Source: a virus
Direction: 5' to 3' (one strand)
Length of the DNA stretch: 64,000 bases
IMG/VR virus record: IMGVR_UViG_3300049434_000014
Location: 62,001-126,000 of that record
Shown one piece after another: positions 1-64,000 of the stretch. Position 1 is the first letter of the stretch, and the number at the start of each line of letters is the position of its first letter. Below the pieces are notes generated by a model. The model was not told the origin of the DNA. It did not search any database and saw only the letters and a program-made list of their open reading frames with translations. The position numbers were made by a program, and so were the translations under genes.

Positions 1-2
1 TC

Positions 3-98
3 GGATTTACGGTGAAGACACTGCTTTGGCTTGCAATTATCGGTGCAGTGTTGTTTGTCATCACTGGAGTCTTTGGCGCCATGCATTCTCGACACTAA
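3..98 (+). CDS. C-terminal end of a small membrane protein (partial)
   Basis: An open frame runs in from the left edge and stops at 96-98. It encodes one hydrophobic helix (KTLLWLAIIGAVLFVITGVF) and a short basic tail ending in MHSRH. A GTG at 12 could be an internal start, so the whole protein may be only about 28 residues. It lies just before the tail-spike gene. Small one-helix proteins of this kind are common near tail and lysis genes, but no function can be assigned. Confidence 0.45.
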   Translation, partial: GFTVKTLLWLAIIGAVLFVITGVFGAMHSRH

Positions 99-106
99 GG
101 TAGTTT

Positions 107-2554
107 GTGGGTACGGTTAATGCTTTATCTCGGACGCAGTCAGGTGCGTCGCCTTCTGCTGCGTCCGATTCGGTTCGTAATGATGACACTCGCGTAGTTG
201 GTGCTGAGCAGGTTGCGAATAAGGGAGCTTCGAACGGATATCCTCCGCTTGTAGCTGGTGTCGTTCCACATGCGTATTATCAATACGCGACTGGATCCAC
301 TGACGGCTCCATCGTTCTCTCGGGTGCGCTAGGTGGAACAGCGACATCGCCCACCGTTCCCAGCCTTGCGGGCGGATCGACTAGTGGAATCTTAACGAAG
401 AATAGCGGCACTGATTACGATACGGCGTGGAAGACACCCACTCAGGCCACCGCTCTATTTGATTTGGCGACTAACTCCCTTAAGGGATTGATGGCGCCTG
501 CTGATAAGAAGCGCACGGTTCAGTTCTATGATGCGGTTGCTGACTTTGGGTTCGTCGGCGATCTGTATACTACATTAGGCACAACAGCGGTCACCGGCAC
601 CGCTATGACTGACTCGACTAACCCTTTCACGGCTGCTGATGTTGGTAAGCGTGTCGCTATTCCGAAGGCTGGTGCGGGTACCTCGCCCAACCAGGCAATG
701 CTCATCACCACCATCGCTGCGTTTGTGTCGTCTAATCAGGTTACGTTAACGGTTGGCGCTACGAATGCTGTGACTGCTGCGAGTGTGCATTACGGCACGG
801 ATAACTCGGTTGCTGAAGCTCTGATGGTTTCGACCATCAATGGTCAGGTGTGGTCGGGCGCGCGGATCATCTTTGGTCGTAGCTCAACGAATAGATATGG
901 CTTCCAGACTAACTGGCTGTTCAACAAAACTGTGCAAATTGAAGGTATCGGCGGTGGGCATACTGCTGATGCTGGTGCTTGGCAGACCATCGGCGGCACA
1001 TGTCTTGTGTGGTGGGGCAGTTCGTCTGATGGTGGTGTCGCCTTTCAGGCTGCTATCACGTTCGCTCCCACGGGTGCGCAAGCGCTTAAGCGGGTGGCGT
1101 TAAAGCACATCTGGATGGATTGCAACAACAATGGACAGAACCAGGCGTTGTATGCATTGAAGTTGGTGTCTTGTCACGGACATCAGCTGGAAGACTTTTA
1201 TGTGCAGGATGCTTTGGCTCAGGCCGTTTGGATGGATATTGGAACGACGCCGACCGAAGCGAAAGACTGCACTCGCTTTAGTCATCGCACCATGTGCTTT
1301 CGTCAATTGGATAACACTGCTGGTTTTACTTCTACACCAACGACAACAACTTCAGCATTGACGTGGTCAACGACTGGCCAGTCAATGGTGCTCGCCGCAG
1401 CTAATAATCTACGTACTGCTGGCTATGTGTGGGTCGAGTCAAACCTTGGATATCCCGTGCTTGTGCGATATACGGGCGGTGGAGGCACGACGACGCTCAC
1501 TGGGTGCACGGTGTCTGCAGAAGATGTCATTAATGCCCCAGCGTCTTACTCAGGGGCATTTGTTGTGGAAGCCTCACCGGGCAACGGTGGTGCGTATAAG
1601 CTTAATGGCGCTGTTGGTGCTGATACGTGTTGTGGTGTGATTGATGTTTGTCACATCTCTCATGGTACGACGTGGGGTCCGGCTGCCATTGAGTTTATGA
1701 ACTCAGACTCCATTGTGATTCGTCAGCCTTTCATCAATGGTGGCAACAACACTACTGAGACTGGTGGTAATAGACAACGTAAGCCTGGCATTCGGTTCAA
1801 TGGTTCTAATACGAACTCCGGGCTCGCGGCTCGTAACAATATCATTTATGACGGTGACCCTGCTGGTTTAAGTACTGGCGGTGGCATTAGTTCTATGGGT
1901 GTCAACAATGCAGCTGCTGCATTGTCATTCCCTGCAGGTCCTAACAAATGGTACAACATGCAGATGGGTAATGGCGCACCCATTCCCACTGTTGAAGGTA
2001 ATGCTCAGTTTGTTTGGACAGGTAATGGGTTGCTCGTTCCTAGCGAGCCGGGTCCTGTCGTAACAACGGTTACCACTGTAGGAGCTGCGTCTTCTGCGAT
2101 TCTTGCGAGGATTCCTATCCCTCCGCAGGGGTTGCAGATTGGTCTCACGATCCGCTGTCGATTCTTTATGTCGAAGACAGCGGCTGGCATTGCTGCTCGA
2201 GTAACTGGTGTGAAGATAGGCACTGCAGGCACTACTGCAGATGCGACTGTCAACTCGGTATCTCGCACACCTACTGCTGCTGTCGATGCCGGTTTTGAAG
2301 AGATCACGTTTTCTGTATTGGGTCCGTTGGGCGCGACGTGTACGAGCATCATGACTTCTTGTTTGGTCAAAGGTGCTGCTTCTGTCGGTTTTTCTAACTC
2401 TGCTCTCGTTGTGAGTTTGGGACAGGGAACACCAGTGACATTTAACTCTGCTGGTCAGACATGGTTGAGTATCTTTATGACTACTGGTGCCTCTGAGGTA
2501 GTTACTGTTTTTGCTCCTGTAATCATTGAAGTACTCAAAGGTGCGAGTCCTTAA
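107..2554 (+). CDS. Tail spike / tail fibre protein, probable right-handed beta-helix
   Basis: 815 residues with GTG start behind AAGG. The N-terminal 130 residues are Gly/Ser/Thr-rich and resemble fibre attachment regions. From about residue 140 the line 'TVQFYDAVADFG' followed by short repeated beta strands and many Asn/Gly turns (about 270-620) resembles pectate-lyase-type beta-helix tail spikes. The last 150 residues look like a small beta domain that could serve trimerisation. The role inferred is host-surface binding or glycan cleavage. Catalytic residues cannot be assigned by eye. The genes downstream at 2569 and 2877 continue the same tail module. Confidence 0.75.
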   Translation: MGTVNALSRTQSGASPSAASDSVRNDDTRVVGAEQVANKGASNGYPPLVAGVVPHAYYQYATGSTDGSIVLSGALGGTATSPTVPSLAGGSTSGILTKNSGTDYDTAWKTPTQATALFDLATNSLKGLMAPADKKRTVQFYDAVADFGFVGDLYTTLGTTAVTGTAMTDSTNPFTAADVGKRVAIPKAGAGTSPNQAMLITTIAAFVSSNQVTLTVGATNAVTAASVHYGTDNSVAEALMVSTINGQVWSGARIIFGRSSTNRYGFQTNWLFNKTVQIEGIGGGHTADAGAWQTIGGTCLVWWGSSSDGGVAFQAAITFAPTGAQALKRVALKHIWMDCNNNGQNQALYALKLVSCHGHQLEDFYVQDALAQAVWMDIGTTPTEAKDCTRFSHRTMCFRQLDNTAGFTSTPTTTTSALTWSTTGQSMVLAAANNLRTAGYVWVESNLGYPVLVRYTGGGGTTTLTGCTVSAEDVINAPASYSGAFVVEASPGNGGAYKLNGAVGADTCCGVIDVCHISHGTTWGPAAIEFMNSDSIVIRQPFINGGNNTTETGGNRQRKPGIRFNGSNTNSGLAARNNIIYDGDPAGLSTGGGISSMGVNNAAAALSFPAGPNKWYNMQMGNGAPIPTVEGNAQFVWTGNGLLVPSEPGPVVTTVTTVGAASSAILARIPIPPQGLQIGLTIRCRFFMSKTAAGIAARVTGVKIGTAGTTADATVNSVSRTPTAAVDAGFEEITFSVLGPLGATCTSIMTSCLVKGAASVGFSNSALVVSLGQGTPVTFNSAGQTWLSIFMTTGASEVVTVFAPVIIEVLKGASP

Positions 2555-2568
2555 AGAGAGACGGTGTT

Positions 2569-2874
2569 GTGTCTATTAATTTCGGGTGGGTTCCCATTCC
2601 CATCACTGTCTCTTTGTCAGCGGGTGGTGACTTCACGTCTGTGCTGCAGTCGTCGGTTGCGTGGCCAACGGGTTCAGGTGTTTCGCTGAAGTTTGTAGGC
2701 ACTTCCACGACCACGTGGACAGCTGTGATTGCTGGGACGACTGCGACGTTTGATAAGACTGCAGCTCAAGTCAATACGCTTTTAGCTACTGATCAGCGTT
2801 CTGTTGAATTGCATTATACCGAGGCTGACGGCTCTGATTTGTTATGGGGTCGCGGAGATGTTCGGGCGGTCTAG
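2569..2874 (+). CDS. LtfC-like beta-sandwich tail accessory protein
   Basis: 101 residues, GTG start. The order FGWVPIPITVSL, then ADF/GDF, then WPTGSGVSLKF, then W-A-V-I-AGTTATFDKTAAQV and a final ELHYTEADG..LLWGRG strand matches the small LtfC/p132/Gp6-type beta-sandwich found next to tail genes of actinobacteriophages. It probably decorates or bridges tail-fibre components. The family call is from the pattern of strands and tryptophans. It lies 15 nt after the spike gene and 3 nt before the next fibre gene. Confidence 0.6.
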   Translation: MSINFGWVPIPITVSLSAGGDFTSVLQSSVAWPTGSGVSLKFVGTSTTTWTAVIAGTTATFDKTAAQVNTLLATDQRSVELHYTEADGSDLLWGRGDVRAV

Positions 2875-2876
2875 AC

Positions 2877-4781
2877 ATGTCGCTTGATCTGGCGCCTGGC
2901 ACGACTATTGAGGTTGAGCCTCCTGCCGCTCCGGTGTTGGTTGCCTCGCCTCCCGTAGCGGCTGCTCTTGCTGTCTCGACGTTGCCGACGTCGACGGTGT
3001 TAGTTGAGCTGCCTTCGATTGCTGCGTTGGTGATGGGTCCGTTGCCGTCTTCGACGGTCGCTGTGTTGCCCGTAGCCGGTCCTCCTGGCCCTGCGGGCTC
3101 GGTCACGACGCACACTCATAACTATGTGGATCTGACGGGCTCGGTTCCCCAAGCTGCGCTGCCTGCTGTGGCGTTGATTAACTTCTTGGGCACGGCTAGT
3201 TCGCAGGCTGGAATGCTCGCGTTGGGCGGGCAGCGTGGTGACTGGGCCACGCGTACTGATCTCGGCACTGATTGGCAGTTGATTGCTGACGATCCCACGT
3301 TGATTGGTTCGTGGCGTGAGCATGTTTATCCTGTGTCATCAGTAGCTGGCCGCACGGGTGCGATTGTTTTAGTGAAAGGTGATGTTGGGCTTGGCAATGT
3401 AGATAATACTTCTGATGCCAGTAAGCCTGTTAGCACTGCGCAGGCTGTCGCTGATGCATTAAATATTCTGAAGTCTTCATTTACTGCCAAAGGTGATCTG
3501 TTAGTTGGATCTGGTGCTGGCACGCTGGTTGCGTTAGGTGTTGGGCTCGCAGGTCAGACATTGATTCCTGATGATACGACGACTTCTGGTGTGAAGTGGG
3601 GAGCGCTGACGGGTGGCGCTTCTGATGCGACGACGGCTTCGAAGGGCATTGTTCAGCTGGCTGGCGATCTCGCGGGTACGGCTGCGTTGCCAACGGTGCC
3701 TGGTTTGGCTACTAAGGTTGGTACGAGTGATTCTCGCCTTACTGACTCGCGTGCGCCAACGGGCACGGCTGGCGGAGATCTGGCTGGCACTTATCCCAAC
3801 CCGACGATAAAGGCTGCTCTCGTTGATCCTGTGGCTGCAACGGCTGGTTTGCGCACGTTGGGGACGGGTGCTCAGCAGGCAGCGGCTGGTAATGATTCAC
3901 GGTTGTCTGATACGCGTACGCCTGTTGCACACACTCACGTTGAAACTGAAATCGCGAGCCTGATTACTGATCTGGCTGCAAAGGTTCCAACCACTCGTAG
4001 CATTACGGTTGGTACGGGATTAACGGGTGGTGGCGATTTAACGGTCAACCGTTCGTTTAGCATCGCTGCGGGTGGTGTTGGTAGCAATGAGGTCGCGGCT
4101 GCCATTAAGGATCCCGTTGCTGCAACGGCGGGATTGCGCACGCTTGGCACGGGATCAGCTCAGGCTGCAGCTGGTAACCATACGCATACGCTTACTTCCA
4201 TTCCTGTGGTGTCTTCGACAGCGTCGATTGCTTCACCGTTCACTGGTGAAGTTATCTTTAACACCACTGACAATATGCTTTATCGATATGATGGTGCTGC
4301 GTGGGTCGCTTTTCTTGCAACGGGTGGTGGCACTGCAGCGACTACGCATGAGGCTCGCTATAATCAAACAGCTGGCCAAACTTTCACGACTGGTGTTGAT
4401 ACGAAAGCGCAGTTTAACTCTGCTGTCACTACGTGTAATGATGTAACTGTTTCAGGAACAGGTAATACTGATTTCAACTTAGTTAGAGCTGGTCTTTGGT
4501 TCATCACGACTGCAATGCGATATCTCGGTGTAGCGGGTGGCGGTGAGCGCCACATCTTTCCGCAGACTGGAAGCTCATTCAATACTGCGAACCGGCTGTC
4601 TTCGACGGCCATTCCAAATGTGAGCACTTTGCCAGTCACAGTTTCTACTGCTTCTCTCTTTCGTGTTACTGCTAACACAGTTGTCATTGTTGGTTGTTGG
4701 CAGAACTCAGGAGGAAACGTTGTCAGTGACGTAGGCTTTGGTGGAACTAACCATATTTCATTGGTTTGGCTACGTCCTTAA
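2877..4781 (+). CDS. Tail fibre / minor tail protein with collagen-like and C1q-like segments
   Basis: 634 residues from ATG 2877, chosen because earlier in-frame codons overlap the previous gene. It contains a GPPGPAGS collagen-like stretch (about residue 75), the fibre signature GLGNVDNTSDASKPVSTA, and two copies of a block around DPVAATAGLRTLGTG (about 315 and 415). The C-terminal 150 residues (from YNQTAGQTF) look like a jelly-roll head of the C1q/TNF type. The repeats fit a trimeric shaft with a receptor-binding knob. Internal duplication is typical of fibre length change by recombination. Confidence 0.75.
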   Translation: MSLDLAPGTTIEVEPPAAPVLVASPPVAAALAVSTLPTSTVLVELPSIAALVMGPLPSSTVAVLPVAGPPGPAGSVTTHTHNYVDLTGSVPQAALPAVALINFLGTASSQAGMLALGGQRGDWATRTDLGTDWQLIADDPTLIGSWREHVYPVSSVAGRTGAIVLVKGDVGLGNVDNTSDASKPVSTAQAVADALNILKSSFTAKGDLLVGSGAGTLVALGVGLAGQTLIPDDTTTSGVKWGALTGGASDATTASKGIVQLAGDLAGTAALPTVPGLATKVGTSDSRLTDSRAPTGTAGGDLAGTYPNPTIKAALVDPVAATAGLRTLGTGAQQAAAGNDSRLSDTRTPVAHTHVETEIASLITDLAAKVPTTRSITVGTGLTGGGDLTVNRSFSIAAGGVGSNEVAAAIKDPVAATAGLRTLGTGSAQAAAGNHTHTLTSIPVVSSTASIASPFTGEVIFNTTDNMLYRYDGAAWVAFLATGGGTAATTHEARYNQTAGQTFTTGVDTKAQFNSAVTTCNDVTVSGTGNTDFNLVRAGLWFITTAMRYLGVAGGGERHIFPQTGSSFNTANRLSSTAIPNVSTLPVTVSTASLFRVTANTVVIVGCWQNSGGNVVSDVGFGGTNHISLVWLRP

Positions 4782-4790
4782 GGAGTTTGT

Positions 4791-5045
4791 GTGACTGAAC
4801 CAGTTGGAAAGCCATACGCTGTGACTTGCCAGGCTTGTTTGGTTAAGGTTTGGGAGGGGGATGTTCCACCTGCTGATGGTCAGGTGTTGTTAACGAATTA
4901 TGCTGAGTCGACTCCTGGTAATGCGTGTCCTTCGAAGGTAGCCGGGTGTCCTAATAAAACTGCGGCTGTGGTCGATACAAAGCAATGGCAGCCTGCAAAG
5001 ATACTCGCTCGCCTTGCTGCGTTGGAGGCCAAGGTCAAGCCTTGA
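4791..5045 (+). CDS. Small four-cysteine protein following the fibre genes
   Basis: 84 residues, GTG start behind AAGGAG. Four cysteines occur as CQAC near the N-terminus and as singletons in NACPSK and GCPNK, which suggests a zinc-binding fold. The end is helical (ILARLAALEAKVKP). It closes the tail operon, since a new promoter and a compositionally different gene follow. No function recognised. Confidence 0.5.
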   Translation: MTEPVGKPYAVTCQACLVKVWEGDVPPADGQVLLTNYAESTPGNACPSKVAGCPNKTAAVVDTKQWQPAKILARLAALEAKVKP

Positions 5046-5101
5046 CGTTAGCTCGGTAGGACTGTGCGTGTTGTTACGACCTGAACGGGTGAACGAGGTC
5101 A

Positions 5102-5130
5102 GTAACGTTCCACCGTGTTCTGACGATATA
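5102..5130 (+). promoter_or_regulatory. GTAACG-N17-GATATA promoter, leaderless
   Basis: GTAACG at 5102-5107 and GATATA at 5125-5130 are separated by 17 bp. GATATA ends 6 nt before the ATG at 5137, leaving no room for a Shine-Dalgarno site. This is the only copy outside the accessory region. Confidence 0.65.
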
Positions 5131-5136
5131 CGGTAC

Positions 5137-5784
5137 ATGAACGCAAACACCACCGCCAAGAAGTCCAACCCAGTCCTCGTAGCTCTTGCAATGAACGTCT
5201 CGGTCTTCGGCATCAAGCTCGTGGCCGGTCTGCTGACCGGCTCCGCAGCGATGATGGCTGAGGCTGCGCACTCTGCGGTGAACAGCTCATCTGAGGTGAT
5301 CTTGCTCGGCGGTGAGCTTCACGCTCGCAAGTGGGCCAAGGCGACGTTCTTTTGGGCGCTGGTGGCTGCGGTGGATATCTTCGCTGTGGGTGGTGTGTAC
5401 GCCGCTTACCAGGGTATCCGGGCGATGCTCGGTAACGAGGTTGCGGACACGCTGACGTGGGTGGCGCTGGTGGTGCTGGCCCTGTCGTTCATGTTGGAGT
5501 CCAAGTCTTTGATCACCGCGCTGCGGGCGTTGGCTGTGGATCGTGGCGACAAGCCATGGTTGCTTCACATTCGTACGACCACCAATACGAGCGTTAAGAC
5601 GGTTGTTTACGAGGACTCGGCTGACCTGCTTGGTTGTGTGCTTGCTGCTCTGGGTATCGCGGCAACGATGGCGACCGGGTCGGCAATCTGGGATGGTCTG
5701 GCATCGGTGCTGATCGGTCTGTTGCTGGTGGGTATGGCGTTGGAGTTGGGAACGCAAAACGTCAAGCTGCTGCAGGCAGCGTGA
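5137..5784 (+). CDS. Cation diffusion facilitator-like membrane protein, reduced and altered
   Basis: 215 residues from ATG 5137. Five to six hydrophobic helices and the lines GSAAMMAEAAHSAVNS and YEDSADLLG identify the cation diffusion facilitator (CDF) family of heavy-metal/proton antiporters. Family members usually have HSxxD in helix 2; here it reads HSAVN. The family's HPFGYG loop between helices 2 and 3 is missing, and the cytoplasmic C-terminal domain is absent (family length about 300). Codons end in C or G more often than in the neighbours, suggesting recent transfer. It may still move metal, or act as a membrane decoy. Confidence 0.8.
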   Translation: MNANTTAKKSNPVLVALAMNVSVFGIKLVAGLLTGSAAMMAEAAHSAVNSSSEVILLGGELHARKWAKATFFWALVAAVDIFAVGGVYAAYQGIRAMLGNEVADTLTWVALVVLALSFMLESKSLITALRALAVDRGDKPWLLHIRTTTNTSVKTVVYEDSADLLGCVLAALGIAATMATGSAIWDGLASVLIGLLLVGMALELGTQNVKLLQAA

Positions 5785-5797
5785 TCAGTTTCAAACG

Positions 5798-5839
5798 GCA
5801 ATCGAGGTAGACAGTTTCTTGTCTCCTCGATTGCTTTTA
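5798..5839 (+). terminator. Rho-independent terminator after the CDF-like gene
   Basis: GCAATCGAGG at 5798-5807 pairs perfectly with CCTCGATTGC at 5825-5834 and is followed by TTTTA. It isolates the CDF-like gene as a single-gene unit. Confidence 0.8.
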
Positions 5840-5907
5840 CTTTGCAGCGTTTCGATGCATTGTGTGCACAACTGTGGTTTCATCGTTCACGGGTCTGCGC
5901 GATGACT

Positions 5908-5916
5908 GGGTAGGAG
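5908..5916 (+). promoter_or_regulatory. Start-associated motif GGGTAGGAG
   Basis: TAGGAG ends 6 nt before ATG 5923. AGGAG here could also act as a Shine-Dalgarno, so this copy alone does not separate promoter from ribosome site. Confidence 0.5.
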
Positions 5917-5922
5917 CGGGAC

Positions 5923-6372
5923 ATGATCTCGGTGTCTGTGGACTTCAGTGATGGCAGCACGTTTACCGTGTCTGCTGAGTCTCCTGTTGCTGTGGTGGGT
6001 CTTCGTGACTTCCCTGAGGAGGTGAAGGTCAGGGAGACTCTGTTGATGCTGGTGGAGGCTCTGTGTTCGTGCATGCAGGTGTCTGCAGACTTCCGTGGTC
6101 CTATGCGCCATCCCGGCATGGCGTCTGAGCTTCAGATGGTGAGGACTCCCTCGCCCGTTGAGGAAGCTGAAAACGAGGTGCGCTTTCAGATGGCTCTCGC
6201 GCGTGCTCCGCATGATTCAGCGGGTGGTCGTGCTCTGTCTGTGCTGGGAGGGTTTATTGCGGACAATGCGTCGTTTAACGATGCTTGGAATCGTTTATCT
6301 CCTGCTCAGCGTCGAGATGCGGAGCGTGAGTTGCTGAGAATCAATCAAGACATGCATTCTGATCAGCCATAA
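5923..6372 (+). CDS. Unrecognised acidic protein, first gene of the accessory block
   Basis: 149 residues. The N-terminus forms short beta strands (ISVSVDFSDGSTFTV), then mostly helix with three Cys near residues 45-50. The C-terminal 40 residues are helical and charged (SPAQRRDAERELLRINQ). No family recognised. It follows a terminator and opens the long run of small + strand genes. Confidence 0.65.
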   Translation: MISVSVDFSDGSTFTVSAESPVAVVGLRDFPEEVKVRETLLMLVEALCSCMQVSADFRGPMRHPGMASELQMVRTPSPVEEAENEVRFQMALARAPHDSAGGRALSVLGGFIADNASFNDAWNRLSPAQRRDAERELLRINQDMHSDQP

Positions 6373-6439
6373 AGACTTAATCGATTTCCCCAGTTTGTTC
6401 ATTCATTTGCCGATCTTCTACTCCGACTGGAATACGAAC

Positions 6440-6856
6440 ATGCCTAAGCTTTTGTTCATCTCAGGACCGATGACGCACATGCCTAATCAGAATCGTGATG
6501 CGTTTCACGAGGCTGCAAAGCGTTTGCGCGATCATGGTTACCATGTGATTAGTCCTGCTGAGCTTAGGCCCGAAGATCATAGTGTGCTTAATCGTTGTAC
6601 GAGAAAGGATTTGCAAATCCTTCTCGCCTTTCCTATTGAAGGTATTGCTACGTTGCCTGATGGGCCTGAGGTCCACCCTGATTTCCCTCCAAGCGCGGGT
6701 ATGGCTGTGGAGCGACGTCTTGCTGACGATGTGCTTAAGGTTCCCGTTCTTAGTGTTACGTCGTGGCTGACTCTTGATCCTGAGGATCCTGATCCCTTGG
6801 GTTTGGAGAGTGCGGATTTGACGATGCAGGATTTGCGTGGTCTCTATGATTGCTGA
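6440..6856 (+). CDS. DUF4406 / nucleoside deoxyribosyltransferase-like protein
   Basis: 138 residues from ATG 6440, chosen because MPKLLFISGPMT is the family N-terminus. Landmarks are FISGPMT, N..AF..AA..L...GY.VISPAEL, the DL..LL segment, IATLPDGPE and S.GM.VER.LA. These match DUF4406, small Rossmann-like proteins related to nucleoside 2-deoxyribosyltransferases and common in phages. A role in nucleotide handling is inferred from the fold. The C-terminal extension (about residues 110-138) is acidic. Confidence 0.75.
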   Translation: MPKLLFISGPMTHMPNQNRDAFHEAAKRLRDHGYHVISPAELRPEDHSVLNRCTRKDLQILLAFPIEGIATLPDGPEVHPDFPPSAGMAVERRLADDVLKVPVLSVTSWLTLDPEDPDPLGLESADLTMQDLRGLYDC

Positions 6857-6862
6857 TCGCAC

Positions 6863-6871
6863 GGGTAGGAT
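6863..6871 (+). promoter_or_regulatory. Start-associated motif GGGTAGGAT
   Basis: TAGGAT equals the Streptomyces housekeeping -10 consensus and ends 6 nt before GTG 6878, consistent with a leaderless transcript. Confidence 0.6.
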
Positions 6872-6877
6872 AGGTAC

Positions 6878-7129
6878 GTGATTCTCTTTTTGTTGGGTCT
6901 TGTCACTTTCGTGATGGCTGGCGCTCTGGCTGCTTCGGTAGCCATTGCCGCTGCGTCGTTGGTGCTGCTGATGCTTTTACTGGCTCTACGTGGCGTGTGG
7001 CGGCTGTTTCGGCCTGCTCCTGTGCCTGTCCCTATAACGTTTGATTCGTTGCGCTTGACGAGCCCTGTACGTGAGCCTTCGTGGCCCAAGCTGGTCAGCG
7101 CGTTCTTTGAGGGTGTGGTCTCCAAATGA
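6878..7129 (+). CDS. Small membrane protein
   Basis: 83 residues, GTG start. Two hydrophobic helices occupy roughly residues 2-45, followed by a Pro/Arg-rich cytoplasmic tail. No family recognised. Its stop overlaps the ATG of the next gene (ATGA), indicating translational coupling. Confidence 0.65.
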   Translation: MILFLLGLVTFVMAGALAASVAIAAASLVLLMLLLALRGVWRLFRPAPVPVPITFDSLRLTSPVREPSWPKLVSAFFEGVVSK

Positions 7130-7338
7130 GTGGCTTACGTGTTGTGCTGGTGCTCCCTGATGCTTCTGAGGTTGATCTGTACATGCCTGCGTCGATCGTG
7201 GCTGGCGATGGGCTGCATGTGGGTGGGATGATTTATTACGCGCAGGTTCCTATTTGGGTGGTGGAGCCTTCGGTGTTCCCGGATGGTCCTCCTGTGGTTC
7301 ATCAGCGTGTCCCGTTGCAGGAGCGTTCGAATCGGTAG
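7126..7338 (+). CDS. Unrecognised 70-residue beta-rich protein
   Basis: Coupled to the upstream membrane protein by a 4-nt overlap. The sequence alternates short beta strands (LRVVLVLPDASEVDLYMP) with prolines, and has no cysteines or charged clusters. Function unknown. Confidence 0.55.
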   Translation: MSGLRVVLVLPDASEVDLYMPASIVAGDGLHVGGMIYYAQVPIWVVEPSVFPDGPPVVHQRVPLQERSNR

Positions 7339-7341
7339 GAC
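7333..7341 (+). promoter_or_regulatory. Start-associated motif CGGTAGGAC
   Basis: TAGGAC ends 5 nt before ATG 7347. The motif overlaps the stop codon of the 7126 gene. Confidence 0.5.
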
Positions 7342-7346
7342 AGGTT

Positions 7347-7556
7347 ATGGATGATGTGGTCACGTTTGTGACGAAGCCTTGCCCTGTCTGCGAGTTGCCC
7401 TCGCAAATTGAGGTCAGCTTCAACGATCTGGAGCGTTGGATCCAGGGTGAGCACATTCAGAATGTGTGGCCTAGCTGGGATCCGGGTCAGCGCGAGCTGT
7501 TGATGACAGGGACTCACGATGCGTGTTGGCAGGTTATGTGGGGTCGCGATGAGTAA
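7347..7556 (+). CDS. Small CxxC protein of a type common in actinobacteriophages
   Basis: 69 residues from ATG 7347. KPCPVCELPSQIEV followed by a helix, then QRELLMTGTHDACWQVMW, matches a frequent actinophage and actinobacterial small protein in which the second half contains ERELLxxGxCxxCW. One of the second pair of cysteines is replaced here (THDAC). Probably zinc binding. No function known. Confidence 0.65.
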   Translation: MDDVVTFVTKPCPVCELPSQIEVSFNDLERWIQGEHIQNVWPSWDPGQRELLMTGTHDACWQVMWGRDE

Positions 7557-7710
7557 TCCTTTGCCTCGACCGCAACTAAAATCCGGCACGCCCGTTGAGG
7601 ATGTACTTGTGGAGTTCGAGGGTCGAATTATGCGTTGCGAGGATATCCCGAACCTTTCCGTTCGGTTTCAAGTTCTGAGATCCTTGTCTGAGATGCGCGA
7701 TGAAAACTAG
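7549..7710 (+). CDS. Unrecognised 53-residue protein
   Basis: Start ATG 7549 lies inside the end of the previous gene. The sequence has a Pro-rich N-terminus and a charged helix (LSVRFQVLRSLSEMRDEN). It overlaps the next ATG by 11 nt. Function unknown. Confidence 0.5.
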   Translation: MSNPLPRPQLKSGTPVEDVLVEFEGRIMRCEDIPNLSVRFQVLRSLSEMRDEN

Positions 7711-7942
7711 AAAATATCGTCCTCGCGATCCTCTCCCTGATGAGTTCTTTAAGTGTGCACTGTGTACGAACGTCTTTGACACGATTGAAGCATTTGATGC
7801 TCATCGAGAGGATGAATCGTGTTTGGTTATCTCGACTCCTCCCCAGATCCAGCCTTCAGCGCCTCAGCTCAAACGCGTGCAGAGACGAGGAAGGTTGGTC
7901 ATCAAGGGCGCCATCGACTTGCGTCATCTGACGAGGAAGTAG
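7700..7942 (+). CDS. Single zinc-finger protein
   Basis: 80 residues. CALC-x13-H-x5-C (ending DAHREDESC) forms one C2H2/C2HC-type finger at about residues 19-42. The C-terminus is basic (KRVQRRGRLVIKG), suggesting nucleic-acid binding. Start overlaps the previous gene, so it is part of the 7.3-8.4 kb operon. Confidence 0.6.
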   Translation: MKTRKYRPRDPLPDEFFKCALCTNVFDTIEAFDAHREDESCLVISTPPQIQPSAPQLKRVQRRGRLVIKGAIDLRHLTRK

Positions 7943-7944
7943 TG

Positions 7945-8154
7945 ATGATGCGTTCTACGACGCCACTATACTTATCGTGGCTGTTCGCCTTAATCATCTT
8001 TACGATTGGGGCTATCCTGCTTCCCTCATCGTGGCCGTGGTGGCTTCTGCGTATCGCTGCCTTCCTGCTCATATTAGGTTTCGTTACGGTGAGTGCGCGA
8101 TGGTATTTGCAGCGTGGGCGCCTGCCGAGGTGGTGGCCGTCGTCAAGGGATTGA
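7945..8154 (+). CDS. Small two-helix membrane protein
   Basis: 69 residues from ATG 7945 (a second ATG follows directly). Two hydrophobic segments, about residues 10-28 and 33-50, and a basic Trp-rich tail (YLQRGRLPRWW). Function unknown. Confidence 0.6.
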   Translation: MMRSTTPLYLSWLFALIIFTIGAILLPSSWPWWLLRIAAFLLILGFVTVSARWYLQRGRLPRWWPSSRD

Positions 8155-8159
8155 GGCAT

Positions 8160-8360
8160 GTGCTGTTTCAGTTACTGGTTGTTGCCACGACGGTCGTTCT
8201 GATCCTGGGCTTTGTGTCTGTGCCGGGGGTGTCGTGGTGGATGACGGCGATTGTGCTGGTCGTTGCGGGAGCTGTGCTCGGTTTGGTGGGTTCTGATCTC
8301 GTTATGTTGTATTTTAGGCGTCCAAAACACTCTTCGCGTCGTTCAGAAGATGTTCGGTGA
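8160..8360 (+). CDS. Small two-helix membrane protein
   Basis: 66 residues. GTG 8160 is chosen because AAGGGA lies 10 nt upstream and the protein then begins with the first hydrophobic helix. Two helices occupy about residues 2-20 and 25-45, followed by a basic tail (FRRPKHSSRRSEDVR). Arranged like the 7945 gene and possibly an old duplicate. Confidence 0.55.
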   Translation: MLFQLLVVATTVVLILGFVSVPGVSWWMTAIVLVVAGAVLGLVGSDLVMLYFRRPKHSSRRSEDVR

Positions 8361-8365
8361 AAGCT

Positions 8366-8394
8366 GTAACGTTTCGACCGCGCGCACCGATACA
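8366..8394 (+). promoter_or_regulatory. GTAACG-N17-GATACA promoter
   Basis: GTAACG 8366-8371 and GATACA 8389-8394. A leader of about 45 nt with AAGGAG precedes ATG 8440. The promoter begins just after the 8160 gene stops. Confidence 0.65.
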
Positions 8395-8439
8395 CTGTAT
8401 GTAAGGTTCAAACGCCCCCCAAGCCCCAAGGAGTCCCCG

Positions 8440-8598
8440 ATGATCGACACCAAGGTTGCCGTTCCCGCGCTGGTAGCGGTGCTCACTCACGAGGATCGTG
8501 TGAAGGCGCTGCGTCAGGACTGTGGTCGGATCGCTACCTGGATGGTCGTGTCGGGTGTGCTGGCCGCGCTGCTTCTGCTCGTGAGTGTGTTGGTCTGA
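8440..8598 (+). CDS. Small single-helix membrane protein
   Basis: 52 residues from ATG 8440, preceded by CAAGGAG. The N-terminal half is polar and helical (LTHEDRVKALRQDCGR), the C-terminal half is one membrane helix ending LLVSVLV. Its own promoter lies upstream. Codons end in C/G more than in flanking genes. Function unknown. Confidence 0.6.
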   Translation: MIDTKVAVPALVAVLTHEDRVKALRQDCGRIATWMVVSGVLAALLLLVSVLV

Positions 8599-8617
8599 AA
8601 GTTCCGGGTAGGACTGT

Positions 8618-8646
8618 GTAACGTTTGCAAGGTCTGGTACGATATA
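8618..8646 (+). promoter_or_regulatory. GTAACG-N17-GATATA promoter
   Basis: GTAACG 8618-8623 and GATATA 8641-8646, followed by CCTAGTGTAAGG, which recurs at several of these promoters. A GGGTAGGAC motif sits about 13 nt upstream. Leader with AAGGGAG precedes ATG 8688. Confidence 0.7.
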
Positions 8647-8687
8647 CCTAGTGTAAGGCTCAATTCACCCGGTTAAGGGAGATCGAA

Positions 8688-8912
8688 ATGTTCTCAACGT
8701 TGCAGGTTGTGGTTCCTGACGAGATGCGCGAGACGGTTGAGGCTGTGTTGGCTGAGGTCAACGCTGATGCGCCTGCTCCGTGCCTTTCGATCTCTGAGAC
8801 GGACGCCGGGTTCGACGTGCGCGCTGAGCTGGCTGATGTGGCCGCTGTGCGGTCTGCGTTGCAGTACATCGGCGGTCGGGTGTCTGCGGGCTGGCGTCGG
8901 GTGGAGTTCTAA
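8688..8912 (+). CDS. Unrecognised 74-residue acidic protein
   Basis: MFSTLQVVVPDEMRETVEAVLAEV.. gives a beta strand, a helix, two strands and a final helix with an RR-containing end. The pattern resembles a small ferredoxin-like fold. Single-gene unit with its own promoter and leader. Function unknown. Confidence 0.6.
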   Translation: MFSTLQVVVPDEMRETVEAVLAEVNADAPAPCLSISETDAGFDVRAELADVAAVRSALQYIGGRVSAGWRRVEF

Positions 8913-8929
8913 ACTTCTTCTGAAAGCTT

Positions 8930-8958
8930 GTAACGTTTGCGATGTGTGGTACGATACA
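8930..8958 (+). promoter_or_regulatory. GTAACG-N17-GATACA promoter
   Basis: GTAACG 8930-8935 and GATACA 8953-8958, with CCTAGTGTAAGG after it. It drives a 140-nt structured leader before ATG 9109, the longest leader of the class. Confidence 0.7.
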
Positions 8959-8986
8959 CCTAGTGTAAGGCACCGAACAACCGCAA

Positions 8987-9042
8987 GGCAGAGCGTCCGG
9001 GCGGTTGGAGGTGGTGGGAATTGTTCGGCAGAGCGTCCGGGC
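8987..9042 (+). repeat. Direct repeat and hairpin in a long 5' leader
   Basis: GGCAGAGCGTCCGGGC occurs at 8987-9002 and again at 9027-9042, a 40-nt period. Between and after the copies, GAGGTGG (about 9008) can pair with CCACCTC (about 9050). Nothing else in the promoter class has a leader like this, so it may be a regulatory RNA or a structured 5' UTR. Confidence 0.5.
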
Positions 9043-9108
9043 TGGCCTTCCACCTCATCGGTGCCGACATCTAGACATCGATCTTGACATCCGGTAAAGG
9101 AGCAGGTC

Positions 9109-9261
9109 ATGGTTGCGGTTCGCTACAAGGATTGGTCAAAAGATCTCCCCGTGACCCGCGAGAAGGAGTTCAAGTCTGAGCGTGCGTTCCAGTCTTGGCT
9201 GACCAGGGTCGCCGAGCGGGGCAACGTTGAGGTGTTGGCCACGTGCCGTGAGGGTGCGTGA
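9109..9261 (+). CDS. Unrecognised 50-residue basic protein
   Basis: ATG 9109 lies 7 nt after AGGAGCAGG. The sequence begins MVAVRYKDWSKDLPV and is rich in Lys/Arg and Glu with one central helix. Stop TGA overlaps the next ATG (TGATG). Function unknown. Confidence 0.55.
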   Translation: MVAVRYKDWSKDLPVTREKEFKSERAFQSWLTRVAERGNVEVLATCREGA

Positions 9262-9464
9262 TGCGGGCGCTGTGGGGTGTGCTGGTCGAGTTGTTCTGCT
9301 TGCTGTGGGGTGTGTTCGTAGCGGTGGCGTTTCTTGCTGTGGGCCTGCTCATCGTGGGTGTGACGTCGGGTGAGCTGACGGTGGTGCTGCTCAGTGTGCT
9401 GGCCGTGATCTTCGTTGGGTTCGTGGCGTGGTGTGTGCGGTTGTTGTTTACGGATAGTGTGTAA
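9261..9464 (+). CDS. Small two-helix membrane protein
   Basis: 67 residues from ATG 9261. Two long hydrophobic helices (about residues 4-32 and 38-60) separated by SGEL, with almost no soluble part. Holin-like in size, but there is no lysis context here. Coupled to the upstream gene by a 1-nt overlap. Confidence 0.6.
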   Translation: MRALWGVLVELFCLLWGVFVAVAFLAVGLLIVGVTSGELTVVLLSVLAVIFVGFVAWCVRLLFTDSV

Positions 9465-9489
9465 CGTTCCTGGCCCCACGAGCGATATA
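9461..9489 (+). promoter_or_regulatory. GTAACG-N17-GATATA promoter
   Basis: GTAACG 9461-9466 overlaps the stop codon of the 9261 gene. GATATA is at 9484-9489. GACGGAGG leader precedes ATG 9529. Confidence 0.7.
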
Positions 9490-9528
9490 CTGTATGTAAG
9501 CGAACAACAACTTAGACGGAGGCACCAA

Positions 9529-9729
9529 ATGGGCACCACGAAGTGGATCGACGCAAGCAAGCTCACCGCTGGTGCTGAGGTCTACATCAAGCCAGGCTTC
9601 GATACCTACAAGGTGGGTGTGGCGTTCGTGGCGGGTCCGGTCTCTGACGATGGCACGCTGCCGGTGACCTTCGAGGGTAGCGGTCGGGTGGCGTGGGTGC
9701 CGCTGCGATCGGTGTCTGAAAGCCTGTAA
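9529..9729 (+). CDS. Unrecognised 66-residue beta-rich protein
   Basis: ATG 9529 follows GGAGGCACCAA. WIDASKLTAGAEVYIKPG and VGVAFVAGPVSDDGTLPVTFEGSGRVAWVPLRSV suggest a small SH3-like barrel. Codons are C/G-ending compared with neighbouring blocks. Function unknown. Confidence 0.6.
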   Translation: MGTTKWIDASKLTAGAEVYIKPGFDTYKVGVAFVAGPVSDDGTLPVTFEGSGRVAWVPLRSVSESL

Positions 9730-9754
9730 CGTTTTCGATGTATGGTACGATATA
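9726..9754 (+). promoter_or_regulatory. GTAACG-N17-GATATA promoter
   Basis: GTAACG 9726-9731 overlaps the preceding stop codon. GATATA 9749-9754 is followed by CCTAGTGTAAGG. Leader with AAGGGAG before ATG 9797. Confidence 0.7.
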
Positions 9755-9796
9755 CCTAGTGTAAGGCAGTCAACCACCCGATCAAGGGAGCTGGTC

Positions 9797-9973
9797 ATGG
9801 ATCCGATTCGCGAGTTCGATCGCACCGAGCGAGTGTTCACGGGACGCTGGTATGTGCTGGTCAAGGTCTATGGGCCTGCGGGTGACTGCACTGAGGTCGA
9901 CTCCGAGACGGGCGGTCCGGGTCTGCGCTATTCGGTGATGAAGCAGTACGTGCCAGCTTCGATGTGTGTCTGA
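9797..9973 (+). CDS. Unrecognised 58-residue protein
   Basis: MDPIREFDRTERVFTGRWYVLV begins the protein, and GDCTEVDSETGGPGLRYSV follows. The strand pattern resembles the 9529 and 10069 products (short beta-rich proteins behind the same promoter), so the three may be diverged copies. Function unknown. Confidence 0.55.
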   Translation: MDPIREFDRTERVFTGRWYVLVKVYGPAGDCTEVDSETGGPGLRYSVMKQYVPASMCV

Positions 9974-9991
9974 AAGATCTTCAACGAGCCT

Positions 9992-10020
9992 GTAACGTTT
10001 GATCCACTCCGAGCGATATA
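9992..10020 (+). promoter_or_regulatory. GTAACG-N17-GATATA promoter
   Basis: GTAACG 9992-9997 and GATATA 10015-10020. A leader of about 45 nt with AAGGGAGCTGGTC, nearly identical to the leader of the 9797 gene, precedes ATG 10069. Confidence 0.7.
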
Positions 10021-10068
10021 CCTAATGTAAGGCACACACGCACTACCCAATCAAGGGAGCTGGTCATC

Positions 10069-10242
10069 ATGGCACGCGAGGTCGACACTTTCGAGTTCCG
10101 CACTTCCCACTGGACCGAGCCTCGCGGGCGTGGTAGCTGGATCTTCGAGAACAAAGACTCCGGTGAAGAGGTCACCTTGCAGGGTCCGTACTCGAGGGTG
10201 GTTCGTCAGCTTCCTGCGGGTAGTTGGAAGGTCCTTCCGTAG
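10069..10242 (+). CDS. Unrecognised 57-residue protein
   Basis: MAREVDTFEFRTSHWTEPRG.. then GSWIFENKDSGEEVTLQGPYSRVVRQLP. Beta-rich and basic toward the C-terminus. A terminator follows at 10259. Function unknown. Confidence 0.55.
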   Translation: MAREVDTFEFRTSHWTEPRGRGSWIFENKDSGEEVTLQGPYSRVVRQLPAGSWKVLP

Positions 10243-10258
10243 TTCACTAGTTCGCTCT

Positions 10259-10290
10259 GAGACCGGTTTCCGCAGGTGGGAGCCGGTCTC
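10259..10290 (+). terminator. Hairpin terminator
   Basis: GAGACCGG at 10259-10266 pairs with CCGGTCTC at 10283-10290. Only a weak T run (TTGCGTT) follows, so termination may be partial. The same stem sequence is reused in the terminator at 10972. Confidence 0.6.
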
Positions 10291-10309
10291 TTGCGTTGGG
10301 TAGGACTAT

Positions 10310-10338
10310 GTAACGTTTGCGAGGTATGGTACGATATA
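10310..10338 (+). promoter_or_regulatory. GTAACG-N17-GATATA promoter
   Basis: GTAACG 10310-10315 and GATATA 10333-10338, 20 nt after a terminator and directly after a GGGTAGGAC motif. Leader with ACGGAGGG before ATG 10377. Confidence 0.7.
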
Positions 10339-10376
10339 CATGATGTAAGCGAACGTACGAATTGACGGAGGGCGTC

Positions 10377-10628
10377 ATGGCTCAGCGTAAGTACCGCAAG
10401 GGTGATCGGATTCAGTTTCTGAGCAACGGTGTGCTCGGTCAGGTGGTGCGCAATATGGGGCCTGCTGTCAATACTCGTACTGGCAATGATGTGATTGAGT
10501 GGCGCGAGGTGCTGCCTGACGGTGCTGGTGGGGAACGTTTGGGCGCGGTGTGTGTCCACGACGCGGAGAAGCTTTGGCTGGTCATGGCGGCTGTCTCAGC
10601 GTTTCCCAAGCCGGGTGTGTTGAGGTAG
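10377..10628 (+). CDS. Small SH3-like protein
   Basis: 83 residues from ATG 10377. KYRKGDRIQFLSNGVLGQVVRNMGP, ..DVIEWREVLPDG and DAEKLWLV have the strand spac­ing of small barrel proteins of the KOW/YopX sort. Could bind nucleic acid, but no motif proves it. Ends immediately at the next promoter. Confidence 0.55.
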   Translation: MAQRKYRKGDRIQFLSNGVLGQVVRNMGPAVNTRTGNDVIEWREVLPDGAGGERLGAVCVHDAEKLWLVMAAVSAFPKPGVLR

Positions 10629-10656
10629 TAACGTTTGCATGGTTCACTACGATATA
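10628..10656 (+). promoter_or_regulatory. GTAACG-N17-GATATA promoter
   Basis: GTAACG 10628-10633 overlaps the preceding stop codon. GATATA 10651-10656 is followed by CCTAGTGTCAGG. Leader with CAGGAGG before ATG 10703. Confidence 0.7.
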
Positions 10657-10702
10657 CCTAGTGTCAGGCAGTGCACGGGGTTCAACCCAGGAGGTCATGG
10701 TC

Positions 10703-10951
10703 ATGAAGTTTACTCACCCGGTTCTTGTTCTCACAGCCCTCGAGCTGGCGCGTCGTGAGCCCACTCAGGATGAGGTTCCCCCGAGCCTGACGGTGACGAT
10801 GTCTGAGTTGGATCGGGCTGGCCTGGCTGAGTACGTCATGCAGCGTCGTGGTCGGGTGTCTCGCACACGGGTGCGTTTGACTGAGACTGGTCTTGCTCGC
10901 CTGCGTAGGGCTCGGAGGATGGCTCAGGAAGTCGCTGCTGAGGATGTGTAA
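10703..10951 (+). CDS. Winged-helix-like small protein, family A
   Basis: 82 residues. ATG 10703 is preferred over 10697 because GGAGG lies 8 nt upstream. ALELARREPTQDE gives a first helix, SELDRAGLAEYVMQRRGRVSRTRV a recognition helix and wing, then VRLTETGLARLRRARR. The ending 'LTxxG + basic helix' is shared with the products at 15334, 17790, 18154 and 18987. Probable DNA-binding regulator. Target unknown. Confidence 0.55.
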   Translation: MKFTHPVLVLTALELARREPTQDEVPPSLTVTMSELDRAGLAEYVMQRRGRVSRTRVRLTETGLARLRRARRMAQEVAAEDV

Positions 10952-10971
10952 CGTTTCGTAGGCAAGTACGG

Positions 10972-11001
10972 AGACCGGTCTCTCACAGGGCCGGTCTTTT
11001 T
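10972..11001 (+). terminator. Rho-independent terminator
   Basis: AGACCGG 10972-10978 pairs with CCGGTCT 10991-10997 and is followed by TTTT. A decayed GTAACG box at about 10948 lacks a partner -10 sequence. Confidence 0.75.
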
Positions 11002-11015
11002 GCTTGCAGGATCGA

Positions 11016-11044
11016 GTAACGTTTGCATGGTCCGGTACGATATA
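11016..11044 (+). promoter_or_regulatory. GTAACG-N17-GATATA promoter, leaderless
   Basis: GTAACG 11016-11021 and GATATA 11039-11044. ATG 11051 follows after 6 nt (ACCATT), too close for a ribosome site. Confidence 0.7.
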
Positions 11045-11050
11045 ACCATT

Positions 11051-11278
11051 ATGAAGAACGTGATCGTGGCCGCGTTGCTGGTGCTCTCAGGGCTTGCCTG
11101 CCCGCTAGCCCAGGCTGTGGGTTCTGACGTCGTGGTGGGGCACACAGCGGCTCTCTCGGTGCCGTTCATCCCGATCCTGGTGCGGGGCGGTGAGGGTTGC
11201 AGCGAGGAGCCTTCTGCGGATGGCACGACGGAGCGGATCTGCGGTGTGTTGGTAGCGGACTTGATCGAGTCTGTCTGA
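11051..11278 (+). CDS. Small secreted protein
   Basis: 75 residues. MKNVIVAALLVLSGLACPLAQAVG is a typical signal peptide with a likely cut after AQA. The mature part is about 52 residues with two cysteines (EGCSEEP.. and RICGV), which could form a disulphide. Leaderless promoter. Exported phage proteins of this size may alter the cell envelope, but the function is unknown. Confidence 0.65.
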   Translation: MKNVIVAALLVLSGLACPLAQAVGSDVVVGHTAALSVPFIPILVRGGEGCSEEPSADGTTERICGVLVADLIESV

Positions 11279-11314
11279 CTCGGTAGGACTCATTAACGAG
11301 TAAGGAGCGCGAAG

Positions 11315-11542
11315 ATGGCGGGTAAGGGCAAGTCAAGTACCGTATGTCAGGTTAATGGGATCACAAGCTTCTATGTCGAGTCTTTGCAGTCTGTTACGGC
11401 TATTGCTACGCAGCAAGGGAATACTGCTTCAGCTCAGGCTGCGGGCGATAAGCGGCGTGCTTTGATCCTTGCTGAGGAACTCTACGTGCGGGCTTTGCAG
11501 GATGCGGAGTATCTAGTCGAGTTGTATGGCGATCTTCTGTAG
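11315..11542 (+). CDS. Unrecognised 75-residue helical protein
   Basis: ATG 11315 follows TAAGGAGCGCGAAG. After a short beta hairpin (STVCQVNGITSFYV) the rest is alpha-helical (LQSVTAIATQQGNTASAQAAG, then ALILAEELYVRALQDAEYLVELYG). Function unknown. Confidence 0.6.
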   Translation: MAGKGKSSTVCQVNGITSFYVESLQSVTAIATQQGNTASAQAAGDKRRALILAEELYVRALQDAEYLVELYGDLL

Positions 11543-11579
11543 TTCGGACTTGCGGTTAGACGAGTCTTCTGATTAGGCT

Positions 11580-11599
11580 AAGCAGCGCCATCGCTGCTT
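11580..11599 (+). terminator. Hairpin between genes
   Basis: AAGCAGCG 11580-11587 pairs with CGCTGCTT 11592-11599 with a 4-nt loop. No T run, so this may be an attenuating or processing hairpin rather than a full terminator. Confidence 0.45.
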
Positions 11600-11642
11600 G
11601 GCAGGCTTTCGATCAACAGGGCCACTGAGCAAGGAGTTTCTT

Positions 11643-11882
11643 ATGATGGCCAACAAGGTCTTGCTTACCGCCTATGGACGTGAGGCACGGCGCCATATTG
11701 TGTTTGTCATCATCGTGGTGACGATCCAGGTGTTGGTCTCTATGGTCGTCTTTGTGGCTACGTTCCCTCTGGGCGCGGTGCATTGGTGGGCGCTCGTAGC
11801 GTGGGCTTTGTCGTTTGCTAATGGGCTTCTGCTGATTCGATATGTGCGTCAGGGTCTGCTAGGGAGGGGTGAACAGAAATGA
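11643..11882 (+). CDS. Small membrane protein
   Basis: 79 residues. ATG 11643 lies 7 nt after AAGGAG. Two hydrophobic helices at about residues 18-42 and 48-68, with a basic N-terminus. Stop overlaps the next ATG by 4 nt. Confidence 0.6.
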   Translation: MMANKVLLTAYGREARRHIVFVIIVVTIQVLVSMVVFVATFPLGAVHWWALVAWALSFANGLLLIRYVRQGLLGRGEQK

Positions 11883-12070
11883 TGCCTCAGTATGGCGGCC
11901 TTCCTGTGGTGTTGATTCATTTCGGGCTTGATTATGCACCGTGGCTTACGTTGTGTACGGGTACGGAGTTCGTCACCCCTCGTATGGGTGGGTTTAGCGG
12001 GGAGTATTCGCAGGTCACTTGCCCGTTGTGTCAATACTTCGCGGTGCAGGGCGCTGCTGTGGCTGGGTAG
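11879..12070 (+). CDS. Small cysteine-containing protein
   Basis: 63 residues. DYAPWLTLCTG and TCPLCQYFAVQ place three cysteines in a pattern seen in many actinophage small zinc proteins. Coupled to the 11643 gene. Function unknown. Confidence 0.55.
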   Translation: MMPQYGGLPVVLIHFGLDYAPWLTLCTGTEFVTPRMGGFSGEYSQVTCPLCQYFAVQGAAVAG

Positions 12071-12073
12071 TAC
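12065..12073 (+). promoter_or_regulatory. Start-associated motif GGGTAGTAC
   Basis: TAGTAC ends 5 nt before ATG 12079. The stretch has no Shine-Dalgarno match. The 15-nt sequence is repeated exactly at 12309. Confidence 0.6.
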
Positions 12074-12078
12074 CGGGT

Positions 12079-12306
12079 ATGGTGACTTCACATAAGTCTT
12101 TAGAAGAGCGTACCGTTATTGAGGTACGTAGTGCATTGATGGATGCGCTGATATCAACCGATCCTCTGCGGGTCGTTTCTCCTGAGGGGCTTCCTGAGCG
12201 GATCGTTGAGCTGCGAGTTTCTTTGATTAGGAAGATCTCTGATGCTCATGCTGTCGCGCAGCTTCTGGAGACGGAGTATGCGAGGGAGCATCTGCGTCGT
12301 CGCTAG
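12079..12306 (+). CDS. Unrecognised 75-residue helical protein
   Basis: ATG 12079 is set by the start-associated motif. Entirely helical and charged (ERTVIEVRSALMDAL, ERIVELRVSLIRKISDAHAVAQLLETEY, basic end LRRR). Function unknown. Confidence 0.6.
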   Translation: MVTSHKSLEERTVIEVRSALMDALISTDPLRVVSPEGLPERIVELRVSLIRKISDAHAVAQLLETEYAREHLRRR

Positions 12307-12308
12307 TT

Positions 12309-12317
12309 GGGTAGTAC
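12309..12317 (+). promoter_or_regulatory. Start-associated motif GGGTAGTAC
   Basis: TAGTAC ends 5 nt before ATG 12323. Identical to the copy at 12065 including the CGGGT spacer. Confidence 0.6.
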
Positions 12318-12322
12318 CGGGT

Positions 12323-13393
12323 ATGACAGCACCCCGTGTTACTAAGCTTGCGGATCGTAGAGTGAAGATTGAGGGTTCCTACGATGATGTTTTCGCTACC
12401 CTCTCCCAGATGCATAATGATGGTGTCCTTGAGCGTGTGGTGCGTAGGGATGCGGATCGTACGAGTGATTATGCGGTTGCTCTGGCTGAGCTTCGTAGCC
12501 TTGAGCCTGCCCCTCCTGCAGCGGCCCCAGCCTCTGAGCGCCCTTCTGCCAGTACCCCTAAGCAATCACGCATCCGGTGGCCGTCTGTGGGCACGGTGCG
12601 TGTCCTGGGCCTGTGTGCGGGGATCCTCGTGGCTTCCGGGTTAGCGATTCTGGCGGCTTATGGTGTGGTCTTGGCTGCGGAGTGGATATGGGCCACTATC
12701 TTGGCTCATGTGACGGGCATTGTTACGAGTGCGGTACTGGTTGGTCTTGTTGCGTGGGCTATGCGTAGCAAGCTTTCTTCTGCTATCAAGGGCAAGTCTT
12801 CTGGTCTTTACCACACGCCGGGGATCTCCACAGCCCTTCCTGTGACGGTGCTTGATAATAAGGTTGTCGCTGGTGAGCGCGATGAGGATCTTATTACTAC
12901 GACCAAGTACCATTGGTTGACTGGTAGGGTTAAGTCGGCCACTATTGTGGATGCTTCTGATGTGGTGCATACGGTGAAGGTTTCTCCTGTCTCTGGGCGT
13001 GTGAAGGCTTGTGTTCAGAAGCCCTCTGCTGAGGATGATCTCACTACACGGTGGATTGCCAAGATGCGGAATAAGCGTACGGGTCAGTCTATTGGTCGTT
13101 GGCGTGGTGGTTCGTATGATCTGATGGCTGATTCTATGTATGGTGGGTCGCTTGAGACTGCGGTGAACATGCATAGTGATGATCGTTGTGCTGTGGGTCA
13201 TCTGCTTGACCTTGATCAGCCTTATGAGGGTTCGTGGGGTCGTAACGGTAAGAAGCATCCGAGTATGGCCAAGGCTCGTGCGATGTATGGTGATAAGCTT
13301 CTTAAAGATGTCATTGGTATGAATGATCGTGGTGTTCCGTTGCGTAAGATTGCTGATCACGTGGAGCGTAAGACTAGGAAACGTGGTCGGTAA
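12323..13393 (+). CDS. Membrane-anchored protein of unknown function
   Basis: 356 residues from ATG 12323. Residues 1-60 are soluble and helical, 60-90 are a Pro/Ala linker, about 92-145 contain two membrane helices, and the remaining 200 residues form a soluble basic domain (KYHWLTGRVKSATIV.., TTRWIAKMRNKRTGQ, ..GVPLRKIADHVERKTRKRGR). The basic ending could contact nucleic acid at the membrane. No family recognised. A long gene for this region and the last before a 270-nt intergenic gap. Confidence 0.7.
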   Translation: MTAPRVTKLADRRVKIEGSYDDVFATLSQMHNDGVLERVVRRDADRTSDYAVALAELRSLEPAPPAAAPASERPSASTPKQSRIRWPSVGTVRVLGLCAGILVASGLAILAAYGVVLAAEWIWATILAHVTGIVTSAVLVGLVAWAMRSKLSSAIKGKSSGLYHTPGISTALPVTVLDNKVVAGERDEDLITTTKYHWLTGRVKSATIVDASDVVHTVKVSPVSGRVKACVQKPSAEDDLTTRWIAKMRNKRTGQSIGRWRGGSYDLMADSMYGGSLETAVNMHSDDRCAVGHLLDLDQPYEGSWGRNGKKHPSMAKARAMYGDKLLKDVIGMNDRGVPLRKIADHVERKTRKRGR

Positions 13394-13604
13394 GTACGGT
13401 GCAGATACGAGATACTTGCTCTCGGCTCCTGAATCTGCCCCCAGTGGAGTGTCTTCGGTTGATCTTTACGATGTCCGGTCTGTCCTCTGGAGTCCCATTC
13501 TCGAGGCCCAAATCCTCATATTTTATTTTTTATAATTTTTCTACGATGCAAAGGTCCACAGGGTGGGGTTTTTCTACCGGTCGGCTCGTAGATCCTGCAT
13601 CGCC
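13394..13604 (+). other. Non-coding gap with an AT-rich patch
   Basis: No convincing gene lies here. At about 13516-13540 there is a run of A and T only (ATTTTATTTTTTATAATTTT), the most AT-rich stretch in the window. It could be an unwinding element, a promoter UP region, or a spacer. No iterons or inverted repeats are evident around it. Confidence 0.4.
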
Positions 13605-13633
13605 TTGACAACCTTGCATCTAGCCTGTATGTT
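13605..13633 (+). promoter_or_regulatory. Sigma-70-type promoter TTGACA-N17-TATGTT
   Basis: TTGACA 13605-13610 and TATGTT 13628-13633 with 17-bp spacing. A leader with TAGGAGGAG precedes ATG 13667. Closest match to the vegetative consensus in the window. Confidence 0.75.
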
Positions 13634-13666
13634 GGTATTTCAAGCGTCAATCCGGTAGGAGGAGTC

Positions 13667-13942
13667 ATGAGGCCGAGGGGTGTGCATCCTGCGTTGCTGG
13701 CTAGTGCGTTGGAGATGACGTCTCCAGTGCAGTGTGGTCGGTGTGGTGGGATCTACGATTTGGGTACTGTTGAGATTGTGGATCGGTATTTGGATTGTTC
13801 TGCGTGGCGTGCTCCGTGTTGTAAGGCTTATGTGGATAGTCGTTGTGAGGATGCACCGGGTTGGACGTCTCAGATTGATTACGTGAAAATTGACAAAAGC
13901 GAGATTATGGATTCGGCGTTTATCTACATGTGGGATATCTGA
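13667..13942 (+). CDS. Small zinc-knuckle protein
   Basis: 91 residues. CGRCGG near residue 25, then DCSAW..PCCKAY and RCED give a Cys-rich zinc site. Strong GGAGGAG ribosome site. First gene behind the vegetative-type promoter. Function unknown. Confidence 0.6.
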   Translation: MRPRGVHPALLASALEMTSPVQCGRCGGIYDLGTVEIVDRYLDCSAWRAPCCKAYVDSRCEDAPGWTSQIDYVKIDKSEIMDSAFIYMWDI

Positions 13943-14142
13943 TGGTTGATCACGTGATGGGTTATCGTGCGGGTTCGGTTGGGTTGAGTCGGTTTGGGAT
14001 TCCTGATGTGTCTACGGCTCATTGGTATTGTTCGTGTGGTGGGTGGAAGGTTTACCGGTCGGAGAATGGTGTTCCGTTTCGGCCTACGGCTGAGAAGCGT
14101 TTTGCTACACATGTTGCACTAGCGGGTAGGACTGAGACATGA
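13942..14142 (+). CDS. Small zinc protein (CxCGGW type)
   Basis: 66 residues from ATG 13942, overlapping the previous stop (TGATG). HWYCSCGGWKVYRS followed by R....FATHVALAG is a small zinc module often seen in actinophages. Likely structural zinc only. Function unknown. Confidence 0.6.
   Translation: MVDHVMGYRAGSVGLSRFGIPDVSTAHWYCSCGGWKVYRSENGVPFRPTAEKRFATHVALAGRTET
14124..14132 (+). promoter_or_regulatory. Start-associated motif GGGTAGGAC
   Basis: TAGGAC ends 6 nt before ATG 14139 and lies inside the end of the preceding gene. Confidence 0.5.
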
Positions 14143-14462
14143 ACGGTGTTCGGTTGGATAGTGCTTCTGGCACGATGGAGATGACGTTTACTGTTGAGGA
14201 GGAGTTGGAGCGAGTTTATAACTGGTTTGATGCTTGTTATATTCAGGTTCAGACTGTTCTCTTGCGTTTTTCTTTACCGGCGATTCGATCGGGTGATTCT
14301 TGGGTTTGCGATACAGTCAGGGTGTACGGGATGAAGTTCGATGAGGGTGGTCGTCGGTTGAGTGGCGGGACGGTCATGTGGGAGGTTGCTACGGAGCGGT
14401 TTCGTCCTGAGTGGTTGCGAGCTTTGATTCTGAGTAGCTGTCCCGCACCTATCGTCGGGTAG
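14139..14462 (+). CDS. Unrecognised 107-residue protein
   Basis: Begins inside the previous gene (ATGA). MEMTFTVEEELERVYNWFDACYIQVQT forms strand then helix. The remainder alternates strands and ends with a Cys/Pro-rich tail. Function unknown. Confidence 0.6.
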   Translation: MNGVRLDSASGTMEMTFTVEEELERVYNWFDACYIQVQTVLLRFSLPAIRSGDSWVCDTVRVYGMKFDEGGRRLSGGTVMWEVATERFRPEWLRALILSSCPAPIVG

Positions 14463-14465
14463 GAC
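14457..14465 (+). promoter_or_regulatory. Start-associated motif GGGTAGGAC
   Basis: TAGGAC ends 5 nt before GTG 14471, overlapping the stop codon of the preceding gene. Confidence 0.5.
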
Positions 14466-14470
14466 TCGTC

Positions 14471-14662
14471 GTGACTATGCGCGGAGAGCCTTTCCGGGTT
14501 GGTCAGTGTTCGTGGTGTCGTGCGGTGTATCCGTTGTTTTTGTCTGAAGACTCACACGAGATGGTTATCATCAGACATCGTTCGCGGTATAATGATTTGG
14601 GGATCCTAGGTATCTGCCTAGGTCAGTTGCTACCTCCGTTAAAGGAAATTCGAGATGACTGA
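14471..14662 (+). CDS. Small CxxC protein
   Basis: 63 residues, GTG start set by the motif at 14457. GQCSWCRAVYPL gives a CxxC pair at about residue 12. C-terminus is hydrophobic then acidic. Function unknown. Confidence 0.5.
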   Translation: MTMRGEPFRVGQCSWCRAVYPLFLSEDSHEMVIIRHRSRYNDLGILGICLGQLLPPLKEIRDD

Positions 14663-15122
14663 TACGACGAACCGCTCTGTTATTGACGAGATGGTCTCGC
14701 ATGCTCGGCGGGCGAGGGATCTTGCGAAGCAAGCGGAGAAGTTGCTGGAGTACTTTGCTGATCATCGTGGTGTGAACGAGGATGTTGATCGTGCGGCTAA
14801 TTATGCGGTGGATGATTTGTCTGGTGCGATCGGTACGTTGAATGAGCTTTGTGCTCGGATGCCTGTGTCTTTGCCTGGTGAGTTTTTGCTTACGAATGCG
14901 CATAGGTTTATGTTGTCGATGGCTCGTGATGAGCGTTTGTGTCTTTATCGTGGACATCCTTCGTGGGTTGGTTATAGGTTGCGTGGTCGTGTACGAGAAG
15001 TTGGTTATATCTCTTTGACTGCGAGTCAGGTTGTGACGTATGAGGATTTGATTGATCATGGTTGGTTGTCGCGAGCAGATGATGGGCAGCCCTCGCGGGT
15101 GTTGAAAGATTCGAACGGGTAG
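14655..15122 (+). CDS. Unrecognised 155-residue protein
   Basis: ATG 14655 follows TTAAAGGAAATTCG. Residues 1-70 are helical and likely a coiled coil (HARRARDLAKQAEKLLEYF). The second half is beta-rich with a basic GYRLRGRVREVGYISL strand pair. Function unknown. Confidence 0.65.
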   Translation: MTDTTNRSVIDEMVSHARRARDLAKQAEKLLEYFADHRGVNEDVDRAANYAVDDLSGAIGTLNELCARMPVSLPGEFLLTNAHRFMLSMARDERLCLYRGHPSWVGYRLRGRVREVGYISLTASQVVTYEDLIDHGWLSRADDGQPSRVLKDSNG

Positions 15123-15125
15123 GAG
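15117..15125 (+). promoter_or_regulatory. Start-associated motif GGGTAGGAG
   Basis: TAGGAG ends 5 nt before ATG 15131. This spacing argues for ATG 15131 over the in-frame GTG 15125. Confidence 0.5.
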
Positions 15126-15130
15126 TGGTT

Positions 15131-15337
15131 ATGGATGCGGCGCGTACCATGGAAGAGCATGTTGCTAACTGTAAGAGGAATAGGTTTCCGTGGTGTGATA
15201 CGTGTAAGCTTCCTGCCGTCTTTAAGGAAGGTCAAGGTTACTTGCATTCCACTCCGGAGAGTCCGTTCGGAGTTTATACAATTAACGATCCGTCTGGCCA
15301 TGAGGTCACGTGTAAGGAATGGTGGTATGAGACATGA
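15131..15337 (+). CDS. Small cysteine-containing protein
   Basis: 68 residues. ANCKRNRFPWCDTCKLPAVF gives C-x7-C-x2-C and a further Cys lies near the C-terminus (VTCKEWW). Probably zinc-binding. Stop overlaps the next ATG. Confidence 0.55.
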   Translation: MDAARTMEEHVANCKRNRFPWCDTCKLPAVFKEGQGYLHSTPESPFGVYTINDPSGHEVTCKEWWYET

Positions 15338-15690
15338 TGACTGGGCGGCAGTGGGCGGATTCGTTGTCGGGTGAGGCACGGGAGCTGCTGTGTTCTGTGT
15401 CGGTGTGTCCGGAGAGTCATGGGTATTTGGTGTCGGGTCAGGGTTCGTCGCACATGTTGGTGGGTGGTTTTCTAGACGGTCGGTTGTCTCACGGGGCGGT
15501 GTATTCGCATCGTGTGATTGGTGAGTTGATTGACTGGAATTTGATCTATATGCAGGGTCGTGGGGCTGACGAGTATTTGCCTGAGTTTGATGGTCGTACG
15601 GATGAGGATGGCACGCGTGTGTGGTGTCATATTCGTTTGACTAAGACTGGTAGTGATGCTTCCTATTTGTTGAAGGCGATTGAGGATTAG
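15334..15690 (+). CDS. Winged-helix-like small protein, family A
   Basis: 118 residues. The C-terminal half has HRVIGELIDWNLIYMQG, a variable wing with Asp/Glu, and then IRLTKTGSDASYLLKAIE. That order (helix, wing, LTxxG, helix) is shared with the 10703, 17790, 18154 and 18987 products. Probable DNA- or RNA-binding regulator. Confidence 0.55.
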   Translation: MMTGRQWADSLSGEARELLCSVSVCPESHGYLVSGQGSSHMLVGGFLDGRLSHGAVYSHRVIGELIDWNLIYMQGRGADEYLPEFDGRTDEDGTRVWCHIRLTKTGSDASYLLKAIED

Positions 15691-15692
15691 TC

Positions 15693-15953
15693 ATGACTTA
15701 CGATGAGATCATTTTGCTCGAGGGTGGGGAGTACCTTGAGGTTGCTGTCGGGCCTGATGGTGCGGTCCCGGTGGATTGGAGTTCTCCTGTGGCTCGTGGG
15801 CGGGTGATTTCGTTGGTGTATGGGCCTGGTGTTCCGCGTCATGTGGTGGAGGTTGTTTTGACCGCTAATAATGATGTGGGGATACGGCATATTACTGATT
15901 TTCAACGGTTACGTAGGATGGGTTCTCATGAAGACTCCTCAGTCGGCTCTTGA
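15693..15953 (+). CDS. Unrecognised 86-residue beta-rich protein
   Basis: MTYDEIILLEGGEYLEVAV, then RGRVISLVYG and RHVVEVVLTANNDVG. Mostly strands. It overlaps the next gene by 26 nt. Function unknown. Confidence 0.55.
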   Translation: MTYDEIILLEGGEYLEVAVGPDGAVPVDWSSPVARGRVISLVYGPGVPRHVVEVVLTANNDVGIRHITDFQRLRRMGSHEDSSVGS

Positions 15954-16152
15954 GGCTGCGTGCCATTCGGTGGGGTTGTGGATAGACGATCCTGGTGCTG
16001 TGCATATTGCGATTGCTCTGGAGGTGGCGATGCCTCACATTGAGCGCGCGGTGCTGGAGTCGGTGTTTGCGCCTCGACATGGTTATGATGCTCCTTCCTG
16101 CTGGGAGATCGTGCGGGATCGCCTTCGTGAGTTAGGTCGTGAGTTGACTTGA
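15928..16152 (+). CDS. Unrecognised 74-residue helical protein
   Basis: ATG 15928 is preferred because the product then starts with a helix (KTPQSALEAACHSVG). It ends IVRDRLRELGRELT. Its stop overlaps the TTG start of the cysteine desulfurase-like gene (TTGA), so the two may be co-translated. Confidence 0.55.
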   Translation: MKTPQSALEAACHSVGLWIDDPGAVHIAIALEVAMPHIERAVLESVFAPRHGYDAPSCWEIVRDRLRELGRELT

Positions 16153-17564
16153 CCCAAGTTGCTGATTTGTTGCGGTCTCGGTTGTGTCATCAGTTTGATG
16201 TGCGTCGATTGACTGCGCTGGTCGGTGCGGGTGGGTTGGTCCCGCTCGTGACGGGGGAGTGGGTTCCGTATTGTTATTTTGATAATGCGGCGAGTACTCC
16301 GTGTTTGGTGACGGTGCGAAAGGCCGTTGTTGATTTCTTGGAGTATTACTCCAGTGTGCATCGTGGGTCTGGGTTGTTGTCTGCTTATTCCACGGAGGTT
16401 TATGAGGATGCGCGTGCGGTTGTGGCTGCGTTTGTGGATGCGCGTCCTGATGATTGTGTGATTTTTACTCGTAATACGACTGATTCGACTAATCTTATTG
16501 CTTCGGTGCTCGAGTCTAGCGATTCGGTGTTGGTGTGCGCGGGTGAGCATCATGCCAATTTGCTGCCGTGGCGTCAGGGGAGTGTCACGACGCTGCCTGT
16601 GTCGCGTTCTCCCGGTGAGGTGTTGGAACGGTTGGAGGCTGCGCTTCGTGCCGGGAGCTTTGCTCTGGTGGCGGTGACGGCGGCTAGTAATGTGACTGGC
16701 GAGATCTGGCCGATCGCGGAGATCGTCGCTCTGGCTCATCGTCATGGTGCTCGTGTGGTGGTCGATGCAGCTCAGCTTGCTCCGCATCATCCCATCAGTA
16801 TTAGAGACTGGGATGCGGATTGGGTGGTGTTTTCGGGTCATAAGTTGTATGCCCCGTTTGGTGCGGGTGTGGTTATTGGTCGTTCGGATTGGTTGGCTCG
16901 GGCTAAGCCTTATTTGTTTGGTGGTGGGGCTGTTGACTATGTTTTGGTAGATGATGTGGTGTGGGCTGGTCTGCCGGATTTACATGAGGCGGGCAGTCCT
17001 AACACTGTGGGGGCTATGGCTTTGGGTGTTGCTTGTCAGACGCTGTCTTTAGCGGGGATGTCTCGGCTGTCTGCAGCGGAGTCTTTGCTATTTGACGTCT
17101 TGCGGCGTGGGTTGTCTTTGGTTCCTGGGTTGACGATATATGAGATGTGGCCTGGGGATTTTGAGCGTATCGGGTTGGTTACGTTCAATCTGGCCAATGT
17201 TGGGTATGCCGAGCTTGCTGCCATTTTGAGTGCGGAGTTCGGGATTGGTGTGCGGCATGGGTGTTTTTGTGCGCATCCGTTGATGGCGTGTCTGATGGGT
17301 GTCTCTGATGACATGATGCGTACGATTGGTCATGATCTGCACACGGCGAAGTCTTTGTTTGTTCCGGGTGCGGTGAGGGTGTCGTTGAGTGTGGGGACTT
17401 CCCTTAACGATATCATTCGATTGCTTAATGCTTTGCATATCATCGCGGATGGCGGTTCGAGGTGGAAGTATTTAACTTCTCCTGATGGTAAGGATTGTGT
17501 TCCGTTGTCTGATGACCGGGTGTTTCCTACGTCTCCGTTTGATCTGTCGTACTTGGGAGTGTGA
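16149..17564 (+). CDS. Cysteine desulfurase-like class V aminotransferase
   Basis: 471 residues, TTG start. PLP-fold landmarks are FDNAASTP, RNTTDSTNL, AGEHHANLLPW, VVDAAQLAPH, FSGHKLYAPFGAG (PLP lysine) and RHGCFCAHPL, where the catalytic cysteine lies in a short SufS-like loop. A VRVSLSVGT segment provides the C-terminal arginine. Such enzymes move sulfur from cysteine to Fe-S clusters, tRNA or DNA. No sulfur acceptor such as DndC, MnmA or TtuA is seen in the window. About 40 extra residues precede the usual N-terminus. The phage also encodes a WhiB protein, which needs an Fe-S cluster. Confidence 0.85.
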   Translation: MTQVADLLRSRLCHQFDVRRLTALVGAGGLVPLVTGEWVPYCYFDNAASTPCLVTVRKAVVDFLEYYSSVHRGSGLLSAYSTEVYEDARAVVAAFVDARPDDCVIFTRNTTDSTNLIASVLESSDSVLVCAGEHHANLLPWRQGSVTTLPVSRSPGEVLERLEAALRAGSFALVAVTAASNVTGEIWPIAEIVALAHRHGARVVVDAAQLAPHHPISIRDWDADWVVFSGHKLYAPFGAGVVIGRSDWLARAKPYLFGGGAVDYVLVDDVVWAGLPDLHEAGSPNTVGAMALGVACQTLSLAGMSRLSAAESLLFDVLRRGLSLVPGLTIYEMWPGDFERIGLVTFNLANVGYAELAAILSAEFGIGVRHGCFCAHPLMACLMGVSDDMMRTIGHDLHTAKSLFVPGAVRVSLSVGTSLNDIIRLLNALHIIADGGSRWKYLTSPDGKDCVPLSDDRVFPTSPFDLSYLGV

Positions 17565-17578
17565 GGATCTTCGCCGCT

Positions 17579-17587
17579 GGGTAGTAC
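17579..17587 (+). promoter_or_regulatory. Start-associated motif GGGTAGTAC
   Basis: TAGTAC ends 6 nt before ATG 17594, just after the desulfurase-like gene. Confidence 0.6.
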
Positions 17588-17593
17588 TGAGAC

Positions 17594-17803
17594 ATGACTG
17601 AGTTACTTCCTGGCGCCACTCTCTATGGTTTTTGTGGCGGTGTGTTTGGTCGAGATTCATACGAGGACAAGATCGTCGTCGCTGCGGGTTGTGGTTGGTT
17701 GGTTGCCAAGAGCTGCAACAGTGAAGATTTTTATTTCGCGCAGGGCGACAGTTTGAAGACGTTAGAAAGCTACACAGAACCGAGGACTGATGATGACTAC
17801 TAG
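17594..17803 (+). CDS. Unrecognised 69-residue protein
   Basis: MTELLPGATLYGFCGGVFG.. with three cysteines and an acidic C-terminus (RTDDDY). Beta-rich. Its end overlaps the next gene by 14 nt. Function unknown. Confidence 0.55.
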   Translation: MTELLPGATLYGFCGGVFGRDSYEDKIVVAAGCGWLVAKSCNSEDFYFAQGDSLKTLESYTEPRTDDDY

Positions 17804-18164
17804 TCTTGATCGTGTGATGAATCGGTTGAGTCCTCCCGCTGGAGACATGATCGTTTATGTTCGTAAGTCTCTAGGTGGAGGTAATGGGTTCGCCATCTTG
17901 GTGGATTCTGGAGACAATACTAAGGCGTTGGCTGTCGGGGTTAATGACAGCGCGCTTGAGCGCCGTGGGGATTATCCTGCTGAGGTGGTGCAGGAGCTTC
18001 GTGACAATGAGCTGATCAGCACGCACGCTTTCGTCGCGGATATGCCTGACTATTCAGGTCGGAAGCTCAAGGACAAGAAGACTGGTTGTCATTTGCGGCT
18101 TACGCCGTTTGGTATTCGGGTCGCTAATGAGCTTCGCTCGGGTGGTCTGAGAAATGACCGATGA
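17790..18164 (+). CDS. Winged-helix-like small protein, family A
   Basis: 124 residues. PAEVVQELRDNELISTHAF forms helix-turn-helix, a basic wing GRKLKDKKTGCH follows, then LRLTPFGIRVANELRSGG. Directly followed by another family member at 18154, suggesting tandem duplication. Probable regulator. Confidence 0.55.
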   Translation: MMTTSLDRVMNRLSPPAGDMIVYVRKSLGGGNGFAILVDSGDNTKALAVGVNDSALERRGDYPAEVVQELRDNELISTHAFVADMPDYSGRKLKDKKTGCHLRLTPFGIRVANELRSGGLRNDR

Positions 18165-18414
18165 AGCGAAGGCTCTGCTTGTAGACATCTGGTGGGAAGA
18201 GCCGATGCGTTTTGCGGCTATCCCTATTGCTGCTTGGCCTGCTTATGCCGAGTTGTGTCAGAGCGGTGTGCTGGCCCCGTTTACGACAGGTGGATCTGGC
18301 CGTCGTGGTATTCGAGTCAACATTCGTGGACGCAAGCTTGCTGAGGAGTTGGCTGTGATGGACGATTTCAACGGTGGATGGCAGTGGATGAGTGAGCGTT
18401 ATGAAAGATCTTAA
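18154..18414 (+). CDS. Winged-helix-like small protein, family A
   Basis: 86 residues. AAWPAYAELCQSGVLAPF, then a GGSGRRGIRVNIRGRKLAEELAVM ending. The conserved LT is replaced by VN, but helix and wing order match the neighbour at 17790. Overlaps both flanking genes. Confidence 0.5.
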   Translation: MTDEAKALLVDIWWEEPMRFAAIPIAAWPAYAELCQSGVLAPFTTGGSGRRGIRVNIRGRKLAEELAVMDDFNGGWQWMSERYERS

Positions 18415-18739
18415 GCCTGGTACGAGGATCTATCTTTCGTATCAACGTTTTGTTCATGCGTTGTGGTTTGGTACTGCTGTTGTGGTGTCGTATGATTCAC
18501 ATTACGAAGAGTACGTGATCGATCGTGATCCTGGCTCAGCTACGGATAAGTTGGCGCCTCTGCGTCAGCGTTGGCCTGAGCATCACGCTCATCGCGCGAA
18601 GTATCAGCCGGGTGTGGAGCCGGATGAGCGCGTTCTACCGGGTGTGTATCCTGCTGTGTCTAAGCGTTTGATTGAGTTGGGGTATCGTAAGGGTACTCAT
18701 TTTACGGTCCCGCTTGAGCCTTCTGACGAGATGGTTTGA
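18401..18739 (+). CDS. Unrecognised 112-residue protein
   Basis: ATG 18401. KDLKPGTRIYLSYQRF then FGTAVVVSYDSHYEEYVIDRD suggests an SH3-like start, followed by a His/Arg-rich middle (LRQRWPEHHAHRAKY). Function unknown. Confidence 0.55.
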   Translation: MKDLKPGTRIYLSYQRFVHALWFGTAVVVSYDSHYEEYVIDRDPGSATDKLAPLRQRWPEHHAHRAKYQPGVEPDERVLPGVYPAVSKRLIELGYRKGTHFTVPLEPSDEMV

Positions 18740-18740
18740 T

Positions 18741-18959
18741 ATGAATCAGGATGTCGAGGAGACTCGCGCTCGCTGGCTGCAGATGCACAGCGCCAATCAT
18801 CATGTGGTGGCGTTTTTGAAGGCTGGCGCGGAGAAGCAGAATTCTGCACCTTCGCTTAACGAGCAGTACCGTTTGATTTACACGTTCTATCTTGCGCATG
18901 GGTTTATTCCGGCGCACGCTTGGCTTTGTCTGTTGAGGATTCTCGCGGAGCGCAACTAA
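18741..18959 (+). CDS. Unrecognised 72-residue helical protein
   Basis: ATG 18741 follows the stop of the previous gene by 1 nt. Helical throughout (DVEETRARWLQMHSANHHVVAF, RLIYTFYLAHGF). Function unknown. Confidence 0.5.
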   Translation: MNQDVEETRARWLQMHSANHHVVAFLKAGAEKQNSAPSLNEQYRLIYTFYLAHGFIPAHAWLCLLRILAERN

Positions 18960-18972
18960 CCGTGACCCATTC

Positions 18973-18981
18973 GGGTAGGAC
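18973..18981 (+). promoter_or_regulatory. Start-associated motif GGGTAGGAC
   Basis: TAGGAC ends 5 nt before ATG 18987. Confidence 0.5.
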
Positions 18982-18986
18982 GTTGC

Positions 18987-19262
18987 ATGGCTACCCGGAC
19001 ACTGAGATTCACTGAGCCCACTATGGTTTATGAGGGCTTGCAACTTGCTGATCGGCAGACTCCCGTGGAGGACATCCCTCGTCGGATTCGTCAGACGATT
19101 CAGGAGTTGGAAGTCGTCGGCCTGGTCGCTCAGGAGTCTGTTCGCTCGGGTAGGGGGAGACGAGTTCCCCAGTTGTGTCTGACACAAGATGGTCGTAGGC
19201 GTTTGCTTACCGCCAGGCGTGCGATGTTGGATGCGGCGTCAGCACCTGTGATGGTTAATTAG
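18987..19262 (+). CDS. Winged-helix-like small protein, family A
   Basis: 91 residues. TMVYEGLQLADRQTP, PRRIRQTIQELEVVGLVAQE, then a basic wing SVRSGRGRRVPQ and LCLTQDGRRRLLTARRAM. Clearest helix-wing-LTxxG example of the group. Probable DNA-binding protein. Confidence 0.6.
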   Translation: MATRTLRFTEPTMVYEGLQLADRQTPVEDIPRRIRQTIQELEVVGLVAQESVRSGRGRRVPQLCLTQDGRRRLLTARRAMLDAASAPVMVN

Positions 19263-19271
19263 GGAGATGTC

Positions 19272-19442
19272 GTGTTCGGTGGCAGCAAAGAGAAGTGCTC
19301 GAATTCGAGTGTTTGGGGTTGTAATAATTATGCGACCTCGAAGGTGAAGGGTGTTCTTGTGTGCGATTCGTGCAATGTGTACTCGGGTAACGTCACTACG
19401 GTGCGAGGCAATCGTGCGTTCGTGGTGGTCTCTAAGAGGTAG
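19272..19442 (+). CDS. Short zinc-ribbon protein
   Basis: 56 residues, GTG start 7 nt after GGGAG. KCSNSSVWGCNNYATSKV then VLVCDSCNVYSG gives four cysteines arranged as a C-x8-C ... C-x2-C ribbon. Too short for many gene callers. A terminator follows at once. Confidence 0.6.
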   Translation: MFGGSKEKCSNSSVWGCNNYATSKVKGVLVCDSCNVYSGNVTTVRGNRAFVVVSKR

Positions 19443-19447
19443 TTAGG

Positions 19448-19469
19448 GGAGGCGTCGGGGCCTCCTTTT
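19448..19469 (+). terminator. Rho-independent terminator
   Basis: GGAGGC 19448-19453 pairs with GCCTCC 19460-19465, followed by TTTT. Short stem, but GC-rich and with a U tract. Confidence 0.65.
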
Positions 19470-19478
19470 GAGGAGTGG

Positions 19479-19619
19479 ATGAGCATGGAGTGGGCTTTGT
19501 TGGAGCTGGATGAAGATAGTATTTGGCAGGTGGTAGGACAGACCGCTCATGAGGAGAAAGCCTCTGAGTTTCTCGATGACGCAGACGATGGTTTGCGTAA
19601 AGTGATCCCCTTGGAGTAG
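19479..19619 (+). CDS. Short acidic protein
   Basis: 46 residues, ATG 19479 after GAGGAG. MSMEWALLELDEDSIWQVV.. and FLDDADDGLRKVIPLE. Strongly acidic helix. Ends 2 nt before the RNA ligase start, so likely co-transcribed with it. Confidence 0.5.
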   Translation: MSMEWALLELDEDSIWQVVGQTAHEEKASEFLDDADDGLRKVIPLE

Positions 19620-19621
19620 TC

Positions 19622-20482
19622 GTGCTTCCACCATTTTACTATTTTTCTTCAAAGCTGCTGACGCATCTTAACTCGGCTACGAAGTATCCGTCGATTCCTA
19701 CGTACCATGCGTTGGGTGAGCGTGGTCGTCTGACGGAGGCGCGCAATGTTGTCTTTGATGGACCGGTTAACGTGTCTGAGAAGATCGACGGTGTTAATGC
19801 GCGTATCATCTTGCCACCGTGGGGTCAACGGGGCGGTAATCCTATCCTCGGGTCGCGCGAGGAGTTGCTGCACTACGTTGGAGATTTGATTTACAATCCT
19901 ACTGAGGGAATTGTAGATACGATACTTCCGGTTTTGACTTTGCCTCCGGAGACTTTGCCGGGTACGGAGATGCAGCAGCGTCGTGCGTTGGGGCAGGAGT
20001 CTTCGAATATCATCGTGATTTACGGTGAGGTCTATGGTGGAACTACCACTACGCGTAAGCAGTATACGTGTGCGGGCGTGCCTGGTTTCCGTGTGTTCGA
20101 TATCGCTATAATTGATCCTGATGTGTTGGATTGGCCTGTTGAGAAGATCTCTTCGTGGCGTCAACATGGTGGACAACAGTTCTTAAATTATGCATCCATG
20201 GTGGAGTTGGCTACGGATGCTCTGTTGTCGGTGGTGCCTCAGTTGGCTGCCAGTGCTCCCCCGGTGGGTGTTGCTGACACGTCGGAGTGGTTGGGTCGGA
20301 CGATTTCGCATAGTTACGCTGTGTTAGATGATGGTGCTGTTGGCCGTCCCGAGGGGTTGGTTGTGCGGTCGGAAGATCGATCGAAGATCGCTAAGATTCG
20401 GTTCGAAGACTATAGGCGCACGTTGACACCTCCTGTTCCTACGAAGAAGCGAGGTTCGAGTGGGAAGTCCGAGCAGGGCTGA
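19622..20482 (+). CDS. RNA ligase, Rnl2-like
   Basis: 286 residues, GTG start after GGAG. Nucleotidyltransferase motifs in order: EKIDG near residue 53-57 (adenylated Lys54), GSREEL (motif Ia), IVIYGEVYGG (motif III), EGLVVRSED (motif IV) and AKIRFEDY (motif V). These are the motifs of ATP-dependent RNA ligases that seal 3'-OH/5'-phosphate breaks. In phages such ligases repair tRNAs cut by host anticodon nucleases, which fits the tRNA cluster at 33-36 kb. No polynucleotide kinase is seen in the window. Confidence 0.85.
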   Translation: MLPPFYYFSSKLLTHLNSATKYPSIPTYHALGERGRLTEARNVVFDGPVNVSEKIDGVNARIILPPWGQRGGNPILGSREELLHYVGDLIYNPTEGIVDTILPVLTLPPETLPGTEMQQRRALGQESSNIIVIYGEVYGGTTTTRKQYTCAGVPGFRVFDIAIIDPDVLDWPVEKISSWRQHGGQQFLNYASMVELATDALLSVVPQLAASAPPVGVADTSEWLGRTISHSYAVLDDGAVGRPEGLVVRSEDRSKIAKIRFEDYRRTLTPPVPTKKRGSSGKSEQG

Positions 20483-20861
20483 TCGTCCCGCTGTCGCGGG
20501 TCATGTTGAGCAGCCCATGCCTGCTCCTGTGGTGGGTGCTGTGGGCACGCACGAGCTGATGCTGGGCGACCTTGGGTGGGTGTTTCCCGCTCAGGCACGC
20601 GAGGCTCTGGCGGTCATCATTGAGGAGCGGATGCGCATCGGGCTGGCGCGTTATGGTCAGCCGTTGCAGCCTGGCAATGGTCGGTCGGATCTGCGTGATG
20701 CGCTCGAGGAGGCGGTCGACCTCGCGGCTTATCTGTGCAATGCCGATCGTGCGGGTGTGGGCGGGGCTGTGCCTCTTGACCAGATGTATCGGATGGCCAT
20801 TCGTATGGCTGCGTGGCTTGCTTTGGCTGTGTCTAATGAGGTAGAGGTGTCTGACGGGTAG
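20460..20861 (+). CDS. MazG-like nucleotide pyrophosphohydrolase
   Basis: 133 residues, or 114 if the in-frame ATG 20517 is used. EERMRIGLARYGQPL, then GRSDLRDALEEAVDLAAYL carries the EExxD metal-binding helix of all-alpha NTP pyrophosphohydrolases. The role inferred is removal of unwanted (d)NTPs or signalling nucleotides during infection. Overlaps the end of the RNA ligase gene by 23 nt. Confidence 0.65.
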   Translation: MGSPSRADRPAVAGHVEQPMPAPVVGAVGTHELMLGDLGWVFPAQAREALAVIIEERMRIGLARYGQPLQPGNGRSDLRDALEEAVDLAAYLCNADRAGVGGAVPLDQMYRMAIRMAAWLALAVSNEVEVSDG

Positions 20862-20864
20862 TAC
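20856..20864 (+). promoter_or_regulatory. Start-associated motif GGGTAGTAC
   Basis: TAGTAC ends 5 nt before ATG 20870 and overlaps the previous stop codon. Confidence 0.6.
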
Positions 20865-20869
20865 TCGTC

Positions 20870-21298
20870 ATGCCTATCTCGATTGAGAAGATGCAGGTTG
20901 CTTTCTGTGACGCGTGCGGTACTCGTCGTGTTGCGTCCGTTGATGAACCTCTCCTAGGAGCTACTGGGACGGTTCAGGTTGACGAAGACTTCGGCGGATA
21001 CGTAATAAAGTTTTTCTCGTGTCAGACTACTGCCGAGCATATTGCTTTGGCTTATGCGCGGGCTCGCGAGACTGAGTTTGATCCGGCTCCTGTGGTGCCT
21101 GTCGTCGTGGAACGTGCCGACGATCCGTGGCCTAAGCGTCGTTCCCCTCGCCGTCCTGCGGACGTTTTGGTCGCTGAGTTGCGCGAGTTGTGGATCAATG
21201 ATGGCGCGCGTCCTTCTATCACCAAGGTGAAGAGGGTTCTCCACGTTGGCGAGAAACGGGCAAAGTACCTACTCAGTATGACTCCTGACCCTACGTGA
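20870..21298 (+). CDS. Protein with N-terminal Cys pair and C-terminal helix-turn-helix
   Basis: 142 residues. AFCDACGTRRV provides a CxxC at about residue 14. The last 45 residues (VAELRELWINDG, then PSITKVKRVLHVGEKRAKYLL) have the spacing of a helix-turn-helix used by actinobacterial replication and transfer proteins. Probable DNA-binding protein. Confidence 0.6.
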   Translation: MPISIEKMQVAFCDACGTRRVASVDEPLLGATGTVQVDEDFGGYVIKFFSCQTTAEHIALAYARARETEFDPAPVVPVVVERADDPWPKRRSPRRPADVLVAELRELWINDGARPSITKVKRVLHVGEKRAKYLLSMTPDPT

Positions 21299-21308
21299 GG
21301 TTGTAGTA

Positions 21309-21500
21309 ATGCGATTGTCTGGACCGGAGCCTGCACGTTTTGAGGCAGGTCTTTGTAGTTGGAATGTAGCATGGCCAGGTAGCACAGTGTCTAGATACTG
21401 TAAGGATGAACGCGAGGGTATCTATATCTACTGTTTCCCGCATTGTGAGATTGCCATCATGCGTGATGGTGCTATCTGGGAGGATTTGCGTCTTTCGTAG
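21309..21500 (+). CDS. Unrecognised 63-residue protein
   Basis: ATG 21309 after GAGGTTGTAGTA. Contains five cysteines or histidines (GLCSW, RYCKDE, YCFPHCEI). Possible small zinc protein. Function unknown. Confidence 0.5.
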   Translation: MRLSGPEPARFEAGLCSWNVAWPGSTVSRYCKDEREGIYIYCFPHCEIAIMRDGAIWEDLRLS

Positions 21501-21516
21501 GGTTTCTTTCATGGTC

Positions 21517-21525
21517 GGGTAGGAC
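21517..21525 (+). promoter_or_regulatory. Start-associated motif GGGTAGGAC
   Basis: TAGGAC ends 5 nt before ATG 21531. Confidence 0.5.
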
Positions 21526-21530
21526 GATGA

Positions 21531-22067
21531 ATGTCGATGTCATGTCCTCCCCGAATTCCGGGCGTCGATCCTTATGTGCAGTCTGGCGTGCACGAGATAG
21601 GACATGCTCTTGTATCAGGTCGTAGTGAAACCAACGCGACAGTTCTTAGTGTAGAGATTTGGGAACAAGACGGCCACGTTGTTGGCATGGTGATCAGTGA
21701 AATCCCTGAGACACCTAATGGCATAGGCGTCCGGGTTGAGCGTAATTCCTGGGTTGCCCCAGAGGATCTCTATGCGGCGTGTGTCAGTTCGGTAGCTGGA
21801 CAGCTTGCTGAGGCCATGTGGTTAGTGCGCCATCACGACTTTGACTTGTCTGAGGCTCTTGCTGCCACGAACGATACGGCTTGGTTCGATCAGGCCAATT
21901 TTCGACGGTATGCTGATTTGTTACGTCCTGTGATGCCGGACATCTCTGTGCGCGGGTGTCGCGCGGAGGCTGGTGCTTACCTTCGGAAGAGGTGGTCTGA
22001 CGTGGAGCGGTTGGGCAAGAAGTTGGCTAATCGACATTCCCTACGGCCATCGTTGGTGACTGCATAA
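21531..22067 (+). CDS. HExxH metallopeptidase-like protein
   Basis: 178 residues. VHEIGHALVSG at about residue 21-31 is a zincin active-site helix. A later helix with DLYAACVSSVAGQLAEAMW and D..EA recalls the third-ligand helix of FtsH-type (M41) peptidases, whose fold also begins with HExGH. No ATPase domain is present. The next gene encodes a second, diverged copy. Substrate unknown, possibly a host protein. Confidence 0.7.
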   Translation: MSMSCPPRIPGVDPYVQSGVHEIGHALVSGRSETNATVLSVEIWEQDGHVVGMVISEIPETPNGIGVRVERNSWVAPEDLYAACVSSVAGQLAEAMWLVRHHDFDLSEALAATNDTAWFDQANFRRYADLLRPVMPDISVRGCRAEAGAYLRKRWSDVERLGKKLANRHSLRPSLVTA

Positions 22068-22618
22068 TGAGCGATCTTGAGTACGATAAGCTTCGCGCGG
22101 CTGCTATTCATGAGACGGGGCATGCATGGCTTGGTTCCACTATTGGTCTTGACTTAAAGAAGATCAGTATGTGGAAGAGTTTTATGGCCGTCGCGGGTGA
22201 GGTGACTGTTGATAGGTCTAAGACGTTAGGTGTTTTCGAAGACGATTTCGACATGCTTGCTTTGTTTTATGTTGGCGGTCAGGAAGCCGAGTCAATATGG
22301 CTCGCGAGTGTTTACTCTTTAAGTATTTTTGAGGCACGACATATTACTAATGCTAGTTCTCGTTATGATAGGCGTTCGTTTCGAGAGTTAGCTCACTGTG
22401 CTGGTGTGGTGAGAGGTACTGTCGAGGCTCAGGCTAATGCGATTCTGAAGAGACACTGGCCTTCGATTGAACTTCTTGCTGACCGACTTGAATACAAACG
22501 TACTATGACTGCCGCTCCTGTGAATGCTGCAGTTGGTTCTAAGAATACTGATGGTTCACGACGTATTAAGAAGGTTACTCCGGAGATGTTGGTCGGAGCA
22601 CGTCCAGGGAGACACTGA
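22067..22618 (+). CDS. HExxH metallopeptidase-like protein, tandem paralogue
   Basis: 183 residues. AIHETGHAWLGS near residue 14-24 matches the active-site helix of the 21531 product; the same order of strands follows (KKISMWKSFMAVAGEV) and then VGGQEAESIWLASVYSLS, with Glu residues that could be the third zinc ligand. The C-terminus is basic. Start overlaps the previous stop by 1 nt, so both proteins are made together. Confidence 0.7.
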   Translation: MSDLEYDKLRAAAIHETGHAWLGSTIGLDLKKISMWKSFMAVAGEVTVDRSKTLGVFEDDFDMLALFYVGGQEAESIWLASVYSLSIFEARHITNASSRYDRRSFRELAHCAGVVRGTVEAQANAILKRHWPSIELLADRLEYKRTMTAAPVNAAVGSKNTDGSRRIKKVTPEMLVGARPGRH

Positions 22619-22893
22619 TGGCTGATTATATTAACTGTGGTGCTTGGACTTCACGCGGCATTCGTGTTCAGACTAAGTCTGAGTTGAAGTCACTGATTGC
22701 ACAAGATCCTGATTTTGTTCGTTTCGATCCTACTTCTATGCATCCAGGTTCGAACAATAATGGTGAGGATATACACGGGGGTTCCATACCTGATGGAGTT
22801 ATTCTTTCGGTGTGTGGACCGGATCCGGCACGTAATCGGAAGTGGTATGCGATGGTGACGAAAGGCAAGCGCGGCGGGATCAAAGTTTCTTGA
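22618..22893 (+). CDS. Small tandem-paralogue family B, copy 1
   Basis: 91 residues, stop-start overlap with the metallopeptidase gene. SELKSLIAQDPDFVRFDP.. followed by PDGVILSVCGPDP and KWYAMVTKG. The order 'helix, DP, V.FD, P.gv.L.V.G, strand' recurs in the products at 22933 and 23202. Function unknown. Confidence 0.6.
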   Translation: MADYINCGAWTSRGIRVQTKSELKSLIAQDPDFVRFDPTSMHPGSNNNGEDIHGGSIPDGVILSVCGPDPARNRKWYAMVTKGKRGGIKVS

Positions 22894-22932
22894 GTTGCGG
22901 GTAGGACTCGCAGCAAGTGGAGGGAGTGTTTC

Positions 22933-23184
22933 ATGGCAAATACAGTGCCGGTGGTGACGGCTCATACTCCTGATGGTCGTCAGATTGCCGGTCCGACGGT
23001 ATTGGCGATGTTCTTGGAGAGGCAGCCAGATACCCTTACGTTCATCTCTGTTGATGGGGGTGATCAGTTCAAGCCCACCCAGATGCCGGGTAAGGCTCAG
23101 GTCAAGGTGAATGGGCGAGGGGGAGGTGGAAAGGCGGCTACGGTTACTCGTTCGAGCAACCGTGGGGGATTCACGGTTAAGTAA
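22933..23184 (+). CDS. Small tandem-paralogue family B, copy 2
   Basis: 83 residues. PTVLAMFLERQPDTLTFISVDG, then MPGKAQVKVNGRGGGG and a basic tail. Shares the helix-then-'TF' layout of family B but has lost the DP. A GGGTAGGAC motif at about 22898 lies well upstream, followed by a leader with GGAGGGAG. Confidence 0.6.
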   Translation: MANTVPVVTAHTPDGRQIAGPTVLAMFLERQPDTLTFISVDGGDQFKPTQMPGKAQVKVNGRGGGGKAATVTRSSNRGGFTVK

Positions 23185-23201
23185 CGAGAGGTTGGTCGAG
23201 C

Positions 23202-23459
23202 ATGGCTAATGCCACTGCATACAAGGCAAAGGTTGTCAAAGACAACGGCGGGAAGGTGAAGGACGCGACAGAGCTGGCTGATCTGTTGAAGAAGGATCCG
23301 GCCATGGTGACGTTCGATTTGTCCAATCCTGGCAAGGGTGCTCAGGCTGGCGCTCCTAATACGCCTGGCGACAAGCTCCCCAAGAATACCGTCTTGGAGG
23401 TCGCAGGAATCAACGCGAAGGTGACGGTAAACAACAAGGGGGTGCCTACCGTTACCTAA
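23202..23459 (+). CDS. Small tandem-paralogue family B, copy 3
   Basis: 85 residues. ATELADLLKKDPAMVTFDLSNPG then PKNTVLEVAGINAKVTVN. Closest to copy 1 in the KKDP..V.FD region. All residues are polar and the protein is likely a small soluble fold. A terminator follows. Confidence 0.6.
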   Translation: MANATAYKAKVVKDNGGKVKDATELADLLKKDPAMVTFDLSNPGKGAQAGAPNTPGDKLPKNTVLEVAGINAKVTVNNKGVPTVT

Positions 23460-23475
23460 CGATTGTGTTTCGACA

Positions 23476-23515
23476 GAGGCCCCTTTCACTTAATCACTGG
23501 TGAGAGGGGCCTCTT
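23476..23515 (+). terminator. Terminator hairpin
   Basis: GAGGCCCCT at 23476-23484 pairs with AGGGGCCTC at 23505-23513, followed by TTGTT. Ends the 21.5-23.5 kb operon. Confidence 0.7.
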
Positions 23516-23560
23516 GTTGGGTAGTACTGGTTGTCATTCAATCTGGAAGGAGGGACTGTC

Positions 23561-23842
23561 ATGGATTGGCGCCATCGTGCTGAGTGTCGCAACGAGGACC
23601 CAGAGCTGTTCTACCCTGCTGGCACCAGCGGTCCGGCCTTGCTCCAGATCGCCGAGGCTAAGGCTGTGTGTCGTCGGTGTCCTGTCGTCAACGAGTGCCT
23701 GAACTGGGCTATGAAGTCGGGCCAGGATTCCGGCGTCTGGGGCGGGATGGATGAAGGGGAGCGTCGGGTGCTTAAGCGTCGCAGGGCTGAGTGGACTCGT
23801 AAGCATGGCCGCGAGGCCGCTGAAGAGCTGACGTCTGTGTAG
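23561..23842 (+). CDS. WhiB-like Fe-S regulator
   Basis: 93 residues from ATG 23561, placed 9 nt after AAGGAGGG. DWRHRAECR.. supplies Cys9, and VCRRCPVVNEC supplies Cys37, Cys40 and Cys46, the four [4Fe-4S] ligands. GVWGGMDEGERR is the family turn. The C-terminus is basic for DNA contact. WhiB proteins are confined to actinobacteria and their phages and act with the primary sigma factor. Phage copies can reshape host development or block superinfection. Confidence 0.9.
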   Translation: MDWRHRAECRNEDPELFYPAGTSGPALLQIAEAKAVCRRCPVVNECLNWAMKSGQDSGVWGGMDEGERRVLKRRRAEWTRKHGREAAEELTSV

Positions 23843-23875
23843 GTGGTCTGCCCGGTGTGGATCTCTGTTCGCACC

Positions 23876-23884
23876 GGGTATGAC
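23876..23884 (+). promoter_or_regulatory. Start-associated motif GGGTATGAC
   Basis: TATGAC ends 5 nt before ATG 23890. The GGGTA lies on the 3' arm of a hairpin that begins at about 23850 (CCCGGTG / CACCGGG). Confidence 0.55.
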
Positions 23885-23889
23885 CTGAG

Positions 23890-24078
23890 ATGATGGTATG
23901 GATTCTCGAGATTCTTGCAGTGGTTTTCCTGTGGTTTCTCAAAGCGTCAGGCATTTATCCAGACATGTCGTGGTTAGTTGTACTGGCTCCGATTTGGGTT
24001 CCTTACGGTATCGTTCTCATGCTTGGCTACTTTGCGACTCTTCTTCCGGGTAAGCGTTCGAGACGTCGTGCAAGATAG
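23890..24078 (+). CDS. Small two-helix membrane protein
   Basis: 62 residues. Two hydrophobic helices (about 3-20 and 27-50) and a strongly basic end (PGKRSRRRAR). Function unknown. Confidence 0.6.
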   Translation: MMVWILEILAVVFLWFLKASGIYPDMSWLVVLAPIWVPYGIVLMLGYFATLLPGKRSRRRAR

Positions 24079-24090
24079 TTACTCTACGTA

Positions 24091-24119
24091 GTAACGTTCT
24101 GCGTCTGTCTTGCGATATC
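24091..24119 (+). promoter_or_regulatory. GTAACG-N17-GATATC promoter, leaderless
   Basis: GTAACG 24091-24096 and GATATC 24114-24119, 17 bp apart. ATG 24125 follows after 5 nt. The only member of the class in the 20-30 kb region. Confidence 0.65.
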
Positions 24120-24124
24120 TAAGT

Positions 24125-24421
24125 ATGACCGATTTCGACGAGCCAGTAGATTTTGACGAGGTAGCTTGCGACGAGGAATCTTTGACTTCTCTGATTGAGG
24201 GAGGTTACGTCGATGGCGAAGCGCTCTTTTTCATCCTCGCTCGTTGGAGAGCTGCGATGGACGTGGTGGGGATTCCTGAGTTGGTGGGCACGCACGAAGC
24301 CATGGCTGTGATTCGGAGCGCTCGCAGATGGCGCCGTTGGGATATCTTTACGAAGTACTTTTTTTGGTTTCTGTTTTTGTTACCAGTAATGCTCTCTCTA
24401 ACTATGTCGATAGGTGTTTAG
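24125..24421 (+). CDS. Acidic protein with a C-terminal membrane anchor
   Basis: 98 residues from ATG 24125. The first 30 residues are very acidic (DFDEPVDFDEVACDEESL), the middle is helical, and residues about 76-96 form a membrane helix. Tail-anchored topology. Function unknown. Confidence 0.6.
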   Translation: MTDFDEPVDFDEVACDEESLTSLIEGGYVDGEALFFILARWRAAMDVVGIPELVGTHEAMAVIRSARRWRRWDIFTKYFFWFLFLLPVMLSLTMSIGV

Positions 24422-24422
24422 C

Positions 24423-24704
24423 ATGGACGAGTATGTGGCCATAGATTGGAAGCAACGCGCTTACGAGGAAAATGAAAAGTGTGCTAAGTACCGTGAGCTT
24501 TTGTGTGCGATGACTGGGTTGCCTATTAATGCTTCGTTGCATCAGCATCGGTTTGCTGCAGAGCAGCTTAAGAAACGTTGGCGTCAGATAGCCGCTTTGG
24601 CTGATCGTTGGGACAAGATCCCTTACGGTCGTGGGTCGTCTATCTCGTGCGCTCGGGACTTGCGTAAGGCTTTGGGTATCGCAGAGGGTAGTACTGAGAC
24701 ATGA
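24423..24704 (+). CDS. Unrecognised 93-residue helical protein
   Basis: ATG 24423. Helical with a basic centre (FAAEQLKKRWRQIAALADRW). The stop overlaps the next start (ATGA). Function unknown. Confidence 0.55.
   Translation: MDEYVAIDWKQRAYEENEKCAKYRELLCAMTGLPINASLHQHRFAAEQLKKRWRQIAALADRWDKIPYGRGSSISCARDLRKALGIAEGSTET
24686..24694 (+). promoter_or_regulatory. Start-associated motif GGGTAGTAC
   Basis: TAGTAC ends 6 nt before ATG 24701. The TGAGAC spacer is identical to the ones at 14124 and 17579. Confidence 0.6.
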
Positions 24705-24892
24705 TGCGAACTATTGATGTAGCTGCTGTAACTGAGTTACTGGATGAGTGGGATACCCAAATCTCTGACGATGATTCAGCGCGTATTCAGTTTGCTGCCA
24801 AGGAGCGTCTGCTCAGAGAGATTGAGTTCGAGGCTCGAGTGAAGGTTCGTCGCACGATGGCTGCTGAGGTTCGGGCGGCGTTAGGGCTATGA
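24701..24892 (+). CDS. Unrecognised 63-residue helical protein
   Basis: MMRTIDVAAVTELLDEWDTQ, then a long charged helix FAAKERLLREIEFEARVKVRR (split by few breaks). Coiled-coil potential. Coupled to the next gene by ATGA. Confidence 0.55.
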   Translation: MMRTIDVAAVTELLDEWDTQISDDDSARIQFAAKERLLREIEFEARVKVRRTMAAEVRAALGL

Positions 24893-25167
24893 CGCTTTCG
24901 GGCACTGATCTTGTGGTCTGCCTGCTCGCTGCAGGCTTGTGTGCTTTCATCGCTGGCTGGATCGCCTGCTGGGCGGTCGCGATGCGTTATGGGGAGCTGA
25001 CGGGACGGTTCCGGGAGCGTAAGGATCGTGCACGTCGTCCCCACGTTGCTCTCATTGCTATTCCCTCGGGCGTGGCTGCTGCGCTTGCTGTTCCTGTTGA
25101 GCCTGATGTTAACGAAGAGCATGAGTTGATCTCGACGTGGGCGGCACATAAAGTCGTGACTGGGTAG
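24889..25167 (+). CDS. Small membrane protein
   Basis: 92 residues. One or two hydrophobic helices in residues 6-32 with three cysteines, a basic juxtamembrane segment (RFRERKDRARRPH), and a second weak hydrophobic stretch. Function unknown. Confidence 0.55.
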   Translation: MTLSGTDLVVCLLAAGLCAFIAGWIACWAVAMRYGELTGRFRERKDRARRPHVALIAIPSGVAAALAVPVEPDVNEEHELISTWAAHKVVTG

Positions 25168-25170
25168 TAC
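25162..25170 (+). promoter_or_regulatory. Start-associated motif GGGTAGTAC
   Basis: TAGTAC ends 5 nt before ATG 25176 and overlaps the previous stop codon. Confidence 0.6.
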
Positions 25171-25175
25171 TTGTT

Positions 25176-25562
25176 ATGACTATCGTATCGTGGGCCTCTC
25201 AGACTCAAGCGTTACGAAATGTGGCTGCAGCCGAGCTGTTGGAGGAAGCAGCCAGGCCGATGATCAGTGCGATTAAGACTCTGTCTAAGGACAATGGTGG
25301 TCGTCGTGGTATTGCTTCTACTACTGCCCTTGTTACGTTGCGGAGCGCTGTCAGGCTTTTGGTTGATGAAGCTGGTCTGCTTCGATTGGAAGCGCTCGCC
25401 GTCACGCATCGTCATTGCGATGATTGCAATCGTAGGCAAGATGAGCATTGTCCTGGCGAGGGTGCTGACGTTGTGTGTGGCGCCTGTCCGCTTCCTGATT
25501 CGCCGCATCCGGACCCTGCTTGTCGGATGATGTCTCGATCCGGAGGGTGGGTTCGGCGATGA
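25176..25562 (+). CDS. Cysteine-rich protein C1
   Basis: 128 residues. The first 80 residues are helical. Then HRHCDDCNRRQDEHCPGEG and VVCGACPL give a cluster of Cys/His suitable for one or two zinc ions. The next gene (25559) has the same plan, a helical part followed by a cysteine cluster, so the two are probably paralogues. Confidence 0.6.
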   Translation: MTIVSWASQTQALRNVAAAELLEEAARPMISAIKTLSKDNGGRRGIASTTALVTLRSAVRLLVDEAGLLRLEALAVTHRHCDDCNRRQDEHCPGEGADVVCGACPLPDSPHPDPACRMMSRSGGWVRR

Positions 25563-25948
25563 CTCGGTCAGCGGTCACTTTGAATTACGTTCGGGCTCAC
25601 GAGTTGGCAGCGCAGCGTCTGGAGACACAAGTTGACGTACTCTCGCTGCAGTGCAATGGCATGAAGCTGAAAGCTGCTCGCGGCAGTTCTATGTTCTCGG
25701 ATCCTGGGGACATGGCTGCGTATTACCTTATTGACGATTTGCGTAAGGCGTCGAAGACTTTGTTGAATTCAGCACAGGCGCATCGGGCGCGAGCTACTGC
25801 CTTCCTGAACGCTCCGTGTCCCGCTTGTCTTGCGGGCCAGCGTTCGCACTGTGCTAGTTGTGGATCGTGTGCTGTTGCAAATCGTGGTCCGTCGTGTCGG
25901 GATCTTGAGTGTGAGTTGGCGAGTTCTCGCGTGTCTGTTGATACGTGA
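25559..25948 (+). CDS. Cysteine-rich protein C2
   Basis: 129 residues from ATG 25559, overlapping the previous gene. Helical N-terminal two thirds, then CPACLAGQRSHCASCGSC and SCRDLEC with eight cysteines. Similar layout to the 25176 product. Probably zinc-binding. An array begins right after its stop. Confidence 0.6.
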   Translation: MTRSAVTLNYVRAHELAAQRLETQVDVLSLQCNGMKLKAARGSSMFSDPGDMAAYYLIDDLRKASKTLLNSAQAHRARATAFLNAPCPACLAGQRSHCASCGSCAVANRGPSCRDLECELASSRVSVDT

Positions 25949-26098
25949 GGTATGATCGTTTCGACAAGTCAGTTCTTTACGCTTCGAGCCTTCCTGACAA
26001 GTCCAATCATGTCTTTTTCAGTTCGACTCGACTATTCTTGTCCATTCACCTCGCCTCGAGGCGTTTGACTTTTTCGTCCTAAATGGGAGAATTCTGTT
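25949..26098 (+). repeat. GAC-unit array A
   Basis: About 150 nt without a credible gene. Units start with (T)GAC at 25963, 25996, 26030 and 26067 (spacings 33, 34, 37). First unit CGACAAGTC, third CGACTATTC. C/T-rich on the + strand. TATGAT at 25951-25956 just upstream could be a -10 element for a separate transcript. A gene with its own start follows at 26099. Confidence 0.65.
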
Positions 26099-26302
26099 AT
26101 GGATCTACGTATTGGTGTCGCGGCTGTGGTTCTCGCTGTTGCAGCGCTTGTGTCTGGCGTCGCGTGGGGAAGTTCTGCGTCGACGTCTACGACTGTGTTG
26201 GCTTGTGGGGATACTCCTGGCTTCTGTCCTAATCCTCCGACGACGGCGCATGAATCGAACATGCGTGATGGGCAGATCGTCGGCGGGACTCACGATTTCT
26301 AG
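26099..26302 (+). CDS. Small secreted or membrane-anchored protein
   Basis: 67 residues. N-terminal hydrophobic helix (VAAVVLAVAALVSGVAWG) followed by a Ser/Thr-rich stretch and two cysteines (ACGDTPGFC). Looks like a signal peptide or uncleaved anchor. First of a run of five envelope-type genes to 28.2 kb. Confidence 0.6.
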   Translation: MDLRIGVAAVVLAVAALVSGVAWGSSASTSTTVLACGDTPGFCPNPPTTAHESNMRDGQIVGGTHDF

Positions 26303-26362
26303 GAGTTAGTTGCTGGGCCTTCGGGTAGGACTTGACACTTGCTGTCTACCCGGAGGTGTGTT

Positions 26363-26620
26363 ATGACTCTTAACATGGTCGGTGTTGTGGTTGTACTGGC
26401 TCTCGTATTTGCTTTAGTCGTCATTATGAAGCGACACCAGACTCAGCACTGTAATCACTTGCATCATCTGTCTAATGCTTTGGTCGGTCTGGTCGCTTTC
26501 ATCGATGAGCGCGTTCCGGGGGAGCTTCCCGAGGAGACGCGGAGTTTCGTCGCTGACTACACTGCGCAGTGGAGTACTGACGAGTATGTAGAGGAGCCGG
26601 TCGGGGATAAGAGTGTCTGA
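26363..26620 (+). CDS. Small single-pass membrane protein
   Basis: 85 residues. ATG 26363 after GGAGGTGTGTT. One membrane helix (residues 5-25), then a soluble helical region rich in His and Glu. GGGTAGGAC at about 26323 starts a short leader that folds into a hairpin (CGGGTAG / CTACCCG). Confidence 0.6.
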   Translation: MTLNMVGVVVVLALVFALVVIMKRHQTQHCNHLHHLSNALVGLVAFIDERVPGELPEETRSFVADYTAQWSTDEYVEEPVGDKSV

Positions 26621-26786
26621 TTCTGACTTGACTCCTATTTACGATCAGCTTTCGCAGGAGCATGAGACTCATACTGGAGTTTTCACTCCGGACGATCCGT
26701 TGGATACTTCTGTGCCTCTCCCAGTTGATCCTGTGGTCGCGGCGGCAGATATCGACCCTGTTGTGGGTCGCCCAAGCTCCGAGTAG
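26613..26786 (+). CDS. Short acidic protein
   Basis: 57 residues, GTG 26613 inside the end of the previous gene. Very acidic and Pro/Val-rich (DTSVPLPVDPVVAAADIDPVV). No cysteines. Function unknown. Confidence 0.45.
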   Translation: MSDSDLTPIYDQLSQEHETHTGVFTPDDPLDTSVPLPVDPVVAAADIDPVVGRPSSE

Positions 26787-26810
26787 CTCGTTAGTCATGC
26801 ATGGCTGGAC

Positions 26811-26819
26811 GGGTATGAC
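26811..26819 (+). promoter_or_regulatory. Start-associated motif GGGTATGAC
   Basis: TATGAC ends 5 nt before ATG 26825. No Shine-Dalgarno match. Confidence 0.55.
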
Positions 26820-26824
26820 TAGTC

Positions 26825-26956
26825 ATGGTCTTGTTTAGCACATCGATACTATCTGTGCTTTTCTGGCTCGCTGGTATGAGCGGTCGGTGTGCTGCGCGTC
26901 GTGATCACCAGTTCTATCTGAGGGAGACAGTATGCGTAAACGACAAAGATTCGTAG
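26825..26956 (+). CDS. Short membrane peptide overlapping the SPFH gene
   Basis: 43 residues. One hydrophobic helix (VLFSTSILSVLFWLAGM) then a basic part. Its last 25 nt overlap the SPFH lipoprotein start in another frame, so it may be a coupling leader. The start is supported by the GGGTATGAC motif. Confidence 0.45.
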   Translation: MVLFSTSILSVLFWLAGMSGRCAARRDHQFYLRETVCVNDKDS

Positions 26957-27864
26957 TGGCGGGGGCGATTGTTGCCGTCGTGGGTGTGTTGGGCTCGTGT
27001 TCGACTGCTGATCCCTCACCGGGTCAGGTTGCGGCGCATTACAGTAATGGACCGTTTTCTTCGCAGGTGTTTCAGGACTGCGTCGCACCGGGGCAGCTGG
27101 CTTATCAGGGTGTTAGTGATGATCACTTCTACTACCCTGCTGGTCAGCGTTCGTTCAAGTTCAGTAATGATCCTGACTCGGATTATCCTCCGATTGAGGT
27201 GATGAGTAGCGATAGTCAGGTGTTGACGGTTAGTGGCACCATGGCTTTCACGTTGGACACTTCTTGTGCGCCTTGGGATGACAAGGATGCAAATGGCAAT
27301 GTCATCAAGCATTGGCCAGGCGGTTTGTTGCAGAGGTTCCACGAGACACTGGCCATTCAGGACAGCGCGTTTTCGACTTCTGGTGGAACTGAGCCCGGTC
27401 CTGGTTGGGATAAGTTCATTGGTAAGTACGTGAAAGATACCGCCGAGCGTGCGATCACCAATGAGGCTCTGAGGTTCGGTTGGTTTGCCTTGTCTAACGA
27501 TCCTGCGTCGCGTGCGCAGTGGGAGAAAGACGTTGTCACCAAGGTTCCTGATCTGGTGACGGCTCAGATGGGTGCTCCGTACCTGCATATTGACAACATT
27601 CTGTTGCAGAAGCCCGTACCTGGCCCTGGTTTGCTGGCTGGTCTTGCTTCGAAGCAGGAAGCTCAGTTGCGTTCGGATGCTGTCGATATTGACAAGGCTG
27701 CAGCTTTGAACTTCCCTGGTGGCATCAACGCGTACGCGGATTACCAGCAGAAGTTGGGTGTGCTTGCTCTGCAGCGTTCGATCGCTCGCGCTATTGATGA
27801 TGGCAAGGTGAAGGCTGTTCCGGTCCCTGCGGGTTCGCCCGTGATTGTCAGCCCAGGCGGGTAG
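26932..27864 (+). CDS. SPFH/Band-7-like lipoprotein
   Basis: 310 residues. MRKRQRFVVAGAIVAVVGVLGSC is a lipoprotein signal peptide (lipobox LGSC). The body has the order expected for an SPFH/Band-7 domain: a beta-strand set with VEVMSSDSQVLTVSGTMAF.., then a helix pair with ..ITNEALRFGWF, then PDLVTAQMGAPYLHIDNILLQKP, and a final coiled helix (KQEAQLRSDAVDIDKAAALN). SPFH proteins form membrane scaffolds in microdomains. As a lipoprotein it would be outside the membrane, an unusual place. GTAGGTGT and the next gene follow. Confidence 0.7.
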   Translation: MRKRQRFVVAGAIVAVVGVLGSCSTADPSPGQVAAHYSNGPFSSQVFQDCVAPGQLAYQGVSDDHFYYPAGQRSFKFSNDPDSDYPPIEVMSSDSQVLTVSGTMAFTLDTSCAPWDDKDANGNVIKHWPGGLLQRFHETLAIQDSAFSTSGGTEPGPGWDKFIGKYVKDTAERAITNEALRFGWFALSNDPASRAQWEKDVVTKVPDLVTAQMGAPYLHIDNILLQKPVPGPGLLAGLASKQEAQLRSDAVDIDKAAALNFPGGINAYADYQQKLGVLALQRSIARAIDDGKVKAVPVPAGSPVIVSPGG

Positions 27865-27871
27865 GTGTCTG

Positions 27872-28207
27872 ATGGCTAAGGGTGAGATCTTCGTTTTCAC
27901 TGCGCTTGTTCTTATGCTCGCATTGGGAATGCTGGTCTACAAGTTGTGGCAATACTTCAGTAAGATGGCGTGGGAGAGGGCGCGACGTACTGCTCCGTGG
28001 TTTTCACGATCTTCTATCAATCCTGATGGATCTGTGACGGTGTTGGTTCGTCGTGAGGCGTGGGTGGGCTGGTCGGTTGAGATGGTCGGCGAGCCTGTCG
28101 AGGTCGCAACGATCAAGGTGGCGGATCTGGATCTGGGCTTGCTTCAGGAAGCTGAGGGTCGTGCCGAGATCGTGGCTAATACCTACAACCGCACCAGTTT
28201 GCCCTAG
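27872..28207 (+). CDS. Small membrane protein after the SPFH gene
   Basis: 111 residues, ATG 27872. One membrane helix (residues 6-26), a basic segment (ERARRTAPWFSRSS), then a small beta domain VTVLVRREAWVGWSVEMVG. Last gene before a strong terminator. The pairing with an SPFH protein suggests an envelope partner. Confidence 0.6.
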   Translation: MAKGEIFVFTALVLMLALGMLVYKLWQYFSKMAWERARRTAPWFSRSSINPDGSVTVLVRREAWVGWSVEMVGEPVEVATIKVADLDLGLLQEAEGRAEIVANTYNRTSLP

Positions 28208-28218
28208 CTGACACCCTG

Positions 28219-28265
28219 CGCAGGAAGCCTCAGTTCCTTCGGGAGCTGGGGCTTCCTGCGTTTCT
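28219..28265 (+). terminator. Strong terminator
   Basis: CGCAGGAAGCC 28219-28229 pairs with GGCTTCCTGCG 28250-28260, with an inner stem (CAGTTCC / GGGAGCTG), and TTTCT follows. Ends the envelope gene block. Confidence 0.85.
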
Positions 28266-28286
28266 ATACTTTCTTGCCTGACCTAG

Positions 28287-28315
28287 TTGACCTCGTAGAC
28301 CTTGCATGCTACCGT
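28287..28315 (+). promoter_or_regulatory. Sigma-70-type promoter TTGACC-N17-TACCGT
   Basis: TTGACC 28287-28292 and TACCGT 28310-28315 with 17-bp spacing. A GGGTAGTAC motif lies immediately downstream (28318) but does not adjoin a start codon. Leader with CAGGAGG precedes ATG 28358. Confidence 0.65.
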
Positions 28316-28357
28316 ATGGGTAGTACTTGATGACGGGGATCAACCCAGGAGGTAGAC

Positions 28358-29311
28358 ATGGCAACGTCTGTACGGACCGACGAGCACCGCGAGGGTGTGC
28401 TGGTACCCGCGAACTACAGGTTTCGCGAGGTGCTGGATCTCTACGCTGGTGGACCCAAAGATGACGTGATCGCTCTGGCCAAGCAGGCAGCGGTCCCTCC
28501 GAGGTGGCTTCAGTTCGTAGAGCGTCAGCGCGCTCGGGTGAAGCAATACCAGGCTCGCGCAGTCGGCGATCGTCCTCGGTTGTCTCAGTGCAATATCTGT
28601 GGTGCGCACATTCGTTACGCGGTTGTGTGGGCATACAATCCCGAGCCGGGTGGTCACTTCGCTGGTTACATTACTACGGGTACTGACTGTGCCTCGTCCG
28701 TCAATGCTGCACTCGAGTCGGAGATTGCTTCTCAGGCTGGCGCTCTGCGTGAGTTCGTCGCTGGCATGCGTAAGCAGGCGCGGTCGGCTGCAGCGGCGCA
28801 CACGGAGCCTGCTGTGCCTGTTGAGGCGGCGTCACGGTGGTCTGCTGTGGATCGTCGTCGTCAGGCGTGGATCGCGGAGTCTAACGATCACTATCGGGTC
28901 GCGCACTTCCTGCACGCTGTGTCTGGTAACCACGCGGATCTCGGTTGCACTGGTAAATGTTTTCACTGTGACGTGACGGCTCAGTTGGTTGAGACCGGCT
29001 CGTTGTCGGAGCGTCAGGTTGAGGCTGTGCTGCGTTCTGTGCCTTCCTGGGAGGCGCATGGTCGGCTTCCTGAGCCTGCCTTCGAGATTCCTTCAGGTGA
29101 GACCACGATTACAGGCACGCTGGCTTCAGCGCGCAATGGGCACATGCTCATTAAGTGCAAGGGCTACCGTGTGTGGACGATTCCCCCGGAGGGTCTGCGG
29201 TCGGCTCAGACGGGTTCTCAGGTTCGGTTCACTGCTTATGTGGAGCCTTCCACGAAAGATCCTAAGTTTTTGATTGCTCGCGATGTTCGGGACGGAGAGG
29301 TTGTCGGTTGA
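28358..29311 (+). CDS. Large zinc protein of unknown function
   Basis: 317 residues. CNICGAHIRYAVVW at about residues 77-90 and TGTDCASSVN at 107-116 form a zinc-ribbon-like N-terminal domain. Middle part is helical with a second Cys/His cluster (LGCTGKCFHCDVT). The C-terminal 75 residues (TITGTLASARNGHMLIKC.., RVWTIPPEGL) look like an OB-fold. The plan fits a nucleic-acid-binding protein. No exact family recognised. Confidence 0.65.
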   Translation: MATSVRTDEHREGVLVPANYRFREVLDLYAGGPKDDVIALAKQAAVPPRWLQFVERQRARVKQYQARAVGDRPRLSQCNICGAHIRYAVVWAYNPEPGGHFAGYITTGTDCASSVNAALESEIASQAGALREFVAGMRKQARSAAAAHTEPAVPVEAASRWSAVDRRRQAWIAESNDHYRVAHFLHAVSGNHADLGCTGKCFHCDVTAQLVETGSLSERQVEAVLRSVPSWEAHGRLPEPAFEIPSGETTITGTLASARNGHMLIKCKGYRVWTIPPEGLRSAQTGSQVRFTAYVEPSTKDPKFLIARDVRDGEVVG

Positions 29312-29312
29312 A

Positions 29313-29459
29313 ATGGCTAGGGGTAGACGTCCCGTTCCGGAGGGCTTCGTTCGGATACTAGATCGTCGTAGCTCCGGTGCGGCGGGTGCGCACAAGGGTA
29401 GGACTGTGACGAGAAGTGCTGAGAGAAGCTCAGCTATTCGATCGAGCAGGGAGAATTAA
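29313..29459 (+). CDS. Short basic protein
   Basis: 48 residues, ATG 29313. MARGRRPVPEGFVRILDRRSSG and a Ser/Arg-rich tail. Resembles a nucleic-acid-binding tail. Low complexity makes it uncertain. Confidence 0.4.
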   Translation: MARGRRPVPEGFVRILDRRSSGAAGAHKGRTVTRSAERSSAIRSSREN

Positions 29460-29460
29460 T

Positions 29461-29793
29461 ATGTGTAAGTCGATTACTGTCGGCGAGCTTTTTGCGACCG
29501 ATAATCGGACTTTGACGGAGAAGATGGACGATCATTCGAAGCAAGATAATTTCGAGAGTGCTTTGACTGGTGTTCAGTATCAGCTTCGTCAGGCTCGGAT
29601 CGCTATGCTGGCTGCGGGAATGAAGATGCAGGATACTGATCGCCCGGAGATTGAGGTTGACGATTTCAGGTTGTACGACACTGCGGTGGAGGCAATTCAG
29701 AATCTTCAGGCTCGTATTCGTGACATTCTTGATGATTTGGATCCTAACGCTCCCATCCCGTCTGAGCGGCAGCTCCGCACGGATCAGGTCTAG
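29461..29793 (+). CDS. Unrecognised 110-residue helical protein
   Basis: ATG 29461 after CAGGGAGAATTAAT. Two long helices (KMDDHSKQDNFESALTGVQYQ and YDTAVEAIQNLQARIRDIL), with coiled-coil potential. Function unknown. Confidence 0.6.
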   Translation: MCKSITVGELFATDNRTLTEKMDDHSKQDNFESALTGVQYQLRQARIAMLAAGMKMQDTDRPEIEVDDFRLYDTAVEAIQNLQARIRDILDDLDPNAPIPSERQLRTDQV

Positions 29794-29823
29794 TCTTCCT
29801 ACGTCGTGTTCAGAGAGGTAGTT

Positions 29824-30108
29824 ATGCATCCGAATTCAGCATTTGCTTGGGATGATACTTCTCATCCTGCTCTTGCAGCCAAGGCGCGCGAGGCTCAGTT
29901 GGAGAAATTAGATACTCTGATGTATGTGCAGAAGAAGCTGATTGAGTCTCAGCGGGCACTGCTTGATGCTTTGTCGTCTCTGGTTGATACCAAGGTTGAG
30001 TTGTCTGCTGCTAGGAAGAAAGCGGCCAGTGAGACTCAGGGTTTCTTGACGGATTTGCAGCTGGCAACGCTGGAAGCATTCGCTTTGATTCAGCAGGGAT
30101 CGGTTTAG
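29824..30108 (+). CDS. Unrecognised 94-residue coiled-coil protein
   Basis: ATG 29824 after GAGAGGTAGTT. Helical from residue 15 to the end (AKAREAQLEKLDTLMYVQKK, VDTKVELSAARKKAASETQ). Same style as the 29461 product. Array B begins after its stop. Confidence 0.6.
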   Translation: MHPNSAFAWDDTSHPALAAKAREAQLEKLDTLMYVQKKLIESQRALLDALSSLVDTKVELSAARKKAASETQGFLTDLQLATLEAFALIQQGSV

Positions 30109-30146
30109 CGGGTACGACCAGTCGTCTTCGGACAGGGCATAGTAGA

Positions 30147-30267
30147 GCCTGAACAGACAGAATAAACTAGATATGGGGAGCACCGAAGAGTGGTTGTGAC
30201 TGGTCATGTCCACTCTCGGTGACTCGCTACGTTACACTGCAGATCGACTACTCAATTCTGTTCAGGC
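30147..30267 (+). ncRNA. Structured leader before array B
   Basis: GCCTGAACAGA 30147-30157 is the exact reverse complement of TCTGTTCAGGC 30257-30267. Inside, CACCGAAGAGTGG 30181-30193 pairs with CCACTCTCGGTG 30210-30221 with one bulged A. The nesting points to a folded RNA whose 3' arm reaches into the first array unit. GGGTACGAC at 30110-30118 could be its promoter element. Confidence 0.5.
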
Positions 30268-30672
30268 CCGTTCGATTCATTTGACAACCCGGCACAGGCC
30301 CTCTCGCATCCATGCGACAATGCGAGTCTTGTCTCCCCCTGGCCCATGCCGACTGTCCGTCTCGCCTCCGTATCCCATCCTTTCCGTTCTGTGCCGACGA
30401 GCCAGCTCGATCCGGGTCTCTCCCACCCACCGACTAGTCTCTGCGGATCCTCCCGGGTCAGGTGACTCTGCCGATCTAGTCCCAGCGCATCATCTCGTGT
30501 CCGACTATCCGTATCCGTGCTTGTCGTTTCCAATCGACCAGTCAGTCCCGGTCAGTTCGTGCCTTGTTCCGACAGATCGCTGCTGTTCGTTTCCCGTCAG
30601 TGCGACGGACCGAGACTGTTCGCCTCCAATCAGTTCGACTACTCGACACAAGTCACCCCAAGGCCGACGAAC
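30225..30672 (+). repeat. GAC-unit array B
   Basis: GAC units begin at 30246, 30283, 30316, 30351, 30396, 30432, 30464, 30503, 30536, 30571, 30604, 30637 and 30666; spacings are 37, 33, 35, 45, 36, 32, 39, 33, 35, 33, 33 and 29. Most are preceded by C or TC (TCGACTACTC, CCGACTATCC, TTGACAACCC). The insert between units is C/T-rich and not repeated. Open frames through it have low-complexity Ser/Arg/Pro products and do not look coding. It ends at the motif for the 30687 gene. Confidence 0.7.
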
Positions 30673-30681
30673 CGTTAGGAC
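30673..30681 (+). promoter_or_regulatory. Start-associated motif CGTTAGGAC
   Basis: TAGGAC ends 5 nt before ATG 30687, directly after the last unit of array B. Confidence 0.5.
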
Positions 30682-30686
30682 TAGTT

Positions 30687-30908
30687 ATGGCACTGAGTGA
30701 GTCGGTGAAGAACCGTCTGCTGAACTGGAAGTTCGAGCAGGCGTGGCAGACCTTGTCTGAGGAGATGGGCGGGGATGCTTCGGAGGCTGAGGTTCAGACG
30801 GTGCGGGCGTTGGCGATCACGTTCGGGGATCCGGGTTGGTTTGAGGGTTCGATGGCAGACATCATCCGGGCTGTGTTGTGGTTTTTAGGAGTGACTGACG
30901 ATGATTAG
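30687..30908 (+). CDS. Unrecognised 73-residue helical protein
   Basis: Mostly helical (SVKNRLLNWKFEQAWQTLSEEM, EVQTVRALAITFG). Stop overlaps the next gene. Function unknown. Confidence 0.55.
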   Translation: MALSESVKNRLLNWKFEQAWQTLSEEMGGDASEAEVQTVRALAITFGDPGWFEGSMADIIRAVLWFLGVTDDD

Positions 30909-31125
30909 TTTTCGACAGATCGATGAGTTTCTTACTCCTAAGGATCCGTTTTTCAAGCTTTTGATACCTGCTCTGCTTGCGGCTTATGTGTTTATGTTAA
31001 CTGTGGGTGCTGTTGTCGCTATCACTTTCTTTACTATCGGGATGGCTATCGTTATCACGTCTGCTGTGATGGGTAGCTTGTCGTTGGTGATTTTCTACGT
31101 GATCGATAAGGTAGTCACCAAATGA
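30901..31125 (+). CDS. Two-helix membrane protein
   Basis: 74 residues with two long hydrophobic helices (about 18-45 and 46-70). N-terminal 15 residues are soluble. Overlaps both neighbours by 4-8 nt, so it is translated in step with them. Confidence 0.6.
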   Translation: MISFRQIDEFLTPKDPFFKLLIPALLAAYVFMLTVGAVVAITFFTIGMAIVITSAVMGSLSLVIFYVIDKVVTK

Positions 31126-31535
31126 CTAGGGTGTGGCGTGCTCATGGATTGCCTCACGGGCATGCGGATATTCCTAGGAAGATACGAACAGCTGATCATC
31201 GATTGTTTGAGCATTTTGATGGTAGTTTGTTTCGTGAGCTTTCTACGTCTCAGTGTAATTATAGGCACTGGGATGAGTTGGTGTTTCCTGTTTTTGAGGT
31301 CTCGGATGTTTCTCCAGAGGCGGTGTCTGCTTCTGCGGATGGTGTGCTCACGGGTGTGTGGATGTCTGGTCAGTTCTCGGACATCGACATGATTAACGAC
31401 ATCGCTGATTGGTTGTTGAAGACTAAGCTTCCTGTGTTGAACGTCAGTTTTGCTGCAGCGGTGGCGGATCGTATTCGTTACCTGCTAGAAAATGATGAGG
31501 AGACTCACCTGCTGCTAGGGAGAGAAGAGCTGTGA
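31122..31535 (+). CDS. Unrecognised 137-residue protein
   Basis: His-rich N-terminus (RAHGLPHGHADIPRKIRTADHRLFEHF), beta strands in the middle and a C-terminal helix (AAAVADRIRYLLENDEET). Function unknown. Confidence 0.6.
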   Translation: MTRVWRAHGLPHGHADIPRKIRTADHRLFEHFDGSLFRELSTSQCNYRHWDELVFPVFEVSDVSPEAVSASADGVLTGVWMSGQFSDIDMINDIADWLLKTKLPVLNVSFAAAVADRIRYLLENDEETHLLLGREEL

Positions 31536-31837
31536 GTGATCACAAGATCGTGGAGTTTCTGAATTTGTGCGTGTCGGCTGATGAGGCAACCGGGTTAGGT
31601 TCGCCGTGGGAGTTTATCTTCAAGCGACGCATCATTGTCATTCATGCCCCACGTAAAGACGATAATGAGCAGTGGGTGTGTGATGCGTGTTCGTGGATGC
31701 ATCCTGAGATACGTCAGATTGTTAATGCGTACGCACCTTGCGAGCATTTGCAGTATATGTCTATGATCTATTCTAAGCGGGCTGGGTTTGATCCGGATTG
31801 GATTCATGACGTGATCGGGTTCGCTGAGCTTCCCTAA
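31532..31837 (+). CDS. Unrecognised 101-residue protein
   Basis: GTG start in the ATG-less overlap with the previous stop. WVCDACSWMHPEIRQIV gives a CxxC, followed by PCEHLQ. Possibly a zinc protein. Array C begins 20 nt after its stop. Confidence 0.55.
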   Translation: MSDHKIVEFLNLCVSADEATGLGSPWEFIFKRRIIVIHAPRKDDNEQWVCDACSWMHPEIRQIVNAYAPCEHLQYMSMIYSKRAGFDPDWIHDVIGFAELP

Positions 31838-31856
31838 TACTCCGGGTTTTCCGGAT

Positions 31857-32361
31857 ATGACTACACTACTCCGATCCTTTCATGTCGTTGGCGAATCGTT
31901 CCCGTCCCGACTATTCGCCGCATGTCCCTTCGTGTCTTGCCAAGTCGACTATTCGTTTCGATCCCGGCCATTTCGTTTTGACTATTCGCATCGGATCCAG
32001 CTCCTATCGATTCGACTGATCTTGTCGACTACGCAAGTCAGTTCCGTTCTTTGCATTGCGACTTGTCGAGCCTGTCCGTGTCCGCGCGTATCGACTACCC
32101 GATCCAGTTCCGTCCTTTCCCGCTCTTTCCGACTACGCTCGTCTCATCCGGGCATGTCATCTCGACTACTCGATTCTTTCTCGTCGCTGCGGCTCTGTTC
32201 GACTACCCGGTTCGATACGGGACATCCCTGTCCGTTCTGACTACCCGTCTCCGTTCGCTTCTAGCCCAGTCCGTCTCGACAACCCATGTCGCGGCACTGC
32301 TCTTCTTTCCGTGACGACAGGCCAGTTCCAGTCTGTTCGTCTCTGTACGACATCACACATC
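31857..32361 (+). repeat. GAC-unit array C
   Basis: The clearest array. GACTA or a close variant begins units at 31859, 31909, 31947, 31980, 32014, (32027), 32060, 32093, 32131, 32164, 32201, 32239, 32278, 32313 and 32349. Spacings are 50, 38, 33, 34, 13, 33, 33, 38, 33, 37, 38, 39, 35 and 36. The conserved core is YCGACTAYYCG; a weaker CAGTTCC or CATGTCC recurs 7-10 nt later in several units. The first unit follows TCCGG-GTTT-CCGGA, a small hairpin. C/T-rich on the + strand. Confidence 0.75.
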
Positions 32362-32370
32362 GGGTAGGAG
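32362..32370 (+). promoter_or_regulatory. Start-associated motif GGGTAGGAG
   Basis: TAGGAG ends 5 nt before ATG 32376, directly after array C. Confidence 0.5.
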
Positions 32371-32375
32371 TTGGG

Positions 32376-32579
32376 ATGTATACGTTTTCTGAGGGTGTGT
32401 TGATTACGGATGACATGATTGAGCGTGACGATTCGATCGAGCCTCGCGCGGGTCAGCCTTGCTGGTGTCCTGATTCGTTTATCGAGGCGTGTTTTTACGT
32501 GCGGTATTGCCCGCGCCACGGGTCGGTTCCTGATCAGGATCTCTGGAATTTCAGGGTTGCTCCATACGGGATCTCATAG
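32376..32579 (+). CDS. Unrecognised 67-residue protein
   Basis: ATG 32376. CWCPDSFIEACFYVRYCPRHG gives four cysteines and a histidine, consistent with one zinc. Function unknown. Confidence 0.55.
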   Translation: MYTFSEGVLITDDMIERDDSIEPRAGQPCWCPDSFIEACFYVRYCPRHGSVPDQDLWNFRVAPYGIS

Positions 32580-32589
32580 GTCTGCAGGG

Positions 32590-32618
32590 TTGCATGGTCT
32601 ACGAGGTCATGGTATGGT
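32590..32618 (+). promoter_or_regulatory. Sigma-70-type promoter TTGCAT-N17-TATGGT
   Basis: TTGCAT 32590-32595 and TATGGT 32613-32618 with 17-bp spacing, followed by AAGGGAG before ATG 32644. Confidence 0.55.
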
Positions 32619-32643
32619 TGTTCCAACAGCAAGGGAGCCAGCC

Positions 32644-32817
32644 ATGGAGGTCAGTGACAAGATTGAGGATTACCAGTTCGAGGCGCGTGTCCAGATCCGT
32701 TGCGGGTGTGGTCGTTACGTCTCCATCGGTCCTAATGCGGTGACCGGAGATTGCTGGGGTTGTGGTCGGGTCTATCGGACGTCAGTCGAGGTGCTAGCGG
32801 GTAGGACTGGGACATGA
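32644..32817 (+). CDS. Short zinc-ribbon protein
   Basis: 57 residues, ATG 32644. IRCGCGRYVSIGPNAVTGDCWGCGRVYR has the CxC...CxxC pattern of a zinc ribbon. Overlaps the next ATG by 4 nt. Confidence 0.6.
   Translation: MEVSDKIEDYQFEARVQIRCGCGRYVSIGPNAVTGDCWGCGRVYRTSVEVLAGRTGT
32799..32807 (+). promoter_or_regulatory. Start-associated motif GGGTAGGAC
   Basis: TAGGAC ends 6 nt before ATG 32814 and lies within the upstream gene. Confidence 0.5.
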
Positions 32818-33113
32818 CGACAACTCGAAACACTATCACCATTAATATAGTCAATGATGGGTCAGGTGTTACTGCTTCTGGCACTCTTGTCACGAGCCGA
32901 GTGATTGATCTCGAGGATCTTGATGAGCGTTACTGTTTGGTGTATCTCAAGATTGAAGATCCTACTGATGATCACACTCTCTCTCTTACGGTTGTAGATA
33001 TGTTGGAGACGTCCGTTCCGGTTGATTTTGCTGCTATTGAGGAGTCGGTTTACACGGCAGCGCGTGAGACTCGTAAGGCTGCGCGCGAGGCTCTTGCAGC
33101 GCAAAATCAGTAA
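32814..33113 (+). CDS. Unrecognised 99-residue protein
   Basis: Beta-rich first 70 residues (NTITINIVNDGSGVTASGTLV, CLVYLKIEDPTDDHTLSLTV), then a helical basic end (ARETRKAAREALAAQ). Function unknown. Confidence 0.6.
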   Translation: MTTTRNTITINIVNDGSGVTASGTLVTSRVIDLEDLDERYCLVYLKIEDPTDDHTLSLTVVDMLETSVPVDFAAIEESVYTAARETRKAAREALAAQNQ

Positions 33114-33158
33114 CGGTTCTGACGATCGGTAGTGTATCTTCTGTAAGGGTTGTCTGCG

Positions 33159-33167
33159 GGGTAGGAC
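33159..33167 (+). promoter_or_regulatory. Start-associated motif GGGTAGGAC
   Basis: TAGGAC ends 6 nt before ATG 33174. Confidence 0.5.
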
Positions 33168-33173
33168 TCGATC

Positions 33174-33401
33174 ATGTCGAGTCGTAACTACAGTGTCGCG
33201 ATTCGGATTGCTTGTGTGTGCAAGCGTGGGTTCTATGTTAAGAGAGTGGATCGACCAGCGGTGTGTCCGCATTGTGGACATCGGTTCGCTGTGAAGATCA
33301 AGTGTGTGGAGATCGGGCCAGCTGAGGAGCCTGTCTCAGACAAACGCAAGGCGGGTAGGATTCCGGTGGGTGGTGGAGTCTTGCACGGGGCTAAGACTTA
33401 A
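33174..33401 (+). CDS. Zinc-ribbon protein
   Basis: 75 residues. IACVCKRGFYVKRV then VCPHCGHRFAVK gives CxC and CxxC knuckles of a ribbon. Last protein gene before the tRNA cluster. Function unknown. Confidence 0.6.
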   Translation: MSSRNYSVAIRIACVCKRGFYVKRVDRPAVCPHCGHRFAVKIKCVEIGPAEEPVSDKRKAGRIPVGGGVLHGAKT

Positions 33402-33464
33402 ATGACAATGCATTAACTTGCAGCGTCCACCACCCGTTTGACAACTTAACAGAGATCCCATGAT

Positions 33465-33535
33465 GGCTTCATAGACTAATGGCAGGTCACTAGCCTCTCA
33501 AGCTAGGAGTACGGGTTCGACCCCCGTTGGAGCTA
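33465..33535 (+). tRNA. tRNA-Glu(CTC)
   Basis: Acceptor GGCTTCA pairs with TGGAGCT (two wobble pairs), D-stem GACT/GGTC, anticodon stem CTAGC/GCTAG with loop CTCTCAA, and T-arm ACGGG-TTCGACC-CCCGT. Discriminator A, no encoded CCA. Confidence 0.85.
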
Positions 33536-33547
33536 CGTTTGTATTAA

Positions 33548-33617
33548 CGTTCCGTGGTGTAGGGATAGCACGCCGGTCACGGGACCGGTAGTCCACGTTT
33601 AACTCGTGGCGGAACGA
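33548..33617 (+). tRNA. tRNA-like gene with a 6-nt anticodon loop
   Basis: Acceptor CGTTCCG/CGGAACG, D-stem GTGT/GCAC and T-arm CCACG-TTTAACT-CGTGG are sound. The anticodon stem CCGGT/ACCGG closes a loop of only six nt (CACGGG); if the closing T-A opens, the loop is eight nt. A normal seven-nt loop cannot be drawn, so the identity is unresolved (CAC, Val, is one possibility). Confidence 0.55.
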
Positions 33618-33664
33618 CGCACGGCCTAGGATCGCCTCTGCTTCGGGCATGCGCCTAGGTCTCT

Positions 33665-33738
33665 CGGGATGTAGGGAAGCCAGGTATCCCACCTGTTTTG
33701 GGTACAGGAAGCCGCAGGTTCGAATCCTGCCGTCCCGA
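33665..33738 (+). tRNA. tRNA-Pro(TGG)
   Basis: Acceptor CGGGATG/CGTCCCG, D-stem GGGA/TCCC, anticodon arm CCTGT-TTTGGGT-ACAGG with G37, T-arm GCAGG-TTCGAAT-CCTGC, discriminator A. All arms normal. Confidence 0.9.
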
Positions 33739-33740
33739 CT

Positions 33741-33816
33741 GGATGGATGTAGCTCAATGATAGAGCCCTTGGATTAACGTCTAAGGAGACGTGGGTTTGA
33801 TTCCCGCCACCATCCT
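33741..33816 (+). tRNA. tRNA-like gene with an 8-nt anticodon loop
   Basis: D-arm GCTC/GAGC and T-arm GTGGG-TTTGATT-CCCGC are normal. The acceptor pairs only with a bulged A (GATGG-a-TG with CACCATC). The anticodon stem CTTGG/CTAAG closes an eight-nt loop ATTAACGT, so the anticodon is unclear (AAC or TAA). Confidence 0.5.
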
Positions 33817-33820
33817 TCAT

Positions 33821-33894
33821 GGTGAATGTAGCTCAAATGGCAGAGCGCCTGATTGTGGGTCAGGTCGTTGCGGGTTCGATTCCCGTCGTTCACC
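33821..33894 (+). tRNA. tRNA-His(GTG)
   Basis: Acceptor GTGAATG/CGTTCAC with G at -1 opposite C73, the histidine hallmark. Anticodon arm CCTGA-TTGTGGG-TCAGG. T-arm GCGGG-TTCGATT-CCCGT. Confidence 0.9.
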
Positions 33895-33978
33895 CCGAGA
33901 GGGACGGAGTCCAAAGCACATATGGTACCTGTTGCTAGGACTTAAACGACAATGTTATGTGTGTCCGTCCTTCTCCTA

Positions 33979-34050
33979 TCCTCGTTAGCTCAAAGGCAGA
34001 GCGTGCGATTGTTAATCGCAGGGTTGTTGGTTCAAGTCCAGCACGGGGAG
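33979..34050 (+). tRNA. tRNA-Asn(GTT)
   Basis: Acceptor TCCTCGT/ACGGGGA, D-stem GCTC/GAGC, anticodon arm TGCGA-TTGTTAA-TCGCA, T-arm GTTGG-TTCAAGT-CCAGC, discriminator G. Confidence 0.9.
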
Positions 34051-34061
34051 CGTTTGTTTAT

Positions 34062-34132
34062 GGGTGTGACAGGATTGTGACAGTGGAGCCCGCTGAGCGG
34101 CACTGTTGAGGGTTCGAGTCCCTCCACTTCCA
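34062..34132 (+). tRNA. tRNA-like sequence with a rearranged centre
   Basis: The T-arm GAGGG-TTCGAGT-CCCTC and an acceptor GGGTGTG/CACTTCC (one mismatch) are recognisable and the total length (71) is right. The middle folds as CAGTG...CACTG around a CCGC-TGA-GCGG hairpin, with no standard anticodon arm. Probably a decayed or decoy tRNA. Confidence 0.35.
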
Positions 34133-34498
34133 CGAGATGGGCAGTCGTTGTCGCTTGCTTCTTTAGCTACGGTAATCACCCCGATGGAGCGAGTGACCCT
34201 TCACGCGAGGTCGGTTGGAGGCTGACAACCTGACGACAATTGGTGGGCTTGTCACTCACCTACCTATCTCTGCTCGAACCACTTTGTTGGCGGGTTCGCT
34301 ACCCGTACGGAGTGCCGGTTTGATCCAGATAGGCTCTAAGCCGAGGTGTGGGTGCGACCCCGCTAGCCCTCGGTGCCCCGAGGATCCCTTGCCAGAGAGG
34401 AACCGGATACGGATCTGGTGTTCGAGTAGTCGAGATGGACAGGGTCTGTGTGAATAACGCAGCTTCAACGACACTGTGGTGTGCCTGTCCTTCTCCAA
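34132..34498 (+). other. Non-coding stretch inside the tRNA cluster
   Basis: No gene is supported. A T-arm-like hairpin (GCGGG-TTCGCTA-CCCGT) sits at 34290-34306 without a matching acceptor, and AGCCGAGG/CCCTCGGT forms a larger stem near 34342-34375. At 34431-34450 the motif GAGTAGTCGAGATG is the reverse complement of an array C unit. These may be tRNA remnants. Confidence 0.4.
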
Positions 34499-34569
34499 GG
34501 TGGAATGACCGAGCGGCTAGGTAGCGGTCTGCAAAACCGCGCACGCGGGTTCGATTCCCGCTTCCGCCT
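34499..34569 (+). tRNA. tRNA-Cys(GCA)
   Basis: Acceptor GGTGGAA/TTCCGCC, anticodon arm GCGGT-CTGCAAA-ACCGC, T-arm GCGGG-TTCGATT-CCCGC, discriminator T as usual for cysteine. Confidence 0.85.
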
Positions 34570-34573
34570 CGTT

Positions 34574-34582
34574 GGGTAGGAT
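34574..34582 (+). promoter_or_regulatory. Start-associated motif GGGTAGGAT
   Basis: TAGGAT ends 5 nt before ATG 34588, directly after the tRNA-Cys gene. Confidence 0.55.
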
Positions 34583-34587
34583 ATGTC

Positions 34588-34983
34588 ATGACTGAAACAC
34601 TGGTAACGGCGCTTCTGAGGAACAAGCCAGGGAAGTGGGCGCACGTCCTTCACGAGGACTCGGTAGCTCCTAACATTCCCTCCCATCATCTGATGGATCT
34701 TGCGTGTGACGTGAATCTGGGCAATGATGAGTGGGCTCCTGCGGGTGCGTTTTCGGCAGTGATTCGGGATGCTTCGGATCTGTATGTTCGATTCAATTCA
34801 GATAAACCTGATGTCACTGAAGTTGTGGTGTCGTACCGTGCGTCGTTGAAGTACGGTAATTGCTTTGATTGCGGCCTTCCGGGTGCGCAGTATCTGTTGG
34901 TCGACGTGGGTGTGATGAACTGTCCGCTGTGTGCGGCTGAGGCTGCGGTAGCGGGCGCTCAGGTGACTAGGTTGGAGCGTTAG
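34588..34983 (+). CDS. Unrecognised 131-residue protein with a C-terminal zinc site
   Basis: Beta-rich body, then GNCFDCGLPGAQYL and MNCPLCAAEAAV give two CxxC pairs near residues 93 and 112. Zinc binding is likely. It sits between two tRNA genes. Function unknown. Confidence 0.6.
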   Translation: MTETLVTALLRNKPGKWAHVLHEDSVAPNIPSHHLMDLACDVNLGNDEWAPAGAFSAVIRDASDLYVRFNSDKPDVTEVVVSYRASLKYGNCFDCGLPGAQYLLVDVGVMNCPLCAAEAAVAGAQVTRLER

Positions 34984-34992
34984 TTTGTTCGT

Positions 34993-35065
34993 GGGTCGTT
35001 AGTTTAACTGGTAAAACAGGAGCCTCCAAAACTCCACGATGTGGGTTCGATTCCTGCACGGCCCG
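34993..35065 (+). tRNA. tRNA-Trp(CCA)
   Basis: Acceptor GGGTCGT/ACGGCCC, D-stem GTTT/AAAC, loop CTCCAAA. The anticodon stem GGAGC/ACTCC has a C-A mismatch at 31-39. T-arm GTGGG-TTCGATT-CCTGC. Discriminator G. Confidence 0.8.
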
Positions 35066-35074
35066 CTTATGAAT

Positions 35075-35083
35075 GGGTAGGAT
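35075..35083 (+). promoter_or_regulatory. Start-associated motif GGGTAGGAT
   Basis: TAGGAT ends 5 nt before ATG 35089, just after the tRNA-Trp gene. Confidence 0.55.
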
Positions 35084-35088
35084 GTGAC

Positions 35089-35238
35089 ATGTGGCAACGT
35101 GAGGATATGGCGAGGTTCCTTATTTGGCTTGACGATCAGGGTTTGCTTAATCCTCCCGTTGAGATCGAGATTGATGAGATCCTCGATTTTTATGAGGATT
35201 ATACAGGCGTTTTTACCTCAAGGAGTAGAGATGGCTGA
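35089..35238 (+). CDS. Short acidic helical protein
   Basis: 49 residues, ATG 35089. MWQREDMARFLIWLDDQG.. then a very acidic stretch (EIEIDEILDFYEDYTG). Its stop overlaps the next start. Function unknown. Confidence 0.5.
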   Translation: MWQREDMARFLIWLDDQGLLNPPVEIEIDEILDFYEDYTGVFTSRSRDG

Positions 35239-35524
35239 GTCTCAGATTTTCGAAGAGCACACTGTTCGATACCCCGAGTGCGATAAGCTGCACCGTGTAT
35301 CTGGCGATGTCTCGACGCTGCATGAGTTTCTGGAGTGGCTGGCTGAGAATGGCCTGCAGGTGTGCAGCCTTGAGGAGACTGGGAAGTTTGACTGTGATGG
35401 TCCGGTCGAGCATTACTTCCCAATCCGCGAGCAGCGAGAAGCTTTGGTGCAGCGGTTCTTTTCGATTGATCCAGCCAAGCTGGAGAGCGAGCGCAGGGCT
35501 ATGCTTGCTGCACTGCAGAGTTGA
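35231..35524 (+). CDS. Unrecognised 97-residue protein
   Basis: ATG 35231, 7 nt after AAGGAG. Beta-alpha-beta layout (FEEHTVRYPECDKLHRVSG, LHEFLEWLAENGLQVCSL), then a helix with many Arg/Glu. Function unknown. Confidence 0.55.
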   Translation: MAESQIFEEHTVRYPECDKLHRVSGDVSTLHEFLEWLAENGLQVCSLEETGKFDCDGPVEHYFPIREQREALVQRFFSIDPAKLESERRAMLAALQS

Positions 35525-35534
35525 TTGAAGACAT

Positions 35535-35616
35535 TACCCCGTCGTCTATTTTGGCAGGACGCTGTGCGGTGGTCGCTCCCCGTGCGGAGGTGCACGTTCG
35601 ACTCGTGCCGGGGTAG
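35535..35616 (+). tRNA. tRNA-like gene without a standard anticodon arm
   Basis: Acceptor TACCCCG/CGGGGTA (7 bp), D-stem GTCT/GGAC and T-arm GCACG-TTCGACT-CGTGC are perfect. The 31 nt between D and T arms (35561-35591) contain a direct repeat GTGCGG and give no 5-bp stem with a 7-nt loop. Either a type II tRNA with an unusual fold or a non-decoding tRNA mimic. Confidence 0.45.
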
Positions 35617-35627
35617 CTGGAGGATAG

Positions 35628-35726
35628 ATGTTAGCTAACGTTGTTGGTACGTTACTTGGGTTGATGCTTTTTCTGTTGGTGATCGTGTCACTTGTGATGC
35701 TAGTTCTGTCGTTTGCTCGTGATTGA
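35628..35726 (+). CDS. Short membrane peptide
   Basis: 32 residues, ATG 35628 after TGGAGGATAG. A single hydrophobic helix (LLGLMLFLLVIVSLVMLVL) covers nearly the whole peptide. Placed between two tRNA genes. Function unknown. Confidence 0.5.
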   Translation: MLANVVGTLLGLMLFLLVIVSLVMLVLSFARD

Positions 35727-35731
35727 TCCCT

Positions 35732-35804
35732 GCACCGGTAGCTCAGGGGATAGAGTGTCTGATTACGGATCAGAATGTCGCAGGTTCGATTCCTGCCCGG
35801 TGCG
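35732..35804 (+). tRNA. tRNA-Arg(ACG)
   Basis: Acceptor GCACCGG/CCGGTGC, D-stem GCTC/GAGT, anticodon arm TCTGA-TTACGGA-TCAGA, T-arm GCAGG-TTCGATT-CCTGC, discriminator G. Last tRNA of the cluster. Confidence 0.9.
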
Positions 35805-35828
35805 CTCCCTAAGTTGTGGAGGCAAGTC

Positions 35829-36929
35829 TTGACTGTTCGGGAGATTTTCTTGGCGGGGACTTATCCCTGTAGGGATAGGGAGGAGTCTCAGAGTTGGGCG
35901 TTGAGTGCGTTTTCTCCTAACATTCGTCGCATTGGTGATGGCGAGACTGGTGATCGGTCTAATTGGATTGTGGGGCTGAAGGATCGGTTGAGTCGCAGCC
36001 CGGATCTCATTCTTGAGCGGGATGGTCAGTGGGTTGACTATTACGATTCCCCTCGTTTCCGGCCTACGAGTGGTTTTGTCGACCCGGCTGGTCTCGATCT
36101 CGGGTATGCCGAAAATGCGATCGATGCTCACGATGCGCTGCAGCGTTTGCTCGCGCAGCGTCGGGCTGATCCGATTCCTTACATGGGCCTTGACAATATT
36201 GATCTTCAGGTAGGCATTCCTGGCCCTGCTGATGTGGCTGAGTTTTATCTGGCGGGGCTGCCTTCCTTTAAGGATCTGCTGGGCTGGTTGCGGGGCTTCA
36301 GAGCGTTCCTGCGCCACGTTCATGCGTTCCGGGCTGCGACGGCTAGGGAGATCTCACGGATCGTCTCAGAGGTCTCTCCGAGCCCGGTGTTCTCGATTGA
36401 GATTCCCTTCGAGACCGTGCTCGCAGTCCGCTTCGCGGGCATGCCTTCGTTGGTGCGTAAGTGGTTGTATCGCAAGATCTCAGATGAGATCAACAAGTTG
36501 GTTATCTGTACCCCGTTGGGTACGAGGTTTGGTCTGCATTTGTGCACGGGTGATTTGGAGGGCCTTCCGTTGGCACGGCCTAAGCTTGTAGATCCGGTCG
36601 CTGAGCTTGCCGCTGCGTTGATCGCTGCCTGGCCGGATGGTTATCTCTTGGAGTACGTTCACATTCCGTTGTGTGATGGGCAGGCGCCTCCGCATCCTCA
36701 AGAAGAGTTCTACGCGTCATTGGATATGCTTAAGGATGTGAAGCCTGAGATCTTCGCTGGTATCGTGCATCCTTCTGCTACGCTCCCGCAACAGAAGTAC
36801 ACGCTTCGTGTCGTTGAAGAGAGGATTGGCAAGCCGGTCGGCGTCGCAATGTGGTGCGGGTGCGGACGTATGGATCCTGCTTTGCGAGATAAGGTCGCAG
36901 AGCGTCATAGGGATCTAAGCACTGCGTGA
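35829..36929 (+). CDS. MetE/UROD-like zinc enzyme of unknown specificity
   Basis: 366 residues. TTG 35829 is chosen because GGAGG lies 10 nt upstream and earlier codons overlap the tRNA. FLAGTYPC.., RRIGDGETGDRSNWI, then GLHLCTGDLEG (HxC ligands), LLEYVHIPLCDG (Glu ligand) and VAMWCGCGR (Cys ligand) resemble the zinc site of cobalamin-independent methionine synthase (MetE). Family members transfer a methyl group to a thiol. The folate-binding N-terminal half of MetE is absent. The real substrate is unknown. Same strand as the tRNAs and probably in the same transcript. Confidence 0.65.
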   Translation: MTVREIFLAGTYPCRDREESQSWALSAFSPNIRRIGDGETGDRSNWIVGLKDRLSRSPDLILERDGQWVDYYDSPRFRPTSGFVDPAGLDLGYAENAIDAHDALQRLLAQRRADPIPYMGLDNIDLQVGIPGPADVAEFYLAGLPSFKDLLGWLRGFRAFLRHVHAFRAATAREISRIVSEVSPSPVFSIEIPFETVLAVRFAGMPSLVRKWLYRKISDEINKLVICTPLGTRFGLHLCTGDLEGLPLARPKLVDPVAELAAALIAAWPDGYLLEYVHIPLCDGQAPPHPQEEFYASLDMLKDVKPEIFAGIVHPSATLPQQKYTLRVVEERIGKPVGVAMWCGCGRMDPALRDKVAERHRDLSTA

Positions 36930-37061
36930 TGTACTCGCATACTCTGGAGAGTTGAGCTAGGTTTGCTTTGGGGAATGATCGCCCCTCCCCACCAATGGTC
37001 TCGTGGCCTGGATGGCTGAATCCCCCCCTCCCGTCCGAGGTGACTACGAGACACTCACCTA

Positions 37062-37090
37062 CTGGCCCAGATCCCCGAGGTCTGGGCCAG
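37062..37090 (+). terminator. Hairpin terminator
   Basis: CTGGCCCAGA 37062-37071 pairs with TCTGGGCCAG 37081-37090 (10 bp). Few T follow, so it may be a Rho-assisted or processing hairpin. The next gene has its own start motif. Confidence 0.6.
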
Positions 37091-37101
37091 TGGTGTGTCT
37101 A

Positions 37102-37110
37102 GGGTAGAAC
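37102..37110 (+). promoter_or_regulatory. Start-associated motif GGGTAGAAC
   Basis: TAGAAC ends 6 nt before ATG 37117. No Shine-Dalgarno match. Follows a hairpin terminator. Confidence 0.55.
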
Positions 37111-37116
37111 TAGCAC

Positions 37117-37806
37117 ATGTCAGAAGCAGACCGGCTTGATCCGGCTAAACTTGTCGTGTGGTTAGACTTCGAGACGTCTGGCCTTGATACTGATTGCTCT
37201 ACGGTAATCGAGGCTGGCTGGTCGATTACTGATACCAGTCTTGTGCAGCGGACTCCGTTGCGCTCGAGGTTGTGTGGGTTTGTCCCCATTCCTGGCACGG
37301 CTCGTGCGGTTACGCCTGCGTCTCCTGATTGGATGGACGTAGATGGTTACGTAATCAATATGCATGAGAATTCAGGTCTTGCGGTGGAGTTTGAGAATAC
37401 TTCTCCACATCAGGTTCTAGGATCTTTCGCGCAGTTGGATCGTTTGATTCTCGATGATTTGTTTTCGGTCGGGTGGAATGGAGAGGCTAAGTTCGTCCTA
37501 GCCGGATCCGGGCTCGCTGCTTTTGACCGTAGGATCTTGATCGCTGGGCATTCTGTTTTACAGGATATGGCACATTACCGTGCTATGGATGTCTCGGTCG
37601 CCTACGAGACCGTTGGTTTGGCAGTTCCTAAGACTTCGGCGCAGATGCAGGCGATCTTCGATGCGTGGCCTGGCGTCGCGGGTGTGCAGCGAGCTGACGA
37701 TTCTTGGATCTTTCCTGCAGGTCTGGATCCTTTGCACCGGGCGGGCACGGATGTTGCTGCGTCGATCATGTTGTGTCGGGTGTTGAGGTCGAGAATTATG
37801 GCATGA
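37117..37806 (+). CDS. DEDDh exonuclease, oligoribonuclease-like
   Basis: 229 residues. VVWLDFETSGLD holds the first Asp and Glu, GSGLAAFDRRIL the middle Asp, and HRAGTDVAASIML the final His/Asp five residues apart, the DEDDh signature. Size and HYRAMDVS segment resemble oligoribonuclease/RNase T-type 3'-5' exonucleases. Probably clears short RNA or DNA oligonucleotides. Stop overlaps the next start (ATGA). Confidence 0.7.
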   Translation: MSEADRLDPAKLVVWLDFETSGLDTDCSTVIEAGWSITDTSLVQRTPLRSRLCGFVPIPGTARAVTPASPDWMDVDGYVINMHENSGLAVEFENTSPHQVLGSFAQLDRLILDDLFSVGWNGEAKFVLAGSGLAAFDRRILIAGHSVLQDMAHYRAMDVSVAYETVGLAVPKTSAQMQAIFDAWPGVAGVQRADDSWIFPAGLDPLHRAGTDVAASIMLCRVLRSRIMA

Positions 37807-38321
37807 GCCTTATTGGGTTTGAGAGTCCCTTTCCGGTTGCTGTATCTCAGACGGGTGATACGGAATGGGAGCTTACAGCTGCGATGACTTATCATGGCAG
37901 GTATCAAACGTTTACGGTTCCTGTAGGGCAGACTACGGATTTCGCCAGTGTTCCTGCTGTGCTTACGTGGTTGGTTCCTATCGAGACGGGTATCCCCGCT
38001 GCGGTGCTTCACGACTATCTGTGGCGGGTGAAGGTCCCTGCGAGCGAGTTGGAATACCGGGAGGCTGACGGTATTTTGCGTCAGGCTTTGGGCTCTCTGG
38101 GTGTGCCTGGGCCACGGCGCTGGCTGATGTGGGCGGCGGTGCGCTGGGGCTCTCTGACGCGTCCTGGGGGCCATCAGGGCTGGTTGCGTGATGCCCCGGC
38201 TGTGGTGGCTGTGACGTTGCTGGGGCTGCCCCTCGCGTTGCCTGCAGTGCTTCTGTTGCCGTCGACGGGTGTGCTCACTCTCGCGGATTGGATTTTCGGT
38301 AGGAGTAAACGTGGAGCCTAA
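37803..38321 (+). CDS. DUF1353 family protein
   Basis: 172 residues, ATG 37803. TDFASVPA..LTWLVP, then AVLHDYLW (His-Asp), READGILRQALGSLGVP and AVRWGSL are the landmarks of DUF1353, common in phages and sometimes compared to endolysin-associated proteins. The C-terminal 40 residues have a hydrophobic segment (LLGLPLALPAVLLLPSTG). Function unknown. Confidence 0.65.
   Translation: MSLIGFESPFPVAVSQTGDTEWELTAAMTYHGRYQTFTVPVGQTTDFASVPAVLTWLVPIETGIPAAVLHDYLWRVKVPASELEYREADGILRQALGSLGVPGPRRWLMWAAVRWGSLTRPGGHQGWLRDAPAVVAVTLLGLPLALPAVLLLPSTGVLTLADWIFGRSKRGA
38297..38305 (+). promoter_or_regulatory. Start-associated motif CGGTAGGAG
   Basis: TAGGAG ends 5 nt before GTG 38311, inside the end of the DUF1353 gene. 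Confidence 0.45.
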
Positions 38322-38568
38322 ATCTGATTCTTTGGTCGATCTGCTGCGTCAAACAGTGCAAAGAATTCCTGAGATGACGGAAGAGCAGAGAGACTGGCTT
38401 TACTCGATTGTCTGTGAATGTCATATTGCAGGGTTGCGGCGCGCTGGCGATCGTCTTCGTGCGGAGGTTATTGAGGTACAGCGGGAAAACACAAAGCTGT
38501 ACGCACGGATTGCTGAGTTGGAGGCCGAGTTGGCTAAGCATGCTGACGTCAGTTCAGCTCCAAGCTAG
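38311..38568 (+). CDS. Small coiled-coil protein
   Basis: 85 residues, GTG 38311. Helical throughout with a heptad pattern at the C-terminus (RAEVIEVQRENTKLYARIAE). Two cysteines in a CEC pattern. Function unknown. Confidence 0.6.
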   Translation: MEPKSDSLVDLLRQTVQRIPEMTEEQRDWLYSIVCECHIAGLRRAGDRLRAEVIEVQRENTKLYARIAELEAELAKHADVSSAPS

Positions 38569-38600
38569 CTCCAACCTGAACCAAATTTGGGAGCACGAAG

Positions 38601-39284
38601 ATGCCTAACAATCCAAAGACTAAATACTTCTTTGATACTGAGTTCCTTGAGGATGGCAATACGATTGATCTGATCTCGATCGGTATTGTATGTGAGGATG
38701 GACGTAAGTATTACGCAGTCAATCGTGATGCTGACTGGGTTCGTATCCTTCAGCATGAGTTCTTAATGAAAGAAGTAGTTCCACATTTGCCTTTGTTACC
38801 TGAGTCAGAGTGGTTTAATAATGGTACGTATGCCACCATCCTTAATGAAGATGACCCTACGGTGAAGGCATATGCTCAGATTGCAGATGAGGTATACAAG
38901 TTCTTGTTAGATGATGGTCGCGGTACGAGTCGCAATAATCGTGAGTTGTGGGCGTGGTTTGCTTCTTATGATTTTGTTGCTTTGTGTCAGCTTTACGGAA
39001 CGATGATAGGACTACCTGATGGCATTCCTATGTTCATTCGTGACCTGAAGCAGGAGCATGAGCGGTTGGGTAGTCCCTCACGGCCGTCTCAGGTTAAAGG
39101 GACTGCGCATAATGCATTGTTTGATGCTGAGTATGACTATCATCTCTTTAACTTCTTACGTCAGTACGAGGCTCGTCGGCTGTCTGAGATGTCTCAACAG
39201 GTTTTGTGTTGTTCGTTTGATGTCGGCGAGGCTCACGAGTTGTTAGATGCTGTGTCTGATTGGCGTCCGAATAAGAGGGCATGA
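38601..39284 (+). CDS. RNase AS-like 3'-5' exoribonuclease
   Basis: 227 residues. YFFDTEFLEDG (first Asp/Glu), IDLISIGIVCEDGRKYYAV, then WAWFASYDFVAL (third Asp) and HNALFDAEYDYHLFNFL (His-x4-Asp) match RNase AS, the poly(A)-specific DEDDh nuclease known from Mycobacterium (Rv2179c). Longer than the mycobacterial enzyme (about 170) with an insert after residue 60 and an extra C-terminus. Would degrade 3' ends of RNA. Confidence 0.75.
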   Translation: MPNNPKTKYFFDTEFLEDGNTIDLISIGIVCEDGRKYYAVNRDADWVRILQHEFLMKEVVPHLPLLPESEWFNNGTYATILNEDDPTVKAYAQIADEVYKFLLDDGRGTSRNNRELWAWFASYDFVALCQLYGTMIGLPDGIPMFIRDLKQEHERLGSPSRPSQVKGTAHNALFDAEYDYHLFNFLRQYEARRLSEMSQQVLCCSFDVGEAHELLDAVSDWRPNKRA

Positions 39285-39976
39285 TCTGCCTGGTCAATAA
39301 ATCGACTCTGCTCAAAGACGCCGATGTTCGGCTCATGGCGCGGGCGTGCGCTTCTCAGGTGAAGTTGCATCTGGCCTCGGCGTGGGGGTTGTCGCCGATT
39401 CCGGTTGTCTATCTTTCGAGCAAAGACGATGCCCCTCCAGGTGCGTGGGTGCTCACGGTGTTAGATGATTCTGATCAGGCAGATGCTTTGGGCTGGCACT
39501 CTGAGGATGACTCGGGTCTGTACTACGGACGGATCTTCGCTCGCCCTGTTTTCGACAATGGTGGTAACGCGCTCACCAAGAGTTTGTCTGTGGCCTCGGT
39601 GGGTTCTCACGAGGTGTGCGAGATTTTCTGCGATCCGGCTTGTAATCTCTACGCTGAGATGGATCAGCACACGGAGATTGCGGTGGAGGCTTGCGATCCG
39701 GTGGAATCTGATTCTTACGTGATCAAGGTTGACGGGATCTCGGTTACGGTCAGTAACTTTGTGACGCGTCGTTGGTTCGATCCGCTGGCTCAAGGTGGCC
39801 GCTTCGACTATCTGGGGAAGGTCAACGCTCCGTTTACGATGACTAAGGGTGGTTACGTCATCGTGAAGAAGGATGGTGTGATCTCTCAGCAGTTTGGTGA
39901 GAAGTACCCGGAGTGGAAGAAGGCGACGAAGCAGCATCGGCTGGCTCGCACCGCGCGGAGGTCTCTGCAGCGGTAG
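39281..39976 (+). CDS. HExxE protein, possible metallopeptidase
   Basis: 231 residues. SVGSHEVCEIFCDPACN carries HExxE followed by a nearby Asp, the layout of a reduced zincin site. EVACDPVESDSYVI and VSNFVTRRWF.., GKVNAPFTMTKGGYVIV follow in an order I recall from other phage proteins of the same type. The C-terminus is basic. Fourth HE-type protein of the window. Proteolytic activity is inferred only. Confidence 0.6.
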   Translation: MICLVNKSTLLKDADVRLMARACASQVKLHLASAWGLSPIPVVYLSSKDDAPPGAWVLTVLDDSDQADALGWHSEDDSGLYYGRIFARPVFDNGGNALTKSLSVASVGSHEVCEIFCDPACNLYAEMDQHTEIAVEACDPVESDSYVIKVDGISVTVSNFVTRRWFDPLAQGGRFDYLGKVNAPFTMTKGGYVIVKKDGVISQQFGEKYPEWKKATKQHRLARTARRSLQR

Positions 39977-39979
39977 TAC
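39971..39979 (+). promoter_or_regulatory. Start-associated motif CGGTAGTAC
   Basis: TAGTAC ends 5 nt before ATG 39985 and overlaps the previous stop. Confidence 0.55.
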
Positions 39980-39984
39980 CTTGC

Positions 39985-40236
39985 ATGGATTGTCCTGGTG
40001 CGCTGCCGTCTGACCCTGATGCTCTAAACGACTATCTTGATTCGTTGGTGAGCGCTAATCGTGTCTCGGCACAAGATGCTGACGCTGTGCGCCAGTTTCG
40101 ACGTTTTCTTGAGGCGGTCGCTCCCTATCGTCCCGGTCCGCTGCCGGTCTCTGTGATTCGTGAGTACCAGGGTTACCTTGGGGTCTCTGATGTTGAGCTG
40201 GCAGAGATCGAGCGGCAGCGTCGCACGGAGGGGTAG
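39985..40236 (+). CDS. Unrecognised 83-residue protein
   Basis: ATG 39985 set by the motif. Helical (SDPDALNDYLDSLVSANRVS, DADAVRQFRRFLEAV), then VSVIREYQGYLGVSDVELAEIE, a likely second helix pair. Function unknown. Confidence 0.55.
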   Translation: MDCPGALPSDPDALNDYLDSLVSANRVSAQDADAVRQFRRFLEAVAPYRPGPLPVSVIREYQGYLGVSDVELAEIERQRRTEG

Positions 40237-40239
40237 GAC
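40231..40239 (+). promoter_or_regulatory. Start-associated motif GGGTAGGAC
   Basis: TAGGAC ends 5 nt before ATG 40245. Confidence 0.5.
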
Positions 40240-40244
40240 CAGAC

Positions 40245-40583
40245 ATGACTTCTCATACGCGTACCGTTTCTCAAATGAAGCTTTCGCACATTAAAGGTAT
40301 TCTCAGTACGATCCCTTCGTTTGTCTCTGAGGACTACCAAGGCATTAAGGTTGGTAGTCGTAGCTCTTTGTTCTCAGATCTTGAGCGCATCATGTGTATG
40401 CATATTCATTCTGATCTACATCCTATCTTCTGGATTGCAGTTGCTACGTGGTACTGTGATCAAGAACGTCTCTACTTGCCGGACGTGCCTGAGTGGACTC
40501 CGCTGGATTTGGCGACAGACTGTATCTTAGATGATTCGCATAACATGTCGTTTCCACACTTTGTGCTTTTGACGGAGGAGTGA
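40245..40583 (+). CDS. Unrecognised 112-residue protein
   Basis: His/Met-rich middle (ERIMCMHIHSDLHPIFWIAV), acidic C-terminus. The stop overlaps the next start. Function unknown. Confidence 0.55.
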   Translation: MTSHTRTVSQMKLSHIKGILSTIPSFVSEDYQGIKVGSRSSLFSDLERIMCMHIHSDLHPIFWIAVATWYCDQERLYLPDVPEWTPLDLATDCILDDSHNMSFPHFVLLTEE

Positions 40584-41245
40584 TGACTTCCGTTGCTGAG
40601 GTATCTGATGCGGTTCGTGCAACGCGTCAGAGGCTGTCCGTCCGGGTGGGCGAAGCCCAGGTTTTAGCCAAGCGCGGCCAAGAGTTGGTTAATGAAGTCG
40701 CTGTGCTGTCCGACGAGCGGGCTACGGCTGATCGTGTGTCGGGTGTGCTCTCGAAGATCGGTTCAGAGCGTGACGCTGCCGCTCGGGCTCAGGTCGAGGG
40801 TCTGGTGACGTCGGGGCTGCAGGCAATCTTCGAGGAGAATCTGTCGTTTCATCTTGTGGAGAGTACGTCGAGACAAACTCCACAGATTGACTTCGTGGTG
40901 CGTACTCATTTGCCGGACAGCTCATCGTTCGAGACTGATGTAATGAATGCGCGCGGTGGCGGGCTTGCTGCAGTCGTGGGTTTGTTGTTGCGCGTTGTGC
41001 TCATCCTCTTGACAAGAGCGTCGGGGAAGAAAGCACCAGATGTATTAGTTCTTGACGAGACGCTCGCTCATCTGTCGCGTGAGTATCTTGATGCTGCGGG
41101 TCAGTTCCTTCGGACGCTGTGCGACTCCACGGGTTTGCAGCTGATCATTGTTACGCACCAGCAGGAGTTGGTTGAGTTCGCCGATGTGTCGTATCGTCTT
41201 CGTTTGGATGCAAACGGTAGAACCGTAGCAACCAAGGAGGCATGA
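40583..41245 (+). CDS. SbcC/Rad50-like protein without a Walker A motif
   Basis: 220 residues, ATG 40583 after GGAGGAG. Residues 1-75 are helical with coiled-coil character. Then ARGGG (123-127) replaces the usual LSGGQ signature, VLVLDE (154-159) is Walker B, and VTHQQEL (about 189) is the H-loop. These make the C-terminal half of an SMC/Rad50 ATPase head. The N-terminal P-loop half is missing in this gene and in its neighbours, so the head must be completed by another protein or be inactive. Confidence 0.7.
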   Translation: MTSVAEVSDAVRATRQRLSVRVGEAQVLAKRGQELVNEVAVLSDERATADRVSGVLSKIGSERDAAARAQVEGLVTSGLQAIFEENLSFHLVESTSRQTPQIDFVVRTHLPDSSSFETDVMNARGGGLAAVVGLLLRVVLILLTRASGKKAPDVLVLDETLAHLSREYLDAAGQFLRTLCDSTGLQLIIVTHQQELVEFADVSYRLRLDANGRTVATKEA

Positions 41246-41427
41246 TGGATCGAGAGTTGTTAACTGAGCTGTTGGGCGAGGGTTTCCATACAGCATTTCG
41301 CAAAGCTACTGACTGCGACCAGGCACCAGTCATCTACAGGTTAATTGAAGAGATGCCTGAAGATGACTGGGCCAATGTTCTAGACTTTGTTGCGGATTGT
41401 TTACCTACCGAGAAGTTCAAAGACTAG
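41242..41427 (+). CDS. Small acidic protein coupled to the SbcC-like gene
   Basis: 61 residues. ATG 41242 overlaps the previous stop. Helical and acidic (LLTELLGEGFHTAFRKATDC, LIEEMPEDDWANVLDFVAD). Possibly a partner of the SbcC-like protein by coupling. Confidence 0.55.
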   Translation: MMDRELLTELLGEGFHTAFRKATDCDQAPVIYRLIEEMPEDDWANVLDFVADCLPTEKFKD

Positions 41428-41594
41428 AAGTCGCGATTGCGCCAGGCGGATCGGTTGTCCCAGATTCGAGACATGTCAAACCAGGCTCGCCCAGTCTCAG
41501 CTCGCCAGACACCGATATGATATCCAGAGAACAAACCGAGACCAAGCAGCACGAAACCTCCTAAGTGGAGGATGCTGTTTATGAGATCCCACAT
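41424..41594 (-). CDS. Short membrane protein on the minus strand
   Basis: 56 residues. On the minus strand the ATG (41594) lies 5 nt after GAGGAAAA. WDLINSILHLGGFVLLGLG is a membrane helix, followed by a basic Trp-rich part (RAWFDMSRIWDNRSAWRNRD). It is the only minus-strand gene I can support. Its stop faces the end of the 41242 gene, and its likely promoter region overlaps the start region of 41669. Confidence 0.55.
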   Translation of the reverse strand: MWDLINSILHLGGFVLLGLGLFSGYHIGVWRAETGRAWFDMSRIWDNRSAWRNRDF

Positions 41595-41668
41595 GGCTTT
41601 TCCTCGATTCCTGTCCTTTGGGTACTACTGTAGCAACGTGTCAAGGTGACTCGTTATCGAGGGGTGAC

Positions 41669-41896
41669 ATGATGAGTAGACAAGAAAAGTGGGAAGCACT
41701 AAGTAATATTCAGAAAGCGAAGCGTCAGGCCCTAGGCGCGGTATTCTCTGTTTTTGTGCTGGTGTTCCTGCCCTTCTGGGTGCCCCTGGACGGTATTTTC
41801 AAGATCATCTGCGCGGTGATCGTCGGCCTGTTGGGGCTAATACTGGCTTTCCAGGCTGGTGTGTACTCAAGTTCTACGGACGAGGAGACTAGATAG
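41669..41896 (+). CDS. Small two-helix membrane protein
   Basis: 75 residues from ATG 41669. Two hydrophobic helices (about 24-43 and 45-65), polar ends. Stop overlaps the next start by 1 nt. Function unknown. Confidence 0.6.
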   Translation: MMSRQEKWEALSNIQKAKRQALGAVFSVFVLVFLPFWVPLDGIFKIICAVIVGLLGLILAFQAGVYSSSTDEETR

Positions 41897-42099
41897 TGAC
41901 TGACTCTGCTGGTCCTTATTACGAGATCGTGGATGAAGACGATGCTGGTGTATCTGATTTGCCAGTGCAGGAGATTGTTTGGGTGGTCGACCCTGATGCC
42001 GACCCAATCGTCCCGTACGCGGGTATGGACCCTGACGAGCCAATCGTGAAGTCTGCCGATGATGGTCCTGTCGCGGGCAGTGCAGGGGATCTTCCGTGA
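41896..42099 (+). CDS. Small acidic protein
   Basis: 67 residues, GTG start. Very acidic with Pro and Val (YEIVDEDDAGVSDLPVQEIV, VDPDADPIVPYAGMDPDEP). Reminiscent of DNA-mimic-type composition, but no family recognised. Coupled to both neighbours. Confidence 0.5.
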   Translation: MTDSAGPYYEIVDEDDAGVSDLPVQEIVWVVDPDADPIVPYAGMDPDEPIVKSADDGPVAGSAGDLP

Positions 42100-42356
42100 G
42101 TACTGCTACAGTGTGTATTCCTGGTACGCGTTCTTATCGCGCGGGTGTGACTCGAGGTTACGAACGTGCGGAGCGCATGTTTTCCATGGAGGGCTGTGCT
42201 CGTATCCCTCATCGTTCTGACGTCCTGAGGGGTCTTCCCTTTTGGGTTGAGGGTCATGATGATATTGAGAAGTATCTTGACGGGTATGCGTTAGGATTTG
42301 CACGTCGAGTGTCCGGTCATTGGCCAAACGGTATGTTGAGGACTTTCAATGAGTGA
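42096..42356 (+). CDS. Unrecognised 86-residue protein
   Basis: GTG start overlapping the previous stop. Basic and aromatic (TRSYRAGVTRGYERAERMF, EKYLDGYALGFARRVSG). Overlaps the next gene by 8 nt. Function unknown. Confidence 0.55.
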   Translation: MSTATVCIPGTRSYRAGVTRGYERAERMFSMEGCARIPHRSDVLRGLPFWVEGHDDIEKYLDGYALGFARRVSGHWPNGMLRTFNE

Positions 42357-42912
42357 ACCTGTGCTTGATACACGTGATTACAATGCTGAGATGAATGAGC
42401 TTATTTCAGAGAAGATTCCTGCTGATGGGGATTTCATTCCTTCGCTGGCTGCGTGGAGCATCGTCTCAGCTCTCACCGAGACTGATCCTGAGCTTCTCGA
42501 CGGTTGGCTGCGTTTGCACGCGAAGTCGTTTCTTACGGAGTTGATGCGTGCTCAGCTTCGTTCTCATCGTGCTCGGGTTCGGTCTAGTGCGAAGGCGACG
42601 GCGTTTTCGTCTGCTGCTAAGCGCTTTGAGAAAAACGGTGACCTCGCCGAGCTGGGCGGGTGGATGAAGATTCGGTATGTAGTCGATGATCAGAGTACGC
42701 AGCGTTGTCTTGGCGATATGGATCGTAATGATCTGAATTTCGTTGCTTCACGGTATAGTCGGACGGCTCAGACTCTGTTGCTCGAGGAGGCGTTTCATCG
42801 CGCGCTAGCATCGCGGGTGGGTAGTCTGAAGGTCAGTGAGGTTTTCACTGAGGAGCAGATTAGCGCGATGTATCGTAATCTGAGTGGCAATACGCATACT
42901 GCTACTGCCTGA
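42349..42912 (+). CDS. Unrecognised 187-residue protein
   Basis: Helical (FIPSLAAWSIVSALTETDPELL, KSFLTELMRAQLRSHRARV) with a basic middle (SSAKATAFSSAAKRFEKN) and a sheet near VVDDQSTQRCLGDM. Similar proteins occur in many actinophages without a known role. Array D begins at its stop. Confidence 0.6.
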   Translation: MSEPVLDTRDYNAEMNELISEKIPADGDFIPSLAAWSIVSALTETDPELLDGWLRLHAKSFLTELMRAQLRSHRARVRSSAKATAFSSAAKRFEKNGDLAELGGWMKIRYVVDDQSTQRCLGDMDRNDLNFVASRYSRTAQTLLLEEAFHRALASRVGSLKVSEVFTEEQISAMYRNLSGNTHTATA

Positions 42913-43259
42913 CTTACCAAGACCAGTCACGGCTCATCCGTTCGATACCGTTCCGACATGTCTAGCCTCATCCCGTCAAGTCTTGCCATTGCCGACACGT
43001 CTAAGCACGTCTATTCACGTCCGACATTCCAAGGCCAGTCGCGTCGCGTTGGGCCATATCGCTTCCTTTCCGACTACGCACTTCTGCCCATAACTATTCA
43101 CGGCGACTTCCCGTATCAGGCCAAGTCGAGCCGTTTCGACTACACACTTCTCGCCGCGCCTAGTCGGGACCGACTTCACAAGCCGGATCGTGACAGGTCA
43201 GTTCGAGACCGACTGGGCTATCCGAATCGTTTCTCATCCGACAATGTCAGGAGTGTCTA
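42911..43259 (+). repeat. GAC-unit array D
   Basis: GAC units begin at 42911, 42955, 42994, 43023, 43072, 43105, 43138, 43172, (43192), 43211 and 43240; spacings are 44, 39, 29, 49, 33, 33, 34, 39 and 29. Typical starts are CCGACATGTC, CCGACTACGC, TCGACTACAC and CCGACTTCAC. The first GAC overlaps the stop of the upstream gene. C/T-rich on the + strand. It lies just upstream of the 43.3-45.0 kb block with the RAMP-like gene. Confidence 0.7.
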
Positions 43260-43574
43260 GTGACTATCTCTGCTCAAGAGATTCTTAACTTGCCGATGCA
43301 GTCTAACGATGCGCAGGCAGCTACAGTTGGAGAATACTTGGTTGCACTTGTTAGAGAAGTGTGGAGATTAAATGAGAATTTTAGCGGTAAGAGACCGTTT
43401 GGGAACAGTGGATGGCATTACGAGCTTTACGCACCGTTGGTGAGAGCAGGTTTAGTTGACGGGCTCACTAATGAGGATGGAGAGATTGAAGTTACTGATG
43501 GACGCAGGGCTGATGCGTTGATTGATTTGGCCATCTTGGGGCTCTGGAAGCCCAGCGCGGAGAGCACGCAATAG
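43260..43574 (+). CDS. Unrecognised 104-residue protein
   Basis: GTG start directly after array D (CAGGAGTGTCTA). Helical (ATVGEYLVALVREVWRLNENF), then HYELYAPLVRAGLVDGLTNE. A strong terminator follows. Function unknown. Confidence 0.6.
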   Translation: MTISAQEILNLPMQSNDAQAATVGEYLVALVREVWRLNENFSGKRPFGNSGWHYELYAPLVRAGLVDGLTNEDGEIEVTDGRRADALIDLAILGLWKPSAESTQ

Positions 43575-43585
43575 TCACGGATCGC

Positions 43586-43630
43586 AACCACCTCAGCTCC
43601 CATCCGTTATCTGGGTGCTGAGGTGGTTTT
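43586..43630 (+). terminator. Strong Rho-independent terminator
   Basis: AACCACCTCAGC 43586-43597 pairs with GCTGAGGTGGTT 43617-43628, and TT follows. Separates the 43260 gene from the secreted-protein gene. Confidence 0.85.
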
Positions 43631-43659
43631 GCGTTGTCCCCTATTTTTGAGGAGAGACT

Positions 43660-44094
43660 GTGCTTGCTTACCGTAGGACGGTGCTCGCGGTGGTGAGTAC
43701 TGCGACGCTTGGTGTGTCTTCTCTGCTGGCCGCTCCTGCCTTCGCTGATGACCCATCGCTGCCTGGTGTGCCCAATCCCCCGTCGTGCACGAACCCGCTG
43801 CCGCTGCGGGGCAGTGAGGTCCCGATCTGTGTGACGGTCAATAACCCTCCCGACAATGAGGGTGGCGTGAAGGCTCGCGTTCGGGTCGGAGACGTCTTGT
43901 GTGTGAAGGTCGACGCTCTTACCGAGCGTAAGACTGCTGACGCTCGCGTGATTCTGCCGTGCCCGATTCACTATGTTCCTGTGCCAGTTCCGGTGGAGGT
44001 GACTCCCGAGCCTGCTCCTGTCGAGACTCCTGAGCCCGCTCCTGTTGCACAGGCTCCTGAGATTGTACAGGCTCATTTGCCTGTTACGAATTAA
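43660..44094 (+). CDS. Secreted protein with Pro/Glu/Val-rich tail
   Basis: 144 residues, GTG start after GAGGAGAG. VLAVVSTATLGVSSLLAAPAFA is a signal peptide with an AxA site. The mature part has four cysteines (PSCTNPLP, PICVTVNN, VLCVKVD, LPCPIHY), then a repeated segment with VPVPVPVEVTPEPAPVETPEP. Such tails span or bind cell walls. Flanked by two terminators, so it is a single-gene transcript. Role in the envelope is inferred. Confidence 0.7.
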   Translation: MLAYRRTVLAVVSTATLGVSSLLAAPAFADDPSLPGVPNPPSCTNPLPLRGSEVPICVTVNNPPDNEGGVKARVRVGDVLCVKVDALTERKTADARVILPCPIHYVPVPVPVEVTPEPAPVETPEPAPVAQAPEIVQAHLPVTN

Positions 44095-44107
44095 TTCGTT
44101 TTCCACT

Positions 44108-44147
44108 GAAAGGCCCGTCCCTTTGCGCTAAGAGGGACGGGCCTTTC
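44108..44147 (+). terminator. Strong terminator
   Basis: GAAAGGCCCGTCCCT 44108-44122 is the exact reverse complement of AGGGACGGGCCTTTC 44133-44147. 15-bp stem without a long T run. Confidence 0.8.
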
Positions 44148-44151
44148 GCCT

Positions 44152-44160
44152 GGGTAGTAC
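44152..44160 (+). promoter_or_regulatory. Start-associated motif GGGTAGTAC
   Basis: TAGTAC ends 5 nt before ATG 44166, the start of the leader peptide. Confidence 0.6.
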
Positions 44161-44165
44161 TCGGT

Positions 44166-44231
44166 ATGGGATTCCGGTCTGTGGATACCCCATGTCTCGA
44201 TGAAAAATACATCCAGGAGGAATACTCGTGA
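44166..44231 (+). CDS. Leader peptide before the RAMP-like gene
   Basis: 21 codons (MGFRSVDTPCLDEKYIQEEY plus Ser). The stop TGA overlaps the GTG at 44228, and CAGGAGGAA of the ribosome site lies inside it. The tight coupling suggests translation of the leader controls the downstream gene. Confidence 0.45.
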   Translation: MGFRSVDTPCLDEKYIQEEYS

Positions 44232-44986
44232 CGGTTTCTACTTCGGCTCCTGTCAGTGTGTTTGCAAAGTACCGTGATGTCACGTGGCCTTATAGGTATG
44301 AGGGCACTCTGCACATCGATACCATTGCTGGAGGCATTCCTTCTGACGAGAAGGTTGCTGAGGCATGGTTACGTACGAAGTTGGAGAACAAAGACGACCT
44401 CATTCGTGAGGCCGTTGCTGAGACGATGGCCGCTCGCGGTGTCGGTAAGGAAGAGGCGGCACAGATCGTCGCTTCGATGAAGCACTTCACTGGTTTTAAG
44501 CGTGACAGCAATGGGCTATACATCGAAGGTCGTCAGCTGAAAGCGGCGATCAAGGAAGCGGCGATGATTGCTGTCGCCGCTGAGCGGATTCCCCTGCGCG
44601 GGTGGGGTGTTACCTCGAAGTACCTTAAGGGTTTCGTCGCGGAACACATCATGGTTGTCGATGACATCTTGTACTTGAAGGTGGACGGCACTCCTGCAAA
44701 GGAAGCTACTGGAATCACTCAGCAGTTCGTTCACACCCAGTACGGTTCGGCTCCGCACTACAAGGAGTTCGTGTCCGGTGCTACCATTGATTTCACGGTG
44801 ATTACGGACTTCTTCTTCACCGAGGAGCATTGGATGCACATCTGGGCTACGGGTGAGCAGGAAGGGATCGGTGCCTCGCGCTCTGGCGGGTTCGGTCGCT
44901 ACGTGGTTACTCGGTGGAATTTGGTGACTTCCCCACCAAAGAAGAAGGCTCCTGCCAAGGAGAAGGAAGCGGCTGCAGTTAGGTAG
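44228..44986 (+). CDS. RAMP/Cas6-like protein
   Basis: 252 residues, GTG start coupled to the leader peptide. GLYIEGRQLKAAIKEAA (about 96-112) resembles the strand-helix of RAMP folds (compare the 'IPGSSLKGALR' type). EGIGASRSGGFGRY at 212-224 fits the glycine-rich loop G-h-G-x5-G-h-G of Cas6/RAMP proteins exactly (residues 213-223). Between them is a basic beta region (PLRGWGVTSKYLKGFV). The C-terminal 20 residues are Lys/Ala-rich. RAMP proteins bind or cut RNA. Arrays D and E flank this part of the genome. No CRISPR effector genes are seen. The family call is by eye and needs a profile search. Confidence 0.55.
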   Translation: MTVSTSAPVSVFAKYRDVTWPYRYEGTLHIDTIAGGIPSDEKVAEAWLRTKLENKDDLIREAVAETMAARGVGKEEAAQIVASMKHFTGFKRDSNGLYIEGRQLKAAIKEAAMIAVAAERIPLRGWGVTSKYLKGFVAEHIMVVDDILYLKVDGTPAKEATGITQQFVHTQYGSAPHYKEFVSGATIDFTVITDFFFTEEHWMHIWATGEQEGIGASRSGGFGRYVVTRWNLVTSPPKKKAPAKEKEAAAVR

Positions 44987-44995
44987 TGGTCTGGC

Positions 44996-45047
44996 GGCGC
45001 GTCTGGGTACGATGGCAGAGACAAGCCAAGCCGCATCCAGACGCGCC
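44996..45047 (+). ncRNA. Inverted repeat leader before array E
   Basis: GGCGCGTCTGG 44996-45006 is the exact reverse complement of CCAGACGCGCC 45037-45047. TACGAT at 45008-45013 lies in the loop. It is the counterpart of the structured leader before array B and ends 10 nt before the first GAC unit. Confidence 0.5.
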
Positions 45048-45049
45048 AC

Positions 45050-45326
45050 CGCGCTTCGACTATTCGTGTCAGATCTATCCATCTCCTTCGACCAGCCGTG
45101 TCGCGATCATGTCGCTTCCTAGTCCTTTCGACCTGTCGCTACGTTGCGCTTCTTGGCATATCCACACCGACCATGCGCGCCGCGACCTTACAAATCCTCT
45201 CGCCCTGACGAGTCTCCACGCGGCTCTACAATACTCATCATTCTGACAAGTCTTCACGCGGCTCTACAATACTCATCATTCTGACTAGCCAAACCGGTAC
45301 ATACCATTTCGCACGACTGAGGACTA
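45050..45326 (+). repeat. GAC-unit array E with a duplicated unit
   Basis: GAC units begin at 45058, 45090, 45130, 45169, 45207, 45245, 45283 and 45315; spacings are 32, 40, 39, 38, 38, 38 and 32. Units 45207-45244 and 45245-45282 are 38 bp and differ at two positions only (GACGAGTCTC versus GACAAGTCTT at their starts), proving recent unit duplication. The last GAC is 12 nt before the clamp-loader ATG. Confidence 0.8.
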
Positions 45327-46448
45327 ATGTCTACTGAGCCTTGGACTTTACGATACCGACCACGCAAGTTTTCTGATGTTACTGGTCAGAAGGCGGTTCG
45401 GTTGGTGCTGCAGCGAATGGTCGTCACGGGTGACGTCCGCTCAGCTTTGCTGTTTCATGGTTCACACGGTTCAGGTAAGACTTCCATGGCACGGATACTT
45501 GCTGCCGCTTTGAATTGCGAAGCTGAGGATCCCGCTGCTCGCCCGTGCGGTGTGTGTGCGATTTGCGATTCGACAGCGCATGGCCGGTCTGCTGATGTCA
45601 CGGAAATCGATGCTGCATCGTCCGGGCTCGCTGCGGATATGCGCGCGTTGCGCGAGACGGTGCGTTTCGCTGCTCAGGCTCGCTATCGTGTGGTGATCCT
45701 CGATGAGTGTCACGCTATGTCGCCTACGGGCTTTCAGACTTTGTTGAAGACTTTAGAGGAGCCTCCTGCCAACACGGTGATCATTCTCGTGACTACTGTC
45801 CTCGACAAGGTTCCGGACACGATCGTGTCTCGGTGTTTGTCGTTGGAGTTTCGTCGGTTGACGGAAGAGCAGATCGCTGGTCGACTGGCTCAGATCTCTG
45901 AGGCTGAGGGCCTTGAGCTGGCCCCTGCGCTTGCCAGGTCGGTTGCTGCCCGCTCGAGGGGGATCGCCCGTGACGCTGTCTCTCTGCTTGAGCAATGTGC
46001 TCTTGTGCGTGTACGGACTCCTGAGCAGCTGGCGGTTTTACTAGGCGACGATGACCATGGGATCGCGATCCTGCGTGCGCTGGTCGGTCCTCCTGGTCAT
46101 ATGTCGCCAGGAGCCAATCACCCCTCAGATTTTTCTGTGGCATTCGGGTGTATTGAGAGCGCTCTGGCCACCTTGCCCTCACCGGGTGAGGTGGTGGCCG
46201 CGCTCGTGCGGACGCTGAAGCGGTTGCTGATTTTGACCTCTGGCGGGGATGGATCTTTCATGCATCCTCCTAGTACTGCGGGCGAAGTGGCTCTAGCTGG
46301 GCTTTTGGACTCAGCACGGTGTGTTACCGCGATGAGAGTAGTTTGGGAGTATTATTCTAAAGTCGCACCGGTTGCTGATGCTTATGCAGCTATGGATCTT
46401 TTGGTAACGCTTTTGAGTCAGGCTCTTAAGTCGTCTTCTCGTACGTAG
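45327..46448 (+). CDS. dnaX: DNA polymerase III clamp-loader subunit, DnaX-like
   Basis: 373 residues. RYRPRKFSDVTGQ opens the protein, HGSHGSGKTS (44-53) is Walker A, CGVCAIC with an upstream Cys (64, 74, 77, 80) is the DnaX zinc module, VVILDECHAMS (about 120-130) is Walker B, and TIVSRC is sensor 1. Length matches the gamma form, without the tau extension. A phage clamp loader implies a phage or hijacked clamp and polymerase elsewhere. It is expressed right after array E and its start has only a weak upstream site. Confidence 0.85.
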   Translation: MSTEPWTLRYRPRKFSDVTGQKAVRLVLQRMVVTGDVRSALLFHGSHGSGKTSMARILAAALNCEAEDPAARPCGVCAICDSTAHGRSADVTEIDAASSGLAADMRALRETVRFAAQARYRVVILDECHAMSPTGFQTLLKTLEEPPANTVIILVTTVLDKVPDTIVSRCLSLEFRRLTEEQIAGRLAQISEAEGLELAPALARSVAARSRGIARDAVSLLEQCALVRVRTPEQLAVLLGDDDHGIAILRALVGPPGHMSPGANHPSDFSVAFGCIESALATLPSPGEVVAALVRTLKRLLILTSGGDGSFMHPPSTAGEVALAGLLDSARCVTAMRVVWEYYSKVAPVADAYAAMDLLVTLLSQALKSSSRT

Positions 46449-46523
46449 TCGACTAATCCCTATCACTTCGCTACTACTCTGATCGTCTCCGACGTTTCTT
46501 TGGCGTGTCGAACATTGCTGTGT
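46449..46523 (+). repeat. GAC-unit array F (short)
   Basis: GAC at 46451 (in TAGTCGACTA), 46491 and 46524; spacings 40 and 33. The last one includes the start GTGAC of the next gene. Same composition as the larger arrays. Confidence 0.55.
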
Positions 46524-47025
46524 GACGCAGCTTTATCCGGTACCTGATCAGGACAATCTGCCTGTCTTGCAGGACCCTGACGCGACCGCGTTTGATGAGC
46601 TTCCTGAGACGATGTGGAATCTTCCCGCTGCTATTGCGGATGATTCCATGCGGGATTTGCACGCGCAGCTCATTCGTGGGTTGCGTCGTGATGCTGCGCA
46701 TTTGCCTACGGGCACGCTGCAGAGCATGCAGCTGGAGCGCATTGCGTATTACTACATCTTGATTCGCTACCGTGATCACACAAACACGTGGTCTTCTCCA
46801 CGTGACCGGTTGGCGACTTATAAGTTATGGCGTGATCTATCGTCTGACTTTAATTCTGTGGCGTACGGAAATAAGATCTCTCCTGAGGATCTCCATGCCA
46901 TTGTTGCTTCTCATACTGCCAAGCTTGTGGCGGGCGTTTTGCGCTCTATGCCGCACAATGAGGCACGACCTCTCTACGCGAAGTTCGCCGCAGCCCTGGA
47001 CTCCTCCCCAGCCGCCAGCGAGTGA
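46522..47025 (+). CDS. Unrecognised 167-residue protein before the structural genes
   Basis: GTG start at the last unit of array F. The first 50 residues are acidic with Pro (YPVPDQDNLPVLQDPDATAF); the rest is helical (DLHAQLIRGLRRDAAHLPTG, LERIAYYYILIRYRDHTNTW). By position it could be a small terminase-like or head protein. No motif proves it. Confidence 0.5.
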   Translation: MTQLYPVPDQDNLPVLQDPDATAFDELPETMWNLPAAIADDSMRDLHAQLIRGLRRDAAHLPTGTLQSMQLERIAYYYILIRYRDHTNTWSSPRDRLATYKLWRDLSSDFNSVAYGNKISPEDLHAIVASHTAKLVAGVLRSMPHNEARPLYAKFAAALDSSPAASE

Positions 47026-47086
47026 TCCCGAATATTCAGGTGTCCTGAGCATTCTTTTTGAGCCACCGACCCCGCGAGGTATTGAC

Positions 47087-47638
47087 ATGACCCGAGGGGG
47101 AGATATCGTTCGCGATACGACAGAAGATCGACGCATTGCTTTGGCACATGCTGTCGCTCTGCACACTCCCAGATTTAAGGGGAGTGAAAGTAATAACAAG
47201 GCTGTTCGTCTGACAGCCTCGGAGTTGTTTAACTTTTTGTCTGGGCCGGTTGCTATGCGGCTCACTATCGGACCGGTGCTTGATCAGATCACCGGCCTTC
47301 CAACAGGAACAACAGTAGGAGGACCAGTGACTCAGCTTCGCGATACCGAGCAGTTCAGCTTGAGCGTTGATGTTTCCGATGCAAAGGGCGCTGCGATTGG
47401 CGACCAGCCAGGCATTGAAGATGACATCAGCTGGACCGTAGACAATGGTGACGTAGCGACTCTGCAGGTTAGTGCGGATTCTCGCGAGTGCACCGTCGTC
47501 GCGGGCACGGTGGGCTCTGCCGTTGTGACTGTGGCTTTGGGTGAGTTGTTTGCCACCTTGGCCGTCGATGTCATTCCGGGTTCGGCTTCGGTCCTGACGA
47601 TCAATGAGGGTCCGATCGAGCCGCAGCCGTCTGTGTGA
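47087..47638 (+). CDS. Ig-like (Big-2 type) structural protein
   Basis: 183 residues, ATG 47087. The first 60 residues are helical and basic; then SVDVSDAKGAAIGDQPG.., ISWTVDNGDVATLQVSADS, TVVAGTVGSAVVTVALGELF is the pattern of a bacterial Ig-like domain. Such domains decorate phage tails and heads. Likely a decoration or adhesion protein. Confidence 0.6.
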   Translation: MTRGGDIVRDTTEDRRIALAHAVALHTPRFKGSESNNKAVRLTASELFNFLSGPVAMRLTIGPVLDQITGLPTGTTVGGPVTQLRDTEQFSLSVDVSDAKGAAIGDQPGIEDDISWTVDNGDVATLQVSADSRECTVVAGTVGSAVVTVALGELFATLAVDVIPGSASVLTINEGPIEPQPSV

Positions 47639-47675
47639 TCGTGTTATCCAGGTAGCGAGAGGAGGGGTGTGGACG

Positions 47676-48014
47676 GTGCGTTATCGCCGAGATGTACCAC
47701 GTGACGATACTGATATTAATTCAGTGGTCGAGCATGTTCGGATGCACTTGGCTGGTGCCGTCTCCCACAACGACGACCCTTCTGATCGCCTTGCTGACGT
47801 CACCGTCGAGGTTCTCGACCACCTCGACGGTGACGTTGGTCAGCTCTCTGTGATTGGTGAGATTGACGGGGAGCCGGACGCGCCTTACTTGTATCCGGAT
47901 TTTGATCCTTCTGCAGACCATCCTGAGATTGTGTTCGTTCCGTTCGAGCAGCCTGATCTGGGCCGGTTTGCCGACCATAGTGAGGGAGGCCGTCATGAGC
48001 GTTGGCTTCGCTAA
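47676..48014 (+). CDS. Unrecognised acidic protein
   Basis: 112 residues. GTG 47676 is 10 nt after GGAGG; the in-frame GTG 47667 is too close to it. Acidic throughout (DDPSDRLADVTVEVLDHLDG, EIDGEPDAPYLYPDFDPS). Ends at a GxRHERWLR tail that overlaps the amidase start by 20 nt. Confidence 0.55.
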   Translation: MRYRRDVPRDDTDINSVVEHVRMHLAGAVSHNDDPSDRLADVTVEVLDHLDGDVGQLSVIGEIDGEPDAPYLYPDFDPSADHPEIVFVPFEQPDLGRFADHSEGGRHERWLR

Positions 48015-48933
48015 TGCTGTAGCGGACGGACTTCGACATAATGGTGTTGTTGTGTCGTTTGAGCCTGGCTGGGAGACTCGAGGCAACGGGTACACGTTTC
48101 CTAATGGCCGTCCGCAGGGATTGATAACTCACCACACAGGTTCAGATTACGGCACTGGACTTTCTATTCTTGTTAATGGCCGTTCTGACTTGGATCCACC
48201 ACTGTGCAATTGCTGCACCTATCCTGATGGTCGGATTCACATCATTGCGGCTCAACCAGCTAATCATGCTGGCGCGGCTGCGGGTAAGTCTCTCGGCCCG
48301 TTCACTCCCGGTGGATTGTTCAATCCTCGGGTGTGGGGCAACGAGGTTATGTACCCAGGTACTTTGCCGTGGACGAAACAGCAGTATCGTTCGGCTCGTG
48401 TACTCGGTGCTGTTATTTGTGGAATTCTCGGATACAAAGATGCTGAGCATGTTCGTGGGCATTATGAGACCTCCGGCGAGGGTAAGTGGGATCCGGGCAT
48501 TGGTCAGGGTTCCGGTCTGAGTTTTCCCATGGCTGTGTTCCGATCTGAGACGTGGTCGGCTGTTGCTCATGAAATATCAGAAGTAGGCTACGAGGAGGAT
48601 GAGATGATTCCTTTCGAGATCTCCGGTAAGGGACGAAAGGTAATCATTTGTCCTACCGGATCAATGGCTGCTAATAACCGCAGGGCTTGGTTGTCGGCCG
48701 CGTGTGCTGCGGTAAACGGGCCAGCTTGGATTCAGGTTTATGCACAGGGGGCTACTGATGGTATTAATCCATGGCGGTGGACAGAGAAGGAATTGACGCC
48801 TTCTCCACAGAATCTTGTGAAGCGAGTAGTTGAACCGTTAAAGGACAAGACGACTCACTTGGTTGTGTCGTGGGATCTCACTAACTGCCCTGAGGGTGGT
48901 TCTCTGTTGCTGGAGACATTGCCAGGTGTCTGA
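47995..48933 (+). CDS. Endolysin, N-acetylmuramoyl-L-alanine amidase
   Basis: 312 residues, ATG 47995 after GGGAGG. LITHHTGSDYGTG has the first zinc His (His46/47), ANHAGAA gives a further ring, and HVRGHYETSGEGKWDPG the later His and Lys/Asp of an Amidase_2 fold. From about residue 205 there is a separate domain (KVIICPTGSMAANNRRAWL.., LVVSWDLTNC) that probably binds the cell wall. Cleaves the amide bond between glycan and stem peptide for lysis. No holin is recognised next to it. Confidence 0.8.
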   Translation: MSVGFANAVADGLRHNGVVVSFEPGWETRGNGYTFPNGRPQGLITHHTGSDYGTGLSILVNGRSDLDPPLCNCCTYPDGRIHIIAAQPANHAGAAAGKSLGPFTPGGLFNPRVWGNEVMYPGTLPWTKQQYRSARVLGAVICGILGYKDAEHVRGHYETSGEGKWDPGIGQGSGLSFPMAVFRSETWSAVAHEISEVGYEEDEMIPFEISGKGRKVIICPTGSMAANNRRAWLSAACAAVNGPAWIQVYAQGATDGINPWRWTEKELTPSPQNLVKRVVEPLKDKTTHLVVSWDLTNCPEGGSLLLETLPGV

Positions 48934-48980
48934 GGTCGAATCCTTTGAGTAGGTCCCCTTTGCGAGGAGTGATATACAAG

Positions 48981-49313
48981 ATGGCTGAGTCAACCCGTAG
49001 GGCTGGTACCCCTACCAATACTTCTTCTGTTCGTGCGCACGATGATTCATCCGAAGAGCGTACTTCGCTGCGCAAGGATGAGGACAAGCCAAAGCCTCTT
49101 GCGGAGCGGACGTTTGAGGATCACTTTGGCGAGACTGCTGAATTGCAGGATCATCGTGTCTTTGACAAGACTGTGTTGGTCGAGCGCGAAGGCGTTACCG
49201 TGATGACGGATAGTCCTCGTGAGGGGGATCTGCCGCTCGGGATCGCTCAGGAGATTAAGGCGCAGGAGCAGGTCGAGGATCAGAAGAAGGAGACTCGCCG
49301 CTCTAATGGCTGA
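48981..49313 (+). CDS. Unrecognised acidic protein
   Basis: 110 residues, ATG 48981 after CGAGGAGTG. Disordered and charged (DEDKPKPLAERTFEDHFGET, EIKAQEQVEDQKKETRRS). Could be a head or scaffold accessory. Overlaps the next gene by 8 nt. Confidence 0.55.
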   Translation: MAESTRRAGTPTNTSSVRAHDDSSEERTSLRKDEDKPKPLAERTFEDHFGETAELQDHRVFDKTVLVEREGVTVMTDSPREGDLPLGIAQEIKAQEQVEDQKKETRRSNG

Positions 49314-49689
49314 TCTCGCTGCGGCGCTGGAGAAGTTGACTGCGGTCGCTTCTCCAGCTATGTCATACAATACCGACCTGATTCGTCAGGCTTGGAATAC
49401 TGTGACGCGCAAGCGTAGAAACGATGCTATTGCTAGCTCATCTTCACCGGAGCCGATTCCGTATTCTTATGTGGACCAGTTGTGGTCAGATCACATCATT
49501 GTGCGCTTGGATGACGATAGCAGTATCAGTGGCTATCTGCGTGTGCCTTTCACGGTGAATGCACCGGGCGTTGGTATCGAAGATGTGGTGTTCGGGACAC
49601 CAGAGAAGGTACGTGAGGTGTTTGTCGCTGCTTCGGCGCGTAGTCGTGAGCAGTCGTTGAATCGAGTTTTACTGGCTGCTAGCGATTAG
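49306..49689 (+). CDS. Unrecognised 127-residue structural-region protein
   Basis: ATG 49306 overlapping the previous stop. Beta-rich centre (HIIVRLDDDSSISGYLRV..), helical end (SREQSLNRVLLAASD). Function unknown. Confidence 0.55.
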   Translation: MADLAAALEKLTAVASPAMSYNTDLIRQAWNTVTRKRRNDAIASSSSPEPIPYSYVDQLWSDHIIVRLDDDSSISGYLRVPFTVNAPGVGIEDVVFGTPEKVREVFVAASARSREQSLNRVLLAASD

Positions 49690-49701
49690 AGGGATCCACC
49701 C

Positions 49702-49992
49702 ATGGCATGGTCACGACAGGGGACTGGGCGCCCTACTGCAGCTAGTAGCTCATCTGCAGACAACCTCGCTGGACTTAAGTTAAAGAATGATCCCACTCTG
49801 CCTTCCACCCATCAGGCCGTTCAGACTCCTGATGGTAAGCGGGTGGGTGTGGTGAAGAAGGTTGGCGGCAAGTTTACCGGTAGCCACGATAATCATACGG
49901 CTAAGTTCGATTCTCCGCACGCTGCCGTCCGGGCGATGGCTGCAGCAAAGAAGACGGCATCTAAGAAAGGCAGTGCTGTTCCTGCCAAGTAG
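49702..49992 (+). CDS. Basic protein rich in Lys and Ala
   Basis: 96 residues. Ser-rich start, then TPDGKRVGVVKKVGGKFTG and AAVRAMAAAKKTASKKGSA. The basic tail suggests DNA binding or head interior location. Function unknown. Confidence 0.55.
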   Translation: MAWSRQGTGRPTAASSSSADNLAGLKLKNDPTLPSTHQAVQTPDGKRVGVVKKVGGKFTGSHDNHTAKFDSPHAAVRAMAAAKKTASKKGSAVPAK

Positions 49993-50003
49993 CATTCTGT
50001 AGT

Positions 50004-50012
50004 GGGTAGAAC
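50004..50012 (+). promoter_or_regulatory. Start-associated motif GGGTAGAAC
   Basis: TAGAAC ends 5 nt before ATG 50018. Only copy inside the structural module. Confidence 0.5.
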
Positions 50013-50017
50013 GTTTT

Positions 50018-50686
50018 ATGTTACTTACTGTGCATGGTACTTTGGCGTGTTTTCGACCGCGTTGTGAGCCTGTTCCTGTGCGTCTCGCGGGCCTGCCCTG
50101 GGGTTCTGTCTTAGATCTCCCGGCAGCGGCTCTGCAGCCCGTACAGGCTGCAGCAGCCTTGTTTGCTGAGGAGTGGCCTGTTGCAGCTGGCTGCATGGAA
50201 GCGATAGAGATCGTAGATAGTTTGACTGCTGAAGGTGCTGCTTCATCTGATGTGGCGTGTTCGATCACTGATTCGAGACTTGGCCGTGTAAGTTCTCGTG
50301 TTCAGATGTTGCTTTCGTTGTTCCTGGATCCCAATGCAGACCAACGGTTGCATGACTGGAATGCCAGCGGAGACATAGTCTCGTCTGGTAGAGATGGCAT
50401 CGTGTGGCATGAGTTCGGACACAGCTTGCTAAATCTGCTAGTCCTGCGAGTCAATCCCTCGGCTCGCTCTGCGGAGTCAGCAGCTAAATTGATCGTGACT
50501 CGAGCTTTGTCTGCGATAACGACTGTTGACATCGCGCTTGCATCAACGAAGTTGTCTCGACAGGCTGGACGTTCTTGTGAGGAGTTTATTGCTGAGGCGA
50601 TGGCTGACTTTGGCGTTCATGGACACAGGGCACACTATATTTCAGTAGCAGTTGCGTCGGTGCTAGCTGAGTTGTGGAAGGAATAA
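50018..50686 (+). CDS. HExxH metallopeptidase-like protein beside terminase
   Basis: 222 residues. GIVWHEFGHSLLNLLVL holds the HExxH helix (about residue 128-132). A later helix FIAEAMADFGVHGHRAHY contains Glu residues suitable as third zinc ligand (E-x3-D pattern). The N-terminus is variable and Cys-poor. Upstream of the terminase gene and downstream of a basic protein, so a maturation or host-target role are both possible. Confidence 0.65.
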   Translation: MLLTVHGTLACFRPRCEPVPVRLAGLPWGSVLDLPAAALQPVQAAAALFAEEWPVAAGCMEAIEIVDSLTAEGAASSDVACSITDSRLGRVSSRVQMLLSLFLDPNADQRLHDWNASGDIVSSGRDGIVWHEFGHSLLNLLVLRVNPSARSAESAAKLIVTRALSAITTVDIALASTKLSRQAGRSCEEFIAEAMADFGVHGHRAHYISVAVASVLAELWKE

Positions 50687-50692
50687 TAACAC

Positions 50693-52543
50693 GTGGTTCG
50701 ACCTCCAGAGGTTGGCTTTAGTGCTAGTGATTGGTTGCTTGCACAAGCCGAGGCTGTGGAGGAGGCTGCTCCGGATGCTAATTCGTTATTGACAGATGTG
50801 TTTGCTGAAGAGCCAGTTCCCCTGGATGTGTTCATCCAGGACAAGAAGTTTATCGGAATGTCAGCTCTGTCGGGTCCGCAGTACTCTGCGCTTCGCGCTA
50901 CCGAGCGTATTTATTATTCGGGGATCTACGCTTCGATGGCTGCGGAGTTCGATGCGTACTGGGCTCCCATCCCGATGGTGAACTTCTTGACTTTGTTGGT
51001 CGGTAAGGGTGGAGGCAAGGACCTACTTGCTCGGCTGGCCAGTCTGCGAATTGCCTACTTGCTTCTCTGTTTGAAGGATCCGAAGTCGTATTTCGGATTC
51101 CCGTCTGATGAGTCGATTCACATGCTTAATGTGGCGTCGACCAAAGACCAAGCTCGTCTTGCGTTCTTCGAGCCTATGACACGAATTGTCGCACGAGGTT
51201 GGTTTAAGCATCGTTGCAATCCGCTACGCGCGGTCATTGAGTGGGAGAAGGGCATTACCTCGATCTCTGGATCGTCGGATGCTGAGACGCAGGAAGGTTT
51301 GAATCTCTTACTCGGTGTGGCTGACGAGGTGGATGCTTTCCGTACGGCTGAGGAAGTGTTGAGACATTCAGGTCCGTCTCAGCGGGCGCCTATGCGTTCG
51401 GCTGAGGGCATCATTAAGATGATGCGAACGTCGTCTCTTACGCGATTCCCACAGACATTTAAGAACTTACGGATCTCTTACCCTCGTTATTATGGATCTC
51501 CTATTCTGCAACTTCACGCTGCAGCTATGGAGAACATTGCGAAAAAGGGCGAAAACTCACGACATTTTGTGGTCGGTCCGATGCCGTCGTGGGAGTTTAA
51601 TCCGCTACTAGCCCGGTCGGATTTCATTACAATCCCGCAGTCTCCCATCCCGGTTCCTATCGAGTTGGTAGAAGACTTCGAGAATGATCCTGACTGGTCA
51701 CGGGCCGCGTATCTGTGCAGACCCGCACGTACAAGGCTTCCTCCATACTTTCGTAATGAGACAGTGATCGATGCTGCTCTCATTGAGATGCCTGATGTCA
51801 CGGTTAACTGGGAGCTGATGCGCGGCGCTTGGCATGCGACGTTTGCGATCCCTCGTGAGTTGCAGCCTGTTGAGGGTGCGGTCTATGCCTGCCATGCAGA
51901 CCTCGCGTTAACGGGCGACCGCTGCGGGTTCGCTATGTCTCATGTTGTGTCGTGGGATCATTATGAGCAGCGTGATGCTGATACGGGAGATAAGATTCGT
52001 TACGAGGATCTCCCTGTGGTGCGGGTTGATATTGCTTTGACGCTCGAGGCCGACTTGCGCGCGGATCCTCCTCGAGAGATTCAGTTGCGAGCGGTGCGTC
52101 AGCTCATCTTCGAGTTGCGCAATCGTGGGTTCGGTATCGCTTGGGCGTCGTTGGATGGTTGGCAGTCACAAGATACGAAGCAAGCATTGATTGTAGCTGG
52201 CATAGAATCATCCATCGTTAGTATGGATAAGACTGAGGAGCCTTATCGACTGTTACGTTCTATGGTTGAAGAGGCACGGGTAACTATGCCGTCTTCTTTG
52301 CTTCTACGTGCTGAGATTCGTGGGCTGCAGCAAGATCCTCGCACTCGCAAGATCGACCATCAACCGGGCGATGGGAGTAAGGATCTGTCGGATGCGGTGT
52401 GTGGGTCTGTGTGGGGAGCGGTGGCTTCTGGAGGACAAGAGGTGACGACGGACGAAGTCTCTAGCGACGACTTCTGGACGTCGTCGCCGATCGCTGCCCC
52501 GGTCGGTGCTGAGGCTGCATGGTGTTCGCTTTTTGCGCACTGA
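50693..52543 (+). CDS. Large terminase subunit
   Basis: 616 residues, GTG 50693. LLVGKGGGKD (102-110) is a degenerate Walker A, LLLGVADEVDAF a Walker B with Asp-Glu, and the C-terminal nuclease has HADLALTGDRCG (first Asp), SLDGWQSQDT (second Asp) and DLSDAV (third Asp). ATP-driven packaging motor that cuts concatemers into the capsid. Located at the head of the morphogenesis operon. Confidence 0.85.
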   Translation: MVRPPEVGFSASDWLLAQAEAVEEAAPDANSLLTDVFAEEPVPLDVFIQDKKFIGMSALSGPQYSALRATERIYYSGIYASMAAEFDAYWAPIPMVNFLTLLVGKGGGKDLLARLASLRIAYLLLCLKDPKSYFGFPSDESIHMLNVASTKDQARLAFFEPMTRIVARGWFKHRCNPLRAVIEWEKGITSISGSSDAETQEGLNLLLGVADEVDAFRTAEEVLRHSGPSQRAPMRSAEGIIKMMRTSSLTRFPQTFKNLRISYPRYYGSPILQLHAAAMENIAKKGENSRHFVVGPMPSWEFNPLLARSDFITIPQSPIPVPIELVEDFENDPDWSRAAYLCRPARTRLPPYFRNETVIDAALIEMPDVTVNWELMRGAWHATFAIPRELQPVEGAVYACHADLALTGDRCGFAMSHVVSWDHYEQRDADTGDKIRYEDLPVVRVDIALTLEADLRADPPREIQLRAVRQLIFELRNRGFGIAWASLDGWQSQDTKQALIVAGIESSIVSMDKTEEPYRLLRSMVEEARVTMPSSLLLRAEIRGLQQDPRTRKIDHQPGDGSKDLSDAVCGSVWGAVASGGQEVTTDEVSSDDFWTSSPIAAPVGAEAAWCSLFAH

Positions 52544-52564
52544 TTTCCGACGAGAGGGTTGGTA

Positions 52565-54235
52565 GTGGCTACGGCTCAAACGTTGGAAATGGCGAAGCCT
52601 ACGAAGCGTGATCTAGACACTGAGATTGGTGTTCAGATTCGTGGGATGCCGTTCTCGGAAGCGTTCGCAGGGTCAGATCATGTTTTGATTCGTTCGTCTG
52701 AACCTACGGTTAAGCAACTTGTTGAGATGCGTCGCAATGATGGTCAGGCCCGTGGCCTGTTTCGTCTGTTGACCATGCCGGTCCGGGCTGCCGCGAAGCG
52801 GGCGACGTGGGTGCCTGCTGACGGTGGGGATAAAGAGGCGAAGTTCGCGGAGGAGTTGTTGACGACTCCGTTCGTGCTGGGCGGCATGAAGACGTCGTTT
52901 CAGCGGGTGGTTGCTCAGATGCTGCTTGCGGTGATGGATGGGTTCTCACCGTTTGAGTTGGTGTATACGATCCCGAAGAAGGGACCGTTGAAGGGCAAGA
53001 TTGCGTTGTCTAAGATTGCTTATCGTCCTTCAGAGACCATTCAGTTCCTGGTAAACGATGTGGGAGATTTCGAGGGACTGCGTCAGCGTACTACCGCACC
53101 TGGCGGTCGGTATATTGATGAGAAGATCGATGCTGATCATTCTTTGTATTACGCGTGCGGTGATGAGGAGAATCCGTTCTATGGAGTCTCGTACTTTAAT
53201 GCGGCTTTCTATCATTACGACAAGAAGATTAAGCTCTACTATCTTGCACACTTGGCCGCTCAGCACCGCGCAGTCGGCTCGCGGGTCGGCAAGTACCCCA
53301 CGTCTGCATCCCCCAATGAGATTGCTCAGTTCCGCAAGGCCCTCTCAGACTTTGGTCTCGCCCAGGCAATGTCGTTTCCTGACAAGGGATGGACGGTCGA
53401 GGAGTTAGGTCTGCGGATCGGTGACTTCCCGTTTATGGACTTTGTAAACCATCACAACTCACAGATGTCGAAGTCGGTACTTGCCCCGTTCTTAGATGAT
53501 GCTCAGGGTGGGCAGAAGTCTTTGGTGGACTTCGGCGGGCAGTCGGACTCGATGTATCATACATTGATTAATGTGTTGGTCGCTGAGTTGGAGACGTTGA
53601 TTAATGAGACTTTGGTCCCTCGCTTCATCGACTGGAATTTCGGCACTGATAAGTATCCGCAGATCAAGTTCGGTTCGTTTACTGATGAGCAGAAAAAGTC
53701 GATCAATGACACCTTCGATAAGCTGGCTACGGCTGGCACTAATGCCAATGTGACGCGTCCGTTCCTGTTGGAGCTGGAGATGCGTATGGCTGAGGAGATG
53801 GGTCTGGAGATTGACTACAAGAAGATCGAGGAGGCGCTAAAGAAGCAGGAGGAATTGACGCTTCAGCACTTTATGGACGAGGCGGCTATTCCTCCGATGG
53901 AGCGTCCGTTTCAGGCGGTTGGTGCGCAGGCTGCGGATCAGCAGCAGGGGGCTGCGCAGAATGCTCAGTGGATGCCTGGCCCGCAGCCTGGGATGATGCC
54001 TGGGGCTCCCCCACCACCTCCTGGCAAGCCTGGCGGTGGGCCTCCTGGCGCGGCTGCACGCGGTGTTCCCGGCAAGTCGGGTAAGCCTGGGGCACAGCCT
54101 GTTTATCCTGCGTTACCGTCGAAGCTGTCGGCCGCACGGGCTTCTGAGACGTGGCTTCACGATGATGCTCCGTTGGCGTTGTCGTGGGCTGAGTTCCGTG
54201 AGGTTGAAGACTCGCTTGCGGTGTTACGGACGTGA
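52565..54235 (+). CDS. Portal protein
   Basis: 556 residues, GTG 52565 after GAGAGGG (an in-frame TTG at 52559 is less likely). MRRNDGQARGLFRLLTMPVR and GFSPFELVYTIP, then KDALYYACGDEENPFYG-like and LAAQHRAVGSRVGKYP are typical of Mu-type (DUF935) portals. The C-terminal 70 residues are Gly/Pro/Met-rich (PGMMPGAPPPPPGKPGGGPP). Forms the dodecameric head-tail gate. Overlaps the MuF start by 4 nt. Confidence 0.85.
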   Translation: MATAQTLEMAKPTKRDLDTEIGVQIRGMPFSEAFAGSDHVLIRSSEPTVKQLVEMRRNDGQARGLFRLLTMPVRAAAKRATWVPADGGDKEAKFAEELLTTPFVLGGMKTSFQRVVAQMLLAVMDGFSPFELVYTIPKKGPLKGKIALSKIAYRPSETIQFLVNDVGDFEGLRQRTTAPGGRYIDEKIDADHSLYYACGDEENPFYGVSYFNAAFYHYDKKIKLYYLAHLAAQHRAVGSRVGKYPTSASPNEIAQFRKALSDFGLAQAMSFPDKGWTVEELGLRIGDFPFMDFVNHHNSQMSKSVLAPFLDDAQGGQKSLVDFGGQSDSMYHTLINVLVAELETLINETLVPRFIDWNFGTDKYPQIKFGSFTDEQKKSINDTFDKLATAGTNANVTRPFLLELEMRMAEEMGLEIDYKKIEEALKKQEELTLQHFMDEAAIPPMERPFQAVGAQAADQQQGAAQNAQWMPGPQPGMMPGAPPPPPGKPGGGPPGAAARGVPGKSGKPGAQPVYPALPSKLSAARASETWLHDDAPLALSWAEFREVEDSLAVLRT

Positions 54236-56817
54236 CCGCACCTGCTACGTCGGTAGGGTCGCTGGCGTCTTTGCTGTCGTTGGTTGATGACTCAGCCGCA
54301 CGCAATGTAGCGACTGAAGACCAACTCATTGCTGAAGTAGACAATCTTTACGCTCAGCGGTTGGTTGCCTATCTTGCGTCTTTGCAGAGCCAGCCTCAGG
54401 CACCGGAGGAGGGTGATCTTCATCCATTCTTGGATGCGGCATTGCTCGCTGCAGTGGTGCTTTTGCTGCGACGCGCGTTCCGGGCTGGAGTTGTAGAGGG
54501 CCTTAATTTCGGCGGGGAGAATTTAAGCAAAGTCGGGATCACTTTAGATCCAAGCTTAGTAAAGATCGATAACGCTTTTAGTGACTCTGTCGTTACGGAC
54601 TTCTTGCAGGGTCAAGTTAATCAGGCTTCGAGTTGGGGCAGCAAAGATCCACAGGTGCTGGCTGCGACGCTGTCTCAGCGTGCTGATCTTGGTGTGTTGA
54701 CGGCCTTTCATGGTGGACGTAATGCTGCGTCGGAGGCGTCGTTTGCGCAGGCACCGGGTCAGGTACATAAGTTGTGGGTCGCTCGTTTCGATTTAGAGAC
54801 TGCACCTTGTAGTTTGTGTGTTCGTCTACACGGCATGCATGTTCCGTTAGCTGATAATTTCCACGTTCATGATGATGAGCCTGGGCCTTATCTCGGGACG
54901 CTGTCTCGTCCTCCGAGGCATCCTCGTTGTCGGTGCAGTGTGGTGTTGTACATGCCTACGGAGATGAAGACCGATTCAGGTCCGGCTCCGTTGTCGATGG
55001 TGCAGTATGCCGATCAGGTGTTGCGGATAATCGGTGCGGAGCGCCACGATTTCATCGCAGCCTCAGTAGTCCGGGTTGAGGGATATACGCGTGTTGTAGG
55101 TGGAAAGACCGAGCAGGTAAGTGGTTACTTTTATGACATTAAGACGGGGTTAAAGGTTCCGTCGTCTCAGGTTCCTGGCAATAAAGCACCGAAGGTGTCT
55201 TTGCAGAAGGCTCGCGCGATGGAGCAGAAAGCTAAGTCAGCGGGCGTTGGTAAAACTTCTGGTGGTCCTGGACAGGCTGCTGCTGTTTGGCCTAAAGGTA
55301 CGTATCACATTAATATGCCTGATGGTTCTGTGACTCAGGTGATTGTTAGTGATGATGGTTCTTCTCGAGCTACGTCTAATGGTCAGACGGAGAATGCCGA
55401 TCCTGCTCAGACACATCAGTTTATGTCTTACTGGCAAGAGCATCTTCAGCAGGTTGACAATGCTGATTCTGGACTTCACGATGTGCAGCATCCTGAGCAT
55501 AATATCGGTGGTGTCTCAGTCACGTCTGACCATGTTAAAGAAGCTATCAGCATTCTGAAAAACGAGCCATCGACTTCTGTTAAGGCTCCACTAAAGATTG
55601 CAGATCACCCTCTCGCGTCTGCGGATCTGCGCGGGTTTGCGACCGAGCATGCAGGCACGCCACAGCATTACTCGAAGCTTAAGCAAGGTGTGATCGACGC
55701 GCTTCAGGCAAAGCTGAAGGGTAAGGACGGAGCTCAGCCAAATGCCGGAAAGCCTGAGGCTCCTGGTGCCCCGACGCCTCCTGATGCACCGTCTGCGCCG
55801 AGCGCTCCCGTGTCGGATAAGCAGAAGGCTCCTGACAAAAAGTCGGTTGCTAACCCACCTAGCGCTCCAAACAAGAGTGCGACTCCTCCTGCTGTGCCAG
55901 CAGATCAGGCAAAGACTTGGAAAGACCATCTGGAGAATGCGCGTGTTGCGTTCAAGGTCTCTCCACAACCTGGCGATCACGGGTCGGGGATTGCCGCCGC
56001 TCAGCAACGGGTCGCTACTACGAGACACAAGTATTACGTTCGTAGTGATCAGGGGAATACTCAGATCAGTATGAAGCCGCTTCCCGTGACGGGAAATGGA
56101 CATGATTTGCTAGTGCATTCCAACGGGTCGGTGTATTCACGTTCGTTAGACGGTAGTGGTGCTGAGCAGTTGCATCCTATGTCGCCTGATGAGGTTTCGT
56201 CTTTGACGAGTCCTCATTTTCAGTCTTCTGACAAGGTGTCTCTTGATCGTGCGTTGTCTAATCCTCGTTCGATTAAAGATAATAAGCTTGACGGGTTAAT
56301 GCAGGAAGCATTGACCAGTAACAATATGGATGCGTTTGATAAGTTGGCTGCTGAGGCTGATCGTCGCAGCGCGTCTGAGAAGCGTTCGTCTCAGCAGGAA
56401 GAGCAGCGTGCTGCGCAGCTAGAGAAGCTTCTGATGGAGGGTAAGAACGAGTCTGACGCCATTGAGAAGGTATACGGCGTCTCGGGTGAAGGACAGAAAC
56501 GAAAGTTAGCAATTACTTCATTGCGATCTGATGGTTACACGGGAGTTAACCTTTCGGAGCTGGCTCGTAAGGCTTTCCGAGACGATGTGTATAGCAGATA
56601 TATTGAAGCTGAGAATTCGATGCAAGGACATATGCTTTCGAAGGAAGGTGAGGCTAAGAATATATCTCCAGTGAAGTTGTTTACTGGCTCAGAGGCTACG
56701 GCTATGAAGTACGCGTCTCCTGAGTTGATTGATTACTGGGGAATTCACGGCCGTCCTTCGTTCGATGAATGGTTAAATGATTTTATGGGTGGCTTCGGTA
56801 GTAGTGGAGGTGCCTGA
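54232..56817 (+). CDS. MuF-like head protein with a long C-terminal extension
   Basis: 861 residues. Residues 1-240 carry the SPP1 gp7/MuF head-morphogenesis domain: CSLCVRLHGM.. and HPRCRCSVVLY near 195 and 230. From 290 to about 550 there is a poorly conserved region with a repetitive Pro/Ala/Lys linker (KPEAPGAPTPPDAPSAPSAP), and 560-861 is a further domain rich in Ser and Asp. MuF proteins enter the capsid with DNA, so the extra 600 residues could be an ejected effector. No catalytic motif is visible in it. Confidence 0.7.
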   Translation: MTAPATSVGSLASLLSLVDDSAARNVATEDQLIAEVDNLYAQRLVAYLASLQSQPQAPEEGDLHPFLDAALLAAVVLLLRRAFRAGVVEGLNFGGENLSKVGITLDPSLVKIDNAFSDSVVTDFLQGQVNQASSWGSKDPQVLAATLSQRADLGVLTAFHGGRNAASEASFAQAPGQVHKLWVARFDLETAPCSLCVRLHGMHVPLADNFHVHDDEPGPYLGTLSRPPRHPRCRCSVVLYMPTEMKTDSGPAPLSMVQYADQVLRIIGAERHDFIAASVVRVEGYTRVVGGKTEQVSGYFYDIKTGLKVPSSQVPGNKAPKVSLQKARAMEQKAKSAGVGKTSGGPGQAAAVWPKGTYHINMPDGSVTQVIVSDDGSSRATSNGQTENADPAQTHQFMSYWQEHLQQVDNADSGLHDVQHPEHNIGGVSVTSDHVKEAISILKNEPSTSVKAPLKIADHPLASADLRGFATEHAGTPQHYSKLKQGVIDALQAKLKGKDGAQPNAGKPEAPGAPTPPDAPSAPSAPVSDKQKAPDKKSVANPPSAPNKSATPPAVPADQAKTWKDHLENARVAFKVSPQPGDHGSGIAAAQQRVATTRHKYYVRSDQGNTQISMKPLPVTGNGHDLLVHSNGSVYSRSLDGSGAEQLHPMSPDEVSSLTSPHFQSSDKVSLDRALSNPRSIKDNKLDGLMQEALTSNNMDAFDKLAAEADRRSASEKRSSQQEEQRAAQLEKLLMEGKNESDAIEKVYGVSGEGQKRKLAITSLRSDGYTGVNLSELARKAFRDDVYSRYIEAENSMQGHMLSKEGEAKNISPVKLFTGSEATAMKYASPELIDYWGIHGRPSFDEWLNDFMGGFGSSGGA

Positions 56818-56818
56818 G

Positions 56819-57022
56819 ATGTCTGTGGAGCGAGAGATGGTTGACGCCTACCGAGCGGGTGAGGTGGCGGCCCGCTCTGGGCAGCTGGTGGCGACTAATC
56901 CTTTCGATGCTGAAGCGACGACGGCTCGCGATCGAGTGCAGGCTTTGATGTGGATGCGCGGGTACGGCGCGGGCAATCCGGTGGAAGACGATGCGGGGGA
57001 GACGTCTTCATCTGCCGAATAA
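56819..57022 (+). CDS. Unrecognised 67-residue protein
   Basis: ATG 56819 immediately follows the MuF stop. Helical and acidic (ERVQ-like, TTARDRVQALMWMRGYGAGN). Ends 6 nt before the scaffold gene. Function unknown. Confidence 0.5.
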   Translation: MSVEREMVDAYRAGEVAARSGQLVATNPFDAEATTARDRVQALMWMRGYGAGNPVEDDAGETSSSAE

Positions 57023-57028
57023 TGAGGC

Positions 57029-58225
57029 ATGGATCCGAAGTGTGTAATCGCACCTAGTCCACTTTCGGACTGGACTGCGGTCGATGAAGATACGGTTGAG
57101 CTTGCCCGCAAGAAGCAGGGCACTTTGTACCGTAAGCATATCTTGAATCGTGGCGAGTTGCACCATCCACTTACCGGCACAAAGATTACCATTGACGATG
57201 CTTTTGTAACGCATCTTCAGACTAACTTCGCGAACAATGTTTGCGACATTGTTCAGGTTCCTTTGGCTAATGACCAAAATGAGCATGTTGAAAATCCTGC
57301 CGCGAATGTCGGTGAGGTTCTCGGCATTGAGGATGATAAGAAGACCGGCAAGATTTACGCATTGGTTGATGCGCGTAAGCATGCTGATGACTTCGGCAAG
57401 ACGATCCTCGGTGCATCTGCTTTCCTGCATTTGAATTACAAGGACTCGAAGACCAATAAGCGTGTCGGACCCACGCTTTTACATGTCGCTGCCACTAACC
57501 GCCCGTACGTCACGGGTCTGGATCCTTATGAGCCAGTCGTGGCAGCGAGTGCCGAATACTTGGGCGAGCCCGCTCTTATGCAGATGAGCGGTGGGAACGA
57601 TCGGGAGAGTGCTATGCCCCGCAGTTTGGAAGAGGTGCTCACCGAGCTGCGCACCGATCATGAGATCGATGTTAACGCTCTCCGCACCCAGCTTACTGAT
57701 GTTGAGAAGGCGAAGGCCGACGAGGCTGCTCGGGCTGAGGCTGCAATTGTTACTGCCAAGGCTGCGGAGGACAAGTTGGCTGCTACTACCACGAAGCTTA
57801 CTCAGGCTCTTGCAGGGTCTGAGGAGGGTACCAAGCTTACCGGTTCTGGCGATGTGAGTAGTGAGGATGTCGTCAATGCAGTTGCCGAGTTGGCTCAGCG
57901 CAACGTGGCTCTCAGCGCAGCTCAGGAAGCTTCGGTCGACCGCATCGCGGCTTTGGAAAAGCGCAACGTCGAAGCGGAAATCGACGGACTGATCAAGGAG
58001 GGTCGTATCCTTCCGGCCAAGCGTGAGGTTTTCCTTACGATGGCTTTGACCAGTCGTGAGATTTTTGATCAGGTTGTTCCAGACGAGCCGATTGTGGCTT
58101 TGAATGCAGAGCGTGGCGTTGCACCTCGCGCTGATGAGCACGGCAAGCGTGAGTTTGACGTGGAGGCCGAGCTTGCTCGTTTGACGGCCCCCGGTGGTCC
58201 TGCAGCGGAGTACGTGCGGTCGTAA
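57029..58225 (+). CDS. Scaffold / prohead protease-type protein
   Basis: 398 residues. Residues 1-190 (RKHILNRGELHHP, LGASAFLHLNYKDSKTNKRVG, LLHVAATNRPYVTGLDPYE) look like the N-terminal domain of a Mu-type capsid assembly protease. Residues 200-300 form a long coiled coil (LTDVEKAKADEAARAEA..) used by scaffolds, and the end has a basic capsid-binding helix. A classical Ser-His pair was not assigned. Proteolysis is inferred from position. Confidence 0.65.
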   Translation: MDPKCVIAPSPLSDWTAVDEDTVELARKKQGTLYRKHILNRGELHHPLTGTKITIDDAFVTHLQTNFANNVCDIVQVPLANDQNEHVENPAANVGEVLGIEDDKKTGKIYALVDARKHADDFGKTILGASAFLHLNYKDSKTNKRVGPTLLHVAATNRPYVTGLDPYEPVVAASAEYLGEPALMQMSGGNDRESAMPRSLEEVLTELRTDHEIDVNALRTQLTDVEKAKADEAARAEAAIVTAKAAEDKLAATTTKLTQALAGSEEGTKLTGSGDVSSEDVVNAVAELAQRNVALSAAQEASVDRIAALEKRNVEAEIDGLIKEGRILPAKREVFLTMALTSREIFDQVVPDEPIVALNAERGVAPRADEHGKREFDVEAELARLTAPGGPAAEYVRS

Positions 58226-58267
58226 TCGTGTGACCGCTGCCGGTCACTAGCGAGAGGATAAGCAGCC

Positions 58268-58672
58268 ATGGTTGTGGAGTACGTCGGCAATATCATCCCG
58301 GCGCCTAGTTACATTAAGGGCAACACTTCTACTGACGATGAGTTGCTCGCGTCAACTGCACGGTTCACTCAGAAAGGTGTGACCCTCGCCCCCGGCTTGG
58401 GCATTATCAATTTGGGCACCGTTATGGCGCAGCGTACGTCGGATAAGAAGTGGATTCCGTATAGCGACGCTGGCTCTGGGGGTGCGAGTGTCGCGCGCGG
58501 TGTTCTCCGTCGTGGTGTTGATACTGGCACTGACGTGAATGGTCGTGTGTTCCAGGGCAACGTTGTTATTTCAGGTGTCCTCAAGCTCGACCGCGTGGTC
58601 GGGTCGGATGCTGCAGCGATCTCTGATTTGAATGCACGTACCGACACTGTTTTGAATATGTTCATCTTCTAA
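58268..58672 (+). CDS. Head decoration protein
   Basis: 134 residues. Beta-rich with NIIPAPSYIKGN, FTQKGVTLAPGLGIINLGTVMAQ and VFQGNVVISGVLKLDRVVG. Position between scaffold and capsid, and the beta fold, match lambda gpD-like decoration proteins. Confidence 0.7.
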   Translation: MVVEYVGNIIPAPSYIKGNTSTDDELLASTARFTQKGVTLAPGLGIINLGTVMAQRTSDKKWIPYSDAGSGGASVARGVLRRGVDTGTDVNGRVFQGNVVISGVLKLDRVVGSDAAAISDLNARTDTVLNMFIF

Positions 58673-58787
58673 TAGCTAGCTAGGCCAGCCGGTTGACGCG
58701 TAAGCGTGGCGCAGGTCGGGATCCAAGACGGATTCGCTGATGGATGGCAAGTTTCGCAGTCAGGTAAGGATGGCTGCATGAGCGAGA
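58673..58787 (+). other. Intergenic segment before the capsid gene
   Basis: 115 nt. An inverted TAGCTAGCTA lies at the start (58674-58683). No gene or clear terminator; GGCCAGCCGG and related short repeats may form an RNA hairpin that modulates capsid expression. Confidence 0.4.
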
Positions 58788-59798
58788 GTGGTGGCTACTT
58801 TGCCTGATATCGGCCTTCTAGAACCTGTGGTGTTGCGCGGGGTTGTTGAGAAGCTTCAGACCCCGGAAACGCTCATCATGAAGAATCGCATTCCTAGTGG
58901 TCCGTGGCCGTACCCGGTTGCACGTTGGGATGTGATTCGTGGTTCGCGAGCGGTGGCGCGCCCGAACGTCCCTAACTCTGAGGCGCACATTGTGCCTCGG
59001 CTGGGCCGGTCGCAGGAAAGCGCGAGCTTCATCTACCTGCGTGAGAAGAAGATCTTCGAGCCGACCACGTTGCACTGGCTTCGTGAACCGGGTCAGCTGG
59101 CTGCGATCAATGCGGAGAAGGCTGTTCTTCGTGAGATCAATGACCTGAACATTCGATTCGACAACTTCGTTGAGTTCTGTTCTTGGCAGGCTCTGAAGGG
59201 TCGCATCGTTTTGGACTATACCGATGTGCAGGCTGACATCGACTATAAGTTCACCACAGCGCATAAGCCCACGGCGTCGACTCTGTGGACTACTGCAACG
59301 GTTCCGCAGATCATCTCCGACATCCGGGCGTGGAAGCGGCTTATTCAGCGCGACGGCCAGGTGCCTGTTCGTGAGGCGTTCGCGACGGAGAACACGCTGG
59401 CGTTGATTTTCGAGGCGTTCGCTCGGGACAATAACGCTGCCGGTTTGATGTCGGATCGTATGCGTGATGAGTACTACTCATCTGGCATGCTTCCGGGATT
59501 CCTTGGAATGAACTGGATTGCTGTCGAGTCAATCTATGAGACCGATGATGGTACTCAGACTCGATTCCTCGAAGAGGGCACGTTGATTCTTGCCAACATG
59601 GAAGACAACCGTCCGATTGAATTCCTTGAGGGTCCGACCGCTGACGACGACGCTCCCCCGGGCCACACTGGGAAGTTCTCGAAGACGTGGAAAGAGGAAG
59701 ACCCGAGTCATCGTCAGTACCTCCTCGAGTACTCGTTCTTGCCGATCATCACCCGTCCCGAGCAATTTGTGGTGGCGTCCGTAGGCGTTCACCCCTGA
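58788..59798 (+). CDS. Major capsid protein
   Basis: 336 residues. FIYLREKKIFEPTTLHWLREPG, INDLNIRFDNFVEFCSWQALKG, NTLALIFEAFARDNN and WKEEDPSHRQYLLEYSFLPIITRPEQ are the segments of the lambda gpE-type HK97-fold capsid. GTG 58788 or 58791. No N-terminal delta domain is evident. Confidence 0.8.
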   Translation: MVATLPDIGLLEPVVLRGVVEKLQTPETLIMKNRIPSGPWPYPVARWDVIRGSRAVARPNVPNSEAHIVPRLGRSQESASFIYLREKKIFEPTTLHWLREPGQLAAINAEKAVLREINDLNIRFDNFVEFCSWQALKGRIVLDYTDVQADIDYKFTTAHKPTASTLWTTATVPQIISDIRAWKRLIQRDGQVPVREAFATENTLALIFEAFARDNNAAGLMSDRMRDEYYSSGMLPGFLGMNWIAVESIYETDDGTQTRFLEEGTLILANMEDNRPIEFLEGPTADDDAPPGHTGKFSKTWKEEDPSHRQYLLEYSFLPIITRPEQFVVASVGVHP

Positions 59799-59820
59799 TA
59801 AGCAATTAGTATAGGAGCAC

Positions 59821-60312
59821 ATGATGCCCACTGATTCGCCTAAGTTTGCGAGCCCTCCTACTCGGAGGGTTATCGCTCCTAGCATTCCTGATGCTGTTCC
59901 ACCTCCGTTGGATAATCAGGGGGATGTAGTAGCGAGTGCTGCTCCACTTGATGACGATTTGAGCGATCTTCTTCCTGAGGTGACACCTTCTGTCGCTGCG
60001 CAGGATGGATCAACTGTCTTGATTCATATTCTCGAAGACGGTTTTACGGCGGCTGGTCAGGTTTGGTATCGCGGTCAGGAGATTGAGTACGTCGTCGGTG
60101 AGCAGGCTTTCGAAGACACCAAGGATCGTTATGGCCGTTCCTGGCTCGCTCTCGATGACGCGGGTCAGATGCAGCATTGGGGTCGTGTGATGTTTCGACG
60201 CGGTCCGTGGACAGGCACTAGTTATGACGATCCTCGTGCGGCTGCAGCGGAGCTTGCTCGCGCTCGTCGTCCGAAGTCGCTAGCTGGTATCGCGCCTCCT
60301 GGTCGGAGGTGA
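59821..60312 (+). CDS. Unrecognised head-region protein
   Basis: 163 residues. A disordered Pro-rich first third, then a compact beta domain STVLIHILEDGFTAAGQVWYRG and a basic end. Lies between capsid and connectors. Possible minor head or head-tail protein. Confidence 0.55.
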   Translation: MMPTDSPKFASPPTRRVIAPSIPDAVPPPLDNQGDVVASAAPLDDDLSDLLPEVTPSVAAQDGSTVLIHILEDGFTAAGQVWYRGQEIEYVVGEQAFEDTKDRYGRSWLALDDAGQMQHWGRVMFRRGPWTGTSYDDPRAAAAELARARRPKSLAGIAPPGRR

Positions 60313-60319
60313 ACAAGCT

Positions 60320-60415
60320 TTGAGTATTGAACGCGCGATCGTTGTTTGTATCATGGTGATACTTGCATTGATTGTGATTGCTTTCTTGTTTCACATCCTC
60401 GGTGTTCTTATCTGA
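60320..60415 (+). CDS. Short membrane peptide
   Basis: 31 residues, TTG 60320 ten nt after GGAGG. One hydrophobic helix (AIVVCIMVILALIVIAFLFH). Not expected in a head operon. Function unknown. Confidence 0.45.
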   Translation: MSIERAIVVCIMVILALIVIAFLFHILGVLI

Positions 60416-60427
60416 GTAGGTGAGGTC

Positions 60428-60979
60428 ATGGACTCCGGACTGACCCTCATCGACTTAGCTGATTTCACTGGTAAGGCTACTACTTATTATGGTCGCTACG
60501 TCACTGAGGCTTTGGAACAGGCGTCTGATCTCTTTGAGCTGGCCACAGCTTTGGAAGAGATGCCCGATCCTGGGTTGAACTTTCGTCTCGCCAAGCGCGG
60601 CATTCTCTCTATGGCCGAGGTGCTTTATGAGGGACAGGTTGTTCGAGATCTGCGATTCTCTCCGTTTAAGTCTGAGACGATTGGTTCGTACACCTATTCG
60701 TTGGCCCAGGCTGCTGTGCTCGAAGGGATTCCTACGGGGATCTCCTGGTTTGACCTTGCTGTCGCTCGATTGAAGACGGGGGTAACTACAATTGGGTCCT
60801 CAAAAATACGTGTCTTCGACCGCCCAGGAGATCTCGTCACGACTCCCGACGGTGAAACCTATCTCCCTGGTCCTGCGGACTCAAACTCATTCAAGGGGTC
60901 TCCTTCATTACGTAATCGTTTTCTCCGTGGTGATATTGGCGATCCTTATTACGAAGAAATTGATGGAGTTGTCCCTTGA
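60428..60979 (+). CDS. Head-tail connector / adaptor protein
   Basis: 183 residues after GAGGTC. Helical start (TLIDLADFTGKATTYYGRYV), then LARLAKRGIL-type and GSSKIRVFDRPGDLV strands. Position after capsid and size match a gp15-like adaptor. Motif evidence is weak. Confidence 0.6.
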   Translation: MDSGLTLIDLADFTGKATTYYGRYVTEALEQASDLFELATALEEMPDPGLNFRLAKRGILSMAEVLYEGQVVRDLRFSPFKSETIGSYTYSLAQAAVLEGIPTGISWFDLAVARLKTGVTTIGSSKIRVFDRPGDLVTTPDGETYLPGPADSNSFKGSPSLRNRFLRGDIGDPYYEEIDGVVP

Positions 60980-60993
60980 TAGGGAGTCACCTG

Positions 60994-61362
60994 ATGCCGT
61001 CTCGGGTGAGGGTTCTGAGACCGAGAGTATCGACTGAGGACGGCATTCTCTCCACGTCATGGTCGGCTGTGTCGGGCATGGAGAGTTTGATGTGTCGCTT
61101 GGAGGTAGGGCTGTTTCGTCCGGGTAAGGATCAGCCTCTGCCTATCCAGGCGGGTCGTGCTCCTGATCGGGTGGCTGTGGTGTGGGTGGCTCCTGACACA
61201 GACTTACGCCCAGGAGATCATCTGGAGTGCGTAGGCGGGCCGGTTAAAGGTACGTGGGAGATGCGTACGACTCTTGATGCTGCGGTTGCGATGAATCGAC
61301 TGCATCATTTAGAGGGGCAGGTGGTGGAGTTGCCGCCATCGGTTGTGGCTGGCTCGCAGTGA
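60994..61362 (+). CDS. Head-tail stopper / closure protein
   Basis: 122 residues. ATG 60994 with GGGAG 7 nt upstream. A mainly beta protein with RPGDHLECVGGPVKGTW and a VELPPS end, as in SPP1 gp16-like stoppers. Overlaps the next start by 4 nt. Confidence 0.6.
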   Translation: MPSRVRVLRPRVSTEDGILSTSWSAVSGMESLMCRLEVGLFRPGKDQPLPIQAGRAPDRVAVVWVAPDTDLRPGDHLECVGGPVKGTWEMRTTLDAAVAMNRLHHLEGQVVELPPSVVAGSQ

Positions 61363-61736
61363 CGGTTCATTTTCAGATTGAGATGCAAGGTTGGTTTGAC
61401 GCTCTAGACGCTATTACGGGTCCGGGGGATGCGACTGTTGCTGCTCTGACAGCGGTAATGGAGGCAGGGTTCAAAGAGACTCAGGCGCTGGTGCACGTAA
61501 TTACGGGATCGTTGAAGAATTCTGGACGCGTGGTTTTCGAGCGGTCCGCTGCGGAGTGGTCCGGGGAGATCATTTATGGTGGTGCCTCCCCTGGGTTTCC
61601 CAATGATCCCGTCGATTACGCCTCGGCTGAGTTTGGTCGTGGGGGACTTCATGATGCATTGAAGAATACTGACCTCATGCATCATGATTTGCTTAAAGCA
61701 ATGTACGCGTCAATGGAAGCGGGGATGGCTGAGTGA
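61359..61736 (+). CDS. HK97 gp10-like tail-completion protein
   Basis: 125 residues, GTG start. Helix-strand layout with FKETQALVHVITGSLKNSG followed by a Gly/Phe loop GGASPGFPNDPVDYASAEFG that is usual in gp10-type neck proteins. Overlaps the next gene by 4 nt. Confidence 0.6.
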   Translation: MTVHFQIEMQGWFDALDAITGPGDATVAALTAVMEAGFKETQALVHVITGSLKNSGRVVFERSAAEWSGEIIYGGASPGFPNDPVDYASAEFGRGGLHDALKNTDLMHHDLLKAMYASMEAGMAE

Positions 61737-62242
61737 CCCTTTCCGCTCCTGCCACTCTCGACGTTGCGCTGGCGGCTCGTAGGTTCCTTGCTGCTATTCC
61801 TGCGTGTAGGGCTGTGTTAGGGCCTTCAGGAGCGGACACGGAGTCAACGGTGTGGTTGTTTACGCGTTCGATGTCTGTGGTTGTGGAGGGCACTTCGCGG
61901 TGCGCTGCAGTGTTGTCTGTTGCCGGTCCGTGGGCTCGACCCAATGAGCACAACACAGCGCGGTTCCCTCGTTTGCAGCTGGAGATCTTTGCGGATCCGT
62001 CTCGTTCGGGCGGTGCGATTACGACGCGAGATGCCGAGGCTCGAGCGTGGGCGGCGTGGGATCCTTTTGACAAGGTGTTGCACAGACCTCGTGGGTTCTC
62101 CGAGATGTGGGGAGCGAAGGATTCCGATTTAGGTCTACGGGTGTGGGGGTCGTTGAGGACATCAGATCCAGATACGTTTCCTACACCTGATTGGGATGGC
62201 GGTCAGAGACTCTTAGTCCATTACGGCCTGTGCACGGGGTGA
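61733..62242 (+). CDS. Tail terminator-like protein
   Basis: 169 residues, GTG start. ARRFLAAIPACRAVLG.., RFPRLQLEIFADPSRSG with the arginine-rich central strand, and a C-terminal beta-hairpin. Size and position fit lambda gpU-type terminators. Overlaps the next gene by 4 nt. Confidence 0.6.
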   Translation: MTLSAPATLDVALAARRFLAAIPACRAVLGPSGADTESTVWLFTRSMSVVVEGTSRCAAVLSVAGPWARPNEHNTARFPRLQLEIFADPSRSGGAITTRDAEARAWAAWDPFDKVLHRPRGFSEMWGAKDSDLGLRVWGSLRTSDPDTFPTPDWDGGQRLLVHYGLCTG

Positions 62243-63420
62243 CATTGAAGGTTTTAGTTTCTACTCCTGTTAATTCTGTTACTGGTTACGGTAACGATGG
62301 TATCGAGCTTATTCAGGCATTGGTTCGTTGGGGTGCTGATGTCTATACCGTCCCAGCGTCAGTGTTTCCGCCCGTTCCGCGCGAGGTTGCGGCTGTTTTT
62401 ACGAAGCCTATTCCCTCACATGTTGACTTGCTGATCTCTCATAAATGTCCACAAGAGTTGGCTCATCCGGATCGATGTGGCATCTTCTCGGTCGCCACGG
62501 TTGCTTTGGCTTGGACGATGTGGGAGTGGGATTCGATAGCTAATGTTGACACGATTAGTGATTTGAATTGCGAGCATGCGTTTCGGGTAACGGATAATTT
62601 GCGTGATTCGTTGGCGCGTTTCGACGCGACTCTGGCTTACGATGAAGTGTCGAAGTCTGCACTGGATCCCTTCCATGATAACATTCATGTGTTGCAGGGT
62701 GGTGTGACTCCGTTAGATTACATGGCTCGTGACTGGTTTTCGAATCCTTTTCGTTTTATAATGTGTGGTGTTCTGTCTGCTCGCAAGAACCCGTTTGCTG
62801 CGATTAATGCATTTAAGAAGTTGCGCGACGCGGGTGAGCTTGAGCATGCGACATTGACGCTGAAGAGTACGTATCCTGGACTTCACCCTCGGATGGAGAA
62901 GTGGTGTCCTGGACTGCATTTGATTCACGATTTGTGGCCTATCGAACAGGTACATGAGTTTTTCGGACAAAGTCACGTGATGGTGGCACCCTCGTGGGGT
63001 GAAGGCAAGAACCGACCGGCTATTGAGTTTGCGACGTCTGGCGGCGCTGTAGTCGCACCCATGATTGGCGGGCATGCGCAGTGGATGTCTTCTGAGTATA
63101 CGTGGCCGGTCAGATATAATCTTAAAGACTTTGGGTCTGGCTCGCACGGTGCGGATGTAGATGTCGATCATCTTGCTGAGATCATGTTGGAGCTTTATAC
63201 CGACCGTGCGTCTACGAGATTGCGCGCTGAAAGAGCAGCTCAATGCCTGCCAGCGCAGGTGGCTTGGCCGTCTGTGTTAGAGAGGCTCATGTTTCGTCTC
63301 CCGGCTATCGCGGGCGGTCGAGGCTCGGAGGTGTCCGCGCTGATGCGGGCTTGCCGCCGCGCTCCTGCGTCTGAGGGTGTTCATTTAGCTTCTGCACGTA
63401 GTGCACTTGATCCTGTATGA
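62239..63420 (+). CDS. Glycosyltransferase, GT-B fold
   Basis: 393 residues. GTG 62239 is used because the earlier ATG 62191 lies inside the previous gene. LKVLVSTPVNSVTGYGNDG gives the N-terminal Rossmann strand, and SWGEGKNRPAIEFATSGGAVVAP the EGxxxxxxE UDP-sugar site of GT4-like enzymes. Probably modifies virion proteins or DNA. Odd location between tail terminator and tail tube genes. Confidence 0.7.
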   Translation: MTLKVLVSTPVNSVTGYGNDGIELIQALVRWGADVYTVPASVFPPVPREVAAVFTKPIPSHVDLLISHKCPQELAHPDRCGIFSVATVALAWTMWEWDSIANVDTISDLNCEHAFRVTDNLRDSLARFDATLAYDEVSKSALDPFHDNIHVLQGGVTPLDYMARDWFSNPFRFIMCGVLSARKNPFAAINAFKKLRDAGELEHATLTLKSTYPGLHPRMEKWCPGLHLIHDLWPIEQVHEFFGQSHVMVAPSWGEGKNRPAIEFATSGGAVVAPMIGGHAQWMSSEYTWPVRYNLKDFGSGSHGADVDVDHLAEIMLELYTDRASTRLRAERAAQCLPAQVAWPSVLERLMFRLPAIAGGRGSEVSALMRACRRAPASEGVHLASARSALDPV

Positions 63421-63721
63421 TTCGACGCGCGCCGAATACGCAAGTGTGCCTACGGTGACATTCCCTCACGAAGTTGAGCTGCGGTGTCCTGTTGGGCCTC
63501 GGAAGTTGTTTGCCAAGCTGAGACTTGATGGCGTACAGCCGACTGTGACTTCAGGCAATCTCTTGGAGATGGCCTGTCAGGATTGTAGACGTCGGGCTCG
63601 TTCTGAGGGTCGTACTGATGTGGGATTCGTTCTCCACCGTTTCGATATTGTGGGTCGCCTTGTCGAGACTGTGATCGTCGCGCCAGTGGTTGACGGTGCC
63701 GAATACCCCAGCGAAGGCTAG
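63401..63721 (+). CDS. Small CxxC protein
   Basis: 106 residues (start codon uncertain among GTG/TTG near 63401). VELRCPVGPRKLFAKL.. and MACQDCRRRARSEG, with VLHRFDIVGRLVET following, form a zinc-type module of a kind common in actinophages. Overlaps the glycosyltransferase gene by 20 nt. Confidence 0.55.
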   Translation: MHLILYDSTRAEYASVPTVTFPHEVELRCPVGPRKLFAKLRLDGVQPTVTSGNLLEMACQDCRRRARSEGRTDVGFVLHRFDIVGRLVETVIVAPVVDGAEYPSEG

Positions 63722-63800
63722 CGCCGTCATCGGTGTTGAGAGCAGTGAATGCCAATAGCCAGTTAGCGTCCGCGTTGTATGTAGACGAGAGGTTATTGGT

Positions 63801-64000
63801 ATGCCGTCAACTGGCATTTATGAGGCATTTAGCGTCTCGCATGCAGCGATTCTGGATGGTACGACTGGCGCTGAGTCTGCGGACATCTATGGTGTTCGTC
63901 AGGGTTCTGTTTCGATCAACTCAGACTCGCACGACAATACCGGCGATAACGCTGTTTTGTCCAACTGGTTTTGGTTCAACTATGCAGAGATCACGATCTC
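63801..64000 (+). CDS. Major tail (tube) protein, 5' part
   Basis: ATG 63801 after GAGAGGTTATTGGT. The first 66 residues (PSTGIYEAFSVSHAAILDGT, ADIYGVRQGSVSIN, VLSNWFWFNYAEITI) have the beta pattern of a tail-tube protein. The gene runs past the window edge. Confidence 0.6.
   Translation, partial: MPSTGIYEAFSVSHAAILDGTTGAESADIYGVRQGSVSINSDSHDNTGDNAVLSNWFWFNYAEITI

Follow-up and report, generated by a model that had tools for sequence, protein, structure and literature searches.

The 64,000-nucleotide stretch analysed here (the window) corresponds to bases 62001-126000 of the 153,455 bp virus record IMGVR_UViG_3300049434_000014, which represents a large phage, probably of an actinobacterium. 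It contains eleven copies of a two-box element, GTAACG-N17-GATAYM, all on the plus strand and each followed by a gene (Table 1). The gene behind the first copy encodes a cation efflux protein, and the viral contig G002 contains a homologue with roughly 50 % identity; the other 10 of the 11 linked genes are orphans of 50-98 aa. Searches of Pfam and PHROGs returned nothing convincing for these small ORFs (PHROGs only for the 75-aa product, Pfam only for the 98-aa product). Most of the orphan genes are tightly arrayed between 8.4 and 11.3 kb in the order putative promoter, leader, ribosome-binding site (RBS) and gene, and the stop codon of the preceding gene often lies at or near the start of the next element. 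Among Rfam families, tRNAs are the only ones detected in the window, and a Kribbella site yielded no convincing hit. Comparing the region with 50,697 phage records at the nucleotide level gave zero matches.

Table 1. Candidate SigD-type promoters and the genes that follow them, in window coordinates
Feature	Position	Strand	Remarks
Candidate promoter 1	5102..5130	+	Leaderless layout: GATATA, 6 nt, ATG at 5137
Cation diffusion facilitator (cation efflux) transporter, 215 aa	5137..5784	+	Pfam PF01545, E=1.5e-20
Candidate promoter 2	8366..8394	+	Leader and RBS, ORF 8440-8598
Small orphan ORF, 52 aa	8440..8598	+	RBS AAGGAG; no Pfam or PHROG match
Candidate promoter 3	8618..8646	+	With CCTAGTGTAAGG
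Small orphan ORF, 74 aa	8688..8912	+	Pfam and PHROG searches
Candidate promoter 4	8930..8958	+	With CCTAGTGTAAGG; long leader, about 145 nt
Small orphan ORF, 50 aa	9109..9261	+	Pfam and PHROG searches
Candidate promoter 5	9461..9489	+	
Small orphan ORF, 66 aa	9529..9729	+	Pfam and PHROG searches
Candidate promoter 6	9726..9754	+	With CCTAGTGTAAGG
Small orphan ORF, 58 aa	9797..9973	+	Pfam and PHROG searches
Candidate promoter 7	9992..10020	+	With CCTAATGTAAGG
Small orphan ORF, 57 aa	10069..10242	+	Pfam and PHROG searches
Candidate promoter 8	10310..10338	+	
Small orphan ORF, 83 aa	10377..10628	+	Pfam and PHROG searches
Candidate promoter 9	10628..10656	+	With CCTAGTGTCAGG
Small orphan ORF, 82 aa	10703..10951	+	Pfam and PHROG searches
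Candidate promoter 10	11016..11044	+	Leaderless layout: GATATA, 6 nt, ATG at 11051
Small orphan ORF, 75 aa	11051..11278	+	N-terminus resembles a signal peptide; no PHROG match
Candidate promoter 11	24091..24119	+	Leaderless layout: GATATC, 5 nt, ATG at 24125
Small orphan ORF, 98 aa	24125..24421	+	Hydrophobic C-terminus; Pfam search

The initial annotation of this DNA had reported eleven copies with an invariant 17-bp spacer, and we found all of them exact at the reported positions. Dinucleotide shuffles lead one to expect 0.02 copies, and no shuffle produced as many as 11. The whole virus record holds the same 11 exact copies and none beyond, and the reversed-pattern control gives 0. When spaced 5-mer pairs are counted genome-wide without a preset motif, GTAAC-N17-CGATA ranks first, with 11 occurrences against 0.04 expected. 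The distance between the two boxes is fixed: on the plus strand, GTAAC is followed by CGATA 11 times at a gap of 17 and 0 times at all other gaps from 12 to 22. A matrix derived from the sites scores its own sites at 25-32 bits and the next-best place at 12.

Aligning the sites reveals a core longer than first described. The full motif is GTAACGTT-N14-CGATAYA, with no variation in GTAACGTT or CGATA across the 11 sites. Because the 14 nt between the boxes vary, we regard the element as two constrained boxes at a fixed distance and not as one long copied repeat; a larger part of the spacer is common to six copies. The downstream sequence that had been noticed after several copies, CCTAGTGTAAGG, is exact 3' of the copies at 8618, 8930 and 9726 and nearly so 3' of those at 9992 and 10628. 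Three copies had also been described as ending 5-6 nt before an ATG, and this leaderless layout is indeed found at 5102, 11016 and 24091 (6, 6 and 5 nt, respectively), while at the remaining 8 of the 11 sites a leader and a ribosome-binding site precede the small ORF. Beyond the window, at position 151158 of the record, there is a weaker twelfth site, GTAACGAA-N14-CGATGTA, which precedes an RBS and ATG. Judged by their sequence, the 11 sites are almost certainly promoters.

The boxes match promoters known for SigD/ShbA, an ECF sigma factor of actinobacteria. Mapped starts and transcription assays in C. glutamicum have verified 11 sigma-D promoters, which share a −35 element GTAAC[A/G] and a −10 element GAT; PrsdA reads GTAAC-15 nt-CTCGAT and is conserved in 37/38 species, and sigD itself is preceded by putative sigma-D promoters in Rhodococcus, Nocardia and Mycobacterium (PMC6338062). 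The spacing of these promoters has been given as GTAAC-N17-18-GAT (PMC11588781), and in vitro, ShbA of S. coelicolor drives transcription of hrdB as well as of shbA itself (PMC9205884). The phage sites have GTAACG at −35 and CGAT at −10 in 11/11 cases, and the distance of 18 nt from GTAAC to GAT, again in 11/11, falls within the published range.

To test the match in other actinobacteria, we used a set of 21 SigD/ShbA-family genes scoring over the cut-off of NF007230 in 60 sampled genomes of the actinobacterial class. GTAAC-N18-GAT is found at the gene's own 5' end and on the gene's strand in 14 of the 21, compared to 0/205 control windows in the same loci. All 14 host sites have the 18-nt distance, a C before GAT and a G or A after GTAAC, and two of the loci contain GTAACGTT exactly. 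In some loci the host site reaches into the first codons aligned by the family model, and the actual start codon is uncertain in these genes. The recognition helix consensus of the host proteins is AVRVA, which PMC6338062 names as the sigma-D residues. Based on the host sites alone, a matrix finds 12 sites on the plus strand and 0 on the minus strand of this phage, 6 and 0 in G002, 12 and 0 in Gordonia phage Stormageddon and 0 in Microbacterium phage Magritte; with slid spacing it finds 0-1 sites. These results suggest that the boxes are probably the −35 and −10 elements of promoters read by the host RNA polymerase in association with a presumed host SigD/ShbA.

A strict scan of IMG/VR returned 15 single hits, as if the motif were private to this phage, but that impression was overturned by the context of two of these hits and by scanning viral contigs with a relaxed pattern. 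Many actinophage-like contigs contain these boxes with identical spacing: 13 copies in G012, 13 in G016, 6 in G002, 6 in G019, 5 in G015 and 5 in G018, and 0 in the reversed-pattern controls; the query of the relaxed scan was built on CGATAY, which biases the −10 profile in those contigs. In G002 and related contigs, too, several copies have an ATG 5-6 nt past the box. G018 is Stormageddon, a complete genome from a phage isolated on Gordonia terrae. When its whole genome is queried with only CGAT as the −10 element, 12 GTAAC[AG]-N16-CGAT sites are found on one strand (0.03 expected), most of them just 5' of an RBS and ATG, and the base 3' of CGAT is A, G or C. One of these sites lies 5' of a gene annotated as superinfection exclusion. 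The motif class is thus shown to be spread over unrelated phages. It is not universal: corynephages BFK20 and P1201 of C. glutamicum (for P1201, the first 50 of 70.6 kb) lack it, so the presence of sigma-D in a host does not imply its use by every phage.

The strongest competing explanation is that the phage reads the boxes with a sigma factor of its own. The initial annotation had invoked a phage-encoded or alternative sigma factor and proposed a search for a sigma-28-like gene in the rest of the genome, and such a gene is present outside the window at record positions 144495-145262. Its 255-aa product matches the NCBIfam model TIGR02479 (FliA_WhiG) with 45.3 bits (E=8.2e-12), far short of the cut-off of 189.6, which makes it a divergent relative, and its PDB matches are FliA and WhiG structures only. 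On finding this gene we initially favoured a sigma-28 reading of the boxes, TAAMGTTT-N11-NNCGATAWA: the −10 core CGATA and the spacing are compatible with the sigma-28 layout, which the TAAnGTTT-N11 arrangement of the sites also resembles, and GTT follows TAAC in 11/11 sites.

This reading was set back by the finding that motif and gene do not co-occur. Magritte encodes a syntenic protein in the same place, 3' of a helicase gene, that is 25 % identical to the phage sigma and annotated only as DNA binding protein; since the two genomes are largely collinear and the sigma gene is syntenic, the phage is a distant relative of Magritte. Despite this gene, Magritte has 0 motif copies at any spacing. 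Conversely, searching with a general sigma model yields a clear sigma factor in G002, G014 and G016 and none in G012, G013, G015, G018 and G019, although several of the latter five are fragments and absence there is weak evidence. Stormageddon, G012, G015 and G019 thus carry the motif class without a detectable sigma factor, and in Stormageddon neither a SigD-like nor any other sigma is detectable. Moreover, the −35 element of the phage sites is TAAC in 11/11 and never the TAAA of sigma-28 promoters. Compared to the sigma-28 −10 element GCCGATAA, CGATA is invariant, while the two preceding bases vary, with no fixed GC, and a Y follows. The same boxes are already present in host sigD promoters, which match better than those of WhiG/sigma-28. 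Of the earlier proposal, the non-housekeeping type of the promoter class, the presence of a FliA/WhiG-like gene and the likeness to FliA/WhiG promoters in CGATA and general layout stand; the phage sigma as reader of the boxes is not supported, and we consider it unlikely. Alternatively, the FliA-type sigma of the phage may have come by convergence to recognise the host SigD promoter, which would let the phage take over or bypass a host ECF regulon by means of a sigma from another class; this we regard as quite unlikely. The ECF-like sigma of G002 matches SigD poorly, which rules out a phage-borne SigD as the explanation in that contig.

It is less conceivable still that another host alternative sigma of overlapping specificity, for example a BldN-like or SigH-like ECF factor, reads the boxes. 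Promoters of Streptomyces sigma-BldN have the form CGTAAC-N16-CGTTGA; this −10 element does not fit the phage sites, and sigma-BldN was rejected as the reader. AAC is common to the −35 elements of ECF factors, and sigma-H of C. glutamicum is weakly active at sigma-D promoters, but its own boxes are GGAA[T/C] and GTT (PMC6338062), while the phage sites agree exactly with SigD/ShbA promoters, in the two boxes as well as in spacing. We also discarded the −10 element of the housekeeping SigA, TANNNT, given that TACGAT fits only 6/11 sites and the invariant core CGATA is of another type. That the boxes are binding sites of a phage regulator and no promoters, as clustered and very uniform repeats can be, is highly improbable in view of their single orientation, the promoter spacing of the two boxes, the ATG at 5-6 nt in three copies here and in several of G002 and related contigs, and the presence of these boxes at the 5' ends of host sigD genes.

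Among known systems, SigD promoters remain the closest. Phage sites and the C. glutamicum sigma-D promoters (PrsdA, Pcmt1 and others) have in common GTAAC[A/G], the GTAAC-N18-GAT arrangement and, as in PrsdA, CGAT. They differ in the genes they serve, the C. glutamicum promoters driving host cell-envelope genes (PMC6338062, PMC11588781) and the phage sites preceding small orphan genes. The autoregulatory promoters of host sigD/shbA genes have the same −35 element, spacing and CGAT as the phage, but occur as one copy per gene and usually continue with G or C instead of A after the −10 element. The phage boxes are also longer and stricter (GTAACGTT in 11/11, CGATAYA) than the C. glutamicum boxes and the SigD consensus, a feature that counts against the SigD reading. 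FliA/WhiG promoters would be expected to accompany FliA-like genes, unlike the phage motif, which occurs independently of them. Finally, the start-associated sequences of cluster K mycobacteriophages, reportedly single motifs at translation starts, resemble the phage sites in that many copies of a short motif precede small genes; the phage sites, by contrast, are two-box elements with promoter spacing.

The best reading of the sequence is that phage genes, mostly small orphans, have been placed in the host SigD regulon. We hypothesize that DNA entry, or envelope stress releasing SigD from its anti-sigma factor, would act as the trigger, upon which the host SigD holoenzyme would initiate about 6 nt past CGATAYA. 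At the leaderless copies, transcription would then begin at the A of the ATG. Every small gene or short cassette would have its own promoter, separate from the genes transcribed by the main sigma factor.

More generally, a group of phages appears to switch genes on via a stress or regulatory sigma factor of the host and not via its main sigma factor. In the open-access full-text literature that we searched, we found no description of SigD promoters being used by phages. Many small genes in actinophages lack a known role, and little is understood of how their expression is controlled. If our reading is true, the motif would provide a ready label for a co-expressed gene set, and since Stormageddon is an isolated phage, the claim is directly testable there. 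The stress state of the host would become part of the infection programme and, because ShbA controls the gene of the principal sigma factor in Streptomyces, these phages may be geared to a central switch of their hosts.

A second and larger motif class precedes start codons across the whole record, where GGTAG[GT]A[CT] is followed 5-6 nt downstream by ATG and no -35 box is evident. The class is strongly oriented, with GGTAGGAY found 50 times on the plus strand and 3 times on the minus strand of the record. The distant relative Magritte, a Microbacterium phage, carries an analogous motif, GCGTATCA-N5-ATG, observed 9 times against 0.3 expected. The GGTAG[GT]A[CT] copies may be leaderless promoters consisting of a -10 element only and read by the divergent FliA/WhiG-type sigma that this phage itself encodes. 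The gene for this protein has a syntenic relative in Magritte gp47, which is annotated as a DNA binding protein and nothing more; weak sigma similarity is also found in Magritte gp60.

Coordinates of the features in the window and in the rest of the record
Feature	Position	Remark
GGTAG[GT]A[CT] class, example copies	window 7334, 12066, 12310, 14125, 17580, 18974, 20857, 21518
GGTAG[GT]A[CT] class, further example copies	window 24687, 25163, 32800, 33160, 34575, 35076, 39972, 40232
WhiB-like gene	window 23561-23842
tRNA gene cluster	window 33465-35805	~8 genes
Further weak tRNA	window 33743-33814
Divergent FliA/WhiG-type sigma gene	record 144495-145262	outside window; locus L014:4495-5262
Weaker 12th SigD-type site, GTAACGAA-N14-CGATGTA	record 151158	outside window; RBS and ATG downstream

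The -10 of the 12th SigD-type site is nearer to the form seen at sigD/shbA genes of actinobacterial hosts and in the Gordonia phage Stormageddon. Six SigD-type sites are present in the phage of viral contig IMGVR_UViG_3300035694_000001 (G002; 95.8 kb, with a 127-bp terminal repeat), alongside its own gene for an ECF-like sigma factor of 193 aa (contig 60946-61536, minus strand). Relatives of the WhiB-like gene of the window occur in G002 and in L020, another of the sequences examined, and a WhiB-like gene is annotated in Stormageddon too. One tRNA of the window cluster received an odd anticodon call.

A single conserved GTAACACT-N14-CGATAYACC site is found per Kribbella genome (L093, L095, L097-L102, L104, L107 and L109-L111), upstream of a short conserved stretch that contains a GC-rich hairpin and is rich in T at its end. 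This stretch, for which an Rfam search gave no match, could be a small RNA that annotation has missed and that SigD controls.
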